This document shows positions 1 through 47,271 of a DNA stretch of 47,271 bases, piece after piece. The translations under genes were made by a program, and so were the position numbers. This stretch comes from Spirochaetales bacterium (GTDB lineage: Bacteria; Spirochaetota; Spirochaetia; Sphaerochaetales; Sphaerochaetaceae), in contig JAAZAT010000041.1 in assembly GCA_012514185.1 (NCBI GenBank), positions 1 through 47,271 on the forward strand, read 5' to 3'. Below the pieces are notes generated by a model. The model saw nothing but the letters and a program-made list of their open reading frames with translations, was not told where the DNA came from and made no database searches. How positions within the stretch are numbered: position 1 is the first letter of the stretch; each line of letters begins with the position of its first letter.

Positions 1-273
1 TACTTCTTCAACGAGAAGTGGTTCAACTCCCTGCCATCCGACCTGCAGGCAGTGGTGCGCGAGGCAGCCGATGAAGCAGCCGCTTATCAGGCCGTCATCG
101 ATGACGAGGACCAGAAGGCTTCCTTGGAGAAGATGAGAGCCGAGGGTGTTGCCATTCATGTTCCCACCGACCGCGCCAAGTGGGTCGCAGCCTGCAGCCC
201 GATGCTCGCCGAGTATCGTGCAAAGGGTGAAGGCTGGAACAGTTTCATCGACAAGATGCTTGCCATCCAGTAA
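1..273 (+). CDS. TRAP transporter solute-binding protein (DctP family), C-terminal part
   Basis: The frame is open from base 1 to a TAA at 271-273 and gives the last 90 residues of a protein whose start lies outside the window. The sequence is alpha-helical and charged, with a stretch around FNSLPSDLQAVVREAADEAA and a C-terminal WNSFIDKMLA. That pattern is typical of the C-terminal helices of DctP-type periplasmic binding proteins of TRAP transporters, which bind carboxylic or sugar acids. The membrane subunits, if present, would be upstream or elsewhere. A GntR regulator follows, a common arrangement for sugar-acid TRAP operons. The family call rests on a short fragment, so it is fairly but not fully secure. 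Confidence 0.7.
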   Translation, partial: YFFNEKWFNSLPSDLQAVVREAADEAAAYQAVIDDEDQKASLEKMRAEGVAIHVPTDRAKWVAACSPMLAEYRAKGEGWNSFIDKMLAIQ

Positions 274-289
274 TGATTCCCATTGTGTT

Positions 290-313
290 GAGGGTGTCCG
301 TATGGGCACCCTC
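290..313 (+). terminator. Hairpin after the TRAP gene
   Basis: A 10-bp stem (290-299 with 304-313, one G-U pair) closes on the 4-nt loop GTAT, 16 nt after the TRAP stop codon. It lacks a clear T-run, so it may be a weak terminator or an mRNA 3'-end stabiliser. An ATG at 302 lies inside this hairpin, which argues against using it as the start of the next gene. Confidence 0.5.
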
Positions 314-328
314 ATCGTAGGTGGGCTC

Positions 329-1006
329 ATGATTATTGAAGCAAAACAACCAAAAGAAACAGCTGCAGAATATGCATTGCGTGTGCTCAAGGATAACATC
401 ATCTCTTTGGACCTTGCTCCGGGGAGTATGGTCAGCGAGAACGAGATAGCAGCCCAGCTGGGTATCTCACGTACTCCCGTGCGGGAAGCCCTGATCGAAT
501 TGAGCCGGGTGGGAATCGTTCAGATCATGCCGCAGAAGGGAAGCCGCATCAATCTCATCGACTACGGGATGGTGGAGGAATCGCGCTTTCTTCGCTTGGT
601 ACTTGAGCGTGAAGTCGTCAAGCTTATCTGCATGAACGAAACGAGAGCCGACCTGGCCTCCCTTGAGGAGAATCTTCGGCTGCAGAACTTCTATGTGGAA
701 CATCCCAATCCCGAGAAATTGCTTGAACTGGATAATCAGTTCCATGCTTTGCTGTTCTTGCTGGCGAACAAGGTACAGTGCTACGGTTGGATGATGGAAG
801 GGTTGACAATTCATTTCGACCGGGTGCGCAGCATGAGCCTGACTGCGGTCAAGGACATCAAGATCGTCAGCGACCACCAGGCGATTGTCCAGGCACTAGC
901 CGACAGGGATCCTGATTCAGCACAGCAGCTGATGGAGAAACACCTCTCCCGTTACAAGATTGACGAACAGGCGATCAGGGAATTATACCCAGCCTACTTT
1001 TGCTAG
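329..1006 (+). CDS. GntR family transcriptional regulator, FadR subfamily (FCD domain)
   Basis: 225-residue DNA-binding regulator. The N-terminal winged helix-turn-helix carries the GntR signature (SENEIAAQLGISRTPVREAL), with the recognition helix around SRTPVREAL. The C-terminal two thirds is an all-helical FCD ligand domain containing D and H residues of the metal/ligand site (LDNQFHALLF, then DHQAIVQAL). FCD regulators typically bind sugar acids or other carboxylates and control their uptake and catabolism, so the neighbouring TRAP system is a plausible target. I chose the ATG at 329 because it follows a GGTGGG-type Shine-Dalgarno sequence. The in-frame ATG at 302 lies inside a hairpin and adds only nine atypical residues. 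Confidence 0.88.
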   Translation: MIIEAKQPKETAAEYALRVLKDNIISLDLAPGSMVSENEIAAQLGISRTPVREALIELSRVGIVQIMPQKGSRINLIDYGMVEESRFLRLVLEREVVKLICMNETRADLASLEENLRLQNFYVEHPNPEKLLELDNQFHALLFLLANKVQCYGWMMEGLTIHFDRVRSMSLTAVKDIKIVSDHQAIVQALADRDPDSAQQLMEKHLSRYKIDEQAIRELYPAYFC

Positions 1007-1026
1007 AAGCAATCTCTTGCTACACT
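998..1026 (+). promoter_or_regulatory. Predicted promoter of the SGNH hydrolase gene (leaderless)
   Basis: The -10 box TACACT (1021-1026) ends 7 nt before the ATG at 1033. A weak -35 (TTTTGC at 998, or TTGCTA at 1000) lies within the end of the GntR gene. No Shine-Dalgarno sequence is present, and the predicted +1 coincides with the start codon. Confidence 0.5.
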
Positions 1027-1032
1027 GCCTTC

Positions 1033-1734
1033 ATGCATACAATTCTCTGTTATGGTGATTCCAATACCTTCGGCACCAACCCCGGCGGGGGAAGGTGGGC
1101 TGTCGACCAGCGATGGACGGGACTTCTTGCTTCGATGCTCGGCCCTTCCTATCGCATCATCGAGGAGGGTCTCGGCGGCCGAACTACGGTCTTTGACGAC
1201 CCTCTGGAACCCAAGAGAAACGGGCTCGAGTACCTGCCGGTTTCGCTGCAAAGCCATCGGCCTCTGGACTTGGTTATTCTCAGTCTGGGTACCAATGACT
1301 GCAAGAGCCTCAATAACGCCAATGAACGCATCATCGCCAAGGGGCTGGAAAAGCTGGTTGTCACGGTAAGAAACCATCCCTATGGGCCTGGTTATCCCAT
1401 TCCCCAGGTTCTGGTCATCTCCCCGATCCATATCGGAGACGACATTGAATCTTCCATCTTTGCCTCATTCGACAAAGGCTCTGCCGCACTCAGCAAGCGT
1501 CTTGCCGATTCCATCAAGGTAATGGCCGAACAACAGCATGCATATTTCTTCGATGCTGCAACGGTGGCAGCAAGTAGTCCAATCGACCAGCTTCACATGG
1601 ACAAGGAGAGCCACGCCTGTCTTGCAAAGGCCCTCCATCCCCTGATCCTCTCGGTGTTCGGGGAAGCAGAGACACCGAAGCTTCCTGTCGAAGAAGCCCC
1701 GCGTGCAAAGTTCTTCGGGTTTCTGAAGCGTTAG
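1033..1734 (+). CDS. SGNH/GDSL hydrolase, arylesterase/acyltransferase-like
   Basis: 233-residue hydrolase resembling the small SGNH arylesterases typified by the Mycobacterium smegmatis acyltransferase MsAcT. The block I nucleophile is Ser10 in GDSN. An oxyanion-hole Gly block EEGLGGRTTVFDDP lies near residues 44-57, GTND (86-89) supplies the block III Asn, and the C-terminal DQLH carries the Asp-His pair. There is no signal peptide, so it is cytoplasmic. It probably cleaves short acyl or aryl esters; the natural substrate is unknown. The ATG at 1033 is preferred over the ATG at 1000 because homology starts at MHTILCYGDS. The 3' end overlaps the convergent EEP gene by 4 bp. Confidence 0.85.
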   Translation: MHTILCYGDSNTFGTNPGGGRWAVDQRWTGLLASMLGPSYRIIEEGLGGRTTVFDDPLEPKRNGLEYLPVSLQSHRPLDLVILSLGTNDCKSLNNANERIIAKGLEKLVVTVRNHPYGPGYPIPQVLVISPIHIGDDIESSIFASFDKGSAALSKRLADSIKVMAEQQHAYFFDAATVAASSPIDQLHMDKESHACLAKALHPLILSVFGEAETPKLPVEEAPRAKFFGFLKR

Positions 1735-2471
1735 ACTCCTACATCCAGTACGGCAGCCACCGGCCAGTGGTCGGAAAGCACCCCTCCGGGGATGGTGTAC
1801 TGCGGGCTGGACGCCAGAACCGGCTTGATGTTCCCGCGGACCATGATCTTGTCGATAGCTTCAACCAGGAAGCCTTCACTGCTCAAATAAGGGCAGGGGA
1901 AGGTTACCGGTGCACACAAGCCTAGTGTAGTGAATACATCGGCAAAGCCGGCTTGCTCGGCAAAAATCCTTGAAGGGTGCACCGGATCGTTGAAGTCGCC
2001 GCAGAGGATGGCATCGTCAGAGCCGATAAGAAAGTTCAAGGCCTTTGCGGCAAGATGAGCCTCATTATGGCGGTAGCCGATGCCGGTTCTGAGCTCGTCT
2101 GCGTTGAGCTGGTGGGTGAGGTGCACCGTTGCGACAAACAGGGCCTTTTCGTCCGCTGTCTTGAGCCGCACCCAGAAGACACCCCGATGAAGTTCGGGCA
2201 TCTGCAAATCGACCCGCCCGTAGTCTAGAACGGTGAACAGACTTTTCTTCACATAGATGGAGTTCTCACACCTCCAGCCCTCGTCCGGTCCCTCGATGCG
2301 CCGGTATTCGCCGAGCGCTGAGTCCAGGACGCTCAATGTTTGCTCACGAACCTCCTGGAAGCAGTAAATGTCCGCGGCAAAGGTCTGGACGAAGGAAACA
2401 ACACAGCTTCTGCGCTGCTGCCAATACTCGGTATTCCACAAATTCAAGGTGATGAGACTGATTCGCTGCAT
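1731..2471 (-). CDS. Endonuclease/exonuclease/phosphatase (EEP) family hydrolase
   Basis: 246-residue protein of the EEP fold (DNase I / sphingomyelinase / inositol phosphatase superfamily). The catalytic signatures are in order: TLNLWN near residue 8, the metal-binding Glu in CFQEVRE, TVHLTHQ (catalytic His), CGDFND (metal Asp/Asn) and SDHWPV (terminal Asp-His). It has no signal peptide. It is the last gene of a sugar ABC operon, 3 nt after the unknown 682-residue protein, with Shine-Dalgarno GAGGAG. That position suggests a phosphodiester or phosphate ester released during use of the imported compound, but the substrate cannot be read from the sequence. Confidence 0.85.
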   Translation of the reverse strand: MQRISLITLNLWNTEYWQQRRSCVVSFVQTFAADIYCFQEVREQTLSVLDSALGEYRRIEGPDEGWRCENSIYVKKSLFTVLDYGRVDLQMPELHRGVFWVRLKTADEKALFVATVHLTHQLNADELRTGIGYRHNEAHLAAKALNFLIGSDDAILCGDFNDPVHPSRIFAEQAGFADVFTTLGLCAPVTFPCPYLSSEGFLVEAIDKIMVRGNIKPVLASSPQYTIPGGVLSDHWPVAAVLDVGV

Positions 2472-2474
2472 CTG

Positions 2475-4523
2475 TCACTCCTCAAGCATCGAAGGAAATT
2501 TCTCAAGAATCAATTGGTATGAGCCAAGCGTCAGGACGGTGACCCAGGCAATATCGATATCATAATAGCCCTGCATCGCATGGGTGCGGTTGAAGTACTC
2601 CCAGGTGGTGTGGTTCAGCTGCTCCGGTTGCCAGCCTATATAGGTCTCATCGCGTCCCAGCTGATCGGTCTCTGTCGCCACCAGCTGTCTGCAGGCTTCG
2701 ATCATGAGCTTTGCCTGCTCTTGATAAAACATATCCCCGGTCCAATGGGCATAGCGTAAAAACTCGTATGCGATGGCCATCCCGTAGAAGTCCAGGTGGT
2801 GGTGGGCCACCGAAACCGATGTCATCCCGCGGGTGCGGAAGTTCCTTTGGCCGAGCTCGCTCCCTGGCGGCAAGAAGGAGTCGAACTGCCAAATCCATTG
2901 GACGATGAACTGGGCGGCGAGCTTTGCACTCTCAAGCAACCGCTTGTCGTGTTCAAGGTCGTAGAGGTCGAGGAAGAATGAAAGCAAAGCCACACCGGCT
3001 TCCTTGTCGCAGGAATCCGCATCGAGGGTGTCGCCGTAGAACGCACCCTCATAGGCAAGTTCGCTGTAGAATGAGTAGGCCTGATGCACCGCACTGAGAA
3101 GGTCGGCTTTCAAGGGGTCTTCATCGGACAGCAAGGGAATGAGGGTGCAGAAGAACGAGCCGATATATGCACCGTTGGTTCCCTGGATGTCCCCGGGTTT
3201 CCCCTTTTCGGTCCACCAACGCCCGAACGAACCGGAAGAGAGTTGCGCCTCACAGTAGAAGCGGGCCACCCGGCGTGCCAATGAGAGGTAGGAAAGTTCC
3301 TCCATCCCCGATTTCTGCAATGTCCGTGCGAGCAGTACGTACTGTTTCATCGCCTCCCCGTTGCACCGGCTGTTCACCATTGATTTGAACTCGGGATGCT
3401 CCCCTATGCCCAAGTACCCTCCCCAGATATCGTTGACCAGATCGTAGTTGTCCTGGAATACTCCTTCGCTGCGCTCCGCCTGTAAAAAGAAATCCCCGAT
3501 CCGCTTGGCCACCTCGGCAAGCAGGAGGTGGTTGTCGACCAGTGAGAACTTGGTGGCTAGATTCGCCCTTGCTGCAGCCAAGGCTTTGGTTTTCGGCTGG
3601 TACTTGGTGAGGCTTGCCAGCTCTTGTGCGCCTTGCAGGCTCTTGACCAAAAATGATGCGCTGGTGAATGCGTATACATCCTGCACCTCCCCGTTGCCTT
3701 CACCCATGAGCAGGTAGGCAAGGCCGTTCCCGTCGTTTTGTACGAGGTTGATCAGCCGGGTGAGCTTGTATTCGAACCAATGCTCCCATCCGATGCCTTC
3801 AGTCTTGTCTTTTGGCGACAGTTCGCTTAGCTGTTGCACGAATTGGCAGTAGCCTTCCAGGCTGGAACCGGCTTTCTGGTTGGAGAGGTAGAATGTCCTC
3901 GTGTAGGAGAGCCCCAGCGACGGGACCTCAAGACAGGGAAGCGCAAGAGAGGAGGTGTCGACCAAGGACTGTTTACCTTGGTAGCTGTACGGCCACTCGC
4001 TGCCTGGGATGGAGATGATCAGGCCGTGGCGGTCGGGGGCCACCGATGCAACGAACCTCTGATCGGTTGCAGGCTCGCTTGCACAGGTAAAGAGACGTTG
4101 GCCGTTGGACAGCTGTGCACAGCAGGGGATGCTCATCCTCGTTTCGAGGAAGGACCAGTTCGCCGATCGCTCGGCCGAGGGAAAGCATCCCTTGCCCTTG
4201 TTGTTGTCCTGGTACCAGAGCGCCGGTATGAACAGCTTGTTCTCAAGCTCCTGGTCATCGTAGGAGAAAGCTACCTGCAATCGGAAGGAACCCTGCTGCC
4301 TCAGATTCCAACTTCTGGTCAGGACAAGCAGATTCCCTCTGTCGAGCAAGCGGTCTTCGATGGTTCCCAGCGGCCCGAAGTCGGCAGTGATGGACGCTTC
4401 CTTGATGATGAGAGCACAGGGAGTCCTTCGCTTCCCTTCAAAGGTCAGCGTATAGGCAAGGGTGCAAAACGATTCGCTTGAGCGCAGTTCCACCTTCTCC
4501 GGTGAGGTTTGCAGTATGTGCAT
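2475..4523 (-). CDS. Large cytoplasmic protein of unknown family, possible alpha/alpha-barrel glycosidase
   Basis: 682 residues with no signal peptide or membrane segment. The first ~230 residues look beta-rich, like the N-terminal sandwich of many glycosidases. The remainder is helical with aromatic and acidic motifs (WGGYLGIGEHPEF, GSFGRWWTEKG, DIQGTNGAYIG, SCDKEAGVALLSFF, VAHHHLDFYG, GRDETYIGWQPEQLN). This layout resembles six-hairpin (alpha/alpha)6 glycoside hydrolases, but I cannot place it in a named family. It sits 5 nt after the second permease of a CUT1 sugar importer, in an operon led by a LacI regulator, which supports intracellular breakdown of the imported saccharide. The catalytic residues are not assigned. 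Confidence 0.6.
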   Translation of the reverse strand: MHILQTSPEKVELRSSESFCTLAYTLTFEGKRRTPCALIIKEASITADFGPLGTIEDRLLDRGNLLVLTRSWNLRQQGSFRLQVAFSYDDQELENKLFIPALWYQDNNKGKGCFPSAERSANWSFLETRMSIPCCAQLSNGQRLFTCASEPATDQRFVASVAPDRHGLIISIPGSEWPYSYQGKQSLVDTSSLALPCLEVPSLGLSYTRTFYLSNQKAGSSLEGYCQFVQQLSELSPKDKTEGIGWEHWFEYKLTRLINLVQNDGNGLAYLLMGEGNGEVQDVYAFTSASFLVKSLQGAQELASLTKYQPKTKALAAARANLATKFSLVDNHLLLAEVAKRIGDFFLQAERSEGVFQDNYDLVNDIWGGYLGIGEHPEFKSMVNSRCNGEAMKQYVLLARTLQKSGMEELSYLSLARRVARFYCEAQLSSGSFGRWWTEKGKPGDIQGTNGAYIGSFFCTLIPLLSDEDPLKADLLSAVHQAYSFYSELAYEGAFYGDTLDADSCDKEAGVALLSFFLDLYDLEHDKRLLESAKLAAQFIVQWIWQFDSFLPPGSELGQRNFRTRGMTSVSVAHHHLDFYGMAIAYEFLRYAHWTGDMFYQEQAKLMIEACRQLVATETDQLGRDETYIGWQPEQLNHTTWEYFNRTHAMQGYYDIDIAWVTVLTLGSYQLILEKFPSMLEE

Positions 4524-4528
4524 ACGGA

Positions 4529-5344
4529 TTATCCTTTCATGCCGCTGGTGGCTATCCCTGCGATGATTTTTTTCCTGAAGAAAATGTAGAACAGGATCTG
4601 GGGAATGGAGGCGACGGTAGCCCCTGCCATGATCAGGGAGTACTGCGTGCCGTGCGTTCCCTGGAAGTTGGCGATGCCGACGGTGATGGTGTACTTGATG
4701 GTGTCATTGATGACGATCAAAGGCCAAAGGAAATCGTTCCATGCATTGATGAAGGAGAGGATGATCACCGTCGCCATGGCTGATTGACCCAACGGAACGA
4801 TGATCTTGAAGAAAATCCTCGCCCGGTTCGCCCCGTCGATGAATGCAGCCTCCTCCAAGTCGGAGGGAATTCCCTCGTAGAACTGCTTGAGGATGAAGAT
4901 TCCGATAGGCAGCGCAATCCTGGGAAGATAGGCTGCAGCCAGGGTGTTGACCAGCCCATAGGAGTTGAATTGCAGATACAAGGGTACGATGAGGACCTGG
5001 AAGGGTACCATCATGCCACCCATCACCAGCCAGAAGAGGACGTTGCGTCCCTTGAATGGAATCTTGGCAAAGGCATAGGCGATGGGTGCATCGACTGCCA
5101 AGGTGAGCAGCATGGCAAAGAGGGAGACGATGAATGAGTTGCCCATCCAGTTGACGATGTACGTGGAGGTAAATGCCTTGATGTAGTTGGCAAGACTGGG
5201 ATTCTGCGGCCAGAAGGTGAAGGTCTTGGTAATGACCTCTTCTTCAAGCTTGAGACTGGTGATAAGCATCCAGGCCAAGGGGAAGACCCACAGGGCGATG
5301 AATAAAAGTTCGAGCGTCCTGATGATGAGCTTTTTGCTTTTCAT
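4529..5344 (-). CDS. Carbohydrate ABC transporter permease (MalG/UgpE type)
   Basis: 271-residue inner-membrane permease with about six transmembrane segments. The cytoplasmic EAA loop is EAAFIDGANRARIFFKIIVP, the contact site for the ATPase. The N-terminus KSKKLIIRTLELLFIALWVFPLAWM is typical of the MalG-type subunit of CUT1 importers. Its ATG overlaps the stop of the upstream permease (ATGA) and is preceded by AAGGAG. No ATPase gene is present in this operon, so a shared MsmK/UgpC-type ATPase encoded elsewhere is expected. Confidence 0.93.
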   Translation of the reverse strand: MKSKKLIIRTLELLFIALWVFPLAWMLITSLKLEEEVITKTFTFWPQNPSLANYIKAFTSTYIVNWMGNSFIVSLFAMLLTLAVDAPIAYAFAKIPFKGRNVLFWLVMGGMMVPFQVLIVPLYLQFNSYGLVNTLAAAYLPRIALPIGIFILKQFYEGIPSDLEEAAFIDGANRARIFFKIIVPLGQSAMATVIILSFINAWNDFLWPLIVINDTIKYTITVGIANFQGTHGTQYSLIMAGATVASIPQILFYIFFRKKIIAGIATSGMKG

Positions 5345-6213
5345 GTGTTCTCCTTCCTTCCCAGCAGTGCGTACTGGAGGACGCTGACCAGCATGATGAT
5401 CAAAAAGAGGATGTAGCTCATTGCTGCACTGTAGCCCATTTTGTAGTACTTGAAGCCGGTTTCATAAATATACTGGACCAACACCCGGGTAGTCCCGTGC
5501 GGTCCTCCTCCGGTCATCACGTATACTTGGCCGAAGACGTTGAAGGAGGCGATGATCTGTAAAATCAGGCAGAGAACGGTGGTGGAGGAGACCAGGGGGA
5601 TGGTGATGTGGCGCACTTCCTGCCAATAGGTGGCCCCGTCGATTGAAGCCGATTCATAAATCTCCTTGGGGATCTGCTTGATGCCGGCTCCGAACAGGAC
5701 CATGTTGAAGCCTGCGGTCCACCACAAGGTGGTAAGGGCGACCGACCACATGGCATAATTCTCATTGGTCAACCAGCTGACAGGACTCTTGTCCAGCATC
5801 ATGAGCACTTGGTTGAGCACCCCCCAATCCTTTTGCATGATCCAAGCCCACAGGGTGCTTACCACCGTCATGGAGAAGATGTAGGGAAAGAAGAATACAT
5901 TTTCCATCAGACCCTTGAGCGGGGACTTCCCGGTTATGGCCAAGGCCATCAAGAAGCCCACCAACAAGAGCGAGGGAGTGGTCATGAGCACGAACTGCAG
6001 GGTATGCCACAGTGATGAGTAGAACTTCTCATCGGTGAACAGCACTTTGTAGTTGTCCAAACCGATGAATGATGCAGAAGAGAGGATATCCCACTTGAAG
6101 AAGCTGACATAAAGCCCGGACAGCAAGGGGTAGATCATGAATGCGATATAGACAACAAGAAAGGGAAGGCTGAACGCTATCCCATCGCGGGTGTCTTTGT
6201 TTCCGGGTATCAT
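5341..6213 (-). CDS. Carbohydrate ABC transporter permease (MalF/UgpA type)
   Basis: 290-residue inner-membrane permease with about six transmembrane helices, beginning FSLPFLVVYIAFMIYPL as in the MalF/UgpA-type subunit. The EAA loop is ESASIDGATYWQEVRHITIP. It pairs with the downstream permease, with which it overlaps by 4 nt, and with the binding protein encoded just upstream. A GC-rich hairpin separates it from the binding-protein gene. Shine-Dalgarno GGAGGG precedes the ATG at 6213. Confidence 0.93.
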   Translation of the reverse strand: MIPGNKDTRDGIAFSLPFLVVYIAFMIYPLLSGLYVSFFKWDILSSASFIGLDNYKVLFTDEKFYSSLWHTLQFVLMTTPSLLLVGFLMALAITGKSPLKGLMENVFFFPYIFSMTVVSTLWAWIMQKDWGVLNQVLMMLDKSPVSWLTNENYAMWSVALTTLWWTAGFNMVLFGAGIKQIPKEIYESASIDGATYWQEVRHITIPLVSSTTVLCLILQIIASFNVFGQVYVMTGGGPHGTTRVLVQYIYETGFKYYKMGYSAAMSYILFLIIMLVSVLQYALLGRKENT

Positions 6214-6234
6214 GGCACGGCCCTCCAGGGAAAG

Positions 6235-6255
6235 CCCCTCCCCCCGGACGAGGGG
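6235..6255 (-). promoter_or_regulatory. Hairpin between binding-protein and permease genes
   Basis: CCCCTC (6235-6240) pairs with GAGGGG (6250-6255) in the 60-nt gap after the binding-protein gene, with no T-run. Such hairpins commonly protect the 3' end of the binding-protein message so that it is made in excess over the permeases. That role is inferred. Confidence 0.45.
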
Positions 6256-6273
6256 AGAAGGGAGAAAACAAAC

Positions 6274-7536
6274 TTAATACGAAGCAATGATATTCTTAAC
6301 CGTTTGTTCCAAATCGGCAAGTGCCGCCTTCGGATTCTGGTTCTTGGTCACGGCATACTCGAGCTTGTCGCTGAGTGTACCATAGATCTCTTCCCAAGCT
6401 GCAGTGCGCGGAGTCGGCAGGGCGAAAGCAGCAGCAGCGGCATAGTCCGCACGATACGGCAGTGCTTTCATCTCGCTCTTGTCGGCTACACTCTTTCGGG
6501 TGGGGATGTGGCCGGCCTTGGCCCACATTTCGCCGTGGGAGGTCATCCAGTCGATGAAGGTGATGGCGGCTTCAACGCGCTTGGGATCCTGGTTCTTCTG
6601 TACCGGGATTGCCAAGGTGTGGGAGCCGGCCCATGCAGCCTCGCCGCCCATGATGGCCGGAAGCGGAGCAGCACCGAAGTTCAGGCCTGCAGTCTGCTCA
6701 AGCGTACCGGTCGCCCAGACACCGTTGAAGTAGAAAGCCGCGTCGCCGAGCTTGAAGGTATTCATGGCAGCATCGTAGTCGAGCTCACCGGGGTTGACCT
6801 TGTATTGGTGCACCAGGTCCTGGAGCCACTTCAGGGATTTCTCGCCATAAGCGTTGTTGAAATTGGGAGCCTTGGCGTCGGCGGTCAGCAGGCTTCCGCC
6901 TTGCTGTGCGACCATGGACATGAACAGGCGGGCAAGGGTGTATGCCTTGTAGACGCCGGTGGTGTTGTCGATGGCCATGCCCCATTTGCCTGTAGCCTGT
7001 TTTACCTTCAGTGAAGCATCGATGAACTCCTGGGCGGTCTGGGGAACCTTGGTGACTCCGGCCTTTGCCATCAGGTCCTTGTTGTAGTACATGACGATCG
7101 GATGGACGTCGAACGGAAGGCTGAAGAGCTTGCCGTCGAAGCGGCAGGCATCGAGCGGTGCCTTCTGGAAGTCGGCGAGCATCGAAGGACTCACATAGGA
7201 GTCCAGAGCCAACAATGAGCCGCTGGGCACATAGTTGAGCAGGTTGCCCTGATGGACCACCACGACATCCGGAGCAGTCTTTGCTGCCAGGGCGGTAGTG
7301 AGCTTGGTGTAGTAGTTGTCAAACTTCACCATGTCATTCTTCATGACAATCTCACTCTGTGATGCGTTGAATTCATCGACCATTGCATCGAAGAACTCAC
7401 CATCGCCGCCGGTGAACAGCGACCAGAAGGTAATCTCGATCGGTCCTTCCTTCTTCTGCTCTGCTGCAGCCTGGGCGAACAGCACACTCGAGGCCAAAAG
7501 TGCCACGAGCGCTACCAAAACAAGTCTCTTTTTCAT
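6274..7536 (-). CDS. Sugar ABC transporter extracellular solute-binding protein
   Basis: 420-residue binding protein of the CUT1 (SBP family 1) type. A cleavable signal peptide covers about residues 1-24 (KKRLVLVALVALLASSVLFAQA). No lipobox Cys is visible, so it is probably periplasmic and soluble. The mature domain shows typical features: ITFWSLFTGGDG, PDVVVVHQGNLLNYV, SLPFDVHPIVMYYNKDL, AAFYFNGVWATG and PTRKSV. It delivers a saccharide to the two downstream permeases. Shine-Dalgarno AAGGAGG precedes the ATG. The LacI regulator ends 42 nt upstream, so the regulator and transporter are probably transcribed together. Confidence 0.93.
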   Translation of the reverse strand: MKKRLVLVALVALLASSVLFAQAAAEQKKEGPIEITFWSLFTGGDGEFFDAMVDEFNASQSEIVMKNDMVKFDNYYTKLTTALAAKTAPDVVVVHQGNLLNYVPSGSLLALDSYVSPSMLADFQKAPLDACRFDGKLFSLPFDVHPIVMYYNKDLMAKAGVTKVPQTAQEFIDASLKVKQATGKWGMAIDNTTGVYKAYTLARLFMSMVAQQGGSLLTADAKAPNFNNAYGEKSLKWLQDLVHQYKVNPGELDYDAAMNTFKLGDAAFYFNGVWATGTLEQTAGLNFGAAPLPAIMGGEAAWAGSHTLAIPVQKNQDPKRVEAAITFIDWMTSHGEMWAKAGHIPTRKSVADKSEMKALPYRADYAAAAAFALPTPRTAAWEEIYGTLSDKLEYAVTKNQNPKAALADLEQTVKNIIASY

Positions 7537-7578
7537 GTGAACCTCCTTGTTGGAACACAGGTATCGTGCGATTGTTCC

Positions 7579-8577
7579 CTACCGGGTGGTCTCTCGAAAG
7601 ACCAGTCTCGTGGGAAAATCCTTGGTTATATACTCCAGATTGGAATCCTGGATATGCGCAAGCAACGTCTCCATGGCTACATAGCCAAGCCGGTACTTGG
7701 GTACGTCCACCGTACTGAGGCTGGGCTGCATGAATTGGCTCATGTACAGGTTGTCGTATCCGAACACCTCGATGTCTTGGGGAACCTTGAGGTTGTTCTC
7801 ATACAGGCTCTTGAGGACACCCATGGCCAGCATGTCGTTGAAGCATGCCACCGCGGTAAAACCCAGCCCCCGGTTGAGCGCCTGGTTTGTCAGGTAATAC
7901 CCATCCTCGATGTGTCCCGAAGCCTCGACGACATAGTCGGGATCGACTTCAAGGGCGTTGTTCGCAAACGCTTCGGCGACTCCTGCAAGACGGTCGATGG
8001 TGTTGCTCACTTTCTTGGGCCCGGCAATGTAGAGAATCTTTCGATGACCATTGGCGATCAGGTGCTCAATCACCTTTCTCTGCCCATCGCGGTCGCTGTG
8101 CAGGATGCTGTGGTTCACCAACCCTTCCAAGCGCCTGCCCGGAAATACAAAGGGTATCTTGAGGCTGCGGTAGAGGTCGAGGTGTGCATTGCTGTTGTCA
8201 AACACCGGCATGGCGATGATTCCGTCGACCTTGCGGCAGAGGAACATCTTTATTAGGTCGGCTTCCTTTTTCACCGACTCCTCGGTGCTTGCGAGCAGGA
8301 TGTGGTAGTCGGCCTTCGTGGCAGCCTCCTCAATTCCGCGCACCACTTCGCTGAAGAACGGATTGGCCGAGTCTGCACTGATGATGCCCACCATTTTAGA
8401 GTGGGCTGAGCGCATGCTGGCGGCAACAGAGTTGGGAATGTAGCCCAGCTTCTGGGCGGTATCCTGAATGAGCTTTCGTGTCTGCTCAGAGATTTTCGGG
8501 TCGGAGCGCATGGCTCTGGAGACCGTATTAATGGAAAATCCTGTTGCTTGTGCAATGTCTTTTAGGAGGATGCTCAT
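7579..8577 (-). CDS. LacI family transcriptional regulator of the adjacent sugar operon
   Basis: 332-residue repressor. The N-terminal LacI helix-turn-helix is LLKDIAQATGFSINTVSRAM, with a hinge near PNSVAASMRS, followed by a periplasmic-binding-protein-like sensor domain (VGIISADSANPFFSEVVRGIEEAA). It is the first gene of the minus-strand operon LacI, binding protein, permeases, 682-residue protein and EEP hydrolase. Repeats of GGTTAAC and a TTAACGTTAA palindrome lie just upstream and are probable autoregulatory operators. No Shine-Dalgarno sequence precedes the ATG; a TTGATA/TAACCT promoter places +1 at the start codon, suggesting a leaderless message. Confidence 0.93.
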   Translation of the reverse strand: MSILLKDIAQATGFSINTVSRAMRSDPKISEQTRKLIQDTAQKLGYIPNSVAASMRSAHSKMVGIISADSANPFFSEVVRGIEEAATKADYHILLASTEESVKKEADLIKMFLCRKVDGIIAMPVFDNSNAHLDLYRSLKIPFVFPGRRLEGLVNHSILHSDRDGQRKVIEHLIANGHRKILYIAGPKKVSNTIDRLAGVAEAFANNALEVDPDYVVEASGHIEDGYYLTNQALNRGLGFTAVACFNDMLAMGVLKSLYENNLKVPQDIEVFGYDNLYMSQFMQPSLSTVDVPKYRLGYVAMETLLAHIQDSNLEYITKDFPTRLVFRETTR

Positions 8578-8578
8578 A

Positions 8579-8611
8579 GGTTAAGGTTAACACGCAACAG
8601 GTCTTTATCAA
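8579..8611 (-). promoter_or_regulatory. Promoter and overlapping operator half-sites of the LacI operon
   Basis: On the minus strand, -35 TTGATA (8611-8606), a 16-nt spacer and -10 TAACCT (8589-8584) end 7 nt before the ATG. The plus-strand repeat GGTTAAGGTTAAC (8579-8591) overlaps the -10 box and could block transcription when bound by the regulator. Confidence 0.45.
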
Positions 8612-8654
8612 GGATAACTCCTTGAATAAGGCCCGGATAATCCCAAAAATCAGG

Positions 8655-8667
8655 GTTAACGTTAATC
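8655..8667. promoter_or_regulatory. LacI-type operator palindrome
   Basis: TTAACGTTAA (8656-8665) is a perfect palindrome with the central CG typical of LacI/GalR operators. It shares GTTAAC with the repeats over the LacI promoter about 70 bp away, so looping between the two sites is possible. The assignment to the adjacent LacI protein is inferred. Confidence 0.5.
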
Positions 8668-9749
8668 TAACCTATCTGTGCATCCACAAAATGCTTGCTT
8701 TGTTTCTTGATTTTCTTCAGTTCCCGATTCTGTGCCCGCGCCCACTCTTTCCGACTGATGAGGGCTACCTGCTCGACCGGCCTGCCGCCGATGAACTGGA
8801 TGATTGCACACTCGGTTTCCTCGGTTCCCGTAGCCTTGGGATAGTTGATGAAACCGTGTACGGTTTTCTTCACTTCCAGGTATTTGACCGGGGTGTCCGC
8901 CGAAGCAAGGGCGTCGGCATACAGCATGCCGTCGTCATGCAGCGGATCGTACTCCGCTCCAATGATCAGCGTTTGGGGAAGCCTGCTGTGGTCCTTTCCC
9001 AAAAGCGGCGAGAAGCTGGGGTTGAGGATGTCCTTCGGTTCGCGTTGGTAGCTGTTGATGAAGAAAGCCATCTGCTTGTCCGTCAGCGTCGGAGAGTCCT
9101 TGTATTTCTCGTAGCTCTGCGTCCTCATGCGTCCATCGGTCACCGGATAGAGCAGGACCTGGCCGGCGATGGCTGGTCCCTTGCGGTCCCGGGCCAGGCG
9201 GCTTACCACGGCGGCAAGGTTGCCACCGGCGCTGTCCCCCACCAAGAAGATGCGGTCAGGGTCGGTTTTCCAGTATCTGCAGCCCGATGCAGCCCAAAGC
9301 AGGGTGTCATAGCAGTCTTCAACCGCAGTGGGGAACTTGTACTTCGGGGCCAGACGGTAGTCGACCGAGAGCACCGCCGCCCCGGTGATGTCCGCAAGGT
9401 GTGCACAGTGGAAATTGTACAGGTCCATGTTGCCCCAGACCCAGCCCCCTCCATGGTAGAAGATGATCAAGGGGGTCAGGTCGCTGATGCCCCTTGACCC
9501 CTGCCGTTCAAAAAAATATCCGGTAACCATTCCATCGGTGACGGGGATGATGAAGGTTTTCGTCGCAATGTTTCTCGCACTCTTGCCAAGAAGTTTGCGT
9601 ATCAGGATATTGTTGGGAATCGATATATCGTTCAGTTCCTCGATGCGTTTGGGAGTCAGCCCTTCAGGATCGGTAATTGCGACCTTGTTGATCAGGGCGA
9701 CCAGCCGTTTCATCCTCGGAGACAAATCATAGTCAGCCATAGTGGACAC
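8667..9749 (-). CDS. Alpha/beta hydrolase, hormone-sensitive lipase (family IV) esterase
   Basis: 360-residue esterase (357 if the ATG at 9740 is used). The HSL oxyanion motif HGGGW is at residues 99-103, the nucleophile Ser is in GDSAGGN, the catalytic Asp is in EYDPLHDDG and the His is in VHGFI. A helical cap precedes HGGGW. It likely hydrolyses short-chain carboxylic esters in the cytoplasm; the natural substrate is unknown. The first possible start is a GTG at 9749. A TATACT box at 9760-9755 ends 6 nt before this GTG and no Shine-Dalgarno sequence is seen, so a leaderless start is possible. It appears to be a single-gene unit. Confidence 0.85.
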   Translation of the reverse strand: MSTMADYDLSPRMKRLVALINKVAITDPEGLTPKRIEELNDISIPNNILIRKLLGKSARNIATKTFIIPVTDGMVTGYFFERQGSRGISDLTPLIIFYHGGGWVWGNMDLYNFHCAHLADITGAAVLSVDYRLAPKYKFPTAVEDCYDTLLWAASGCRYWKTDPDRIFLVGDSAGGNLAAVVSRLARDRKGPAIAGQVLLYPVTDGRMRTQSYEKYKDSPTLTDKQMAFFINSYQREPKDILNPSFSPLLGKDHSRLPQTLIIGAEYDPLHDDGMLYADALASADTPVKYLEVKKTVHGFINYPKATGTEETECAIIQFIGGRPVEQVALISRKEWARAQNRELKKIKKQSKHFVDAQIG

Positions 9750-9816
9750 ATCGTAGTATATCCAGCTTCAGCGCGCAAGCCGCTTGCAAAGAACTTGCAT
9801 GGAGTATGCATAGTTC

Positions 9817-11178
9817 TTATGAGGTCGCGGAGTGTTTCGAAAGTATCTTCTTGAAGTTCAAAAAGAAAAGTGTTGCAGTTGTGAGTCCTGCAAGGATATC
9901 GGCGATCGGCTCAGCTATGAATACTCCCTGCATGCCTAGCAGGCCGCCCAACAGGTAAACCAGGGGGATCAAGAGGATGATTTTTCGCAGCAAGGCCAGG
10001 AAAAAGGAAATCTTTGCCTGTGAAAAGGCAATGAATGCTTGTTGGCAGGCAATTTGGATTCCCAAGATCCAGAAGCCTGAGCTGTAGATTCTCATCGCTT
10101 GCGCTGTTGTCTGAAGCAGAATCTCGTCTTTGGTGAACAAGCCGACCACCACTGAGGGTGATAAGACCAGCACCAGGCATACGATGGTGGTGAAAGACAC
10201 ACTTGCAAGCAGGATGTATGTGAAGGCCTGTTGCACCCGCTTGCTGTTTCCCGCCCCCCAGTTGTAGGAAAGAATGGGTTGTCCTCCTTGGGTGAGGCCT
10301 TGCAGCGGGGCAAGGCTGAACATCATGACCGAGGAGAGAATCGCCATGGCTCCGACGGCGATATCGCCACCGGTGCGATGGAGTGTGGAGTTGAGCACGA
10401 TATTCACCAGGCTTTCCGTGCTCATCATGAAGAATGGCGATATGCCGAGAGCTAGGACAGGAAGCATGACCTTTCGGGTAGGTTTCAGCTTGGACAGCGA
10501 GATGGTGAGACTTGAACGTTTTGAGGATAAGAAAGAGATGACCCATACAGCGCTGGCGGCTTGGCTTATCACCGTCGCATATGCGGCTCCCTTGACCCCC
10601 CAGCCAAAGACAAAGATGAAGATCGGGTCGAGGACGATGTTTATCACCGAGCCGAGCAGCATGGTCAGCATGCTGACTTTGCTGAAGCCTTGGGCTGTAA
10701 TGAAGGGATTCATTCCCATGGATATCAGGACGAAGAGCGTCCCCCATAGATAGATGCCCAGATAGTCCAAACTGAACGGCAAGGTGTTTGCACTTGCTCC
10801 GAAGAGGAGGAGCAAGGGTTCCTTGAGCCACTGGAAAAAGAGGGTGAGAATACAGGAGAACAGCAAGAGTGTCCCAAGCGATTGGTTGAGCAGCAGATTC
10901 GCCCCATCCTTCTTGTTCTGCCCGAGTTTGATCGAGGCGTGTACGGCGCCTCCCGAGCCGACAAGCATGCTGAATGCAGAGAGCAGCATGATGATGGGGA
11001 AGCTGAGGCCGATGCCGGTTAGGGCAAGCGGTCCGTCCACTGCAATGTGGCCGATATAGATGCGGTCTACTATGGTGTACAGTGCGTTGATCAGCTGGGA
11101 GAGAATGGTTGGGACGCATAGGCGCACCACGAGCCTGCCGATCCGCTCGGTTCCGAGTGAAGATGGTATGTGATGCAT
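9817..11178 (-). CDS. MATE family multidrug/Na+ exporter
   Basis: 453-residue membrane protein with about 12 predicted helices and the MATE pattern: an N-terminal LVVRLCVPTILSQLINALYTIVDRIYIG, Gly/Ala-rich helices, and a second half homologous to the first (VNIVLNSTLHRTGGDIAVGAMAI, then LQGLTQGGQPILSYNWGAG). MATE proteins export cationic drugs or metabolites using Na+ or H+. I use the ATG at 11178. An upstream frame extension to 11247 crosses the promoter (TTGCAA, 17 nt, TATGGT) and is unlikely to be translated. There is no usable Shine-Dalgarno sequence, and the -10 box ends 7 nt before the ATG, so the message is probably leaderless. Confidence 0.92.
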   Translation of the reverse strand: MHHIPSSLGTERIGRLVVRLCVPTILSQLINALYTIVDRIYIGHIAVDGPLALTGIGLSFPIIMLLSAFSMLVGSGGAVHASIKLGQNKKDGANLLLNQSLGTLLLFSCILTLFFQWLKEPLLLLFGASANTLPFSLDYLGIYLWGTLFVLISMGMNPFITAQGFSKVSMLTMLLGSVINIVLDPIFIFVFGWGVKGAAYATVISQAASAVWVISFLSSKRSSLTISLSKLKPTRKVMLPVLALGISPFFMMSTESLVNIVLNSTLHRTGGDIAVGAMAILSSVMMFSLAPLQGLTQGGQPILSYNWGAGNSKRVQQAFTYILLASVSFTTIVCLVLVLSPSVVVGLFTKDEILLQTTAQAMRIYSSGFWILGIQIACQQAFIAFSQAKISFFLALLRKIILLIPLVYLLGGLLGMQGVFIAEPIADILAGLTTATLFFLNFKKILSKHSATS

Positions 11179-11184
11179 GCCCCT

Positions 11185-11213
11185 ACCATATCCAAAAGAG
11201 GAAAAAGTTGCAA
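11185..11213 (-). promoter_or_regulatory. Predicted leaderless promoter of the MATE gene
   Basis: On the minus strand, -35 TTGCAA (11213-11208), a 17-nt spacer and -10 TATGGT (11190-11185) end 7 nt before the ATG at 11178. It is back to back with the DUF4954 promoter. Confidence 0.55.
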
Positions 11214-11234
11214 CGAGAAGGGTGTATTCCTTTC

Positions 11235-11263
11235 TTGTACAGCGCAATAGGTGTTGCTATACT
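11235..11263 (+). promoter_or_regulatory. Predicted leaderless promoter of the DUF4954 gene
   Basis: -35 TTGTAC (11235-11240), a 17-nt spacer and -10 TATACT (11258-11263) end exactly 7 nt before the ATG at 11270. No Shine-Dalgarno sequence occurs. This is the clearest leaderless arrangement in the window. Confidence 0.65.
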
Positions 11264-11269
11264 TATGCA

Positions 11270-13459
11270 ATGAATGACAAAGTAATCACTCTCGACCAGG
11301 CACGGTTCGGCTACGATTTTATTACAGCTCCCTTTCTTCCTGAAGGAGAGGATGAGTACTACCTCCGCAATCAGCAGAACAAGCGGACGGCTTCCTCCTA
11401 CCGGCACCTGACGAAAGCTGAAATCGAGAGCCTTGAGCAGAACCTCAACTCCTCGCCATGTTGGAACGATGTGCTGGTCTCAGAGCCCTTCGACCCTTCG
11501 TTGATCCGCAACAGCGAGTTTTACGGCTTGATCCGCATCGGGAAGATGGATAAGAGCATTGTCAGCTTTCATGATTTCAGTGTTCCTATCGGTATTGCCA
11601 ACAGCCGCATCGTCAGCTGTGACATCGGCGACCACTGTGCCATTCTCGATTGCGCCTACCTCAGCCACTACATCATCGACCACCATGTCATCCTCTATCG
11701 GCTCGGGGAGATGCAGACCACCAACCATGCCAAGTTCGGCAGCGGCATTCTCAAGGAAGGGGAGGATGAGGAAGTACGCATCACCATCGATATCATGAAC
11801 GAAGCCGGCGGAAGGACCATCCGCCCTTTCAATGGCATCCTTCCTTCCGACGCATTCCTGTGGGGCACGTATCGTGATGACCAGGCCCTGATGAGGGTAT
11901 TCGAGGAGTTGACCGAAAAAACCATGGACAAGCGCCGCGGGTACTACGGCTTTGTGGGTGAGCAGTCGGTCGTCAAGTCCTGCGATACCATCAAGGATGT
12001 CTGGATCGGCCCCGGTTCATACATCAAGGGTGCGAACAAGCTGAAGAACCTGATGCTGCGCTCAACAATCGCCGAACCGGTTCAGATCGGCGAGGGCGTT
12101 GAGCTGGTCAACGGCATCATCGGTTCCGGTTCACGCATTTTCTATGGTTGCAAGGCGATTCGCTTCATCATGGGGGACAACTGCAATCTCAAGTACGGCG
12201 CGCGATTGATCCACTCCTTCCTCGGGGACAATTCGACGGTCAGCTGCTGTGAGCTCTTGAGCAACTTGGTGTTCTCAGGCCATGAGCAGCATCACAACAA
12301 CTCCTTTCTCATCGCCAGCCTGATCAAGGGCCAGTCGAACATGGCTGCTGGAGCAAACATCGGCTCGAACCACAACAGCAGGGGAAACGACGGGGAGATG
12401 GTTGCCGGCAGAGGCTTCTGGCCGGCTCTCTCCAGTACACTCAAGTACGACTGTAAATTTGCAAGCTATGTCCTGATAACCAAGGGGAATTATCCGCATG
12501 AGTTGAACATTCCGCTTCCATTCAGCCTGCTCAGTGCCGACACCAAGGAGAGCCGCCGCATCGTGATGCCGGCCTACTGGTGGATGTACAACCTGTATGC
12601 TTTGGAGAGAAACAGTTTCAAGTATCGCAAGCGGGACAAGCGCAAGGTCATCCGCCAGCACATCGAGACTGAGTACCTGGCACCTGATACGGTCAATGAG
12701 ATTTTCGAGGCGTGCGACCTGCTCTGTCTCTGGGTTGCCCAGAACTTCAACAGGGCGCATGCATCCAACGAGGAACAGAGGAACCTGATTCTGATGGGCA
12801 GGGACTTGCTCAAGAACAAGGCTGTTGAAGTGAATTCACTGCACATCTATGCCTGGGGTCTTGAGAACAGCAATGAGCCGGTGGAAATCCTGAAGGTGGT
12901 GGAAGCCTATCATGCCTATCAGGAGATGCTGCTCTATTACGGGGTGAAAACCCTCTCCGCATACTGTCTGGCAACAGGCCAGACTATTGCCTCTTTCCAA
13001 GAGAAGGAGACGATCAGGCGTGAGGATTGGTTGAATGTGGGTGGTCAGCTTGTCCCTGCAAGTCGGGTGGAGCAGTTGAAAGCCGACTTGAAAGACAGGA
13101 CTCTCTCCAGTTGGGATGATGTCCACCATGCCTATGATGATTGGTTTGCATCCTATGAGGAAGACCGGGCCATCCATGCCTTGGCTACGCTCTACCAAAC
13201 CCTTGGGGCGAAGCAGATCAATATCGGGCAATGGGAGGAGTTGGTAGAGGACGTCGCAAGGATTCGGTTGCATATCGAGAATCAGGTGTTCAAGACCAAG
13301 GAGAAGGATTTCAACAACCGCTTCCGCGAAAGCACCTATCGAAATCTTGCCGAACGCGATGCCGTTCTGGGCAGCCTGGATGACAATCCGTTCATCCAGG
13401 AGTCCCGCCAGATCACCGAGCAGGTTCTTTCCCAGATTCGTTCGGTCTCGTTCGCCTGA
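11270..13459 (+). CDS. DUF4954 family protein with left-handed beta-helix core
   Basis: 729-residue cytoplasmic protein. Hexapeptide-like repeats fill about residues 80-420 (SRIVSCDIGDHCAILDCAYLS, VWIGPGSYIKGANKLKNLML, GSGSRIFYGCKAIRFIMGDNC), predicting a left-handed beta-helix as in acyl- and nucleotidyl-transferases. The block GANIGSNHNSRGNDGEMVAG followed by GRGFWPAL is a hallmark of DUF4954, known mainly in Bacteroidetes and spirochaetes and without an assigned reaction. The last 250 residues are helical. The start at 11270 is set by the first in-frame ATG after a TATACT box 7 nt away. The 3' end overlaps the convergent HAAS-domain gene by 47 bp. Confidence 0.85.
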   Translation: MNDKVITLDQARFGYDFITAPFLPEGEDEYYLRNQQNKRTASSYRHLTKAEIESLEQNLNSSPCWNDVLVSEPFDPSLIRNSEFYGLIRIGKMDKSIVSFHDFSVPIGIANSRIVSCDIGDHCAILDCAYLSHYIIDHHVILYRLGEMQTTNHAKFGSGILKEGEDEEVRITIDIMNEAGGRTIRPFNGILPSDAFLWGTYRDDQALMRVFEELTEKTMDKRRGYYGFVGEQSVVKSCDTIKDVWIGPGSYIKGANKLKNLMLRSTIAEPVQIGEGVELVNGIIGSGSRIFYGCKAIRFIMGDNCNLKYGARLIHSFLGDNSTVSCCELLSNLVFSGHEQHHNNSFLIASLIKGQSNMAAGANIGSNHNSRGNDGEMVAGRGFWPALSSTLKYDCKFASYVLITKGNYPHELNIPLPFSLLSADTKESRRIVMPAYWWMYNLYALERNSFKYRKRDKRKVIRQHIETEYLAPDTVNEIFEACDLLCLWVAQNFNRAHASNEEQRNLILMGRDLLKNKAVEVNSLHIYAWGLENSNEPVEILKVVEAYHAYQEMLLYYGVKTLSAYCLATGQTIASFQEKETIRREDWLNVGGQLVPASRVEQLKADLKDRTLSSWDDVHHAYDDWFASYEEDRAIHALATLYQTLGAKQINIGQWEELVEDVARIRLHIENQVFKTKEKDFNNRFRESTYRNLAERDAVLGSLDDNPFIQESRQITEQVLSQIRSVSFA

Positions 13460-14393
13460 ATACCGTATAGGCATCGTCGGCAAGGCTGATCAGCGTGAGG
13501 ATCAACAGGACTGTGCATGCAGCCTTGATGATGATCTGCCATCGGGCCATGCTGCCGGGAATGAAGGCCAAAAAGTCAGGATTGTAGATGCTCCACCTGG
13601 TGCTGAGGAAGATGAAGTAGCACAGTCCCACGAGGTCTGCCAGGGCACTGATTGCAAACAATGTTGTGTTCCAGAATTGCTTTGCGTACTTGACGACGGC
13701 AACGCTGAAGGTCAGGATTGTCGTGATCATCCAACCGATGATATAGGGTTTCATTGCTTGCGAGATGAAGAGGGGAATGGGTTCTGCTCCCTTGCGGTAG
13801 AGGGCGATAAGGTCCGATCGGCTGTACAGTACTACCAAGAGTACGAAGAAAATGGAGAGTCCGACCATTTCGCCGATGCTGTCGCTTTTCTTGATGCGCC
13901 GAGTGGGCGCTTCTTCAAGAGCGTGCAGGGCTTTCAGGTTCCACTCTTCCAGTTCTGTATTGACCTGGTAGTAGGACATGATGGCAAAGGTGATGGTAAC
14001 GTAGAGGAACGCGCTGGAGAGGCCCGAAAAGACCGAAGCAAGCACCTCTGCAATCATTTGGGGGAGGCCGATTGACTCCGCTGCAAAAAACAGCGAGATA
14101 AAGGTGATTACCATGGTTACCAAACCGACCACCAAGCTCACGATTTTCAGGACCATCACATAGAGGTCGAAAGTCTCCGGCCCGATGAGATAACGCTCCT
14201 TGCCCCGGTACTGTCGAGCCAGTATGGCTGGTGAGCCGAGTGCGAGCAGGGTCTCTTCGACCTTCTCAGTTGAGCTGTCGCCGCCAAGCATATCCTCGAT
14301 GTTCGTCTCAAGTTCAAGCGCTACTTCTTCTCTTTCCTTGACAGGCAGATGCCTGACTGTTTCTTCTACATATCGCTTTATAAGGTCATGCAT
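13413..14393 (-). CDS. HAAS-domain membrane protein, partner of a PadR regulator
   Basis: 326-residue membrane protein. The first ~65 residues form a HAAS-like helical domain (LIKRYVEETVRHLPVKEREEVALELETNIEDML, then LLALGSPAILARQYRG), a domain repeatedly found encoded next to PadR regulators. About seven hydrophobic segments follow. HAAS proteins are thought to act with PadR regulators in sensing or in controlling membrane stress genes, but their biochemistry is unclear. I chose the ATG at 14393 because GGAGAGG lies 6 nt upstream. It overlaps the padR stop by 8 nt, indicating translational coupling. Confidence 0.8.
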   Translation of the reverse strand: MHDLIKRYVEETVRHLPVKEREEVALELETNIEDMLGGDSSTEKVEETLLALGSPAILARQYRGKERYLIGPETFDLYVMVLKIVSLVVGLVTMVITFISLFFAAESIGLPQMIAEVLASVFSGLSSAFLYVTITFAIMSYYQVNTELEEWNLKALHALEEAPTRRIKKSDSIGEMVGLSIFFVLLVVLYSRSDLIALYRKGAEPIPLFISQAMKPYIIGWMITTILTFSVAVVKYAKQFWNTTLFAISALADLVGLCYFIFLSTRWSIYNPDFLAFIPGSMARWQIIIKAACTVLLILTLISLADDAYTVFRRTRPNESGKEPAR

Positions 14394-14730
14394 ATACATC
14401 CTCTCCAAGTAGTGTGTGTATCTGAGTGGTTTGTTCTTTCCAGACAGCTGCAAGCTCACCAAGTATGGTTTGCCCTTTGCTGCTGAGACGGTAGAACTTC
14501 CTCGGTCGTGTTTCGCTGGTGTCCCAACTGCTTTCCAAGAGCCCTTGAACCTCCAGCCGACGAAGCAGTGGATAGAGCGTATTTGCCTCAATGGCTATCT
14601 GTTTGTCACAGAGTACCTGCAACAACGAATAGCCATACTGTGGCTGGGCAAGCTGGCTGAGTACGCACAGTGTCAATGTGCCTCGTTTCAGCTCGGTGAT
14701 CAGGTTGGTGAGAATCGGGTCTTCTTTCAT
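14386..14730 (-). CDS. PadR family transcriptional regulator
   Basis: 114-residue regulator with the PadR winged helix (ITELKRGTLTLCVLSQLAQPQYGYSLLQVL, then EANTLYPLLRRLEVQGLLES, then RKFYRLSSKGQTIL) and a short C-terminal helix. PadR proteins repress and often autoregulate. The open frame extends to 14808 but crosses the promoter. The ATG at 14730 (or 14736) follows a TTGACA/TATTGT promoter with no Shine-Dalgarno sequence, so it is probably leaderless. A perfect inverted repeat lies between the -35 and -10 boxes. The gene is co-transcribed with the downstream HAAS-domain gene. Confidence 0.88.
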   Translation of the reverse strand: MKEDPILTNLITELKRGTLTLCVLSQLAQPQYGYSLLQVLCDKQIAIEANTLYPLLRRLEVQGLLESSWDTSETRPRKFYRLSSKGQTILGELAAVWKEQTTQIHTLLGEDVYA

Positions 14731-14736
14731 GACCAT

Positions 14737-14766
14737 ACAATAATGTATGACATACAGTATTGTCAA
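14737..14766 (-). promoter_or_regulatory. padR promoter with probable autoregulatory operator
   Basis: On the minus strand, -35 TTGACA (14766-14761) and -10 TATTGT (14742-14737) are 18 nt apart. The spacer holds the inverted repeat TGTATG-A-CATACA (14744-14756), whose ATG...CAT half-sites resemble known PadR-type operators. Occupancy would occlude RNA polymerase. Confidence 0.6.
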
Positions 14767-14813
14767 GAACAAACCATATTCCAAAGAAAGAAAAAATTGA
14801 CGATTCATCTCTT

Positions 14814-14911
14814 CGGTGCTACGATGAGGTTGTGGTGGTGAAGAAGGGGAATAACCGAAGGAAACAACCCTGAGTAGCCAAAGAACCCTCCATGGCGGAG
14901 GGTTTTATTTT
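14814..14911 (+). ncRNA. Possible small structured RNA ending at an intrinsic terminator
   Basis: No plus-strand protein gene lies near this intrinsic plus-strand terminator, so a short non-coding transcript is the simplest explanation. Upstream sequence can form nested stems: GCTAC (14818-14822) with GTAGC (14874-14878), and GGTTGT (14828-14833) with ACAACC (14864-14869). A candidate promoter TTGACG (14797), 17 nt, TACGAT (14820) would start the RNA near 14832 and exclude the outer stem, so the true 5' end is uncertain. The family is unknown. This lies in the 310-nt region without protein genes between padR and the tRNA. Confidence 0.35.
14884..14911 (+). terminator. Intrinsic terminator (plus strand)
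   Basis: An 8-bp stem (14884-14891 with 14897-14904) and a 5-nt loop are followed by a T-rich tail (TTTTATTTT). The T-run is on the plus strand only. It supports a plus-strand transcript in this otherwise gene-free gap. Confidence 0.75.
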
Positions 14912-14957
14912 GCACTGTGTACACCGTTATGGTTGCATAGAGCATAGAATATCATAG

Positions 14958-14990
14958 CTCATCGCGATAAATTTGATTGAGAGCGATGAG
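14958..14990. repeat. Inverted repeat of unknown role
   Basis: CTCATCGC (14958-14965) and GCGATGAG (14983-14990) are perfect 8-nt inverted copies around an AT-rich 17-nt centre. No T-run follows on either strand, and I see no function. Confidence 0.35.
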
Positions 14991-15009
14991 TAGAAGATAG
15001 CTTATACAA

Positions 15010-15044
15010 GAACACCCGCCTTCCTGATTGGAAAACGGGTGTTC
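15010..15044 (-). terminator. Terminator hairpin after tRNA-Ala
   Basis: A 9-bp stem, GAACACCCG (15010-15018) with CGGGTGTTC (15036-15044), begins 2 nt past the tRNA 3' end. The following minus-strand sequence TTGTAT is only weakly T-rich. It probably ends the pyrG/tRNA transcript. Confidence 0.6.
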
Positions 15045-15046
15045 TT

Positions 15047-15119
15047 TGGAGCCAAAGGGACTCGAACCCTCCACCTACTGATTGCGAACCAGTCGCTCTA
15101 CCAGATGAGCTATGGCCCC
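15047..15119 (-). tRNA. tRNA-Ala (anticodon CGC)
   Basis: A 73-nt cloverleaf with a 7-bp acceptor stem containing the G3:U70 pair that identifies alanine tRNAs. The D-arm is TAGCTCATCTGGTAGAGC, the anticodon loop TTCGCAA carries the CGC anticodon reading GCG, and the T-loop is GTTCGAGTCC. The discriminator base is A. CCA is not encoded and must be added by the nucleotidyltransferase. It lies 41 nt downstream of pyrG on the same strand with no strong terminator between, so it may share the pyrG transcript. Confidence 0.95.
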
Positions 15120-15160
15120 TGGATTTGCATACACAAACCTACCGCAGAGCGGCAAAACTG

Positions 15161-16765
15161 TCAACTCGTCAGGCCCAGTGAGGAGGCGATGAAGAGGCTG
15201 AATATCGGGTGCGGCCTGTTCGGACGGCTCTTGAACTCCGGATGGTACTGCACCCCTACAAAGAAGGGATGACCGGTAAGCTCGATGGCTTCAACCAGTG
15301 TTCCATCAGGGCTTGTTCCGCTGATGACCAAACCCTTGTCGACCAGGTCCTGGCGGAAGGTGTTGTTGAACTCGTAGCGGTGGCGGTGCCGCTCGGCGAT
15401 ACTATGCTGGTTCTTATATGCTGTATGCAATCTTGTGTTCTCCGACACCACGCATGGATAGGTGCCCAGCCTCATCGTTCCGCCCTTGGGAATATTTCCC
15501 CGCTGGTCGGGCATCAGGGCGATGACCGGGTGCTGTGAATCAGGCTTGAACTCACTGGAATGGGCATCAGCATACCCGAGAACATTTCGGGCATATTCAA
15601 TGACGGCAATCTGCATGCCCAGGCAAATTCCCAGGTAGGGAATCTTGTGCTCCCTGGCATACCGGGCGGCAAGAATCTTGCCTTCGATGCCGCGGTCGCC
15701 GAAGCCGCCGGGAACCAAAATCCCATCCGCCTTGCAAAGGAGGTCGTGCACAGATTGTTCAGTCACCAGCTCACTGTCGATCCAATCGATGGTTACTTTG
15801 GCACCGAGAGCCCATGATGCATGCTTCAGTGCCTCCATGACTGAAAGGTAGGCATCGTGCAGCTGGATATACTTGCCGACCAAGGCGATGCGTACCTGTT
15901 TTTTGGCTGCTTTGATGGTTCTGAGCATCGCTTCCCATTCGGTAAGGTCGGGCTCTTGTGTGTCAAGGTTGAGTTCTCGGCAGACGATGGTGTCCAGCTG
16001 TTCTGCATGGAGCATCAAGGGAGCCTCATAGAGAACCTCCACAGTCTTGTTTTCGATGACGCAGTCACGCTTCACATTGCAAAAGAGGGCGATTTTATCC
16101 TTGATGCTCTGCTCCAGCGGCTCATCGGAGCGGGTGACGATGATATCGGGGAATATGCCCGATGCCATCAGCTCCTTGACCGAGTGCTGGGTGGGCTTGC
16201 TCTTGTGCTCGGCGCTGCTCTTCAGATACGGGACCAAGGTTACGTGGATGAACAGGCAGTTGGCAGGGCCGACCTCGTGGCCGATCTGCCTGATAGCCTC
16301 CAAGAATGGTTGGCTCTCGATATCGCCGGTGGTTCCCCCGATTTCGGTGATCACCACATCGGCCTTGGTCTTTTCGGCCAACGAGTAGATGGCATCCTTG
16401 ATCTCGCCGGTGACATGCGGGATGATCTGGACCGTCGAGCCCAAGTATGCACCGCTTCTCTCCTTGGTCAGGACGTTCCAGTACACCCTGCCGCTGGTAA
16501 GGTTGGAGAACTTGTTCAAATCCTCGTCGATGAACCGCTCGTAGTGTCCGAGATCGAGGTCGGTCTCCGACCCATCCTCGGTGACGAACACCTCCCCGTG
16601 CTGGTAGGGGCTCATCGTTCCCGGGTCGACATTCATATAGGGATCGAGTTTCTGCGCCGCGATTTTCAGTCCCCTTGCCTTGAGCAGCCTTCCCAAGGAT
16701 GCTGCCGTTATTCCCTTGCCAAGGCCCGAAACGACCCCGCCGGTCACAAATACATGTTTGGCCAT
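15161..16765 (-). CDS. pyrG: CTP synthase (glutamine-hydrolysing)
   Basis: 534-residue enzyme that converts UTP to CTP using ATP and the amide nitrogen of glutamine. The N-terminal amidoligase domain starts [17 protein letters not shown] with the nucleotide loop, followed by [21 protein letters not shown] and [11 protein letters not shown]. The C-terminal class I amidotransferase domain shows VPGGFGDRG, the nucleophile Cys in YLGICLGMQ, and the His-Glu pair in [10 protein letters not shown]. The length is normal. The ATG at 16765 follows GGAGAGAG and begins the conserved domain. It is the last gene of the nitrogen operon, 11 nt after the ANTAR regulator, which fits its use of glutamine. Confidence 0.97.
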
Positions 16766-16776
16766 ACACTCTCTCC

Positions 16777-17346
16777 TCATAGATATGTCTTCAAAATCAG
16801 GGAAGCGACATCGTATCTGCTCTTGCGCAAATCCATCGCCTGTTTCTCTATATGTCTGTGCGCCTGCTTTTCGTCCATGCCAAGGTTCTCGATCAAAGCC
16901 CATTTTGCGCGGTCGATGAGCTTGATCTCCTCTATCTTGCGGTGGAGTTCCTCGTTCTCATTGTGCATGGCGGACAGGCGCTTGCGCATGGAAAACCCAA
17001 GACTCAAGGCTTGGAAGAACATCTGACGGATGACCGGTTTGGAAACCACCAGAACGCCTTGGTCGCAATAAAGGGCCTGTTCCTGCTCAAAATACTCGGC
17101 TTTCACCACCAGGATCGAGGTGGCGAGACTTTGCTGGGTCACCATGACCGCCAGCTCCTCACCCGACTCATCAAGCAAAGGAGCATTGACAATGACCAAA
17201 TCCAGCTCGGAATCGAGAATGATGCGTCTGGCTTGGGAAGCGCTCTGGCATGTGGTGATGTCGACCTGCCTCTCATGCTCGACGATGAGGGCACAGAGGG
17301 ATTCACATCCCTTCTCGGTCGATGAAACCACCAGAACACGCATCAC
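16777..17346 (-). CDS. ANTAR-domain antiterminator with a phosphorylation-dead receiver
   Basis: 189-residue protein. Residues 2-120 form a receiver-like domain. The usual acidic pair is replaced by Ser/Thr (VSST, residues 7-10), and the phosphoacceptor Asp is Asn54 (VIVNAPLL); only Lys103 (VSKP) is kept. A short coiled coil (about 122-143) leads to a C-terminal ANTAR three-helix domain ([20 protein letters not shown], then [14 protein letters not shown]). ANTAR domains bind hexaloop RNA hairpins and prevent terminator formation. The gene lies between glnA and pyrG. Matching hairpins sit in the leaders of its own operon, glnN and asnB. The inducing signal is probably not a kinase; a partner protein or small ligand is inferred. 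Confidence 0.88.
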
Positions 17347-17354
17347 GCAACCTC

Positions 17355-18635
17355 CTAGGTAGTCAAGAAGTAGGGAAGACGGCTGGCCAGGTGCTTATCG
17401 CCGGCATCCTCGTACGAACGCCAGTCGGCGAGCTTGGCCTCCAGGAAATATTCAAGCAGCCGCTTGGGGACGATTGATGAGACAAACTCACTGTGCTTCG
17501 CCAGTTCGATTGCATCGAACAACGACTGGGGCAGGGTCTTCCCACTCTGTTTCTGATAAGCCGAACCCACATACTCCTCGGAAGGAATCATATGGTTCTG
17601 AATCCCTTCCAAGGATGCGTTGAGCAGTAGTGTGATGGCGAGGTAGGGATTGCAGGCAGGGTCGGCCGAGCGGACCTCGATTCTTCGATATTCAGGACTT
17701 GATTGTGGAAGCCTGATCAAAAGCGAACGGTTCGCCCGCCCCCAGCCGATGTAGCGGGGAGCCTCGAAGCAGCCTAGTCTCTCATAGGAGTTGACCAGAG
17801 GATTGAGGAAGAGGGAGATCTCATTGATGCGGTTCAGGATGCCGGCTGTCATCTGCTGCTCAAGCACCCTGTCCTGCCTGCCTTCCTGGGTGATGGAGAG
17901 ATTGATGTGCAGGCCGCTGCCGCTCTCCTGGGCCAAGGGCTTGGGCATGAACGAGGCAAACAACCCGCTTCGGTCGGCAATGGTTTTCACCACCGACTTG
18001 AAGGTGATGAAGTTATCAGCCGCTTCCAAGGGCGAACCGTATTTGAAGTCGATCTCGTGCTGGCCCGGACCCGATTCATGGTGGCTGCGCTCGGTATAGA
18101 AGCCCATCTGCTCGAGGGTCAGGCAGATTTCCCGCCTGACGTTCTCCCCCTTGTCCAAGGGAGCGACATCGAGATAGGAGCCTCTGTCCATCGGCTGGAA
18201 CGTGGGATGCCCGTTTTCATCCAGTTTAAAGAGATAGAACTCGCATTCGGGTCCCACACCGAACTGATACCCCTGCAGGGCGGCTTTCTGCACTGTCTCT
18301 GCAAGCAGGGATCTTCCGTCTCCCTCGAAAGGAGTTCCATCGGGGCGCTTGATGGAGCAGAAGAAGCGAACCACCCGGCCCTGGGCCGGCCTCCAAGGGA
18401 GGATTGAGAGGGTGGATGCGTCGGGAAACAGGAGCAAATCGCTCTCATCGACCTGCAGAAAACCCTTTACCGCCGATGCATCGAAGGAGATGCCGGTGGT
18501 AAAAGCCCGATCGAGTTCATCAGCGGAAATGGAAATATTCTTGATCTGGCCGAAGATATCACAGAAAACAAGGCGTACAAACCGCACATCCTGTTCCTTG
18601 ATGAAGCTCATCACTTCGCTATGGGTAGTGGTCAT
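17355..18635 (-). CDS. glnA: Glutamine synthetase, type I
   Basis: 426-residue ATP-dependent ammonia ligase making glutamine from glutamate. Metal and substrate residues are present: GPECEFYLF, HHESGPGQHEIDF, the ATP-site block AQESGSGLHINLS, NRSLLIRLPQ and RRIEVRSADPACNPYLA. The latch region is FDASAVKGF. The glutamate flap, NSYERLGCFEAP, is one residue shorter than the usual NSYKRLVPGYEAP. It is slightly shorter than typical 440-470-residue enzymes, and I see no adenylylation-type Tyr motif. The start at 18635 has a GGGAGG Shine-Dalgarno sequence. It lies 16 nt after the GXGXG subunit gene and 8 nt before the ANTAR gene. Confidence 0.93.
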   Translation of the reverse strand: MTTTHSEVMSFIKEQDVRFVRLVFCDIFGQIKNISISADELDRAFTTGISFDASAVKGFLQVDESDLLLFPDASTLSILPWRPAQGRVVRFFCSIKRPDGTPFEGDGRSLLAETVQKAALQGYQFGVGPECEFYLFKLDENGHPTFQPMDRGSYLDVAPLDKGENVRREICLTLEQMGFYTERSHHESGPGQHEIDFKYGSPLEAADNFITFKSVVKTIADRSGLFASFMPKPLAQESGSGLHINLSITQEGRQDRVLEQQMTAGILNRINEISLFLNPLVNSYERLGCFEAPRYIGWGRANRSLLIRLPQSSPEYRRIEVRSADPACNPYLAITLLLNASLEGIQNHMIPSEEYVGSAYQKQSGKTLPQSLFDAIELAKHSEFVSSIVPKRLLEYFLEAKLADWRSYEDAGDKHLASRLPYFLTT

Positions 18636-18651
18636 AGGAAACCTCCCTCTC

Positions 18652-19377
18652 TCAAACATGGGTGTATAACATCCGATAGGGTGCGGCAGAGTTTGCCTGC
18701 AGTACAAAGAAGTGAGAAGCAAGCAGCATCTGCTTGTCAAACGAAAAAATCGTACAATACTCGTCAAGGAGGCAGGAAAGCACTTGCTTGTCGCTGTCCA
18801 CGGCGTCACGGGCTGAGACCTGCTTGGGCAGGCTCACCGGCAGTGTATCACAGCGAAGATACATTGTTCCACCGTGCATACCCGTTCCGCAGAAATATCC
18901 TACCGGAGGCCTGCCATCCTGGTTGCGCCCCAGTACGATAATCGTCCCTCCCGCCTGGTACTCGCCCAGAAAACTACCCGCACGATCTCCGATGATCAGC
19001 AGGGGTTGTTTCTCCTGGTACGCTTTCATATGGATGCCGGAACGATAGCCGGAGCTATCGCGGATATAAATGCACCCCCCGCGCATTGCATACCCGGTCC
19101 CGTCGCCGCAACTGCCATGGATGACGATTTTCCCGTCATTCATGGTATCACCGGTTGCATCCTGGCCGTTGCCGTAGACGGTGATGGTGCCACCGTCGAG
19201 AAAGCATCCGAGTGCGTTGCCCGCCGTTCCCTTGATGAACAGGTGTTTGTCCATCAGCGCTGAACCGATATACCGCTGGCCGTTTGCCTGCTCTATGGTG
19301 ATTTGGTCGTCTTCCATGCTTCTGACGGCCTTGTTCAAGGCTTCGTACTCCATGAAGCCTGCGGTTATGTGTGTCAT
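18652..19377 (-). CDS. Glutamate synthase GXGXG-domain subunit
   Basis: 241-residue protein made mainly of the right-handed beta-helix GXGXG domain found at the C-terminus of the large glutamate synthase subunit and in FwdC/FmdC. Repeated Gly-rich turns are visible: GTAGNALGCFLDGG, YGNGQDATGDTMNDG, HGSCGDGTGYAMRGG and DRAGSFLGEYQAGG. In fused glutamate synthases this domain holds the enzyme core together between the amidotransferase and synthase sites. Here it is a separate gene. The ATG overlaps the preceding reductase stop (ATGA) and follows GGGAGGG. Confidence 0.88.
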   Translation of the reverse strand: MTHITAGFMEYEALNKAVRSMEDDQITIEQANGQRYIGSALMDKHLFIKGTAGNALGCFLDGGTITVYGNGQDATGDTMNDGKIVIHGSCGDGTGYAMRGGCIYIRDSSGYRSGIHMKAYQEKQPLLIIGDRAGSFLGEYQAGGTIIVLGRNQDGRPPVGYFCGTGMHGGTMYLRCDTLPVSLPKQVSARDAVDSDKQVLSCLLDEYCTIFSFDKQMLLASHFFVLQANSAAPYRMLYTHV

Positions 19378-20606
19378 ACGGGCCCTCCCAATTGCTGTTG
19401 CCGTACGCTCTTTGCGAAGGCCATCAAGAGAGGCTCCTCGCAAATCAGGTCGAAATTGAGCGAGTCAAGCTCGACTTTATTGCGGATCATTGCTGTATAG
19501 ATTCCCGATCTTTTGCCAGCTTCTCCGACCAGGATGCAACCGACCAGATGATTGTCCTTGACGAACAGGCGCTTGTACCCATCCTTGCAGGGTACCAAGT
19601 GGGATGTTCCTTCGTACCGCCCTACGGTGATCAGGTGCAGGCCCATTAGCGAAAGAGCGTTCATTGCGACAGCCTTGTCAAAGGAGGCTGTACCGCCGGC
19701 CATGTTGGTGCCGGCAGTCTCCCCTTGCAGGTACGCATTGGGAAGCAGGGCGAGTACTGTCTTGCGGCCGATTATCATCTCAGGACCTTCGGTGCAGTCG
19801 CCTGCAGCAAAGACATCTGCATCGCTGGTCCGTCCCCCCTCGTCGATGAGAATGCCGCGATTGACATCGAGGCCTGCCTCCAAGGCAATCTGTATATTCG
19901 GCTTTACCCCGACGGCAATGACCAGAAGATCGAAGCCGATGACAGTCCCGCTCTGCAACAGGGCTTCGTTGGGGGTACACTCGGCGATGCTGTCTCCTAA
20001 AAAGAAGCGAAGACCCTGCTTTTGGAGGTGAGTACGCACCTGTTCGGATGCAGCATCATCAAGCACACTCATCAGTACCCGGGGGGCGAGGTCCACCACA
20101 CTGACCGACTGCACCTTGTCGATGATCGCCTCGGCGCACTTGAGGCCGACCAGCCCCGCCCCCAGGATGAGGACGCGACTCTCCTTTCTCAGGTTGGATT
20201 CAAGGCGCTTGGCTTCATCGAGGGTAAGGAAGGTGAAGCGGTTCTTCACCTCCTCCAAGCCCTTGATTGGAGGAATGAAGGGTGAAGATCCAGTTGCCAG
20301 AAGCAGCTTGTCATACCAAAGCGATATCCCATTCTCAAGGCATACCGTCTTTTCCTCCCTGTCGATGCTCTGTGCACGCACCCCTCTCATGACTGTCACC
20401 TTGTTTTCTTCGTAGAAGGCCTCACTGCGATAAACCATGCGGTTTTCATCGGTTTTTCCCTGCAAGAGGTAGGAGATCAGGGGCCGGCTGTAGCACGGGT
20501 GGTCCTCTTCTCCGATGACCGTAATCGATCCCTCTGCATCAATGGCTCTGACGGCCTCGATGCAGGCGGTGCTCGCAATCGAATTTCCTATCATGACGTA
20601 GTGCAT
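19374..20606 (-). CDS. FAD-dependent NAD(P)H oxidoreductase (pyridine nucleotide-disulphide type)
   Basis: 410-residue flavoprotein. The N-terminal FAD fold is HYVMIGNSIASTACIEAV, a second Rossmann motif for NAD(P)H is LILGAGLVGLKCAEAI, and the FAD-binding Asp is in DVFAAGDCTEGPEM. It resembles rubredoxin/ferredoxin reductases and nitrite-reductase-type FAD domains. In this operon it probably passes electrons between NAD(P)H and the ferredoxin or glutamate synthase subunits. Direction and partner are inferred. The start at 20606 follows GAGGAG and lies 1 nt after the ferredoxin gene stop. Confidence 0.88.
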   Translation of the reverse strand: MHYVMIGNSIASTACIEAVRAIDAEGSITVIGEEDHPCYSRPLISYLLQGKTDENRMVYRSEAFYEENKVTVMRGVRAQSIDREEKTVCLENGISLWYDKLLLATGSSPFIPPIKGLEEVKNRFTFLTLDEAKRLESNLRKESRVLILGAGLVGLKCAEAIIDKVQSVSVVDLAPRVLMSVLDDAASEQVRTHLQKQGLRFFLGDSIAECTPNEALLQSGTVIGFDLLVIAVGVKPNIQIALEAGLDVNRGILIDEGGRTSDADVFAAGDCTEGPEMIIGRKTVLALLPNAYLQGETAGTNMAGGTASFDKAVAMNALSLMGLHLITVGRYEGTSHLVPCKDGYKRLFVKDNHLVGCILVGEAGKRSGIYTAMIRNKVELDSLNFDLICEEPLLMAFAKSVRQQQLGGPV

Positions 20607-20607
20607 A

Positions 20608-21036
20608 TCAACGCTCCTCAAAGACAATAGCCTTGTTCGGACAACCCTGGATGCAGGCGGGCTGTCCCTGCGAGTTGGTGGTGCAAAGCTCGCACTTCTG
20701 CATCACTCCTTCCCTGGCCGGCATCAAAGCCCCGTACGGGCAGGCCATGATGCAGGAGTAACAGAGAACACAGCGGCTCTGGTCGATGACAATCACCCCG
20801 TCCTTGCTGGTGATGGCCCCGGCGATGCAGCTTTTTATACAGAGCGGCTCGGTACAATGACGGCAATTGACTGCAAAGCTGATGGTACCCCGTTGCTCGA
20901 CGGTGATGCGGGCCTGTATCTGCTTGTCTTTCAGTGCCTTGACCATGTCCTGAATGCCTGAATTTGCATAGGCGCAGTAGTACTCACACAGATGACAGCC
21001 CAGACACCACATTTCATTGACGTAGATGCGTTTCAT
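20608..21036 (-). CDS. 4Fe-4S ferredoxin, HycB/CooF-like electron carrier
   Basis: 142-residue iron-sulphur protein with four cysteine clusters, as in HycB/CooF/DmsB-type carriers: CLGCHLCEYYC near the N-terminus, CRHCTEPLCIKSC, CVLCYSCIMACP, and C-terminal CELCTTNSQGQPACIQGCP. It is expected to hold up to four [4Fe-4S] centres and to act in the cytoplasm, as no export signal is present. Encoded between the FMN synthase subunit and the FAD reductase, it probably links them. It overlaps neither neighbour but is tightly packed. Confidence 0.9.
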   Translation of the reverse strand: MKRIYVNEMWCLGCHLCEYYCAYANSGIQDMVKALKDKQIQARITVEQRGTISFAVNCRHCTEPLCIKSCIAGAITSKDGVIVIDQSRCVLCYSCIMACPYGALMPAREGVMQKCELCTTNSQGQPACIQGCPNKAIVFEER

Positions 21037-21048
21037 GGTTTCATCCTC

Positions 21049-22554
21049 CTACTGGCCGGCATGGGCGATGCCCAGGATCTTGAGCTCGGTCTCATGCAAG
21101 GCGATACCCCGGAGCATCAGGCGGTTGCCCTTCAGGGCTTCGATGCTGTTGATGCCCATCCCGCCCATCATCTCCTTGATTTCGTGGTTCCAGGCGGTGA
21201 GAAGATTCACCAGATGTTGGCTTCCCACCTCGGGGTTCAATCGTTTGACCAGCTCGGGATTCTGCGTGGCGATGCCCCAGTTGCACTTGCCGCTGTGGCA
21301 TGTGCGGCACAGATGACAGCCGAGAGCGACCAAGGCGCTGGTGGCGATGTAGACTGCATCGGCTCCCAGGGCGATGGCCTTGATCACGTCGCTGCTGCTG
21401 CGGATCGAGCCTCCCACGACCAGGCTGACATTGCCCCTGATGCCTTCCTGCCTGAGGCGTTGGTCAACGCTGGCCAAGGCAAGCTCGATTGGAATGCCGA
21501 CATTGTCACGGATGCGGGCCGGGGCCGCTCCCGTGCCTCCCCGGAATCCATCGATGGCGATGATGTCCGCACCGCTGCGGGCGATGCCGCTGGCGATGGC
21601 CGAGATGTTGTGTACCGCCGCTACTTTTACAATGACCGGCTTCGTGTAGCGGGTCGCTTCCTTGAGGGCGTAGACCAGTTGCCTGAGGTCTTCGATCGAA
21701 TAGATGTCATGATGGGGAGCGGGACTTATCGCATCGGCATGGAGGGGAATCATGCGGGTGGCCGAGATATCCTCGCCGATTTTCGAGCCGGGCAGGTGTC
21801 CCCCGATACCCGGCTTGGCACCTTGTCCCATCTTTATCTCAATGGCTGCGCCGGCATTCAAATACTCGGGGTGCACGCCGAAGCGGCCCGAGGCAACTTG
21901 AACGATGGTATTCTTTCCATACTGATAGAAGTCCTTGTGCAGGCCCCCCTCGCCGGTGTTGTAGAAGGTCCCCAGTTCGCTGGCCGCCATGGCAAGACTC
22001 TTGTGGGCATTGTAGGAGATTGAGCCGTAGGACATGGCGCTGAACATGATGGGAATATCGAGTTTAAGTTGACCGGTTGTGCTGGTGATGATCCGTCCCT
22101 CTCCATCCCTGGTGATTTTTGCACTCTTCTTGCCCAGGTATGTCCGTGTTTCCATAGGCTCGCGCAGCGGGTCGATGGAAGGATTGGTGACTTGGCTTGC
22201 GTTGATCAGCATCTTGTCCCAGTACACCGGATACTCCTTGGGTGTTCCCATCGAGGCAAGCAGCACCCCTCCACTCTGGGCCTGCCGGTAGATATCCTCG
22301 ATCACCTCGGTTTTCCAGTTGGCATTCTCCTTGAATGTGTGGTCGGTCTTTACGATTTTCAGGGCCCGGGTGGGGCAGAGGGAGACGCATCGATGACAAT
22401 TGACGCACAGGCTCTCATCAGCGGTCATGCGCTTCTTGTCCTCATCGTAGTGATGCACCAAATTGGCACACTGCCGCTCACAGACCCTGCAGGCTATGCA
22501 CCTGTCCTGATTTCGGATGATCTCAAAGGGCGGATACAGATAGTTGATGCCCAT
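21049..22554 (-). CDS. Glutamate synthase FMN-binding domain protein with N-terminal ferredoxin domain
   Basis: 501-residue subunit. Residues 1-65 hold two [4Fe-4S] motifs (C19-x2-C22-x2-C25-x3-C29 and C50-x2-C53-x2-C56-x3-C60). The rest is the (beta/alpha)8 FMN synthase domain of glutamate synthase: FSAMSYGSISYNAHKSLAMA, GQGAKPGIGGHLPG, IDGFRGGTGAAPARIRDNVG and VGGSIRSSSDVIKAIALGAD. The cluster motif CHLCRTCHSGKCNWGIATQ is that of the [3Fe-4S] site. It reduces 2-oxoglutarate plus ammonia to glutamate. The start at 22554 follows GGAG and overlaps the amidotransferase gene by 32 nt, so the two are translationally coupled. Confidence 0.92.
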   Translation of the reverse strand: MGINYLYPPFEIIRNQDRCIACRVCERQCANLVHHYDEDKKRMTADESLCVNCHRCVSLCPTRALKIVKTDHTFKENANWKTEVIEDIYRQAQSGGVLLASMGTPKEYPVYWDKMLINASQVTNPSIDPLREPMETRTYLGKKSAKITRDGEGRIITSTTGQLKLDIPIMFSAMSYGSISYNAHKSLAMAASELGTFYNTGEGGLHKDFYQYGKNTIVQVASGRFGVHPEYLNAGAAIEIKMGQGAKPGIGGHLPGSKIGEDISATRMIPLHADAISPAPHHDIYSIEDLRQLVYALKEATRYTKPVIVKVAAVHNISAIASGIARSGADIIAIDGFRGGTGAAPARIRDNVGIPIELALASVDQRLRQEGIRGNVSLVVGGSIRSSSDVIKAIALGADAVYIATSALVALGCHLCRTCHSGKCNWGIATQNPELVKRLNPEVGSQHLVNLLTAWNHEIKEMMGGMGINSIEALKGNRLMLRGIALHETELKILGIAHAGQ

Positions 22555-23674
22555 GCTCTTCTCCTTCTTGCATGCTGTCCAAGGTGACGATGACCGCCTT
22601 TCCTCCGCTGGGGTACCAGAGCCGGTCCGGTTCGGGTTCAATGACCCTGATCGCCGCTTCCTCGCTGGCAAAGTACACCCGCCCCGCCTTCTCGGCGGCA
22701 ACCAGGCTGCGCAGCTTGAGCCGGTCGTTGAGGGCCATAAGCCCGCCCTTGAAGCCGAGGATGATCGAGAAAGGACCGGTGATGAGCATGCTTGCAAAGG
22801 TATTGCGCAGGTATGAATACTCTTCACGCTCCTTCGGCTCCTTCTGTTCGATTGTCGACCAGAAAGGGGCGGCCAGCACATGGGAGACCTCTTCGAGGGT
22901 GAGACCCATCCTGCGGTGCAGGTAGTCGATCATATAGGTGATGACCTCGGTATCGGTCTGCAGCGTGCAAGCGTAGCCGTACATCTCGATATACCGGCGA
23001 TTTGCGTCGTAGCTGGAGATCTCACCATTGTGCACCACGCTGTAGGATAGCAGGCTGAAAGGGTGGCTGCCGCCCCACCAACCAGGAGTGTTGGTGGGGT
23101 AGCGGCCGTGAACTGTCCAACTGTAGCCTTCGTATTCGTCGAGCATGTAAAACTCGCCTACATCCTCGGGAAATCCGACAGCCTTGAAGACACCCATATC
23201 CTTGCCGGAGGAGAAGACATACGCCCCCTCGATTTCCCGGTTGATGCGGATTACGCAGCGGGCGGTATACTCATCCTCGTCCAATTGGCTGAAGGAGAGC
23301 TTGGTGGGAAGCGCGGTGACAAAGTACCGCCAGATGAGGGGGACATCGGTGATGGCGGGGTGCTTCTTGGTGGGAATCTTGGAGAGGTTGATCAAATCGA
23401 AGTGTTCTTCCAGGAAAGTCTCACATGCCCGCTTGGCCTCAGATGAGTAATAGAAGATGTGCAAGGCGGTATAGTCCTTGTACTCGGGATAAATCCCATA
23501 TCCTGCAAATCCCCCTCCCAGTCCATTGCTCCGGTCGTGCATGACCGAGATGGAGGTGATGGCCTCTCGTGCGGTGAAGCGCTTTCCGCTTCTGTCGATG
23601 ATGCCGCTGATGGCGCATCCGCTGCTGTTGCGGAATGCTCCTTCCAAAGGAATTCGTTGATGACAGCCGTCCAT
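22523..23674 (-). CDS. Glutamate synthase amidotransferase subunit (class II glutaminase)
   Basis: 383-residue Ntn-type glutaminase that releases ammonia from glutamine for the FMN subunit. The probable nucleophile is Cys20 (GCAISGI). A 19-residue N-terminal propeptide must therefore be removed, as in fused glutamate synthases. Class II features follow: SNGLGGGFAGYGIYP, HGRYPTNTPGWWGGSHPF and SVVHNGEISSYDANRR. The ATG at 23674 has GGGGAG 6 nt upstream; the next in-frame ATG, at 23692, has none. It is the first gene of the operon, and a strong terminator lies between the promoter and this start. Confidence 0.9.
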   Translation of the reverse strand: MDGCHQRIPLEGAFRNSSGCAISGIIDRSGKRFTAREAITSISVMHDRSNGLGGGFAGYGIYPEYKDYTALHIFYYSSEAKRACETFLEEHFDLINLSKIPTKKHPAITDVPLIWRYFVTALPTKLSFSQLDEDEYTARCVIRINREIEGAYVFSSGKDMGVFKAVGFPEDVGEFYMLDEYEGYSWTVHGRYPTNTPGWWGGSHPFSLLSYSVVHNGEISSYDANRRYIEMYGYACTLQTDTEVITYMIDYLHRRMGLTLEEVSHVLAAPFWSTIEQKEPKEREEYSYLRNTFASMLITGPFSIILGFKGGLMALNDRLKLRSLVAAEKAGRVYFASEEAAIRVIEPEPDRLWYPSGGKAVIVTLDSMQEGEEHGHQLSVSAL

Positions 23675-23765
23675 GGTGTACTCCCCGGGCATGAAAAAAG
23701 GCGTCCACCATCGATAGCTTGCTGAGAAGCTACCCTTGGTGGACGCCTTTGTCCCTGTGGTAATT
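23675..23765 (-). promoter_or_regulatory. Attenuator leader of the glutamate synthase operon
   Basis: Predicted leader of about 91 nt. Near its 5' end a hairpin GGAC-[AAAGGC]-GTCC (plus-strand 23741-23754) can form, with loop A1 and G4 as required by ANTAR domains. Its loop and 3' arm are also the 5' arm of a terminator: 23750-23737 pairs perfectly with 23710 downward, followed by a run of six T (23699-23694). The two structures exclude each other. An inner 8-bp stem with loop CTCAGC caps the terminator. The Shine-Dalgarno sequence lies only a few nt after the terminator. Confidence 0.75.
23694..23750 (-). terminator. Leader terminator of the glutamate synthase operon
   Basis: A perfect 14-bp stem (23750-23737 with 23710-23697), extended by an inner hairpin, is followed by TTTTTT. 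It lies entirely upstream of the first start codon, so it is an attenuator. It can also end transcripts arriving from hipA. Confidence 0.85.
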
Positions 23766-23771
23766 TTGCAC

Positions 23772-23800
23772 AGTGTATCCAAGAATAGGGAGTTTGTCAC
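23772..23800 (-). promoter_or_regulatory. Promoter of the glutamate synthase operon
   Basis: On the minus strand, -35 GTGACA (23800-23795), a 17-nt spacer and -10 TACACT (23777-23772) predict +1 near 23765, about 11 nt before the ANTAR-type hairpin. Confidence 0.65.
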
Positions 23801-23834
23801 GGGGGTAGCGGAAATTTATCCGATTGCACTGGCC

Positions 23835-25079
23835 TTATAATGAAGTATGGAATGCCCGTTCCATGGCATCACATGCATCATTGCCGATACCGAAAGAGAG
23901 AGCAACGGCTCTCCATGTACGAACTTGATGCAATACATCCTGCACGATACCAAGAGCTTGTTTTTCATCAAGCATACAGTAAGAAGCTTGTTGAAGTGCA
24001 ACACCGTAATCAAGGTCATGTGAGAATCCATCCAAAGAAAGACTGAGTGAATATGTATCGTTTGAGGGATTCATGTCATATGCAGGGGAGAGTTTCCACC
24101 CTTTCTTGTCGAGTATCATGCCATGGTTTCTCAGATGGTCATCGGTATTGGAGACTGCAATGTTGAAGATGATTCTTCTAAATAATTGGGAGAGGTCTCT
24201 TTCCGGTTGCGACCCGAATTGCAGGAGAAATTCCACAATTTCCAGGTAACTTGCATTCTTATCGCCATCCTGCTTCCCTAATAAGGACAGTGCTGAAGCG
24301 AAATGGAGTCTTGTATTATTCGGTCCTCGGTCAAAACGCTTGGTAAGGAATGTGCTGCCTTGACTTGAGAAAGTTCGTAGAGTTGCTGGTGCTACTTCGA
24401 TAGCACAAGCCTTTGCAAGTTCGTGAACTACCATCTCCCAAGCACCTGTATTCCCTTGGTCATGCTTTGAAGGGAATTTTGCCAACCAAAGATTTCCCTG
24501 TTCATCTACTACTGTGGCTTTTGGGCGAGCTCCTCCGAGAGACGAGCCTGGAGCAATGAGTTGTAAAAGCCAGGTAACATCACTCTGCGGGACATCAAGT
24601 TCAAGCTGGGAGTATCCGAATTCCAAATCCCTTAATCTCGTCCACGGAGGTGTTGCCAGAGGAGTATCTTCCTTGAGAAAGGCTTCTTTTCCTGCACGCT
24701 TGAATCGAATAGCCCCCATGCGGGCGGCATCATGGACTCCGAGTAGGTAGTCACTCTCCTTGAGCACCTTGGGTTTGCGATTCTCTTGTTTTGCAAAAAG
24801 AGCTTCCCTTCTTTGCATCAACTGCCTTCCCCATCGATCAGGGCAGGAATCAAGAAACAAACCGAATCCCTGTTTCCCTGGATTTTGATATTGCCTTCCT
24901 GCATACAATTGAATATCCGGGTCGAGATGATACGTTTTTGCATAGGAGGATAGCCACTGGGAATCATATGAAAATGAGAATATTTCATTGGTTCTATCAT
25001 CTTGGATAAAAAGTGTACCTATTCGCTTTGGGCCGTTGAGGCCAATCCAGTCGGCATACACTTCTAGTCTTTGTTCCAT
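23835..25079 (-). CDS. hipA: HipA-family Ser/Thr kinase toxin
   Basis: 414-residue protein with the HipA N-terminal domain (about 1-110), the Gly-rich activation/ATP loop GSSLGGARPKA, and the kinase catalytic loop NTDDHLRNHG (Asn311-Gly318; probable catalytic Asp313) followed by AYDMNPS. HipA toxins phosphorylate glutamyl-tRNA synthetase or related targets and slow growth; the target here is not known. All key motifs are intact. The gene follows hipB by 4 nt with a GAGGTGATG Shine-Dalgarno sequence. Its base composition is visibly more AT-rich than the flanking nitrogen genes, suggesting acquisition. Confidence 0.92.
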   Translation of the reverse strand: MEQRLEVYADWIGLNGPKRIGTLFIQDDRTNEIFSFSYDSQWLSSYAKTYHLDPDIQLYAGRQYQNPGKQGFGLFLDSCPDRWGRQLMQRREALFAKQENRKPKVLKESDYLLGVHDAARMGAIRFKRAGKEAFLKEDTPLATPPWTRLRDLEFGYSQLELDVPQSDVTWLLQLIAPGSSLGGARPKATVVDEQGNLWLAKFPSKHDQGNTGAWEMVVHELAKACAIEVAPATLRTFSSQGSTFLTKRFDRGPNNTRLHFASALSLLGKQDGDKNASYLEIVEFLLQFGSQPERDLSQLFRRIIFNIAVSNTDDHLRNHGMILDKKGWKLSPAYDMNPSNDTYSLSLSLDGFSHDLDYGVALQQASYCMLDEKQALGIVQDVLHQVRTWRAVALSFGIGNDACDAMERAFHTSL

Positions 25080-25083
25080 GACA

Positions 25084-25395
25084 TCACCTCTTCGAAGCCC
25101 GTTTGCCTACTGGCAAGGCAAGGTCCTGCAATTTCCTTCCCAGAATGTCGTCCTTGGCAATGAGCAGGATGTCATCCACCAGTCCGATGGCAAGCAGAAC
25201 CTGCACATAGGCTCCCATCGAAACAGATGGGGATCCTTTTTCTACAGCCCAGAGCGTTGCCCTGCTGATTCCGGCGCGCTCGGCTACCAGTTCAACCGGC
25301 AGACTTCTTCTGAGTCGGGCAAGCTTAATCTGATGTCCCATGGTTTCAAGCTTGGCTGCGACGCTTGGAAGCAGGACGACTGTTTTCTGTCCCAT
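25084..25395 (-). CDS. hipB: HipB-like XRE-family antitoxin/repressor
   Basis: 103-residue DNA-binding protein with an XRE helix-turn-helix (IKLARLRRSLPVELVAERAGIS, then RATLWAVEKGSPSVS). It is the antitoxin partner of the adjacent HipA and probably represses the pair. The ATG at 25395 has no Shine-Dalgarno sequence; a TTGTAT/TATACT promoter ends 7 nt upstream, so the bicistronic message is probably leaderless. A leaderless start would put antitoxin synthesis under a different initiation mode from hipA, which has a good Shine-Dalgarno sequence. Confidence 0.9.
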   Translation of the reverse strand: MGQKTVVLLPSVAAKLETMGHQIKLARLRRSLPVELVAERAGISRATLWAVEKGSPSVSMGAYVQVLLAIGLVDDILLIAKDDILGRKLQDLALPVGKRASKR

Positions 25396-25401
25396 GTGGA
25401 C

Positions 25402-25430
25402 AGTATAGGGGTGATGGTATGAATATACAA
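25402..25430 (-). promoter_or_regulatory. Predicted leaderless promoter of hipBA
   Basis: On the minus strand, -35 TTGTAT (25430-25425), a 17-nt spacer and -10 TATACT (25407-25402) end 7 nt before the hipB ATG. The motif ATACTGT recurs near 25484-25490, a possible second HipB contact. Confidence 0.6.
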
Positions 25431-25555
25431 GCCTTATCGTTTATATAATTGAACAAAAAGATGATTAAGTCTTATAATCTAAACAGTATGGACAAATGAT
25501 GGATAGCTTCCATTGCAAGTTCTTCCTCTTGATTTGAAAATTTGAAGAGCCCTAG

Positions 25556-25585
25556 TTGACAGCAATCGGCTCTTGGGTGTACAAA
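25556..25585 (+). promoter_or_regulatory. Promoter of the type III glutamine synthetase gene
   Basis: A perfect -35 TTGACA (25556-25561), an 18-nt spacer and -10 TACAAA (25580-25585) predict +1 near 25592, immediately before the ANTAR-type hairpin. Between this promoter and hipB, about 125 nt of AT-rich DNA shows no gene. Confidence 0.65.
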
Positions 25586-25591
25586 GTGCCA

Positions 25592-25757
25592 TCAGCAAAG
25601 GCGCTGTAGTCCGTTATGGGCTACAGCGCCTTTCTCTTTTTCCGGCATATGCGTCGGAATTGGGTTGGTGGGCACCTCTTTTCTTGGCGGCCTGACGGTG
25701 ACAATGCCAAGAAAGGAGTGTGCCGAAAACCCGTTATCACACCAGAGGGGGCAGTGT
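25592..25757 (+). promoter_or_regulatory. Attenuator leader of glnN
   Basis: The leader starts with the hairpin CAGC-[AAAGGC]-GCTG (25593-25606). Its loop and 3' arm also form the 5' arm of the terminator. After the terminator, a second long hairpin (25671-25688 with 25706-25724) has a stem of about 17 bp with one bulge and a 17-nt loop, without a T-run. Its role is unknown. An AGAGGGGG Shine-Dalgarno sequence precedes the ATG at 25758. Confidence 0.75.
25597..25641 (+). terminator. Leader terminator of glnN
   Basis: A 13-nt perfect stem (25597-25609 with 25621-25633) with an 11-nt loop is followed by a T-rich tail (25631-25641). It lies upstream of the coding region and overlaps the hexaloop hairpin, so only one of the two can form. 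Confidence 0.85.
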
Positions 25758-27851
25758 ATGACAGAACGTGTTGACCAGTATTTCGGGTGCATGGTGTTCG
25801 GTGACAAGATGATGCGTGAATATCTAGCAAAGGACACCTATCGTGAGTTGAAGCAGACGATCCGGGAGGGCAAGGAACTCGACATTTCCATTGCCAATCA
25901 GGTGGCGCATGCCATGAAAGAGTGGGCGCTGAGCAAAGGTGCAACCCATTTCACCCACTGGTTCCAGCCCATGACGGGAATCACTGCTGAGAAACACGAG
26001 AGCTTCATCTCCCCTGCAAAGGACGGCTCGGCTTTGCTTGAGTTCAGCGGCAAGGAACTCATCAAGGGAGAGCCCGATGCCTCCTCCTTCCCCTCCGGCG
26101 GACTGAGGGCAACCTTCGAAGCCCGCGGATATACCGCCTGGGATCCCTCAAGCTATGCCTTCATCAAGGAGCATACCTTGTGCATCCCCACCGCCTTCTG
26201 TTCCTACAGCGGCGAGGTTCTGGACAAGAAAACCCCGCTGCTGCGTTCCATGGAGGTCATCAGCACCCAGGCCTTGAGAATTCTCAAGCTTTTCGGCAAG
26301 ACAGACGTGAAACGGGTGGTGACCACCGTCGGGCCGGAGCAGGAGTATTTTTTGATTGACAAGAGCCTCTATTTGAAACGCAAAGACCTGATTCATACCG
26401 GTCGAACCCTGCTGGGAGCACGACCCCCGAAAGGCCAGGAACTGGAAGACCACTACTTCGGCAACCTCAAGAGCCGGGTGTCGGCCTTCATGAGTGAACT
26501 GGATGAAGAGCTGTGGAAGCTCGGCATCCTGGCCAAGACCGAGCACAACGAGGTAGCTCCCAGCCAGCATGAGCTCGCCCCCATCTTCACCACCAGCAAC
26601 CTGGCAGTCGATCACAACCAGCTGACCATGGAAATGATGAAAAAGGTTGCCGACAAGCACGGGCTGGTCTGCCTGTTGCATGAGAAACCCTTTGCCGGGG
26701 TGAACGGTTCAGGCAAGCACAACAACTGGTCCATCTCCACCGACAGCGGAATCAACCTGTTGGAACCCGGGGACAATCCGAAGGACAATGCCCAGTTCCT
26801 GCTCTTCCTGGTTGCTGTGATTGCGGCGGTGGATGAGTATCAGGACCTGCTCAGGGTATCGGTTGCAAGTGCCGGAAACGACCATCGCCTCGGAGCCAAT
26901 GAAGCGCCTCCGGCCATCGTTTCCATGTTCCTCGGCCAGGAGCTCACCAACATTCTCGACTCATTGGCCGACGGGACCGACTGTCCCTGCAAAGCACCCT
27001 CCTCGATGCTGCTGGGGGTGAACCTGTTGCCTCCGCTTCCCAAGGACAGCACCGACCGCAACCGCACCAGTCCGTTCGCCTTTACCGGCAACAAGTTTGA
27101 GTTCAGGATGCTGGGCTCCTCTTTCTCTGTAAGCGGTCCGAACTTTGTGCTCAATACGATCATAGCCGACAAGCTCTCCCAGTTTGCCGATCAGTTGGAG
27201 AAAGAGACCGACTTTGCCTGTGCTCTTTCCAAGCTGGTCAAGGAGACCTATCAGAAGCATCGCAGGATCGTGTTCAATGGAAACAACTATGCCCAGGCAT
27301 GGGTCGAGGAAGCCCAAAGGCGGGGGTTGTCGAACCTGAAGTCCACCGTTGATGCCCTTCCGACCTTCATCAGCAAGAAGAGCATCGCTCTCTTCTCCAA
27401 GTTCGGCGTACTCAGCGAGACCGAAATCCACAGCCGCTACGAGATTGTTTTGGAGAACTACTGCAAGACGATCAACATCGAGGCTCTTACCATGACCGAT
27501 ATGGTTCGCAAGCAGATTCTTCCCGCCCTCAGTGCATTCAGCGGCGAGTTGGCCCGTTCCGCACAGGATAAGCTGACCCTGGTTCCCTCCCTTTCGCTTT
27601 CCTACGAGAAGTCCACCGTCGCATCCCTGAGCAGGCTCTCCGACAGCCTCGAGGCGGCTGTGACCGAGCTTGAGAAGCGCGTGGTGGACGCACGCATGGT
27701 CGGTGAAGTGCTTCAGGCAGGCAGGTACTATCACGACCAGGTGCTCCCTGCGATGGCGGAAGTGCGTTCAATCAGCGACTCCGCCGAGCTCTTGATGGGT
27801 GAAACCTATTATCCGATACCTACGTACGAGCAGCTGCTGTACTCCGTATAA
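25758..27851 (+). CDS. glnN: Glutamine synthetase, type III
   Basis: 697-residue enzyme of the large GSIII class found in Bacteroides, cyanobacteria and some spirochaetes. Landmarks include YFGCMVFGDKMMREYL at the start, ATHFTHWFQPMTGITAEKHESF, GPEQEYFLID (metal-binding Glu), KTEHNEVAPSQHELAPIF, GVNGSGKHNNWSIST (ATP/ammonia site) and GNDHRLGANEAPPAIVS, followed by FRMLGSS. It makes glutamine from glutamate, ammonia and ATP as a dodecamer. The ATG at 25758 follows AGAGGGGG; upstream in-frame ATGs lie inside leader hairpins. A type I enzyme is encoded nearby, so the organism has two unrelated classes within 10 kb. Confidence 0.96.
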   Translation: MTERVDQYFGCMVFGDKMMREYLAKDTYRELKQTIREGKELDISIANQVAHAMKEWALSKGATHFTHWFQPMTGITAEKHESFISPAKDGSALLEFSGKELIKGEPDASSFPSGGLRATFEARGYTAWDPSSYAFIKEHTLCIPTAFCSYSGEVLDKKTPLLRSMEVISTQALRILKLFGKTDVKRVVTTVGPEQEYFLIDKSLYLKRKDLIHTGRTLLGARPPKGQELEDHYFGNLKSRVSAFMSELDEELWKLGILAKTEHNEVAPSQHELAPIFTTSNLAVDHNQLTMEMMKKVADKHGLVCLLHEKPFAGVNGSGKHNNWSISTDSGINLLEPGDNPKDNAQFLLFLVAVIAAVDEYQDLLRVSVASAGNDHRLGANEAPPAIVSMFLGQELTNILDSLADGTDCPCKAPSSMLLGVNLLPPLPKDSTDRNRTSPFAFTGNKFEFRMLGSSFSVSGPNFVLNTIIADKLSQFADQLEKETDFACALSKLVKETYQKHRRIVFNGNNYAQAWVEEAQRRGLSNLKSTVDALPTFISKKSIALFSKFGVLSETEIHSRYEIVLENYCKTINIEALTMTDMVRKQILPALSAFSGELARSAQDKLTLVPSLSLSYEKSTVASLSRLSDSLEAAVTELEKRVVDARMVGEVLQAGRYYHDQVLPAMAEVRSISDSAELLMGETYYPIPTYEQLLYSV

Positions 27852-27872
27852 CCAGAAAGGCATTTCCCCCAA

Positions 27873-27905
27873 GGGGAACCTCTTGAGAAAAACAGGAGGT
27901 TCCCT
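27873..27905 (+). terminator. Terminator hairpin after glnN
   Basis: GGGAACCTC (27874-27882) pairs with GAGGTTCCC (27896-27904). The tail TGTTGT is only moderately T-rich, 22 nt after the glnN stop. Confidence 0.6.
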
Positions 27906-27906
27906 G

Positions 27907-27934
27907 TTGTATCCGAAGATATTCATGGTACAGT
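27907..27934 (+). promoter_or_regulatory. Promoter of the c-di-GMP gene pair
   Basis: -35 TTGTAT (27907-27912), a 16-nt spacer and -10 TACAGT (27929-27934) precede a short leader with Shine-Dalgarno TTGGAGG before the ATG at 27961. Confidence 0.5.
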
Positions 27935-27960
27935 ATGAGAGCTCATAGCTTGGAGGCCTG

Positions 27961-28881
27961 ATGTACCAAGAGAATCTTTCTGAACTACTCTATTCACTTT
28001 TCAACACCATCCCCGATCCCTTCATTGTCATCGGTGAGGATGGTACGTACCTTGAGGTGTTCGGAGGAACCGAGCGAAGTCTCTATGATGACGGCAAACC
28101 CATGAAAGGCAAGAACATTTATGAGTTCATGCCCAAGGAGTTTGCCGATTTTTATATGCAACAGGTACACCATACCTTGGAAACGAACAGTCTCAACTCA
28201 TTCGATTACCAGCTTGAGACCGACAAGGTGGTGCTTCCGGAATTCAATGGACCGGGAGGAACACAGTGGTTTGAAACCAGGATGTTTCCCCTGCAAACAC
28301 CCTATAAGGGACAGCGGGCTGTAACTGCACAAATCATCAACATAACCGAGCGGAGAAACCTCCATAAGAAATTGCGTGAACTCTCCTACATCGACCCGCT
28401 GACCGGCTTGTACAACCGACGATACTTTCTTGAGAGGGTGAGAATGCATTTGATGGAGAAAGGCAGGGCGCACATCATGCTCTGCGACATTGACCGGTTC
28501 AAGGATGTGAATGACCAGTATGGCCACCTGGCCGGCGACGCCGTGCTCAAGGAGTTCGCCGCCATTGCCAAGGAGGTATTGAAGCATAACCATGCCATCG
28601 CCCGCTTGGGAGGTGATGAGTTTGTCATGGCTCTTACGGACATGACGGACGAGGAGGCCTTCGCAATGGGTGAGAGTTTGAGAAAGCAGGTGGAAAAAAC
28701 CCCCTTCCACTATCAGACCCAGGTGCTCTCGATACACATCAGCATCGGCATAGCGCGACTCAGTTATCAGGACCTTGAGAAAAGCGAGTTGATCGCCGAT
28801 GCAGACCGTGCCCTCTACCAGGCAAAAGCCTCTGGAAAGAACAGGGTTTGCTTGTTCGACGATCCGCAAAGGGGGCTGTGA
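27961..28881 (+). CDS. PAS-GGDEF diguanylate cyclase
   Basis: 306-residue cytoplasmic signalling protein. An N-terminal PAS-like domain (about 8-130, starting LYSLFNTIPDPFIVIGEDGTYLEVFGG) ends with the typical ITERRNLHKKL linker. The GGDEF domain (about 137-300) has LTGLYNRRYF, ICDIDRFK-like metal residues (LCDIDRFKDVNDQYGHLAGD), and an intact GGDEF at 217-221. It should make cyclic di-GMP from GTP. No RxxD inhibitory site precedes GGDEF. Its stop overlaps the ATG of the next gene (TGATG), so the two are a unit. Confidence 0.93.
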   Translation: MYQENLSELLYSLFNTIPDPFIVIGEDGTYLEVFGGTERSLYDDGKPMKGKNIYEFMPKEFADFYMQQVHHTLETNSLNSFDYQLETDKVVLPEFNGPGGTQWFETRMFPLQTPYKGQRAVTAQIINITERRNLHKKLRELSYIDPLTGLYNRRYFLERVRMHLMEKGRAHIMLCDIDRFKDVNDQYGHLAGDAVLKEFAAIAKEVLKHNHAIARLGGDEFVMALTDMTDEEAFAMGESLRKQVEKTPFHYQTQVLSIHISIGIARLSYQDLEKSELIADADRALYQAKASGKNRVCLFDDPQRGL

Positions 28882-30887
28882 TGTTCAATATCCTATTCAA
28901 TATCGCCCTGCTTCTAGCCCTCACGATTTTCTTTGCCACCTACCCGTTTCGCAATCTCAAGAGGATCACATCCCACAAGGTGCTTGTGGGCTCGATTGTC
29001 GGAATCATCGGCATACTGGTCATGCTCAATCCCCTGACCCTCTATGAAGGGGTGATTTTCGACTCAAGGACCATACTACTTACTGTTTCAGGCATGATTT
29101 TCGGCCTCATCCCTACCGTTATCGGAGCGACCATGATGGCCGCCTACCGGCTTATCATCGGTGGAGGAGGCACGTATATGGGCCTTGCGACCATTCTTGT
29201 AAGCAGTAGTGTCGGGATTTTCTGGCATCACAAGCGTTATCACAAGGTGTTGAACAAGCATGAGCTCTTCGGCTTGGAGTACTACCTGGTGGGTTTGGTC
29301 TCCCACATCGGCATGCTGATTGCCATGCTGCTCATCCCTTCGGATATCCGCAGAACCGTCATAAGTATCATGGCCTTCCCCATCCTCGTTGTCTATCCCA
29401 TAGGAACCTATCTGCTCAGCCTGTTGCTCTTCAACCAAGCCAGGCGGGTCGTCGCAACAGCCGATTTGGAGAAGAGCGAGCGTTTGTTCAAGACCATGTT
29501 CGAGCAAGCCCCGATCGGCATGTCCCTTACCGATATTGAGAGCGGCAGGATCGAGAACATCAACCAAAGCTATGCCGACATGCTTGGATATGCCAGGGAA
29601 GAGTTGCTGGGAAGGAGTTGGGAGGAGTTCACCCATCCTGAGGATAAAGAGCTCAGCAGAGTGACCACCCGGCAGCTTTTGAACAAGGATGGCGGAATTC
29701 TGTCAATAGACAAGCGATTCATCCGCAAGGATGGACAGATTCTTTGGGCCAATCTCTCCCTCTCCATCTTCACCACCAAGGATATGAAGAACGTTGAGTC
29801 CTTGTGCATGACCGTCGACATCACCGAGCGCAAGCAGTACGAGCAAAAAATCCTCTATGCCTCCAACCACGATGCACTCACCGGACTTTTCAACCGTGTG
29901 CATTTTGAAGCGTATGTCCGGGATCTGCAGATTTCCGATGATCAGATCCTCACCGTCGCATTCGGGGATGTGAACGGGCTTAGGATCCTCAATGAGGCCT
30001 TCGGCCGCGATGAGGGAAACCGCCTGCTCAGTCGCATAGCACGGATCTTGGAAACGCATCTGCCTGAAGGCGATTACGTCAGCCGGGTGGGAGGTGATGA
30101 GTTTGCCCTGTTCTTCTTCAACCGAAACACCGACCAGGTTGAGACCATCCTTGGTGGAGTAACGAGCGATATCGCCTCCTTGGAGATGATGGGTTCGGTG
30201 GTTCCTTCCATGAGCTTCGGTCTTGCTTCCCTGGATACCGCCCAAGGCAGCATCAATGAGGCGATCAAACAGGCGGAGAAGGACCTGGCAACCAGAAAGC
30301 TCGTGGACAGTCCCCACACCCAGGGAAAAGCCGTCTATGCAATCATCAACACCCTCCATGAGAAGAACAAGCGGGAGGAGAACCACTCGAGACGCGTCAG
30401 CGAGTTGTGTGAACGACTTGCCAAAGCTTTTGGATTGGGTGAGATGGCTGCCAATGAGCTCAGGTTGGTGGGCCTCCTGCACGATATCGGCAAGATTGCC
30501 ATCCATGAGTCCATACTCAACAAGGAGGGCAGGCTGACAGCCGAGGAGTGGAAGGAGATGAAGCGGCACTCAGAAATCGGGTATCGCATCCTCAACTCGG
30601 TTGAGGATATGGCCGGACTCGCCCAGTATGTGCTGGCTCATCATGAACACTACGACGGCAACGGCTATCCGAAGGGCCTCAGGGGAGAGGAGATTCCCCT
30701 CCAGTCGAGAATCATCAGCATCGCCGATGCCTATGACGCCATGACCGCCTCCCGCCCGTACCGCAAGACGGTGAGCACTGAACAGGCTGCACAGGAGATC
30801 AAACGGTGCAGCCAGACGCAATTCGACCCCGTTCTTGCAAAAGTATTCATCGAGGATGTGCTGGGCCTCGACTACCCCAGCTTGTAG
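28881..30887 (+). CDS. Membrane 5TM-PAS-GGDEF-HD-GYP c-di-GMP enzyme
   Basis: 668-residue integral membrane protein. Residues 1-195 hold five or six hydrophobic segments of the 5TMR-LYT sensor type. A PAS domain follows (about 205-330, FEQAPIGMSLTDIESGRIENIN), then GGDEF (motif at 404-408) and a C-terminal HD-GYP phosphodiesterase domain (His534-Asp535 in LLHDIGK, HHEHYDGNGYP with GYP at 595-597, IADAYDAMTA). Both a cyclase motif and a phosphodiesterase motif are intact, so it could make or degrade cyclic di-GMP. It is coupled to the soluble cyclase upstream. Confidence 0.92.
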   Translation: MFNILFNIALLLALTIFFATYPFRNLKRITSHKVLVGSIVGIIGILVMLNPLTLYEGVIFDSRTILLTVSGMIFGLIPTVIGATMMAAYRLIIGGGGTYMGLATILVSSSVGIFWHHKRYHKVLNKHELFGLEYYLVGLVSHIGMLIAMLLIPSDIRRTVISIMAFPILVVYPIGTYLLSLLLFNQARRVVATADLEKSERLFKTMFEQAPIGMSLTDIESGRIENINQSYADMLGYAREELLGRSWEEFTHPEDKELSRVTTRQLLNKDGGILSIDKRFIRKDGQILWANLSLSIFTTKDMKNVESLCMTVDITERKQYEQKILYASNHDALTGLFNRVHFEAYVRDLQISDDQILTVAFGDVNGLRILNEAFGRDEGNRLLSRIARILETHLPEGDYVSRVGGDEFALFFFNRNTDQVETILGGVTSDIASLEMMGSVVPSMSFGLASLDTAQGSINEAIKQAEKDLATRKLVDSPHTQGKAVYAIINTLHEKNKREENHSRRVSELCERLAKAFGLGEMAANELRLVGLLHDIGKIAIHESILNKEGRLTAEEWKEMKRHSEIGYRILNSVEDMAGLAQYVLAHHEHYDGNGYPKGLRGEEIPLQSRIISIADAYDAMTASRPYRKTVSTEQAAQEIKRCSQTQFDPVLAKVFIEDVLGLDYPSL

Positions 30888-30896
30888 GCTGATTCC

Positions 30897-30925
30897 TTGA
30901 CAGCTGGTAATTTCAAGTATACCAT
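30897..30925 (+). promoter_or_regulatory. Promoter of the cytidylate-kinase-like gene
   Basis: -35 TTGACA (30897-30902), a 17-nt spacer and -10 TACCAT (30920-30925) precede the GAAGGAGG Shine-Dalgarno sequence of the gene at 30949. Confidence 0.5.
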
Positions 30926-30948
30926 GAAAATACCAGAAGGAGGTGCCT

Positions 30949-31602
30949 ATGGGGGTCATTACTATTTCCCGTCAGATAGGCAGTGAGGGAACCTTCATTG
31001 CCAAACGGGTTGCCGAACAACTGGGCTTGTCCTTTATTGACAAGGAAGACATCGAAAAGGTCATGCATGCCTACGGCTTCAGCGCCTTCGAGGAAGTGTA
31101 CAACAGCCGTCCCGGTTTTTGGGAACGCTTTGATCTGCAACGTTCGCTGACCATCGACTTTTTGCTTACTGTCATGCGTGCTTTCGCAAAGGTTGACAAT
31201 GTGGTACTGCTCGGTCGGGGAGGATTCGGTCTCTTCCAGGGGTACACCGATATTCTCAACGTTCGACTGAAGGCACCGCTTTCTGTACGGCTTGAGCGAA
31301 AGCAAAAGGAGTATGGAACTTCCGACATCGAGGCCAGAAAGGCTATGATCGAACAAGAACTGATTCGGACCAGTTTCGTGCAAACCGACCTGCAATACAA
31401 CCAGAATGATGCAACGCTCTTTGATTTGGTTCTCGATACCTCCATCGTTCCACCCGAGACTGCAAGCCTGTGGATCTGCGACGCCTACCGGCAGCTGATG
31501 AGAAAACCGCGGATCGACGCCAAGCACACCCGCGCCGACTTGGTTGTGGACGAGGTGCTGTTGAAATTGGTCAATACTATGTTGGGAAAAAGTGAATCAT
31601 GA
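30949..31602 (+). CDS. Cytidylate kinase-like P-loop protein
   Basis: 217-residue protein of the cytidylate-kinase-like family. Residues 1-40, GVITISRQIGSEGTFIAKRVAEQLG, hold a P-loop-like glycine motif, followed by FIDKEDIEKVM. A middle VVLLGRGGFG and RLKAPLSVRLERK match the family's core and LID region. Substrate is unproven: such proteins are distinct from the housekeeping CMP kinase. The ATG at 30949 is chosen because GAAGGAGG lies 5 nt upstream; a GTG at 30943 lies within that Shine-Dalgarno region. The next gene overlaps its stop by 4 nt. Confidence 0.82.
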   Translation: MGVITISRQIGSEGTFIAKRVAEQLGLSFIDKEDIEKVMHAYGFSAFEEVYNSRPGFWERFDLQRSLTIDFLLTVMRAFAKVDNVVLLGRGGFGLFQGYTDILNVRLKAPLSVRLERKQKEYGTSDIEARKAMIEQELIRTSFVQTDLQYNQNDATLFDLVLDTSIVPPETASLWICDAYRQLMRKPRIDAKHTRADLVVDEVLLKLVNTMLGKSES

Positions 31603-31967
31603 AAGCAACAGGCGGGGCAAAGGCTTTTCTGCTCATAGGAACACTGCTCGTTGCACTGGTTCTCCTCTCTCCGTTCTTCTTCTCGCTGCTATCGCTGGTT
31701 GCACATTCCGAGCTTGTCTTTGACTACCTGATGACGGCGGAATTGGGTTTTGTTGCCATCATCGGCCTCTTGTTTCTCTCGGTGGGAACCTTTCTGGCAA
31801 AAGGTCCTTTCCTGTTTTTCGTCTTCAGTTCAGTGGCAGCAGTTGGCTCGCTGGTCATGGTGATGCTGCTCTCCGATCCGCCGTTGTTCTCTGCTGCATC
31901 GCTTCTGGTTCTCTACAACCTGTCTTTGGTTTCATTGCTGGTGCATGGAGTGCGCAGCTTGAAGTGA
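31599..31967 (+). CDS. Small membrane protein of unknown function
   Basis: 122 residues with four predicted transmembrane helices and almost no soluble portion (start KATGGAKAFLLIGTLLVALVLLSPFF; end LLVHGVRSLK). I do not recognise a family. Its ATG overlaps the stop of the kinase-like gene (ATGA), so the two are probably translated together, which may hint at a membrane partner for that protein. Confidence 0.75.
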   Translation: MKATGGAKAFLLIGTLLVALVLLSPFFFSLLSLVAHSELVFDYLMTAELGFVAIIGLLFLSVGTFLAKGPFLFFVFSSVAAVGSLVMVMLLSDPPLFSAASLLVLYNLSLVSLLVHGVRSLK

Positions 31968-31993
31968 CAATCCTTCAGTGTTTGTTGTAGACT
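31964..31993 (+). promoter_or_regulatory. Predicted leaderless promoter of the acetyltransferase gene
   Basis: -35 GTGACA (31964-31969), an 18-nt spacer and -10 TAGACT (31988-31993) end 8 nt before the ATG at 32001. No Shine-Dalgarno sequence is present. Confidence 0.5.
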
Positions 31994-32000
31994 GTGAAGC

Positions 32001-32687
32001 ATGGATATCGTTTCATGGTTGGTGGAAAAAGGGGAGATTACCTACATCGATCTCATCGAACCGCTGAGAGAGGGGACGGCTGAGGTGCTTCTTGCCTCGG
32101 AGGCTGGGGTCTTGATCCGCATCAACAAGAACACGCTCTGTTGTGCCTTGTTCGACGAGCGTGCGCTGCCTGATTTTGCAACACTCATGGTCGAGAGCGA
32201 CGACGCCCTGTGCGTTCATGAAGGGCCGTTGGTCGAATATCTCAAGGTGCAAGGATTGCCCTACCATCTGGGATGTGTGCAAGCAGTCTATACGGGCAAG
32301 CAGAGATTCCCCCTCTCGCCCCACATTACCATCCAGATGCTGGGATTCGAGGATCTGGACGTTGTCTTGGCTCACTACAAGCATGCCGACAGAGCGTACA
32401 TCACAGACCGCATAGCCTCTGGATGCATGAGAAAAGCGGTGGTCGACGGCCGGCTTGCCGCCTTCATCGGCAGGCACGCTGAAGGGACCATCGGCATGCT
32501 CGAAGTATTGCCTGCCTGGCGCAGACGACATATCGGAGAGGAGTTGGAGAAAGCCTACATCAATCTGCTGCTTGATCAAGGGCGTATTCCTTATTGTCAT
32601 GTCGATACTGCCAACACCGCTTCTCTTGCTCTGCAGGAAAAGCTGGGAATGAGCTGGGGAAAGGATCGTATTCACTGGTTTAATTAA
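32001..32687 (+). CDS. GNAT family acetyltransferase (FR47-like)
   Basis: 228-residue protein. The C-terminal half is a GNAT fold with the acetyl-CoA loop LEVLPAWRRRHIGEELEKAY, followed by HVDTANTASLALQEKLGM, as in FR47-type N-acetyltransferases. The N-terminal 110 residues have no recognised domain. The acceptor is unknown. It ends 97 nt before argC and is followed by its own argC promoter, so involvement in N-acetyl-ornithine synthesis is possible but not shown. ArgJ already recycles the acetyl group, so an extra acetyltransferase would only be needed to prime the cycle. Confidence 0.82.
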   Translation: MDIVSWLVEKGEITYIDLIEPLREGTAEVLLASEAGVLIRINKNTLCCALFDERALPDFATLMVESDDALCVHEGPLVEYLKVQGLPYHLGCVQAVYTGKQRFPLSPHITIQMLGFEDLDVVLAHYKHADRAYITDRIASGCMRKAVVDGRLAAFIGRHAEGTIGMLEVLPAWRRRHIGEELEKAYINLLLDQGRIPYCHVDTANTASLALQEKLGMSWGKDRIHWFN

Positions 32688-32726
32688 TATTTATACATAA
32701 TTTTTTGAAATTATATGCATGGATAC

Positions 32727-32754
32727 TGGTCAAGCGACGGATTATCTGTATAAT
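32727..32754 (+). promoter_or_regulatory. Promoter of the arginine operon
   Basis: A perfect -10 TATAAT (32749-32754) lies 16 nt after a -35-like TGGTCA (32727-32732). AT-rich DNA lies upstream at 32687-32715; I see no convincing ArgR box pair. Confidence 0.6.
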
Positions 32755-32784
32755 TATACCACTATCGTATACACGGAGGTTGGT

Positions 32785-33825
32785 ATGCTGCGATGCGGAG
32801 TTATTGGAGCTACAGGGTATGCAGGATCGGTTCTGGTATCCTTATTGGCTGCCCACCCCAACGTTGAGATCACCTATTTGGCTTCCCACTCGTACGCAGG
32901 CAAGCGATTTTCCGATATCTATCCATCGCTGAAAGGTGCCTGCGACCTGGTTTTGCAGGAGGAGGATGTCCAGGAGGCGAGCAAGCTTTGCTCGGTTCTG
33001 TTCCTGGCTCTTCCCCATGCCCTGGCCAGTCACAAGGTCACCGAGGAGATCCTGGGGCGATGCATCATCATCGATCTGGGAGCCGACTATCGGCTCAAGG
33101 ACGGCAGTGTCTATGAATCATGGTACAAGACGGAGCACGGCAGCAAGCACCTGCTGCAGCAGAGTGTTTACGGCTTGTGTGAACTGCATCGCAGCGAGAT
33201 CGAGCATGCCAACCTGATTGCAAATCCCGGCTGCTATACCACATGCTCCATCCTCACCCTCGCTCCCCTGCTGGCTGAGCGATTGGTAGACCCCTCCAGC
33301 CTGATAATCGACAGTGCCAGCGGAGTAAGCGGGGCCGGACGCAGCGAGAAGCTTGATTCACTGTTCTGCGAGTGCAACGAGTCGTACAAGGCCTACGGGG
33401 TGACCAATCACCGCCACACCCCTGAGATTGAGCAGGAACTGAGCCTGATACACGGCTCGGAGGTGGTGGTGCAGTTCACCCCCCACCTGGTTCCGATGAA
33501 CCGAGGAATCCTGTCCACCTGTTACGCCGATCTCAAAGCCGGGGTGACTGAAGCCGATATCGAATCCGCATATCAAAAACACTACGGCAAGGAACCCTGC
33601 ATCCGCCTGATGGGCTCATCGCTTCCCGAAACCCGGTTCGTACGAGGAACCAACATCTGCGCCATCGGGTGGAAGGTCGATGCAAGGACAGGTCGCGTCA
33701 TCGCCATCGGCTCGATAGACAATTTGATCAAAGGTGCCAGCGGACAAGCGGTACAGAACATGAATATCCGGTGCAACTTCGAGGAGACCCTCGGCCTTCC
33801 TCTCTCTGTAAGCAACCCCCTCTAG
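32785..33825 (+). CDS. argC: N-acetyl-gamma-glutamyl-phosphate reductase
   Basis: 346-residue NADPH-dependent enzyme of arginine synthesis. The N-terminal Rossmann motif is CGVIGATGYAGSVLVSLL, the active-site Cys is in ANPGCYTTC, and SGVSGAGR and HRHTPEIEQEL are family signatures. The ATG at 32785 follows GGAGG. The upstream ATG at 32719 adds 22 residues that overlap the promoter and is rejected. It is the first gene of argCJBD. Confidence 0.97.
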   Translation: MLRCGVIGATGYAGSVLVSLLAAHPNVEITYLASHSYAGKRFSDIYPSLKGACDLVLQEEDVQEASKLCSVLFLALPHALASHKVTEEILGRCIIIDLGADYRLKDGSVYESWYKTEHGSKHLLQQSVYGLCELHRSEIEHANLIANPGCYTTCSILTLAPLLAERLVDPSSLIIDSASGVSGAGRSEKLDSLFCECNESYKAYGVTNHRHTPEIEQELSLIHGSEVVVQFTPHLVPMNRGILSTCYADLKAGVTEADIESAYQKHYGKEPCIRLMGSSLPETRFVRGTNICAIGWKVDARTGRVIAIGSIDNLIKGASGQAVQNMNIRCNFEETLGLPLSVSNPL

Positions 33826-33834
33826 GAGGCTTGT

Positions 33835-35055
33835 ATGAAAATTATCGACGGTTCAGTCACCGTAAGCAAGGGATTCTCGGCCAACGGCGTCGCCTGCGGC
33901 ATCAAGAAGCGAAAAAAAGACTTGGCTCTGGTGGTCAGTCAGGTTCCCTGCTCGTTTGCAGGCTCTTTCACCACCAATCTGGTGAAAGCCGCCCCGGTGC
34001 TTTGGGACCAGAAGCTGGTGGCAAGCCAGGACACGGTCAGGGCCATTGTCATCAACAGCGGTAATGCCAATGCCTGTACAGCCGGGCAAGGGCTGAAGGA
34101 CACCGAGGCCACCGCAGCCTATGCAGGCTCTGTGTTGGGTTGCAAGGCCGAAGAGGTTTTGGTCTGCTCCACTGGAGTCATCGGCGTTCCCTTGCCGATG
34201 GACAAGGTGAAGGAGGGCATCACTTTGTGTAGTAAGGAGCTCTCCTCAAGCCGTGAGGCATCAGCCGAGGCCGCCCTGGCCATCTGTACGACCGACACCT
34301 TTACCAAGGAAGTTGCTGTCAGCTTGCAGATCGAGGGCAGGATGGTACATATCGGAGGCATGGCTAAGGGGTCCGGTATGATCCACCCCAACATGGCCAC
34401 CATGCTCAGCTTCATCACCACCGATGCCAATGTGGATAAAGAGACGTTGCAGAAGCTTCTGGGGTCCTCAATAACCGATACCTACAATATGATCAGTGTC
34501 GACGGCGATACGTCCACCAACGATACCGTCCTGGTTCTTGCCAACGGCATGAGCGGGACAACCCTGCTTGGCCCCGATCATCCCCAGTGGGAAACGTTCA
34601 CAGAAGCTTTTCTCTATGTTCATACCGAGCTTGCCAAGGCGATTGTTCGCGACGGAGAGGGAGCGGGGAAGTTTCTGGAAGTCAAGGTGACCGGGGCGAA
34701 GGACAAGCAGACGGCCCAAACGCTGGCGCGCAGTGTCATCACCAGCAATCTGGTAAAGACGGCTTTCTTCGGCAGTGATGCCAACTGGGGTCGAATTCTC
34801 TGTGCCATGGGCTACAGCGGGGCTGAATTCAATCCCTCCGCTCTGAATTTGTCCTTCTCCTCGGCGAAGGGAACCATCCAGGTGGTGGAAAACGGGATCC
34901 CTTTGGCCTTCGATGAACACTTGGCCAAGGGTATTCTCATGGAGCGGGAGATTACAACACTTGCTGAACTCAAGGATGGCAACGGTGAAGGCACCGCCTG
35001 GGGCTGCGACCTTTCCTACGAGTATGTCCGGATCAATGGAGATTATAGAAGCTGA
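33835..35055 (+). CDS. argJ: Bifunctional glutamate N-acetyltransferase / ornithine acetyltransferase
   Basis: 406-residue enzyme that moves the acetyl group from N-acetylornithine to glutamate and may also use acetyl-CoA. The self-cleavage site is the conserved KGSGMIHPNMATMLSF, with nucleophile Thr189 at the start of the beta chain. It runs the cyclic arginine pathway, so no ArgE is needed. It lies 9 nt after argC, and its stop overlaps the argB start (TGATG). Confidence 0.97.
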   Translation: MKIIDGSVTVSKGFSANGVACGIKKRKKDLALVVSQVPCSFAGSFTTNLVKAAPVLWDQKLVASQDTVRAIVINSGNANACTAGQGLKDTEATAAYAGSVLGCKAEEVLVCSTGVIGVPLPMDKVKEGITLCSKELSSSREASAEAALAICTTDTFTKEVAVSLQIEGRMVHIGGMAKGSGMIHPNMATMLSFITTDANVDKETLQKLLGSSITDTYNMISVDGDTSTNDTVLVLANGMSGTTLLGPDHPQWETFTEAFLYVHTELAKAIVRDGEGAGKFLEVKVTGAKDKQTAQTLARSVITSNLVKTAFFGSDANWGRILCAMGYSGAEFNPSALNLSFSSAKGTIQVVENGIPLAFDEHLAKGILMEREITTLAELKDGNGEGTAWGCDLSYEYVRINGDYRS

Positions 35056-35942
35056 TGAAACACCAGATGGAAACTGAAATCCTCAAGGCTGAGGTACTCA
35101 TTGAGGCGATTCCTTACATCAGGCGCTTCGCCGGCAGCATCGTAGTGGTAAAATACGGCGGTTCGGCCATGGTGGACGAGAATCTGAAGAAATCGGTGAT
35201 CCAGGACATCGCCATGCTCAAGTACATCGGGCTCAAGCCGGTGGTGGTCCACGGCGGCGGCAAGGAGATTACCGGCTTGCTCGACCGCCTGGGCAAGAAG
35301 AGTGAGTTCCTCGACGGGCTTCGGGTCACCGACGAGGAGACCGCCCAGGTCGCGGAGATGGTTCTTTCGGGGTCCATCGCCAAGGCGCTGGTTGATGAAC
35401 TGGAGAGTGTGGGCATCAAGGCTGTGGGCATCAGCGGCAAGGACGGCAGAACGATGCTTTGCAGCAGGAAGCTCGATGAGAAGGGCAGGGACCTGGGTTT
35501 TGTCGGTCAAATCGACAAGGTCGACACCACCTTGCTCGACACACTGCTTGCCAACAACTTTGTTCCGGTGGTATCGCCGGTGGGTGTCGATGGACATGGA
35601 AACACCTACAACATCAACGCCGACTACGCAGCGAGTGCCGTAGCGGGAGCCCTCTCGGCCCAGAAACTGGTGTTTCTCACCGATGTGGAGGGGATTCTCA
35701 AGGACAAGGATGATCCCTCCTCCATTCTCAGGACCCTCAGCAAAGAGCAGGCGCTTTCCTACATCGCCGATGGGACGATCAAGGGGGGGATGATCCCCAA
35801 GGTCCAATGCTGCATCGACGGGCTGGAGAAAGGAGTGGAAAGCGTCCACGTCCTGGATGGACGGGTGAGCCATGCCATCCTGCTCGAAATCTTTACCACC
35901 AAGGGTATTGGTACCATGGTGACCGACAAGGAGAGCATATGA
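35055..35942 (+). CDS. argB: Acetylglutamate kinase
   Basis: 295-residue amino-acid kinase that phosphorylates N-acetylglutamate. Motifs are VVKYGGSAM, VVHGGGKEITGLLDRLG, the substrate block NADYAASAVAGAL, and GMIPKVQC. The N-terminal helix before VVKYGG is present, as in arginine-inhibited hexameric enzymes, so feedback inhibition is plausible. The start overlaps the argJ stop, and its stop overlaps the argD start. Confidence 0.97.
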   Translation: MKHQMETEILKAEVLIEAIPYIRRFAGSIVVVKYGGSAMVDENLKKSVIQDIAMLKYIGLKPVVVHGGGKEITGLLDRLGKKSEFLDGLRVTDEETAQVAEMVLSGSIAKALVDELESVGIKAVGISGKDGRTMLCSRKLDEKGRDLGFVGQIDKVDTTLLDTLLANNFVPVVSPVGVDGHGNTYNINADYAASAVAGALSAQKLVFLTDVEGILKDKDDPSSILRTLSKEQALSYIADGTIKGGMIPKVQCCIDGLEKGVESVHVLDGRVSHAILLEIFTTKGIGTMVTDKESI

Positions 35943-37135
35943 GTATGCAGACAAGCATCGCAGCGGGCAAACAGTATTTGCTGGACACCTATGCCCAAGT
36001 GCCGGTGGTCTTTGATCGAGGCGAAGGCATGTACCTGTTCGATGAAGAGGGAAACAAGTACTTGGACTTTGTCGGCGGAATCGCCGTCAACGCCCTGGGG
36101 TACCATGATGCAGGCCTCTCTGCCGCTATCGCCGAGGTAGTCGAAAAAGGACTGCTTCACTGCTCCAATCTCTATTACAACACCCAAGCCATTGCGGCTG
36201 CCAAGGGCCTGTGCACCCTCTCAGGCATGGACCGGGTTTTTTTCTGCAACAGCGGAGCCGAGGCGAATGAAGCCGCCCTCAAGCTTGCCCGCAAGTTCGG
36301 GCACAAGAGCAGCCCGGCCCGTACCGATATCATTTCGATGGTCCACTCCTTCCATGGGCGCACCTATGGTGCCATCACAGCGACCGGACAGGACAAGTAT
36401 CATGTGAACTTCGACCCGCTTCCCGAGGGATTCAGTTATGCCGAGTTCAACAATTTGGAGAGTGTGAAGGCCTTGGTCAGTGAAAAGACCTGTGCCATCA
36501 TTGTCGAACCCATCCAGGGTGAGGGCGGCATCGTACCTGCAACCGTGGAGTTCCTCCAGGGCCTGCGTGAACTATGCGACCAGAAAGACATCCTGCTCAT
36601 CTATGACGAGGTGCAGTGCGGCATGGGGCGCAGCGGAAAGCCGTTTGCCTATCAGGTCTATCAGGTGAAACCCGACATCCTGACCACCGCCAAGGCGCTT
36701 GCCGGGGGAATCCCCGCCGGTGCCATGCTCAGCTGTGATAAAGCAAACGAGATCTTCACCCCCGGTGACCATGCCTCCACGTTCGGCGGCAATGCCCTTG
36801 CGATGGCCGGCGTCAACGAGATGGTCCGCCGCCTGATGGACAGTGAGTTCACCGACCATGTGCAGCAGATGGGTTCCTACCTGCGGGAGAAGCTCGTACA
36901 GCTTGCGTCTCTGTATCCCAATCTCTGCGGCGAGGTTCGGGGGCTGGGCTTGATCAATGGCTTGGTATTGACGGTTCCGCCGCGCAAGGTCGTTGATGCA
37001 TGTTTTGAACGCGGACTTTTGGTTGCCAGCGCCGGCTACGATGTGCTTCGCTTCGTGCCTCCCTTGATAGTAAGCCAACAAGACATCGACAATGCATTGG
37101 CAATCGTCGAACAGGCTCTTGCATCTTTGCTCTGA
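35939..37135 (+). CDS. argD: Acetylornithine aminotransferase
   Basis: 398-residue class III PLP aminotransferase converting N-acetylglutamate semialdehyde to N-acetylornithine with glutamate. Motifs are YLDFVGGIAVNALGY, FCNSGAEANEAALKLARK, the Asp in YDEVQCGMGRSG that binds PLP, and the PLP Lys in TTAKALAGGIPAGAM. The ATG at 35939 overlaps the argB stop (ATGA) and follows AAGGAG. Last gene of the arginine operon; the asnB leader terminator lies just downstream. Confidence 0.95.
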   Translation: MSMQTSIAAGKQYLLDTYAQVPVVFDRGEGMYLFDEEGNKYLDFVGGIAVNALGYHDAGLSAAIAEVVEKGLLHCSNLYYNTQAIAAAKGLCTLSGMDRVFFCNSGAEANEAALKLARKFGHKSSPARTDIISMVHSFHGRTYGAITATGQDKYHVNFDPLPEGFSYAEFNNLESVKALVSEKTCAIIVEPIQGEGGIVPATVEFLQGLRELCDQKDILLIYDEVQCGMGRSGKPFAYQVYQVKPDILTTAKALAGGIPAGAMLSCDKANEIFTPGDHASTFGGNALAMAGVNEMVRRLMDSEFTDHVQQMGSYLREKLVQLASLYPNLCGEVRGLGLINGLVLTVPPRKVVDACFERGLLVASAGYDVLRFVPPLIVSQQDIDNALAIVEQALASLL

Positions 37136-37147
37136 AGCGTCTAGTAT
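37119..37147 (+). promoter_or_regulatory. Promoter of asnB
   Basis: -35 TTGCAT (37119-37124), a 17-nt spacer and -10 TAGTAT (37142-37147) straddle the end of argD and predict +1 near 37154, at the ANTAR-type hairpin. Confidence 0.6.
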
Positions 37148-37153
37148 CGACCC

Positions 37154-37214
37154 AAGAACAAAGACGTTCCTAACCCTGACGGGAGAGGAGCGTCTTTTTT
37201 TTTGGAGGTAGAGG
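37154..37214 (+). promoter_or_regulatory. Attenuator leader of asnB
   Basis: The short leader opens with the hairpin GAAC-[AAAGAC]-GTTC (37156-37169); loop A1 and G4 match the ANTAR rule. Loop and 3' arm are also part of the terminator's 5' arm, so the two are alternatives. A GGAGG Shine-Dalgarno sequence comes right after the T-run. Confidence 0.75.
37160..37203 (+). terminator. Leader terminator of asnB
   Basis: The stem AAAGACG (37160-37166) with CGTCTTT (37191-37197) extends by five more pairs, a 2x2 internal loop and CCC/GGG, with nine consecutive T at 37195-37203. It ends argD read-through and acts as an attenuator of asnB. Confidence 0.88.
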
Positions 37215-38891
37215 ATGTGTGGATTTGTAGGCATGTTTGACATTCGCTCGTATACGCCCCAGTTGCGCTCCCGTGTTTTGGAGATGTCCCGAAAGATACG
37301 CCACCGGGGTCCGGACTGGTCCGGAGTGTTTGCATCAGAGAAGGCGGTTATCAGCCATGAACGGCTGGCCATCGTCGACCCGTTGTCAGGAGGTCAACCG
37401 CTGTATAGCAAAGACAGGAATATTGTGTTGGCCGTGAACGGGGAGATCTACAATCATCAGCAGATTCGCAAGCGTTATGCACATACCTATGAGTTTCAAA
37501 CCCAAAGTGACTGCGAGGTCATTCTTGCCCTCTATCAGGACAAGGGCCCCGACTTTTTGGAAGAGTTGAACGGCATTTTTGCCTTTGCACTCTATGACCA
37601 AACAAAGGATGTGTTTCTCATCGCCCGCGACCATATCGGCATCATCCCCCTGTATCAAGGGTGGGACGATGAGGGGCGTTATTATGTTGCCAGCGAGCTG
37701 AAGGCCTTGGAAGGCGTCTGTTCCTCCATCGAACTCTTTCTGCCCGGCCAGTACTACTACAGCCCTGAAGGAAAACCAAAGCAGTGGTACTTTCGGAAGT
37801 GGACCAGCTACGATGTGGTCAAGGATCAGGGAGGCTGCATTCAAGAGGTCAAGAGCGCCCTGGAAGCGGCGGTAAAACGCCAGCTGATGAGCGATGTACC
37901 GTACGGAGTGCTGCTCTCCGGAGGGCTGGACAGCTCGATCATCGCCGCCATCACCGCAAAGTACGCCCAAAAGCGGGTTGAGAGCGACGACCGGGAAACT
38001 GCATGGTGGCCCCGGCTTCACTCCTTCGCCATCGGCCTGGAGGGTTCGCCGGACCTGAAGGCTGCCCGCATAGCAGCCGATTTTCTGGGTACGGTGCATC
38101 ACGAAGTGCATTTCACCATCCAGGAGGCCCTCGATGCCCTCTCTGATGTCATCTATCACTTGGAAACCAGCGATATCACCACCGTCAGGGCGGCCACCCC
38201 GATGTATCTGTTGGGGCGGGTGATCAAGTCGATGGGAATCAAGATGGTGCTCAGCGGGGAGGGAAGCGATGAGATCTTCGGCGGTTACCTCTACTTTCAC
38301 AAGGCCCCGAACGCCCGTGAATTCCATGAGGAGACGGTGCGCAAGCTCTCCAAGCTTCATCTCTATGACTGCCTCAGGGCAAACAAGTCGCTTGCAGCCT
38401 GGGGTGTCGAAGGCCGTGTCCCCTTCTTGGACAAGGAGTTCATGGATGTGGCGATGAATCTCAATCCGGATTTGAAGCTTTGTCCCATCGTCGGAGAGAA
38501 CAAGCGCATCGAGAAATGGCTGCTCAGGGAGGCCTTCAAGGAGGAGCTGCCGCCTGAAATCACTTGGAGGCAGAAGGAGCAGTTCAGCGACGGTGTCGGG
38601 TACAACTGGATTGATACACTCAAGCGCATGACCTCGAATCTGGTCACCGATGAACAGTTCGCCCTGGCTGCCAAACGCTTTCCCATCCATACCCCTGCCA
38701 CCAAGGAGGAGTACTACTATCGATGCTTGTTTGCTTCCCATTACCCCAGCGAAAGTGCGGCACGTTGTGTACCGCGGGAGGACTCGGTCGCCTGTTCAAC
38801 AGCCAAGGCGCTGGAGTGGGACGAAGCTTTCAGGAAGATGAACGAGCCTAGCGGAAGAGCTGTAAGCGGGGTGCATGAAGCGGCCTACTAA
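37215..38891 (+). CDS. asnB: Asparagine synthetase B (glutamine-hydrolysing)
   Basis: 558-residue enzyme making asparagine from aspartate with glutamine nitrogen and ATP. The class II glutaminase domain begins at the nucleophile Cys2 (MCGFVGMFD), with the Arg/Asn substrate loop near LAIVDPLSGGQPLY and VNGEIYN. The synthetase domain has the PP-loop LLSGGLDSSIIAA and GEGSDEIFGGYLYF. The length matches E. coli AsnB. GGAGG precedes the ATG. Its last four bases overlap the convergent cadD-like gene. Confidence 0.97.
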   Translation: MCGFVGMFDIRSYTPQLRSRVLEMSRKIRHRGPDWSGVFASEKAVISHERLAIVDPLSGGQPLYSKDRNIVLAVNGEIYNHQQIRKRYAHTYEFQTQSDCEVILALYQDKGPDFLEELNGIFAFALYDQTKDVFLIARDHIGIIPLYQGWDDEGRYYVASELKALEGVCSSIELFLPGQYYYSPEGKPKQWYFRKWTSYDVVKDQGGCIQEVKSALEAAVKRQLMSDVPYGVLLSGGLDSSIIAAITAKYAQKRVESDDRETAWWPRLHSFAIGLEGSPDLKAARIAADFLGTVHHEVHFTIQEALDALSDVIYHLETSDITTVRAATPMYLLGRVIKSMGIKMVLSGEGSDEIFGGYLYFHKAPNAREFHEETVRKLSKLHLYDCLRANKSLAAWGVEGRVPFLDKEFMDVAMNLNPDLKLCPIVGENKRIEKWLLREAFKEELPPEITWRQKEQFSDGVGYNWIDTLKRMTSNLVTDEQFALAAKRFPIHTPATKEEYYYRCLFASHYPSESAARCVPREDSVACSTAKALEWDEAFRKMNEPSGRAVSGVHEAAY

Positions 38892-39493
38892 AACAGGCTT
38901 GCCAGCTTTGCGAAGGTGCCGTTCTCGCTGAGGATGACAAGTCCGAGCAGCAGAAAGACCACTGGAACAAGCACCGCCGAGAAGCGGGAGAGCAGGGTCT
39001 TGATGTGGCTCTGGTTGGCCAAGAGGTAGCCCAGGGCCCAAAAGAGCAGGATGAGGGCAAGAAAGACCAGCATCGTCAATCCCAGCGAGGCTTGATCGAG
39101 GGTGGCGAACCAGGGGATATAGACACCCAGGTTGTCCCCTCCGCTTGCAATGGTCACCAAGGTGACAGTTGCAAGCAGGCCTTTTCTTCCTGCCTTGACT
39201 AACTCTTCCTTTTCCTCGTCCCTGCCCAGCATCGCCTTGATGCCGAGCACAATGGGGATGAAGCCCAAGAGACCTATGACCCATCCTTCAAGCATTCTGC
39301 TTGCAAGGTATGAGCCGACCAGGCTGATAAGCACCAATATCCCAATTCCCCCCACCTGGCCTACAAGAATCGACAGCCGTTGGCCACGGGTCCTTGCTTG
39401 GCTGTGAAAGAGGATGAGAAGCACCAGGTCGTCGATGCTGGTGGAGATGAACACCACGATTGCAGAAAGAAGTACTGCTTGCATGCCCGTCAT
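38888..39493 (-). CDS. CadD-family (cadmium resistance) transporter
   Basis: 201-residue membrane protein with five or six helices of the Cad family (VFISTSIDDLVLLILFHSQ, then GFIPIVLGIKAML, then ASGGDNLGVYIPWFA). Conserved Asp residues in SIDDL and GGDNLG lie within helices and are typical of metal or cation transporters. It may export cadmium or another cation, though some members have other roles. Two starts are possible: ATG 39493 and ATG 39484. Neither has a Shine-Dalgarno sequence. A TTGACT/GATTAT promoter would place +1 next to 39484. It is divergent from a MarR gene. Confidence 0.85.
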   Translation of the reverse strand: MTGMQAVLLSAIVVFISTSIDDLVLLILFHSQARTRGQRLSILVGQVGGIGILVLISLVGSYLASRMLEGWVIGLLGFIPIVLGIKAMLGRDEEKEELVKAGRKGLLATVTLVTIASGGDNLGVYIPWFATLDQASLGLTMLVFLALILLFWALGYLLANQSHIKTLLSRFSAVLVPVVFLLLGLVILSENGTFAKLASLF

Positions 39494-39516
39494 AATCGAG
39501 AATTATGGGATGAAAA

Positions 39517-39532
39517 GTCAAGATGTCTTGAC
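39517..39532. promoter_or_regulatory. Palindrome spanning both divergent -35 boxes
   Basis: GTCAAGATGTCTTGAC is two 7-nt inverted halves around TG. Its right half supplies the TTGACA of the MarR promoter and its left half a TTGACT for the CadD-like gene. It may be only a by-product of back-to-back promoters, or a shared regulatory site. Confidence 0.45.
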
Positions 39533-39570
39533 AAAATGCAACCAGTTGCCTAATATAGGTAACCAGTTGC
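39528..39570 (+). promoter_or_regulatory. MarR promoter with two operator copies
   Basis: A perfect -35 TTGACA (39528-39533), a 17-nt spacer and -10 TAATAT (39551-39556). Two near-identical 12-nt palindromes, GCAACCAGTTGC (39538-39549) and GTAACCAGTTGC (39559-39570), flank the -10 box with centres 21 nt apart, two helical turns. They are probable MarR autorepression sites. Confidence 0.7.
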
Positions 39571-39586
39571 ATAAAGAGGTGATACC

Positions 39587-40045
39587 ATGGATGCCGATCA
39601 ATTGAAAACAGAACTGTTTGGGACCCTGTTCGTACTTGCCAACCGGCTGCAGGTTCTGGGCGACCAGATGGATGACCGCATTTCCACCAAGCAGTGGTTG
39701 CTGTTGGCGGTGCTTTTCCAGGAGCCCGATCATGAGTGCTCGCTGACCCGATTGGCTGAGAGAACAGGATCGAGCAGGCAGAATGTGAAGAAAATGGTCC
39801 TGATTCTCCAGCAGAAAGGGTTTCTTACCCTTCGAAGGCCCGAGACGGACAGGCGCTCGCTGCTCGTCTCTCCCACCCAAGCTTGTCTTGAGCACCTCAA
39901 GACACGGGAAGGCAGGGAAGAGGAATTTTTACGGATGTTCTACCAAGGCTTCACCGATCAGGAGCTTCAGATGCTGCACAAAGGAATCCTGCAATGGATG
40001 CAGAATCTGCAAAAGATGGAGTGTTCCCATGAAAAGGAGAACTAA
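39587..40045 (+). CDS. MarR family transcriptional regulator
   Basis: 152-residue winged-helix regulator. The DNA-binding region reads TKQWLLLAVLFQEPDHECSLTRLAERTGSSRQNVKKMV, and the wing follows at FLTLRRPETDRRSLLVSPT with the conserved Asp-Arg. It is divergent from the CadD-like gene and 1 nt upstream of a DUF6544-like gene, both likely targets. A tandem palindromic operator overlaps its promoter, indicating autorepression relieved by an unknown ligand. Shine-Dalgarno GAGGTGAT precedes the ATG. Confidence 0.92.
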   Translation: MDADQLKTELFGTLFVLANRLQVLGDQMDDRISTKQWLLLAVLFQEPDHECSLTRLAERTGSSRQNVKKMVLILQQKGFLTLRRPETDRRSLLVSPTQACLEHLKTREGREEEFLRMFYQGFTDQELQMLHKGILQWMQNLQKMECSHEKEN

Positions 40046-40046
40046 G

Positions 40047-40874
40047 ATGACGATGTTGATGATTTTCTTGCTTGCCCTTGCCCTTTTTCTTGTCTTCCTG
40101 CTTGTTCCCTCCCGCGTTCAATCACGCTTCTCTGAGATAGAGCGCACCTTCAGGGCGACTTTGCAACCATCGGCGGGGGTGTTCACTGTCGAAGAACTGC
40201 AAGGCTATCCCCAGGCGGTACAGGACTTTTTCATCAAGGGCGGATACATTGGAAAGAAGAAGATGAGCGGTTTGAAGGCATATTTTCCCGACACCCCGTT
40301 CTCCCTGGGCGTCGGCAAGCCCATGGTAACCATCGATTACACCCAGCTCAACAAGGCCGACCGTCCTGAACGGTATGCACAGATCAGCAGCAGGATCTAC
40401 GGTCTTCCTTTTGAAGGTTTGGACTCCTACGGTGAGGGAAAGGGTGCCATGGAAGGCTATCTGGCCAAGTTCATCAGGCTTTTCAGCCAGAAGGGAGACT
40501 ATATGGATAGGGCAAGTCTTGTCACCTACCTTGCCGAGGCTTTCTTCCTGCCTACGGTTGCCTTGAGCGAGACTGTTACGTATGAACAGATCGATGCCTT
40601 GCACGTCAAGGCAACCATGAAAGCCTATGGGATGGAAGTAAGCGGAGTCTTTACCTTCCTTGAGAGCGGTGAGATGGTGAAATTCACTACCAACGACCGT
40701 ATGGCCGCTTCATTCGACGGCAAGCTCGAGCAGATTCCTTGGAGCGCAGAGTGCAGTGAGTACACAACAGTCGACGGCATCCGCCTTCCGGGCCGCTTGA
40801 AGGCTACCTGGCACTACCCCGAGGGGGACCTGGTCTATTTCGATGGAAGGGATGTACAGGTCACGTTCTTCTAG
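40047..40874 (+). CDS. DUF6544-like membrane-anchored protein
   Basis: 275-residue protein with one N-terminal hydrophobic helix (MLMIFLLALALFLVFLLVP) and a large domain that should lie on one face of the membrane. Features such as YPQAVQDFFIKGGYIG, GLDSYGEGKGAMEGYL, YTTVDGIRLPGRLKATWHYP and YFDGRDVQVTF resemble DUF6544 (function unknown). I am moderately sure of the family. I chose the ATG at 40047, 7 nt after AGGAG; an in-frame ATG at 40029 overlaps the MarR gene end. It is co-transcribed with the MarR regulator. The end overlaps the convergent LacI gene by 4 bp. Confidence 0.72.
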   Translation: MTMLMIFLLALALFLVFLLVPSRVQSRFSEIERTFRATLQPSAGVFTVEELQGYPQAVQDFFIKGGYIGKKKMSGLKAYFPDTPFSLGVGKPMVTIDYTQLNKADRPERYAQISSRIYGLPFEGLDSYGEGKGAMEGYLAKFIRLFSQKGDYMDRASLVTYLAEAFFLPTVALSETVTYEQIDALHVKATMKAYGMEVSGVFTFLESGEMVKFTTNDRMAASFDGKLEQIPWSAECSEYTTVDGIRLPGRLKATWHYPEGDLVYFDGRDVQVTFF

Positions 40875-41962
40875 GACATCAGCCTTGCGGCAGACAGTCC
40901 ATGGATGAGGTTCCTGTTCTCGGTGAGTACCAAGTTATGGTCGATTTGGATGAGAGGAATATCGGCCGGCTGCTTTGACTCAAGGATTTTCTCCAATGCC
41001 ATTACGGTATAGTAGCCTTGGAGCGTCGGACTCTGGTCGATGACGGCAGAAAGAAGCCGCGTCTTCAAATGGTAGAGGGCGGTGCTGTCCAAGTCATGGA
41101 GAACGGTGATGGTATCACTCACCCCTGCCGTCTCCAAGGCAGAAAGAAAATCAGTATTGAAGGCGGGAATGAGATACATGGCCTGTACCTTGTCACGATA
41201 ATTCCGGACCAGGTTGAGGATTTGGTTGTCCTTCTCTTCTGCCTGCAGTTTTGTGTCAAAGTATTGCAGACGGATGGTGATTGCAGGAAACGATTGGCGC
41301 ATCAGGTCCAAAAACCCTTCAAGGCGCATCTTGTTGATATTCGGTCCCTTTGCCAGGCTGAGATCCTGTTCGGTGCACTGCAGGACCAAGACTTCTTTCT
41401 TCTCTGATAGCTGCAGGGTTCGGGCGATGAAGTCCGCTGCAAGCCTGCCGCCGGCAACATAGTCAGAGCCGATGTAGGTGCACCGCTTCGAATGTGGTGC
41501 GTCGATGTTGAAGGTGACATAGGGCAGGCCGGCCTGCTCGATGCAGGTGATTACTGCCTCGATGTCATACATTCGCTGGTTGACCAAGGCAACGGCATCG
41601 ACTCCCTGTGCAATCTCCTGCTCAAGGAGGGTGAGATACGCCCGGGTATCGAGCTCGGGAACCCGATGGTAGTGTACTTCGTAGTCGAATGCTTTCAGCT
41701 GTTGGGCTGCAACCTGCACCCCCTTGTTGATCTCGTCCCAGAAGTAGCGGGGAAGGGTGGAGGAGAATAGCGCCAGTTTCCTGGTGCTGTTGCGAACCAA
41801 GACCTGACTTGCCCGGTGGGGTTCATACCCCATCTCTTTTGCATACTCCAACACTCGTTGTTTCAGTGCATCGGAAACGTACCCGTTGCTGTTCAGTGCA
41901 CGGTTTACGGTCATGTACGAGATTCCCAGGTTCTTTGCAATTTCTTTCTGTGTAATACCCAT
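40871..41962 (-). CDS. LacI family regulator of the alpha-xyloside locus
   Basis: 363-residue repressor. The LacI helix-turn-helix is TQKEIAKNLGISYMTVNRALN, with a hinge near PHRASQVLV, then a periplasmic-binding-protein-like domain (KLALFSSTLPRYFWDEINKGVQVAA, then YIGSDYVAGGRLAADF). The domain resembles sugar-binding LacI members. It is divergent from the ABC transporter and alpha-xylosidase operon, and a 16-bp palindrome over that operon's -10 box is the likely operator. A GAGG Shine-Dalgarno sequence precedes the ATG. Confidence 0.93.
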   Translation of the reverse strand: MGITQKEIAKNLGISYMTVNRALNSNGYVSDALKQRVLEYAKEMGYEPHRASQVLVRNSTRKLALFSSTLPRYFWDEINKGVQVAAQQLKAFDYEVHYHRVPELDTRAYLTLLEQEIAQGVDAVALVNQRMYDIEAVITCIEQAGLPYVTFNIDAPHSKRCTYIGSDYVAGGRLAADFIARTLQLSEKKEVLVLQCTEQDLSLAKGPNINKMRLEGFLDLMRQSFPAITIRLQYFDTKLQAEEKDNQILNLVRNYRDKVQAMYLIPAFNTDFLSALETAGVSDTITVLHDLDSTALYHLKTRLLSAVIDQSPTLQGYYTVMALEKILESKQPADIPLIQIDHNLVLTENRNLIHGLSAARLMS

Positions 41963-42015
41963 GCGTCCTCAATTCCAGCGGGAATATCGAATATCTTCTC
42001 ATAAAAAGTATTTTG

Positions 42016-42051
42016 TTGACAACCGAATACCCGTGTGTTATACGTATAACA
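42016..42051 (+). promoter_or_regulatory. Promoter and LacI operator of the ABC/alpha-xylosidase operon
   Basis: -35 TTGACA (42016-42021), a 17-nt spacer and -10 TATACG (42039-42044). The perfect 16-bp palindrome TGTTATACGTATAACA (42036-42051) covers the -10 box and has the central CG of LacI-type operators. Repression by the divergent regulator is the simplest reading. Confidence 0.75.
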
Positions 42052-42092
42052 TACCATAGTATTTAAAGAATGGTGTAAAAAAGGAGAATCAT

Positions 42093-43352
42093 ATGAAAAA
42101 AATGCTGGTAGGATTGTTGGCTCTTCTTGTAGCCCTAAGCCCGCTCGTTGCAGCAGGACAACAAGAAAAGAAGGATGAACCCGTCACCCTGAATGTGTTG
42201 TTCTACAGCCCCGAGCTTGCAGAGCAGTACAACGACATGGTCGCAGAGTATAAGAAAGCAACCGGTGTCACCCTGGACATTACGGTACTACAGACCGATT
42301 ACCGCTCGGTGTTGACCAGCCGCCTGAACTCCGGCGATGTCCCCGACATCTTCATGAGCAGCGCCTATGCAGACAACTCCACCTACAAGGACTATGTCTA
42401 CGACCTGAGCAATGAGGATTTCATCAAGCAGATCGAACCCGGTGCCCTGCAGGGTGTCATCAGCGATGGGAAAGTTACCGGCTATCCGTTCCTGGTCCAG
42501 TCCCACTCATTCATCTACAACAAGAAGGTTTTCAGGGACAATGGGATTACCACCCTCCCCAAGACTCTTGCTGAGTTCGAGGCGGTTGCAAAGAAACTGC
42601 AGGCCAATGGTGTCCAACCTTTTGCCACCGGCTTCAAGGAGTTCTGGGTTCTTCCCCAGACTGCATGGCAGGCCATCGCCAATGTGCCGACCGAGAACTA
42701 TGGCGGTTACGAGAAGTTCGTAGGAATGCTCAACAGCGGCGCCCTCAAGTTCAAGGATATTCCCCAGATGAGCCAGCTGTTCGACCTGTTGGACCTGATC
42801 AAGAAGTACGGCGGACCGAAGCCGAATGAATCCGACTTCAACGACCAGACCTCCTCCTTGGCAACCGGCAAGGTTGCGATGATCCACCAGGGCAACTGGG
42901 CCGAGGACTCCATCCGCAAGACCAATCCTGAAGTCGAAATCGGCTTCCTCGTCGGTCCGACCGGAAACAATGCAGCAACTGCCGGTATCATGTTCGACTC
43001 CAACCAGACCATCCGCATCGCCAAGGACAGCAAGAATCTTCAGGCCGCCCTCGATTGGCTCAGATGGCTCACCACCAGTGAATACGGCAAGAATTGGATT
43101 CCAGGCAAGGTGAAGCAGCTCTCTCCGATCATCGGCGCAGCAGCTCCCGATTCCTATATCGCCAAAGAGACCTCAGCCCTGCTTGCAAGCGGAGCCCCCG
43201 GATATCCTTGGTTCTACCAGATGTTCCCCACCGGAACCGAGCAGCAGCTTGGTGCGATCCTGCAGGGCTACTGCGCAGGTCTCACCAATCGTGAGCAGAC
43301 TCTCGATGCTCTGGACGCGGCCTACGCCAAGATTGCCAAGGCAGCTCAGTAA
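42093..43352 (+). CDS. Sugar ABC transporter extracellular solute-binding protein
   Basis: 419-residue CUT1-type binding protein. The signal peptide KKMLVGLLALLVALSPLVAAG covers about residues 1-22 and has no lipobox Cys. The mature part has DVPDIFMSSAYADNS, PFLVQSHSFIYNKKVF, GKVAMIHQGNWAED and a C-terminal Ala-rich helix. It is expected to bind an alpha-xyloside or other oligosaccharide, judged from the adjacent YicI-like enzyme. Shine-Dalgarno AAGGAG precedes the ATG. It is the first gene of the operon under the LacI operator. Confidence 0.93.
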   Translation: MKKMLVGLLALLVALSPLVAAGQQEKKDEPVTLNVLFYSPELAEQYNDMVAEYKKATGVTLDITVLQTDYRSVLTSRLNSGDVPDIFMSSAYADNSTYKDYVYDLSNEDFIKQIEPGALQGVISDGKVTGYPFLVQSHSFIYNKKVFRDNGITTLPKTLAEFEAVAKKLQANGVQPFATGFKEFWVLPQTAWQAIANVPTENYGGYEKFVGMLNSGALKFKDIPQMSQLFDLLDLIKKYGGPKPNESDFNDQTSSLATGKVAMIHQGNWAEDSIRKTNPEVEIGFLVGPTGNNAATAGIMFDSNQTIRIAKDSKNLQAALDWLRWLTTSEYGKNWIPGKVKQLSPIIGAAAPDSYIAKETSALLASGAPGYPWFYQMFPTGTEQQLGAILQGYCAGLTNREQTLDALDAAYAKIAKAAQ

Positions 43353-43359
43353 CTTCATC

Positions 43360-43385
43360 GGCGGCCGGAAACAATTCCGGCCGCC
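43360..43385 (+). promoter_or_regulatory. Hairpin between binding-protein and permease genes
   Basis: A perfect 11-bp GC-rich stem (43360-43370 with 43375-43385) with loop ACAA lies in the 44-nt gap, without a T-run. It probably stabilises the binding-protein message or limits read-through; the other ABC operon has a hairpin at the same place. Confidence 0.55.
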
Positions 43386-43396
43386 AGGTAAGCAAC

Positions 43397-44287
43397 ATGA
43401 CTCAACTACGACGAAAACAACTCAATCGAGGTTTGGTCTTCCTCCTCTTCACGTTGCCGGCCTTTGCCGCCATCCTTGTCTCGGTAGAAATTCCCTTTCT
43501 GATGAGCGTGGTCTCCTCATTTACCAAGTGGAACGGCTTGGACAAGGCGCAGACGTTCATCGGTCTGGAGAATTACAAGGAACTCTTTCTCGATGATCAG
43601 GATATGTGGAAGGCCTTCGGCTTTACCCTGCGCTTGACGCTGGGCAGCGTCATAGCGGTCAATCTCTGTGCCTTGTTGCTCGCCGTTATCCTGGATAGCG
43701 ATATCAAGGGGAAGAACGTGTTGCGTGCTGCGTTTTATGTCCCCAACATCATCAGCCTGATCATCATCGGTTACATCTGGCGGTTCATATTTTCCGCTGG
43801 CTTTGACTCGTTTTACCAAAAGACCGGGTGGGAAATCTTCATGCTCAGCTGGCTGGGAGATGTGAACATCGTCTATTTCAGCGTGCTCTTGGTCAGCCTG
43901 TGGCACTCGCTGGGCTTCTATCTGGTTGTCTACATTGCAGGCTTGCAGACGGTTCCCCGCGACCTGATCGAGGCTTCCATGATCGATGGCGCAAATAGGA
44001 CCAAACGATTCTTTCGCATCACCCTTCCCTTGATCATGCCATCGATAACCGTCTGTGTCTTCCATTCGCTCTCGAATGGCCTCAAGGCCTTTGATGTCAT
44101 CTTCAGCCTGACCAACGGGGGTCCGGGCAATACCACCACGACCATTGCTTTGGATATCTACCGTACCGCCTTCGTCATCAACCGATTCGGCTATGGAACG
44201 GCAAAGTCGGTCGTGCTCTTTCTCATGATCCTCATCCTTTCCATCCTGCAAGTGAGAGTCTTCAAGAGGCGGGAGGTGGAGGTATGA
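43397..44287 (+). CDS. Carbohydrate ABC transporter permease (MalF/UgpA type)
   Basis: 296-residue inner-membrane permease with six predicted helices and the EAA loop EASMIDGANRTKRFFRITLP. N-terminal FLLFTLPAFAAILVSVEIPF is typical of UgpA-like subunits. It partners the downstream permease, whose ATG overlaps its stop (ATGA). No ATPase is encoded in the visible operon. Confidence 0.93.
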   Translation: MTQLRRKQLNRGLVFLLFTLPAFAAILVSVEIPFLMSVVSSFTKWNGLDKAQTFIGLENYKELFLDDQDMWKAFGFTLRLTLGSVIAVNLCALLLAVILDSDIKGKNVLRAAFYVPNIISLIIIGYIWRFIFSAGFDSFYQKTGWEIFMLSWLGDVNIVYFSVLLVSLWHSLGFYLVVYIAGLQTVPRDLIEASMIDGANRTKRFFRITLPLIMPSITVCVFHSLSNGLKAFDVIFSLTNGGPGNTTTTIALDIYRTAFVINRFGYGTAKSVVLFLMILILSILQVRVFKRREVEV

Positions 44288-45114
44288 AAAAGCACTCCCT
44301 CCCTGCAACCATGGTAACAATCGTTCTCTTCATACTTGCCACCGCTTACCTCTATCCGCTTTTCTTGGTGGTGATCAACTCATTCAAGACCTTCAGTGAG
44401 ATCACGAGCAACGTGCTCGCCCTCCCAAAAAGATTGGTGTGGGAGAACTTTCAGAATGCGTTCAAGATCATGAACTACCCCCGCTATTTTCTGAACACCC
44501 TGCTTGCAACAACGGTGGGAGTCTGCGGTGTGGTGCTGGTCAGCTCCTTGGCAGGCTACAAGCTTTCCCGGACCAAGACCCGGTACAGCTTTATCATGTT
44601 CATGATCCTCATCGCCCCGATGATGATTCCCTTCCACTCCTTCATGATCTCGTTGGTTAAGGTTGCCAAGCAGCTGCACTTGATCGGCTCTCCTTTGGGC
44701 CTGGGGGTGCTGTACTGGGGCTTGGGCTCTTCCCTTGCCCTCTTCATGTACCACGGTGCAGTCAAATCGGTGCCCCAGGAGCTCGATGACTGTGCACTCA
44801 TCGACGGTGCATCCCCGCTCAGGGCCTTTTTTCAGATTATCTTCCCCTTGTTGCAACCGGTGACCGTCTCGGTCGTCGTCATCAACACGATGTGGATGTG
44901 GAATGACTTTTTGCTGCCCCTTCTGGTGCTCAGCGGATCGAAGAAATCCTTGACCCTTCAGCTGGCAGCCTACAACTTCTTTGGACTGTACAAGGTCGAA
45001 TGGAACTTTGCCATGGCAGGGGTTCTGTTGACCATCCTCCCGGCGATTCTGTTCTACTTGAGTTTGCAGCGCTATATCATCAAGGGAATGGTTGCCGGTG
45101 CGGTGAAAACATAA
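44284..45114 (+). CDS. Carbohydrate ABC transporter permease (MalG/UgpE type)
   Basis: 276-residue permease with six helices and the EAA loop DDCALIDGASPLRAFFQIIFP. The C-terminal FYLSLQRYIIKGMVAGAVK matches MalG-type subunits. GGAGGTGGAGG lies just upstream of the ATG. The alpha-xylosidase gene begins 11 nt later. Confidence 0.93.
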   Translation: MKKHSLPATMVTIVLFILATAYLYPLFLVVINSFKTFSEITSNVLALPKRLVWENFQNAFKIMNYPRYFLNTLLATTVGVCGVVLVSSLAGYKLSRTKTRYSFIMFMILIAPMMIPFHSFMISLVKVAKQLHLIGSPLGLGVLYWGLGSSLALFMYHGAVKSVPQELDDCALIDGASPLRAFFQIIFPLLQPVTVSVVVINTMWMWNDFLLPLLVLSGSKKSLTLQLAAYNFFGLYKVEWNFAMAGVLLTILPAILFYLSLQRYIIKGMVAGAVKT

Positions 45115-45125
45115 CGGGAGAGACT

Positions 45126-47271
45126 ATGAAATTCAGAGACGGGTACTGGAACATCCACAAGCATGTTCGTCACTTGCCGAAGGTCGCCATTGTCGATGTG
45201 CACAAGGGAGAGGGAAAGCTCTCCATGGTTGCCGCCACCAAGAAAATCGAGCATCGCGGTTCCACCCTCAACACAGCAGTGATCACAACAGAGATAACCT
45301 CACCTCTTGCTGATGTCCTGCATGTTCGCTCCTATCATTTCAAGGGATCGCTGAAGCGGGGGCCGTTCTTCGACCTCCCCACCGACAAACCGGATTTGTT
45401 GGAGATGACCGAAACTCAGGATGCCGTCACCGCCCGATCACAGAACCTCTGTGCACAGGTGGCGACCGGTGGCCCCGGCGATGTGCTTTTCTCCTACAAG
45501 GGGAAGGCAATCACCTCCTCGGCCGGCCTGCTTGGCGGGCATGCCATTGTTCATGACAAGGATTCCTATCAGGTTGAGTACCTGAACCTCGGTGTGGGGG
45601 AGACCATCTACGGCCTTGGTGAGCGCTTCACAGCCTTTGTAAAGAACGGTCAGGTGGTGGACATCTGGAATGAGGACGGCGGTACCAGCAGTGAACAAGC
45701 CTACAAGAACATTCCGTTCTACCTCTCCTCCAAGGGATACGGGGTGCTTGTCGCCAGTGCCGGCAAGGTCTCCTTCGAGGTATGCTCGGAGGTGGTCACT
45801 GCAGTGCAGTTCTCCGTCCCCGGCCAGTGCCTGGACTACTATATCATCGGCGGCGACGACCTGAAGGCGGTGCTGCAAAACTATGCGCTGCTTACCGGAA
45901 AGCCCGCCTTGGTTCCCCCGTGGTCCTTCGGCCTGTGGCTCTCAACCTCCTTTGTGACCAGTTATGATGAGAAGACCGTGAACAGTTTCATCGATGGAAT
46001 GCAGGAACACGAGATTCCCCTGCATGTCTTCCATTTCGATTGTTTCTGGATGCGCGAGTTCCAGTGGGTCGACCTTTTGTGGGACCAGCGCCAGTTTCCC
46101 GACCCGAAGGCGATGCTGAAGCGGTTGCATGACCGAGGGCTGAAGATTTGTGTCTGGATCAATCCCTATGTCGCCCAGAAGTCGTACCTGTTCGACGAAG
46201 GCATGGAAAAAGGCTATCTGGTCAAGAACCCAGACAGCAGCGTCTGGCAGTGGGACCGCTGGCAGGCCGGCATGGGTTTGGTCGACTTCACCAATCCTGA
46301 AGCCGTGAAATGGTATCAAGGCAAGCTGGCAGTGCTCTTGGATATGGGTGTAGACTCCTTCAAGACCGACTTCGGTGAGAGGATTCCCACCCAAGTCGAG
46401 TATTTCGACCACAGTGACCCGAGTTTGATGCACAACTACTACACATACCTCTACAACCAAGCGGTATTCTCCTTGCTTGAAGAGAAGAGAGGCAGGGGCG
46501 AGGCGCTGGTGTTCGCCCGATCGGCAACAGTCGGCGGCCAGAAGTTCCCTGTGCACTGGGGCGGCGACTGTTCGGCTACCTACGAGTCGATGGCCGAGAG
46601 CATCCGCGGCGGCCTCTCGCTCTCATTGTGCGGTTTTGGCTATTGGAGTCACGATATCGGAGGCTTTGAGAAGCTTGCAACACCGGACCTGTTCAAGCGC
46701 TGGGTGGCCTTCGGCTTGCTCTCCTCCCACAGCCGCCTGCATGGCAATGAGTCCTATCGAGTTCCCTGGAACTTCGATGAGGAGGCGTGCCGCGTACTGA
46801 AAGCCTTTGTCGAGCTCAAGTGCTCCCTGATGCCCTACCTGTTCGCCCAGGCATGCAGGACCCATGAGACTGGAATCCCGATGATGCGCTCCATGGTGCT
46901 TGAATTCCCTTCCGATCCTGTCTGCGCCTACTTGGACAGGCAGTACCTGCTCGGTGACAGCCTCCTGGTGGCCCCGATCTTCCAAGACGATGGAAAGGCG
47001 GTGTACTACTTGCCCAAAGGCAGGTGGACACACCTGCTCTCCAACAAGGAAGTGGAAGGCGGCTCCTATCGGGAGGAGGCGTATGACTACTTCAGTCTTC
47101 CGCTCTTTGTGAAGCCCAACACGCTTCTTCCAATCGGCAGCAACAAGGAGAAACCTGATTATACTTACAACGACCAGACAACCTTCCACCTGTTCGCCCT
47201 GGATGACGCCAAGGAGGCGGAGGCAGCAGTGCATGCCCATGATGGTACGGTCCTTGCTGTCTGCAAGATCA
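45126..47271 (+). CDS. GH31 alpha-xylosidase, YicI-like (3' end outside window)
   Basis: An open frame of at least 715 codons that runs off the window; YicI of E. coli has 772. The N-terminal beta-sandwich is followed by the GH31 barrel. The nucleophile is Asp415 in KTDFGE and the acid/base is Asp481 in HWGGDC, one position from the YicI residues (416, 482). GFGYWSHDIGGFE is a further GH31 signature. YicI-type enzymes remove alpha-linked xylose from isoprimeverose-type oligosaccharides. It has no signal peptide, so it acts on imported substrate. GGGAGAG precedes the ATG. Alpha-glucosidase activity is the alternative. Confidence 0.93.
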   Translation, partial: MKFRDGYWNIHKHVRHLPKVAIVDVHKGEGKLSMVAATKKIEHRGSTLNTAVITTEITSPLADVLHVRSYHFKGSLKRGPFFDLPTDKPDLLEMTETQDAVTARSQNLCAQVATGGPGDVLFSYKGKAITSSAGLLGGHAIVHDKDSYQVEYLNLGVGETIYGLGERFTAFVKNGQVVDIWNEDGGTSSEQAYKNIPFYLSSKGYGVLVASAGKVSFEVCSEVVTAVQFSVPGQCLDYYIIGGDDLKAVLQNYALLTGKPALVPPWSFGLWLSTSFVTSYDEKTVNSFIDGMQEHEIPLHVFHFDCFWMREFQWVDLLWDQRQFPDPKAMLKRLHDRGLKICVWINPYVAQKSYLFDEGMEKGYLVKNPDSSVWQWDRWQAGMGLVDFTNPEAVKWYQGKLAVLLDMGVDSFKTDFGERIPTQVEYFDHSDPSLMHNYYTYLYNQAVFSLLEEKRGRGEALVFARSATVGGQKFPVHWGGDCSATYESMAESIRGGLSLSLCGFGYWSHDIGGFEKLATPDLFKRWVAFGLLSSHSRLHGNESYRVPWNFDEEACRVLKAFVELKCSLMPYLFAQACRTHETGIPMMRSMVLEFPSDPVCAYLDRQYLLGDSLLVAPIFQDDGKAVYYLPKGRWTHLLSNKEVEGGSYREEAYDYFSLPLFVKPNTLLPIGSNKEKPDYTYNDQTTFHLFALDDAKEAEAAVHAHDGTVLAVCKI

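Follow-up and report, generated by a model that had tools for sequence, protein, structure and literature searches.

In solvent-producing clostridia, the ANTAR protein NitR acts as an antiterminator of GS/GOGAT genes under nitrogen limitation (Stutz 2007, as summarized in PMC6316151 and PMC4676874), and the passages on NitR in these papers give no leader motif. Two published searches for ANTAR targets are described as requiring two hairpins (PMC3369931, PMC8164766), and SELEX with NasR is reported to have recovered the A1, G4 and C:G closing pair of the hexaloop (PMC7496416). How far a single hexaloop can act was left open in the cited passages of the paper on EutV structure (PMC8934654). We found no report of single-hexaloop antitermination in the open-access literature, and our literature search found no paper that combines ANTAR, antitermination and asparagine synthetase.

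We analyzed a 47,271-nucleotide stretch of DNA from a spirochaete (the window), in which a hairpin of the form NNNC-AAAGRC-GNNN overlapping an intrinsic terminator is common to the leaders of three operons. The first, on the minus strand, comprises split glutamate synthase (glt) genes for amidotransferase, FMN domain, Fe-S, oxidoreductase and GXGXG parts (18652..23674; assigned by family matches, with the first gene's start taken from the sequence), glnA for glutamine synthetase (17355..18809; best model type I, below the cut-off of that model), a NitR-like ANTAR regulator with a pseudo-receiver (P0001; 16777..17346; Pfam ANTAR E = 7.9e-16; the original prediction had placed an ANTAR gene in this operon), and lastly pyrG for CTP synthase (15161..16765; NCBIfam PyrG E = 2e-241; start set by the family match, which begins at ORF residue 47). 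The other two operons, on the plus strand, begin with glnN for type III glutamine synthetase (25665..27851; Pfam GSIII_N E = 5e-81) and asnB for glutamine-hydrolysing asparagine synthase (37215..38891; NCBIfam E = 1.6e-269). The true start of glnN probably lies near 25758 (full-length matches of relatives begin at residues 18–38). Among related loci, glnA lies at most 300 nt upstream of the ANTAR gene in 71 of the 76 with enough upstream sequence; pyrG is downstream of it in 8/77 by a strict count and in 16/80 within 300 nt when overlaps are counted.

In the glt leader, the hexaloop hairpin GGAC-AAAGGC-GTCC (ggacAAAGGCgtcc; 23741..23754, minus strand) overlaps a terminator of 14 pairs (23697..23750, minus strand; leader folding z-score –9.65) and is separated by 17 nt from the promoter GTGACA-17-TACACT (23772..23800, minus strand). 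The glnN leader has CAGC-AAAGGC-GCTG (cagcAAAGGCgctg; 25593..25606, plus strand), a terminator of 17 pairs (25597..25633, plus strand; z-score –8.97) and the promoter TTGACA-18-TACAAA (25556..25585, plus strand; gap 7 nt), and the asnB leader has GAAC-AAAGAC-GTTC (gaacAAAGACgttc; 37156..37169, plus strand), a terminator of 12 pairs (37160..37197, plus strand; z-score –5.35) and the promoter TTGCAT-17-TAGTAT (37119..37147, plus strand; gap 8 nt). The asnB promoter is weak by consensus, yet TTGCA[AT]-17-TANNAT and its spacing are conserved in 17/17 distinct sequences of the genus. With the window's own leaders included, the hairpin is found in 20/21 glt, 18/22 glnN (the same hairpin) and 19/21 asnB leaders. 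These samples represent 21/30 glt and 21/30 asnB loci (9 of each omitted as weaker or other-family matches) and 22/30 glnN loci (8 omitted: the partial L044, and L046–L052, which were scanned separately).

The 5' arm of the terminator starts at loop A1 in all three window leaders, and all three terminators are strong. The shared architecture originally described for these leaders holds. In folding, hexaloop hairpin and terminator are mutually exclusive, as in canonical ANTAR targets. A1, G4, the C:G closing pair and a stem of at least 3 bp are all present, which is a plain observation for the window; A1, G4 and C:G were selection criteria for leaders gathered outside it, so they are not independent there. 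An Rfam scan of the window returned tRNA only. We conclude that the three leaders very probably attenuate transcription and that one ANTAR protein acts on all of them via a single 5' hexaloop.

The distance from –10 element to stem has a median of 11 nt and is 7–12 nt in 49 of the 63 leaders with a promoter score of at least 9. Promoters with at least 10 of 12 consensus bases occur in 50/76 leaders, compared to about 2 in shuffles. With the promoter usually so close, the RNA has room for a single hairpin, placed at its 5' end, in contrast to EutV, NasR and AmiR targets. A P1-like upstream hexaloop was seen in 3/69 leaders, not above the 4.9 expected from shuffled upstream sequence (a shuffle that preserves base composition only); in the window's three leaders no P1 hairpin, and hence no pair of hairpins with a 2–25 nt linker, was found. 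It could be argued that these are canonical dual-hexaloop targets, as in well-studied ANTAR systems (PMC3369931, PMC8164766), with transcription starting further upstream and a divergent P1 or non-A..G loop overlooked, and a few leaders do have space for P1 (gap of at least 19 nt in 5/63). We consider this unlikely, given the paucity of P1-like hairpins against shuffled sequence and promoters that leave no room for P1 in 58/63 leaders or in the window's three (gaps of 17, 7 and 8 nt). Passages on EutV and NasR state that full binding requires both hairpins (PMC3369931), and a lone hairpin may bind too weakly if P0001 behaves likewise; lone P2 is reportedly bound by NasR at about 12 µM (PMC7496416). 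The original prediction had not remarked that these leaders lack the second hexaloop, which helps to define known ANTAR targets.

To the extent that the genome is represented (2.76 Mb, 86% complete), the element is specific to the three operons. The pattern CAAAGRCGN{12,42}CGYCTTT has 3 matches in this genome, all at the three leaders, compared to 1 for a reversed-pattern control; across genomes the pattern is unspecific, being present in 44/60. A covariance model (R1), built from 51 of 65 leader sequences after removal by hand of some near-duplicates and deviating ones, identified the three leaders, which it includes, and nowhere else in the genome at E ≤ 0.01. R1 was also run on 20 of the 80 locus genomes, picked by hand; matches there are partly by construction, since it includes the window's three leaders and those of most of these genomes.

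The RNA and the ANTAR protein tend to occur together. Among this genome and 59 relatives, 20 have both, 2 the RNA only, 1 the protein only and 37 neither; in the two RNA-only genomes the operon leaves the contig before reaching the ANTAR gene, and in the protein-only genome the protein match excludes the ANTAR part. The covariance-model search of relatives that had been suggested, extended to 247 genomes of the phylum, placed the element in 12: ANTAR was present in 12/12 genomes with the RNA, and the RNA in 0/228 ANTAR-less genomes (p = 6e-16, R1). Seven of 19 ANTAR-positive genomes had no R1 match, in a run whose stricter filters also missed one of the window's three leaders. No such element was found in the glnN leaders of ANTAR-less spirochaetes (9/9; R1 also gave none in those nine genomes), negatives that are not absolute for the terminator script, because it missed L029, L039 and L040 despite visible hairpins. 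There are exceptions. One genome (G035) has the ANTAR gene, yet its examined glnN leader (L042) has no element; another ANTAR-positive genome (G078, that of L179) has no R1 match; and the gltB leaders of three genomes of family f24 have G at loop position 1.

AAAG..CTTT is a usual base of a terminator, and the bare motif CAAAGRCG is not enriched in the window (5 found versus 3.3 expected). The hairpin might thus be a by-product of strong terminators, an A-tract plus a stem, with attenuation constitutive or otherwise driven. However, an A..G hexamer within a 4-bp stem was found at the terminator base in 61/218 cases, versus 25/923 for six other loop classes pooled (Fisher p = 4e-28; 533 terminators in 81 sequences, the 80 ANTAR loci and the window, with no stem criterion; the loci are related and a single terminator can count in several classes). 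Stem pairs that had not been selected also covary. In a set of 53 distinct spirochaete and clostridial sequences picked without any criterion on pairs 2–4 (A2), 98.1% of stem cells are paired versus 73.6% when shuffled, and the covariation score is 0.734 versus 0.268 (0.03–0.20 for slid versions). With ANTAR present in every RNA-positive genome of the phylum, these data make the by-product reading very improbable, and we rejected it on the loop-class selectivity at terminator bases. The original prediction called for compensatory stem changes in relatives retaining an ANTAR gene; none was found within Sphaerochaeta, where the 4-bp stems are static across the genus, whereas compensation is seen between genera and between phyla. 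A DNA operator near +1 for a repressor or activator would suit an inverted repeat just downstream of a promoter, but is hardly credible for arms that vary with compensation around a conserved asymmetric loop and an element that overlaps the terminator in the leaders studied, and was rejected because the loop reads in the sense direction 64 to 1.

Elsewhere among spirochaetes and clostridia, similar one-hairpin leaders, simpler than the standard dual-hairpin form, precede genes whose products use ammonia or glutamine, including glnA, gltB/D, amtB, gdhA, asnA, pyrG, carA, guaA, purC and nadE. pyrG has its own hexaloop leader in three cases (L175, G045, G157), and independent asnA and asnB leaders were also found. 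Of the 86 leaders listed (83 in the 80 loci and 3 in the window), 38 have no downstream ORF matching window proteins, or no ORF. A family scan of 21 of these revealed 18 nitrogen genes, the exceptions being a WbuX amidotransferase (L176), a ChlD-like protein (L180) and one without a family (L153). Loci that overlap them covered two further leaders (L131 through L256; the minus strand of L176 through L258), with asnA downstream. Several of the remaining unmatched leaders, with short or no ORF, are probably chance matches, and 4 of 30 R1 places that were followed (L262, L270, L271, L282) have no clear nitrogen gene downstream.

P0001 is the sole ANTAR protein found in its genome. Its AlphaFold2 model (pLDDT 94) has a long helix (107–155) and two ANTAR helices, with the ANTAR domain behind a coiled coil; EutV is the best PDB match (TM 0.73–0.79), and AmiR (1qo0) is at ranks 5–6. 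If, as appears, the PDB chain numbering is offset by 2, the EutV RNA-contact residues K149, E160, Y164 and M172 match K148, E159, H163 and M171, each in 80/80 homologues. H163 thus stands in place of Y164, and AmiR also has His at this G4-stacking position. The EutV contact Arg142 is not conserved, with Ile141 in P0001 and I, M, L, V or T in 80 homologues. In the receiver, the phospho-Asp is replaced by Asn54 (N in 71/80 and D in 5/80 homologues, a share of Asn biased upward because one of two scan patterns contained it), and Ser is at position 8 in 68/80 homologues; P0001 therefore lacks the EutV-type phospho-Asp and acidic pocket, making phosphorylation unlikely as the signal. Contact residues, together with genome-wide specificity, co-occurrence, covariation and nitrogen targets elsewhere (including asnA, asnB and pyrG leaders), agree with the original regulon reading. 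There is thus good support for a regulon in which ANTAR controls the synthesis of glutamate, glutamine and asparagine.

Most likely, then, an RNA-binding protein encoded nearby grips a single hairpin and prevents early termination. In the model that we infer, RNA polymerase would start a few nt before a hairpin whose loop reads A1-N-N-G4-R-Y above a C:G closing pair. An active ANTAR dimer would hold this hairpin, whose loop and 3' arm double as the base of the terminator 5' arm; the terminator could then not form beside its U-run, and glt-glnA-ANTAR-pyrG, glnN and asnB would be transcribed. With ANTAR inactive, the far more stable terminator would fold. Because the receiver has no phospho-Asp, a protein partner or a ligand probably supplies the signal, and our best candidate is glutamine synthetase, encoded directly upstream of ANTAR. 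Expression would be expected to rise when nitrogen is scarce, as has been reported for NitR. The leaders suggest that a single regulator coordinates many enzymes whose nitrogen comes from ammonia or the glutamine amide. More tentatively, they may belong to a cross-phylum class of ANTAR attenuators with a single 5' hexaloop and without the recruitment hairpin so far taken to be required, driven through the pseudo-receiver by glutamine synthetase (or P-II) rather than by phosphorylation. Such a class would make up an amide-nitrogen regulon that links the uptake and assimilation of ammonia with the synthesis of asparagine, CTP, carbamoyl phosphate, GMP, purines and NAD.

AmiR is not known to be phosphorylation-driven. 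P0001 resembles it in structure (1qo0) and in the His at the G4-stacking position, and differs from the AmiR/amiE system of Pseudomonas in its neighbours (glnA and pyrG, with no AmiC-like partner), its targets and its leader layout. The gene for NitR is reportedly linked to glnA, a linkage seen here in 71/76 loci along with glt/gln targets. As far as NitR is described, the likeness lies in an ANTAR protein with GS/GOGAT targets; added here are the single 5'-terminal hexaloop, asparagine and nucleotide-amidation targets and spirochaete hosts. With EutV and the eut leaders of Enterococcus, as described in passages of PMC3369931 and PMC8934654, the system shares the REC-coiled coil-ANTAR fold, the A1/G4 hexaloop and a P2 overlapping a terminator. 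However, EutV undergoes phosphorylation and depends on a pair of hexaloops 5–12 nt apart, whereas here there is a pseudo-receiver and one hexaloop. The Desulfotomaculum ANTAR regulons (Ramesh 2012, PMC3369931) likewise include glutamate synthase and other nitrogen genes, with RNAs that overlap terminators, but were, on that account, found by a dual-hairpin model, so single-hairpin leaders lay outside the search. ANTAR antiterminators of this kind are thus already known (NitR of clostridia; Ramesh 2012), and the single, 5'-terminal hexaloop is new; because these leaders are natural single-hexaloop cases common to spirochaetes and clostridia, they make single-hexaloop action directly testable.

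Re-examination of the window sequence confirmed where the original prediction had placed the hexaloop hairpins and terminators of the three leaders, those of the glutamate synthase (glt) operon, glnN and asnB. In each leader, the terminator's 5′ arm has at its base the AAAGRC hexaloop together with the small hairpin's 3′ arm, and hence the two folds are mutually exclusive. The terminator is the predicted fold (–39.8, –30.1 and –25.0 kcal/mol for glt, glnN and asnB, respectively) and is far more stable than the small hairpin folded alone (–5.4, –4.4 and –2.6 kcal/mol). On these predictions, the terminator should prevail in the absence of a factor holding the small hairpin.

Terminator A-tracts might be expected to yield similar letters. 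In a test of pairing designed to avoid circularity, 533 terminators preceding ORFs (80 ANTAR loci and the window) were collected with no stem criterion applied. The four flanking positions pair around a base hexamer of form A..G in 61 of 218 cases, versus 25 of 923 for the six other classes combined. Among 53 distinct sequences with loop AANG[AG][CTA] and closing C and G (A1, A2, G4 and the C:G pair thus being imposed), stem positions 2, 3 and 4 pair in 52, 53 and 50, using several pair types, while loop positions 3, 5 and 6 vary. The covariation score of this set is 0.734, compared to 0.268 when shuffled and at most 0.20 when slid. For glt, the stem is GGAC/GTCC in Sphaerochaeta, GAAC/GTTC in many clostridia and AAAC/GTTT in genome G273; on sequence comparison, this is compensation between lineages in the same gene. 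The original prediction had suggested looking for compensatory changes in relatives; the 4-bp stems are unchanged within Sphaerochaeta, making comparison within the genus uninformative on this point.

The glt operon (glt amidotransferase, FMN domain, Fe-S, oxidoreductase, GXGXG, glnA, ANTAR, pyrG) does encode an ANTAR protein, as originally predicted, and one ANTAR domain was detected in the genome (assembly 86% complete, in 315 contigs, of which the window is one). Motif letters alone are common, but the combination of hairpin and terminator is uncommon. A strict pattern, CAAAGRCGN{12,42}CGYCTTT, matches three times in 2.76 Mb, always at the three leaders, compared to one match for the reversed-pattern control. 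The covariance model of the one-hairpin leader class (R1) finds the same leaders at E ≤ 0.01 and no place beyond those of glt, glnN and asnB; as R1 was built from 51 sequences including these three, the informative part is the lack of additional places. Over 60 genomes, this one among them, the strict pattern is found in 44, often with counts similar to those of its control, and hence is no regulon finder outside this genus.

In the same 60 genomes, the hairpin is kept in 18 of 22 glnN, 19 of 21 asnB and 20 of 21 glt leaders examined. The glnN leader of G028 has loop AATGGC instead of the standard hexaloop, and its asnB, 94 nt behind glnN, has no leader hairpin. In G035, the glt leader has gaaacAAGGACgtttt in place of the standard hairpin, and glnN (L042) lacks the element despite an ANTAR gene in that genome. 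Hairpin-less leaders also occur in genomes with no ANTAR match (glnN of G031 and G054; asnB of G029). The 14 motif bases are fixed except for loop positions 5 and 6, and the surrounding sequence has diverged. Within the genus, R1 matches only at the three known leaders and nowhere else. In ANTAR-less spirochaetes, 0 of 9 glnN leaders have the element, and R1 found none in those nine genomes. Overall, R1 RNA and protein co-occur in 20 genomes, RNA alone is seen in 2, protein alone in 1 and neither in 37. In both RNA-only genomes (G010, G024), the operon leaves the contig ahead of ANTAR's place; in the protein-only genome (G059), the match spans residues 30–137, with the ANTAR part not covered.

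In G028 (L120), glnN is immediately followed by asnB, and in L179 asnB is found 294 nt downstream of ANTAR, both offering alternative ways of linking asparagine synthesis with the regulon. In the window, the divergent glt and glnN promoters are separated by a HipA/YjjJ-like gene and an HTH gene (23835–25395, minus strand); the two leaders are 1.8 kb apart here, and in other genomes of the genus the distance is 0.14–0.62 kb (8 genomes) or about 1–2.2 kb (7 genomes). Of 26 genus genomes, 19 carry a second type III glutamine synthetase (about 52–57% identical), which was not found in the window's own genome.

We then scanned 247 genomes of the phylum. The RNA was found in 12 and ANTAR in 19, with all 12 among the 19 (P = 6e-16) and apparently only one of the 12 (G000) having contributed sequences to R1. 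Stricter filters were used in this run, which recovered two of the three window leaders, and hence the seven ANTAR-only genomes are not firm negatives. The 16 places found precede genes for glt amidotransferase (3), gltB (3), carA (2), pyrG (2), asnB, gltD, glnA, purC, nadE and an ornithine-cyclodeaminase/tyramine-oxidase-B-like protein. Some leaders are far from the ANTAR gene (at least 0.8 Mb in G304, even if the chromosome is circular), implying that the protein would act on them in trans. Three gltB leaders (L290, L291 and L292, near position 1500, from family f24 spirochaete genomes) have loop GAAGGC, with G for A at position 1, and are still R1 matches.

The 80 ANTAR loci are mostly clostridial; having been selected through ANTAR, they show what the leaders serve, while dependence on ANTAR comes from the phylum scan. 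Leaders precede glnN (22, including the window), glt (16, including the window) and glnA (6), as well as asnA, amtB, gdhA, purC, guaA, pyrG and asnB. When 20 of these genomes were searched whole, R1 matched in 19, at 39 places; of 30 followed downstream, with a few targets identified via overlapping loci, 26 lie upstream of nitrogen genes, which is not clear for the other 4. For asparagine synthesis, the gene behind the leader is asnA in clostridia and asnB in Sphaerochaeta, in Pygmaiobacter (L281) and in a Peptococcaceae MAG (L144). A separate leader precedes pyrG in G045, G157 and L175. In Niameybacter (L273, 1495–1600; genome of L131), the amtB leader contains a tandem pair of single-hexaloop attenuators with one terminator each, and a Dpp/Opp-like peptide-binding protein gene lies behind the same leader in Sedimentibacter saalensis (L262; genome of L116).

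The AlphaFold2 model of the ANTAR protein is confident (pLDDT 94), with a REC–coiled coil–ANTAR architecture closest to EutV, Rv1626 and AmiR. Residues matching EutV K149, E160, Y164 and M172 are K, E, H and M, invariant in 80 of 80 proteins; the counterpart of R142 is not kept. In the receiver, Asn replaces the phospho-Asp in 71 of 80 proteins (a share biased upward by one of the scan patterns) and the acidic pair is absent, making a protein or ligand signal likelier than phosphorylation. glnA is directly upstream of ANTAR in 71 of 76 loci, and by analogy with glutamine synthetase control of TnrA in Bacillus (PMC6316151), we infer that glutamine synthetase may be the sensor partner.

EutV and NasR targets are described as having two hexaloops, with eutP induction reduced by a longer or shorter linker (PMC3369931), and another ANTAR-target search demanded both hexaloops with a 2–25 nt linker (PMC8164766). 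By contrast, most leaders studied here appear to have a single hexaloop. Promoters with at least 10 of 12 consensus bases are present in 50 of 76 leaders, compared to about 2 in shuffled sequence. For the 63 promoters scoring at least 9, the gap from –10 to stem has a median of 11 (7–12 in 49) and is under 19 in 58, which is too short for a linker and another hairpin to fit downstream of the start. For the genus asnB promoter, the distance to the stem is exactly 8 nt in all 17 cases. Upstream hexaloops were seen in 3 of 69 leaders, versus 4.9 expected. Judging from their layout, the spirochaete and clostridial leaders appear to work without P1, the first hairpin of dual-hexaloop targets. The EutV structure paper redefines the binding unit as one hexaloop, views P1 as a recruiting hairpin and poses the reach of single hexaloops as a question (PMC8934654). 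The clostridial protein NitR has been described as an ANTAR protein that causes antitermination at GS/GOGAT genes when nitrogen is limiting (PMC6316151, PMC4676874), and Ramesh 2012 report ANTAR RNAs of the dual-hairpin type at nitrogen genes, glutamate synthase among them (PMC3369931). Given these precedents, the leaders belong to the same kind of regulon; what is new, as far as the literature searched goes, is that the hexaloop is single and 5′-terminal, that the targets include asparagine and amide-transfer genes, and that there is a spirochaete branch.
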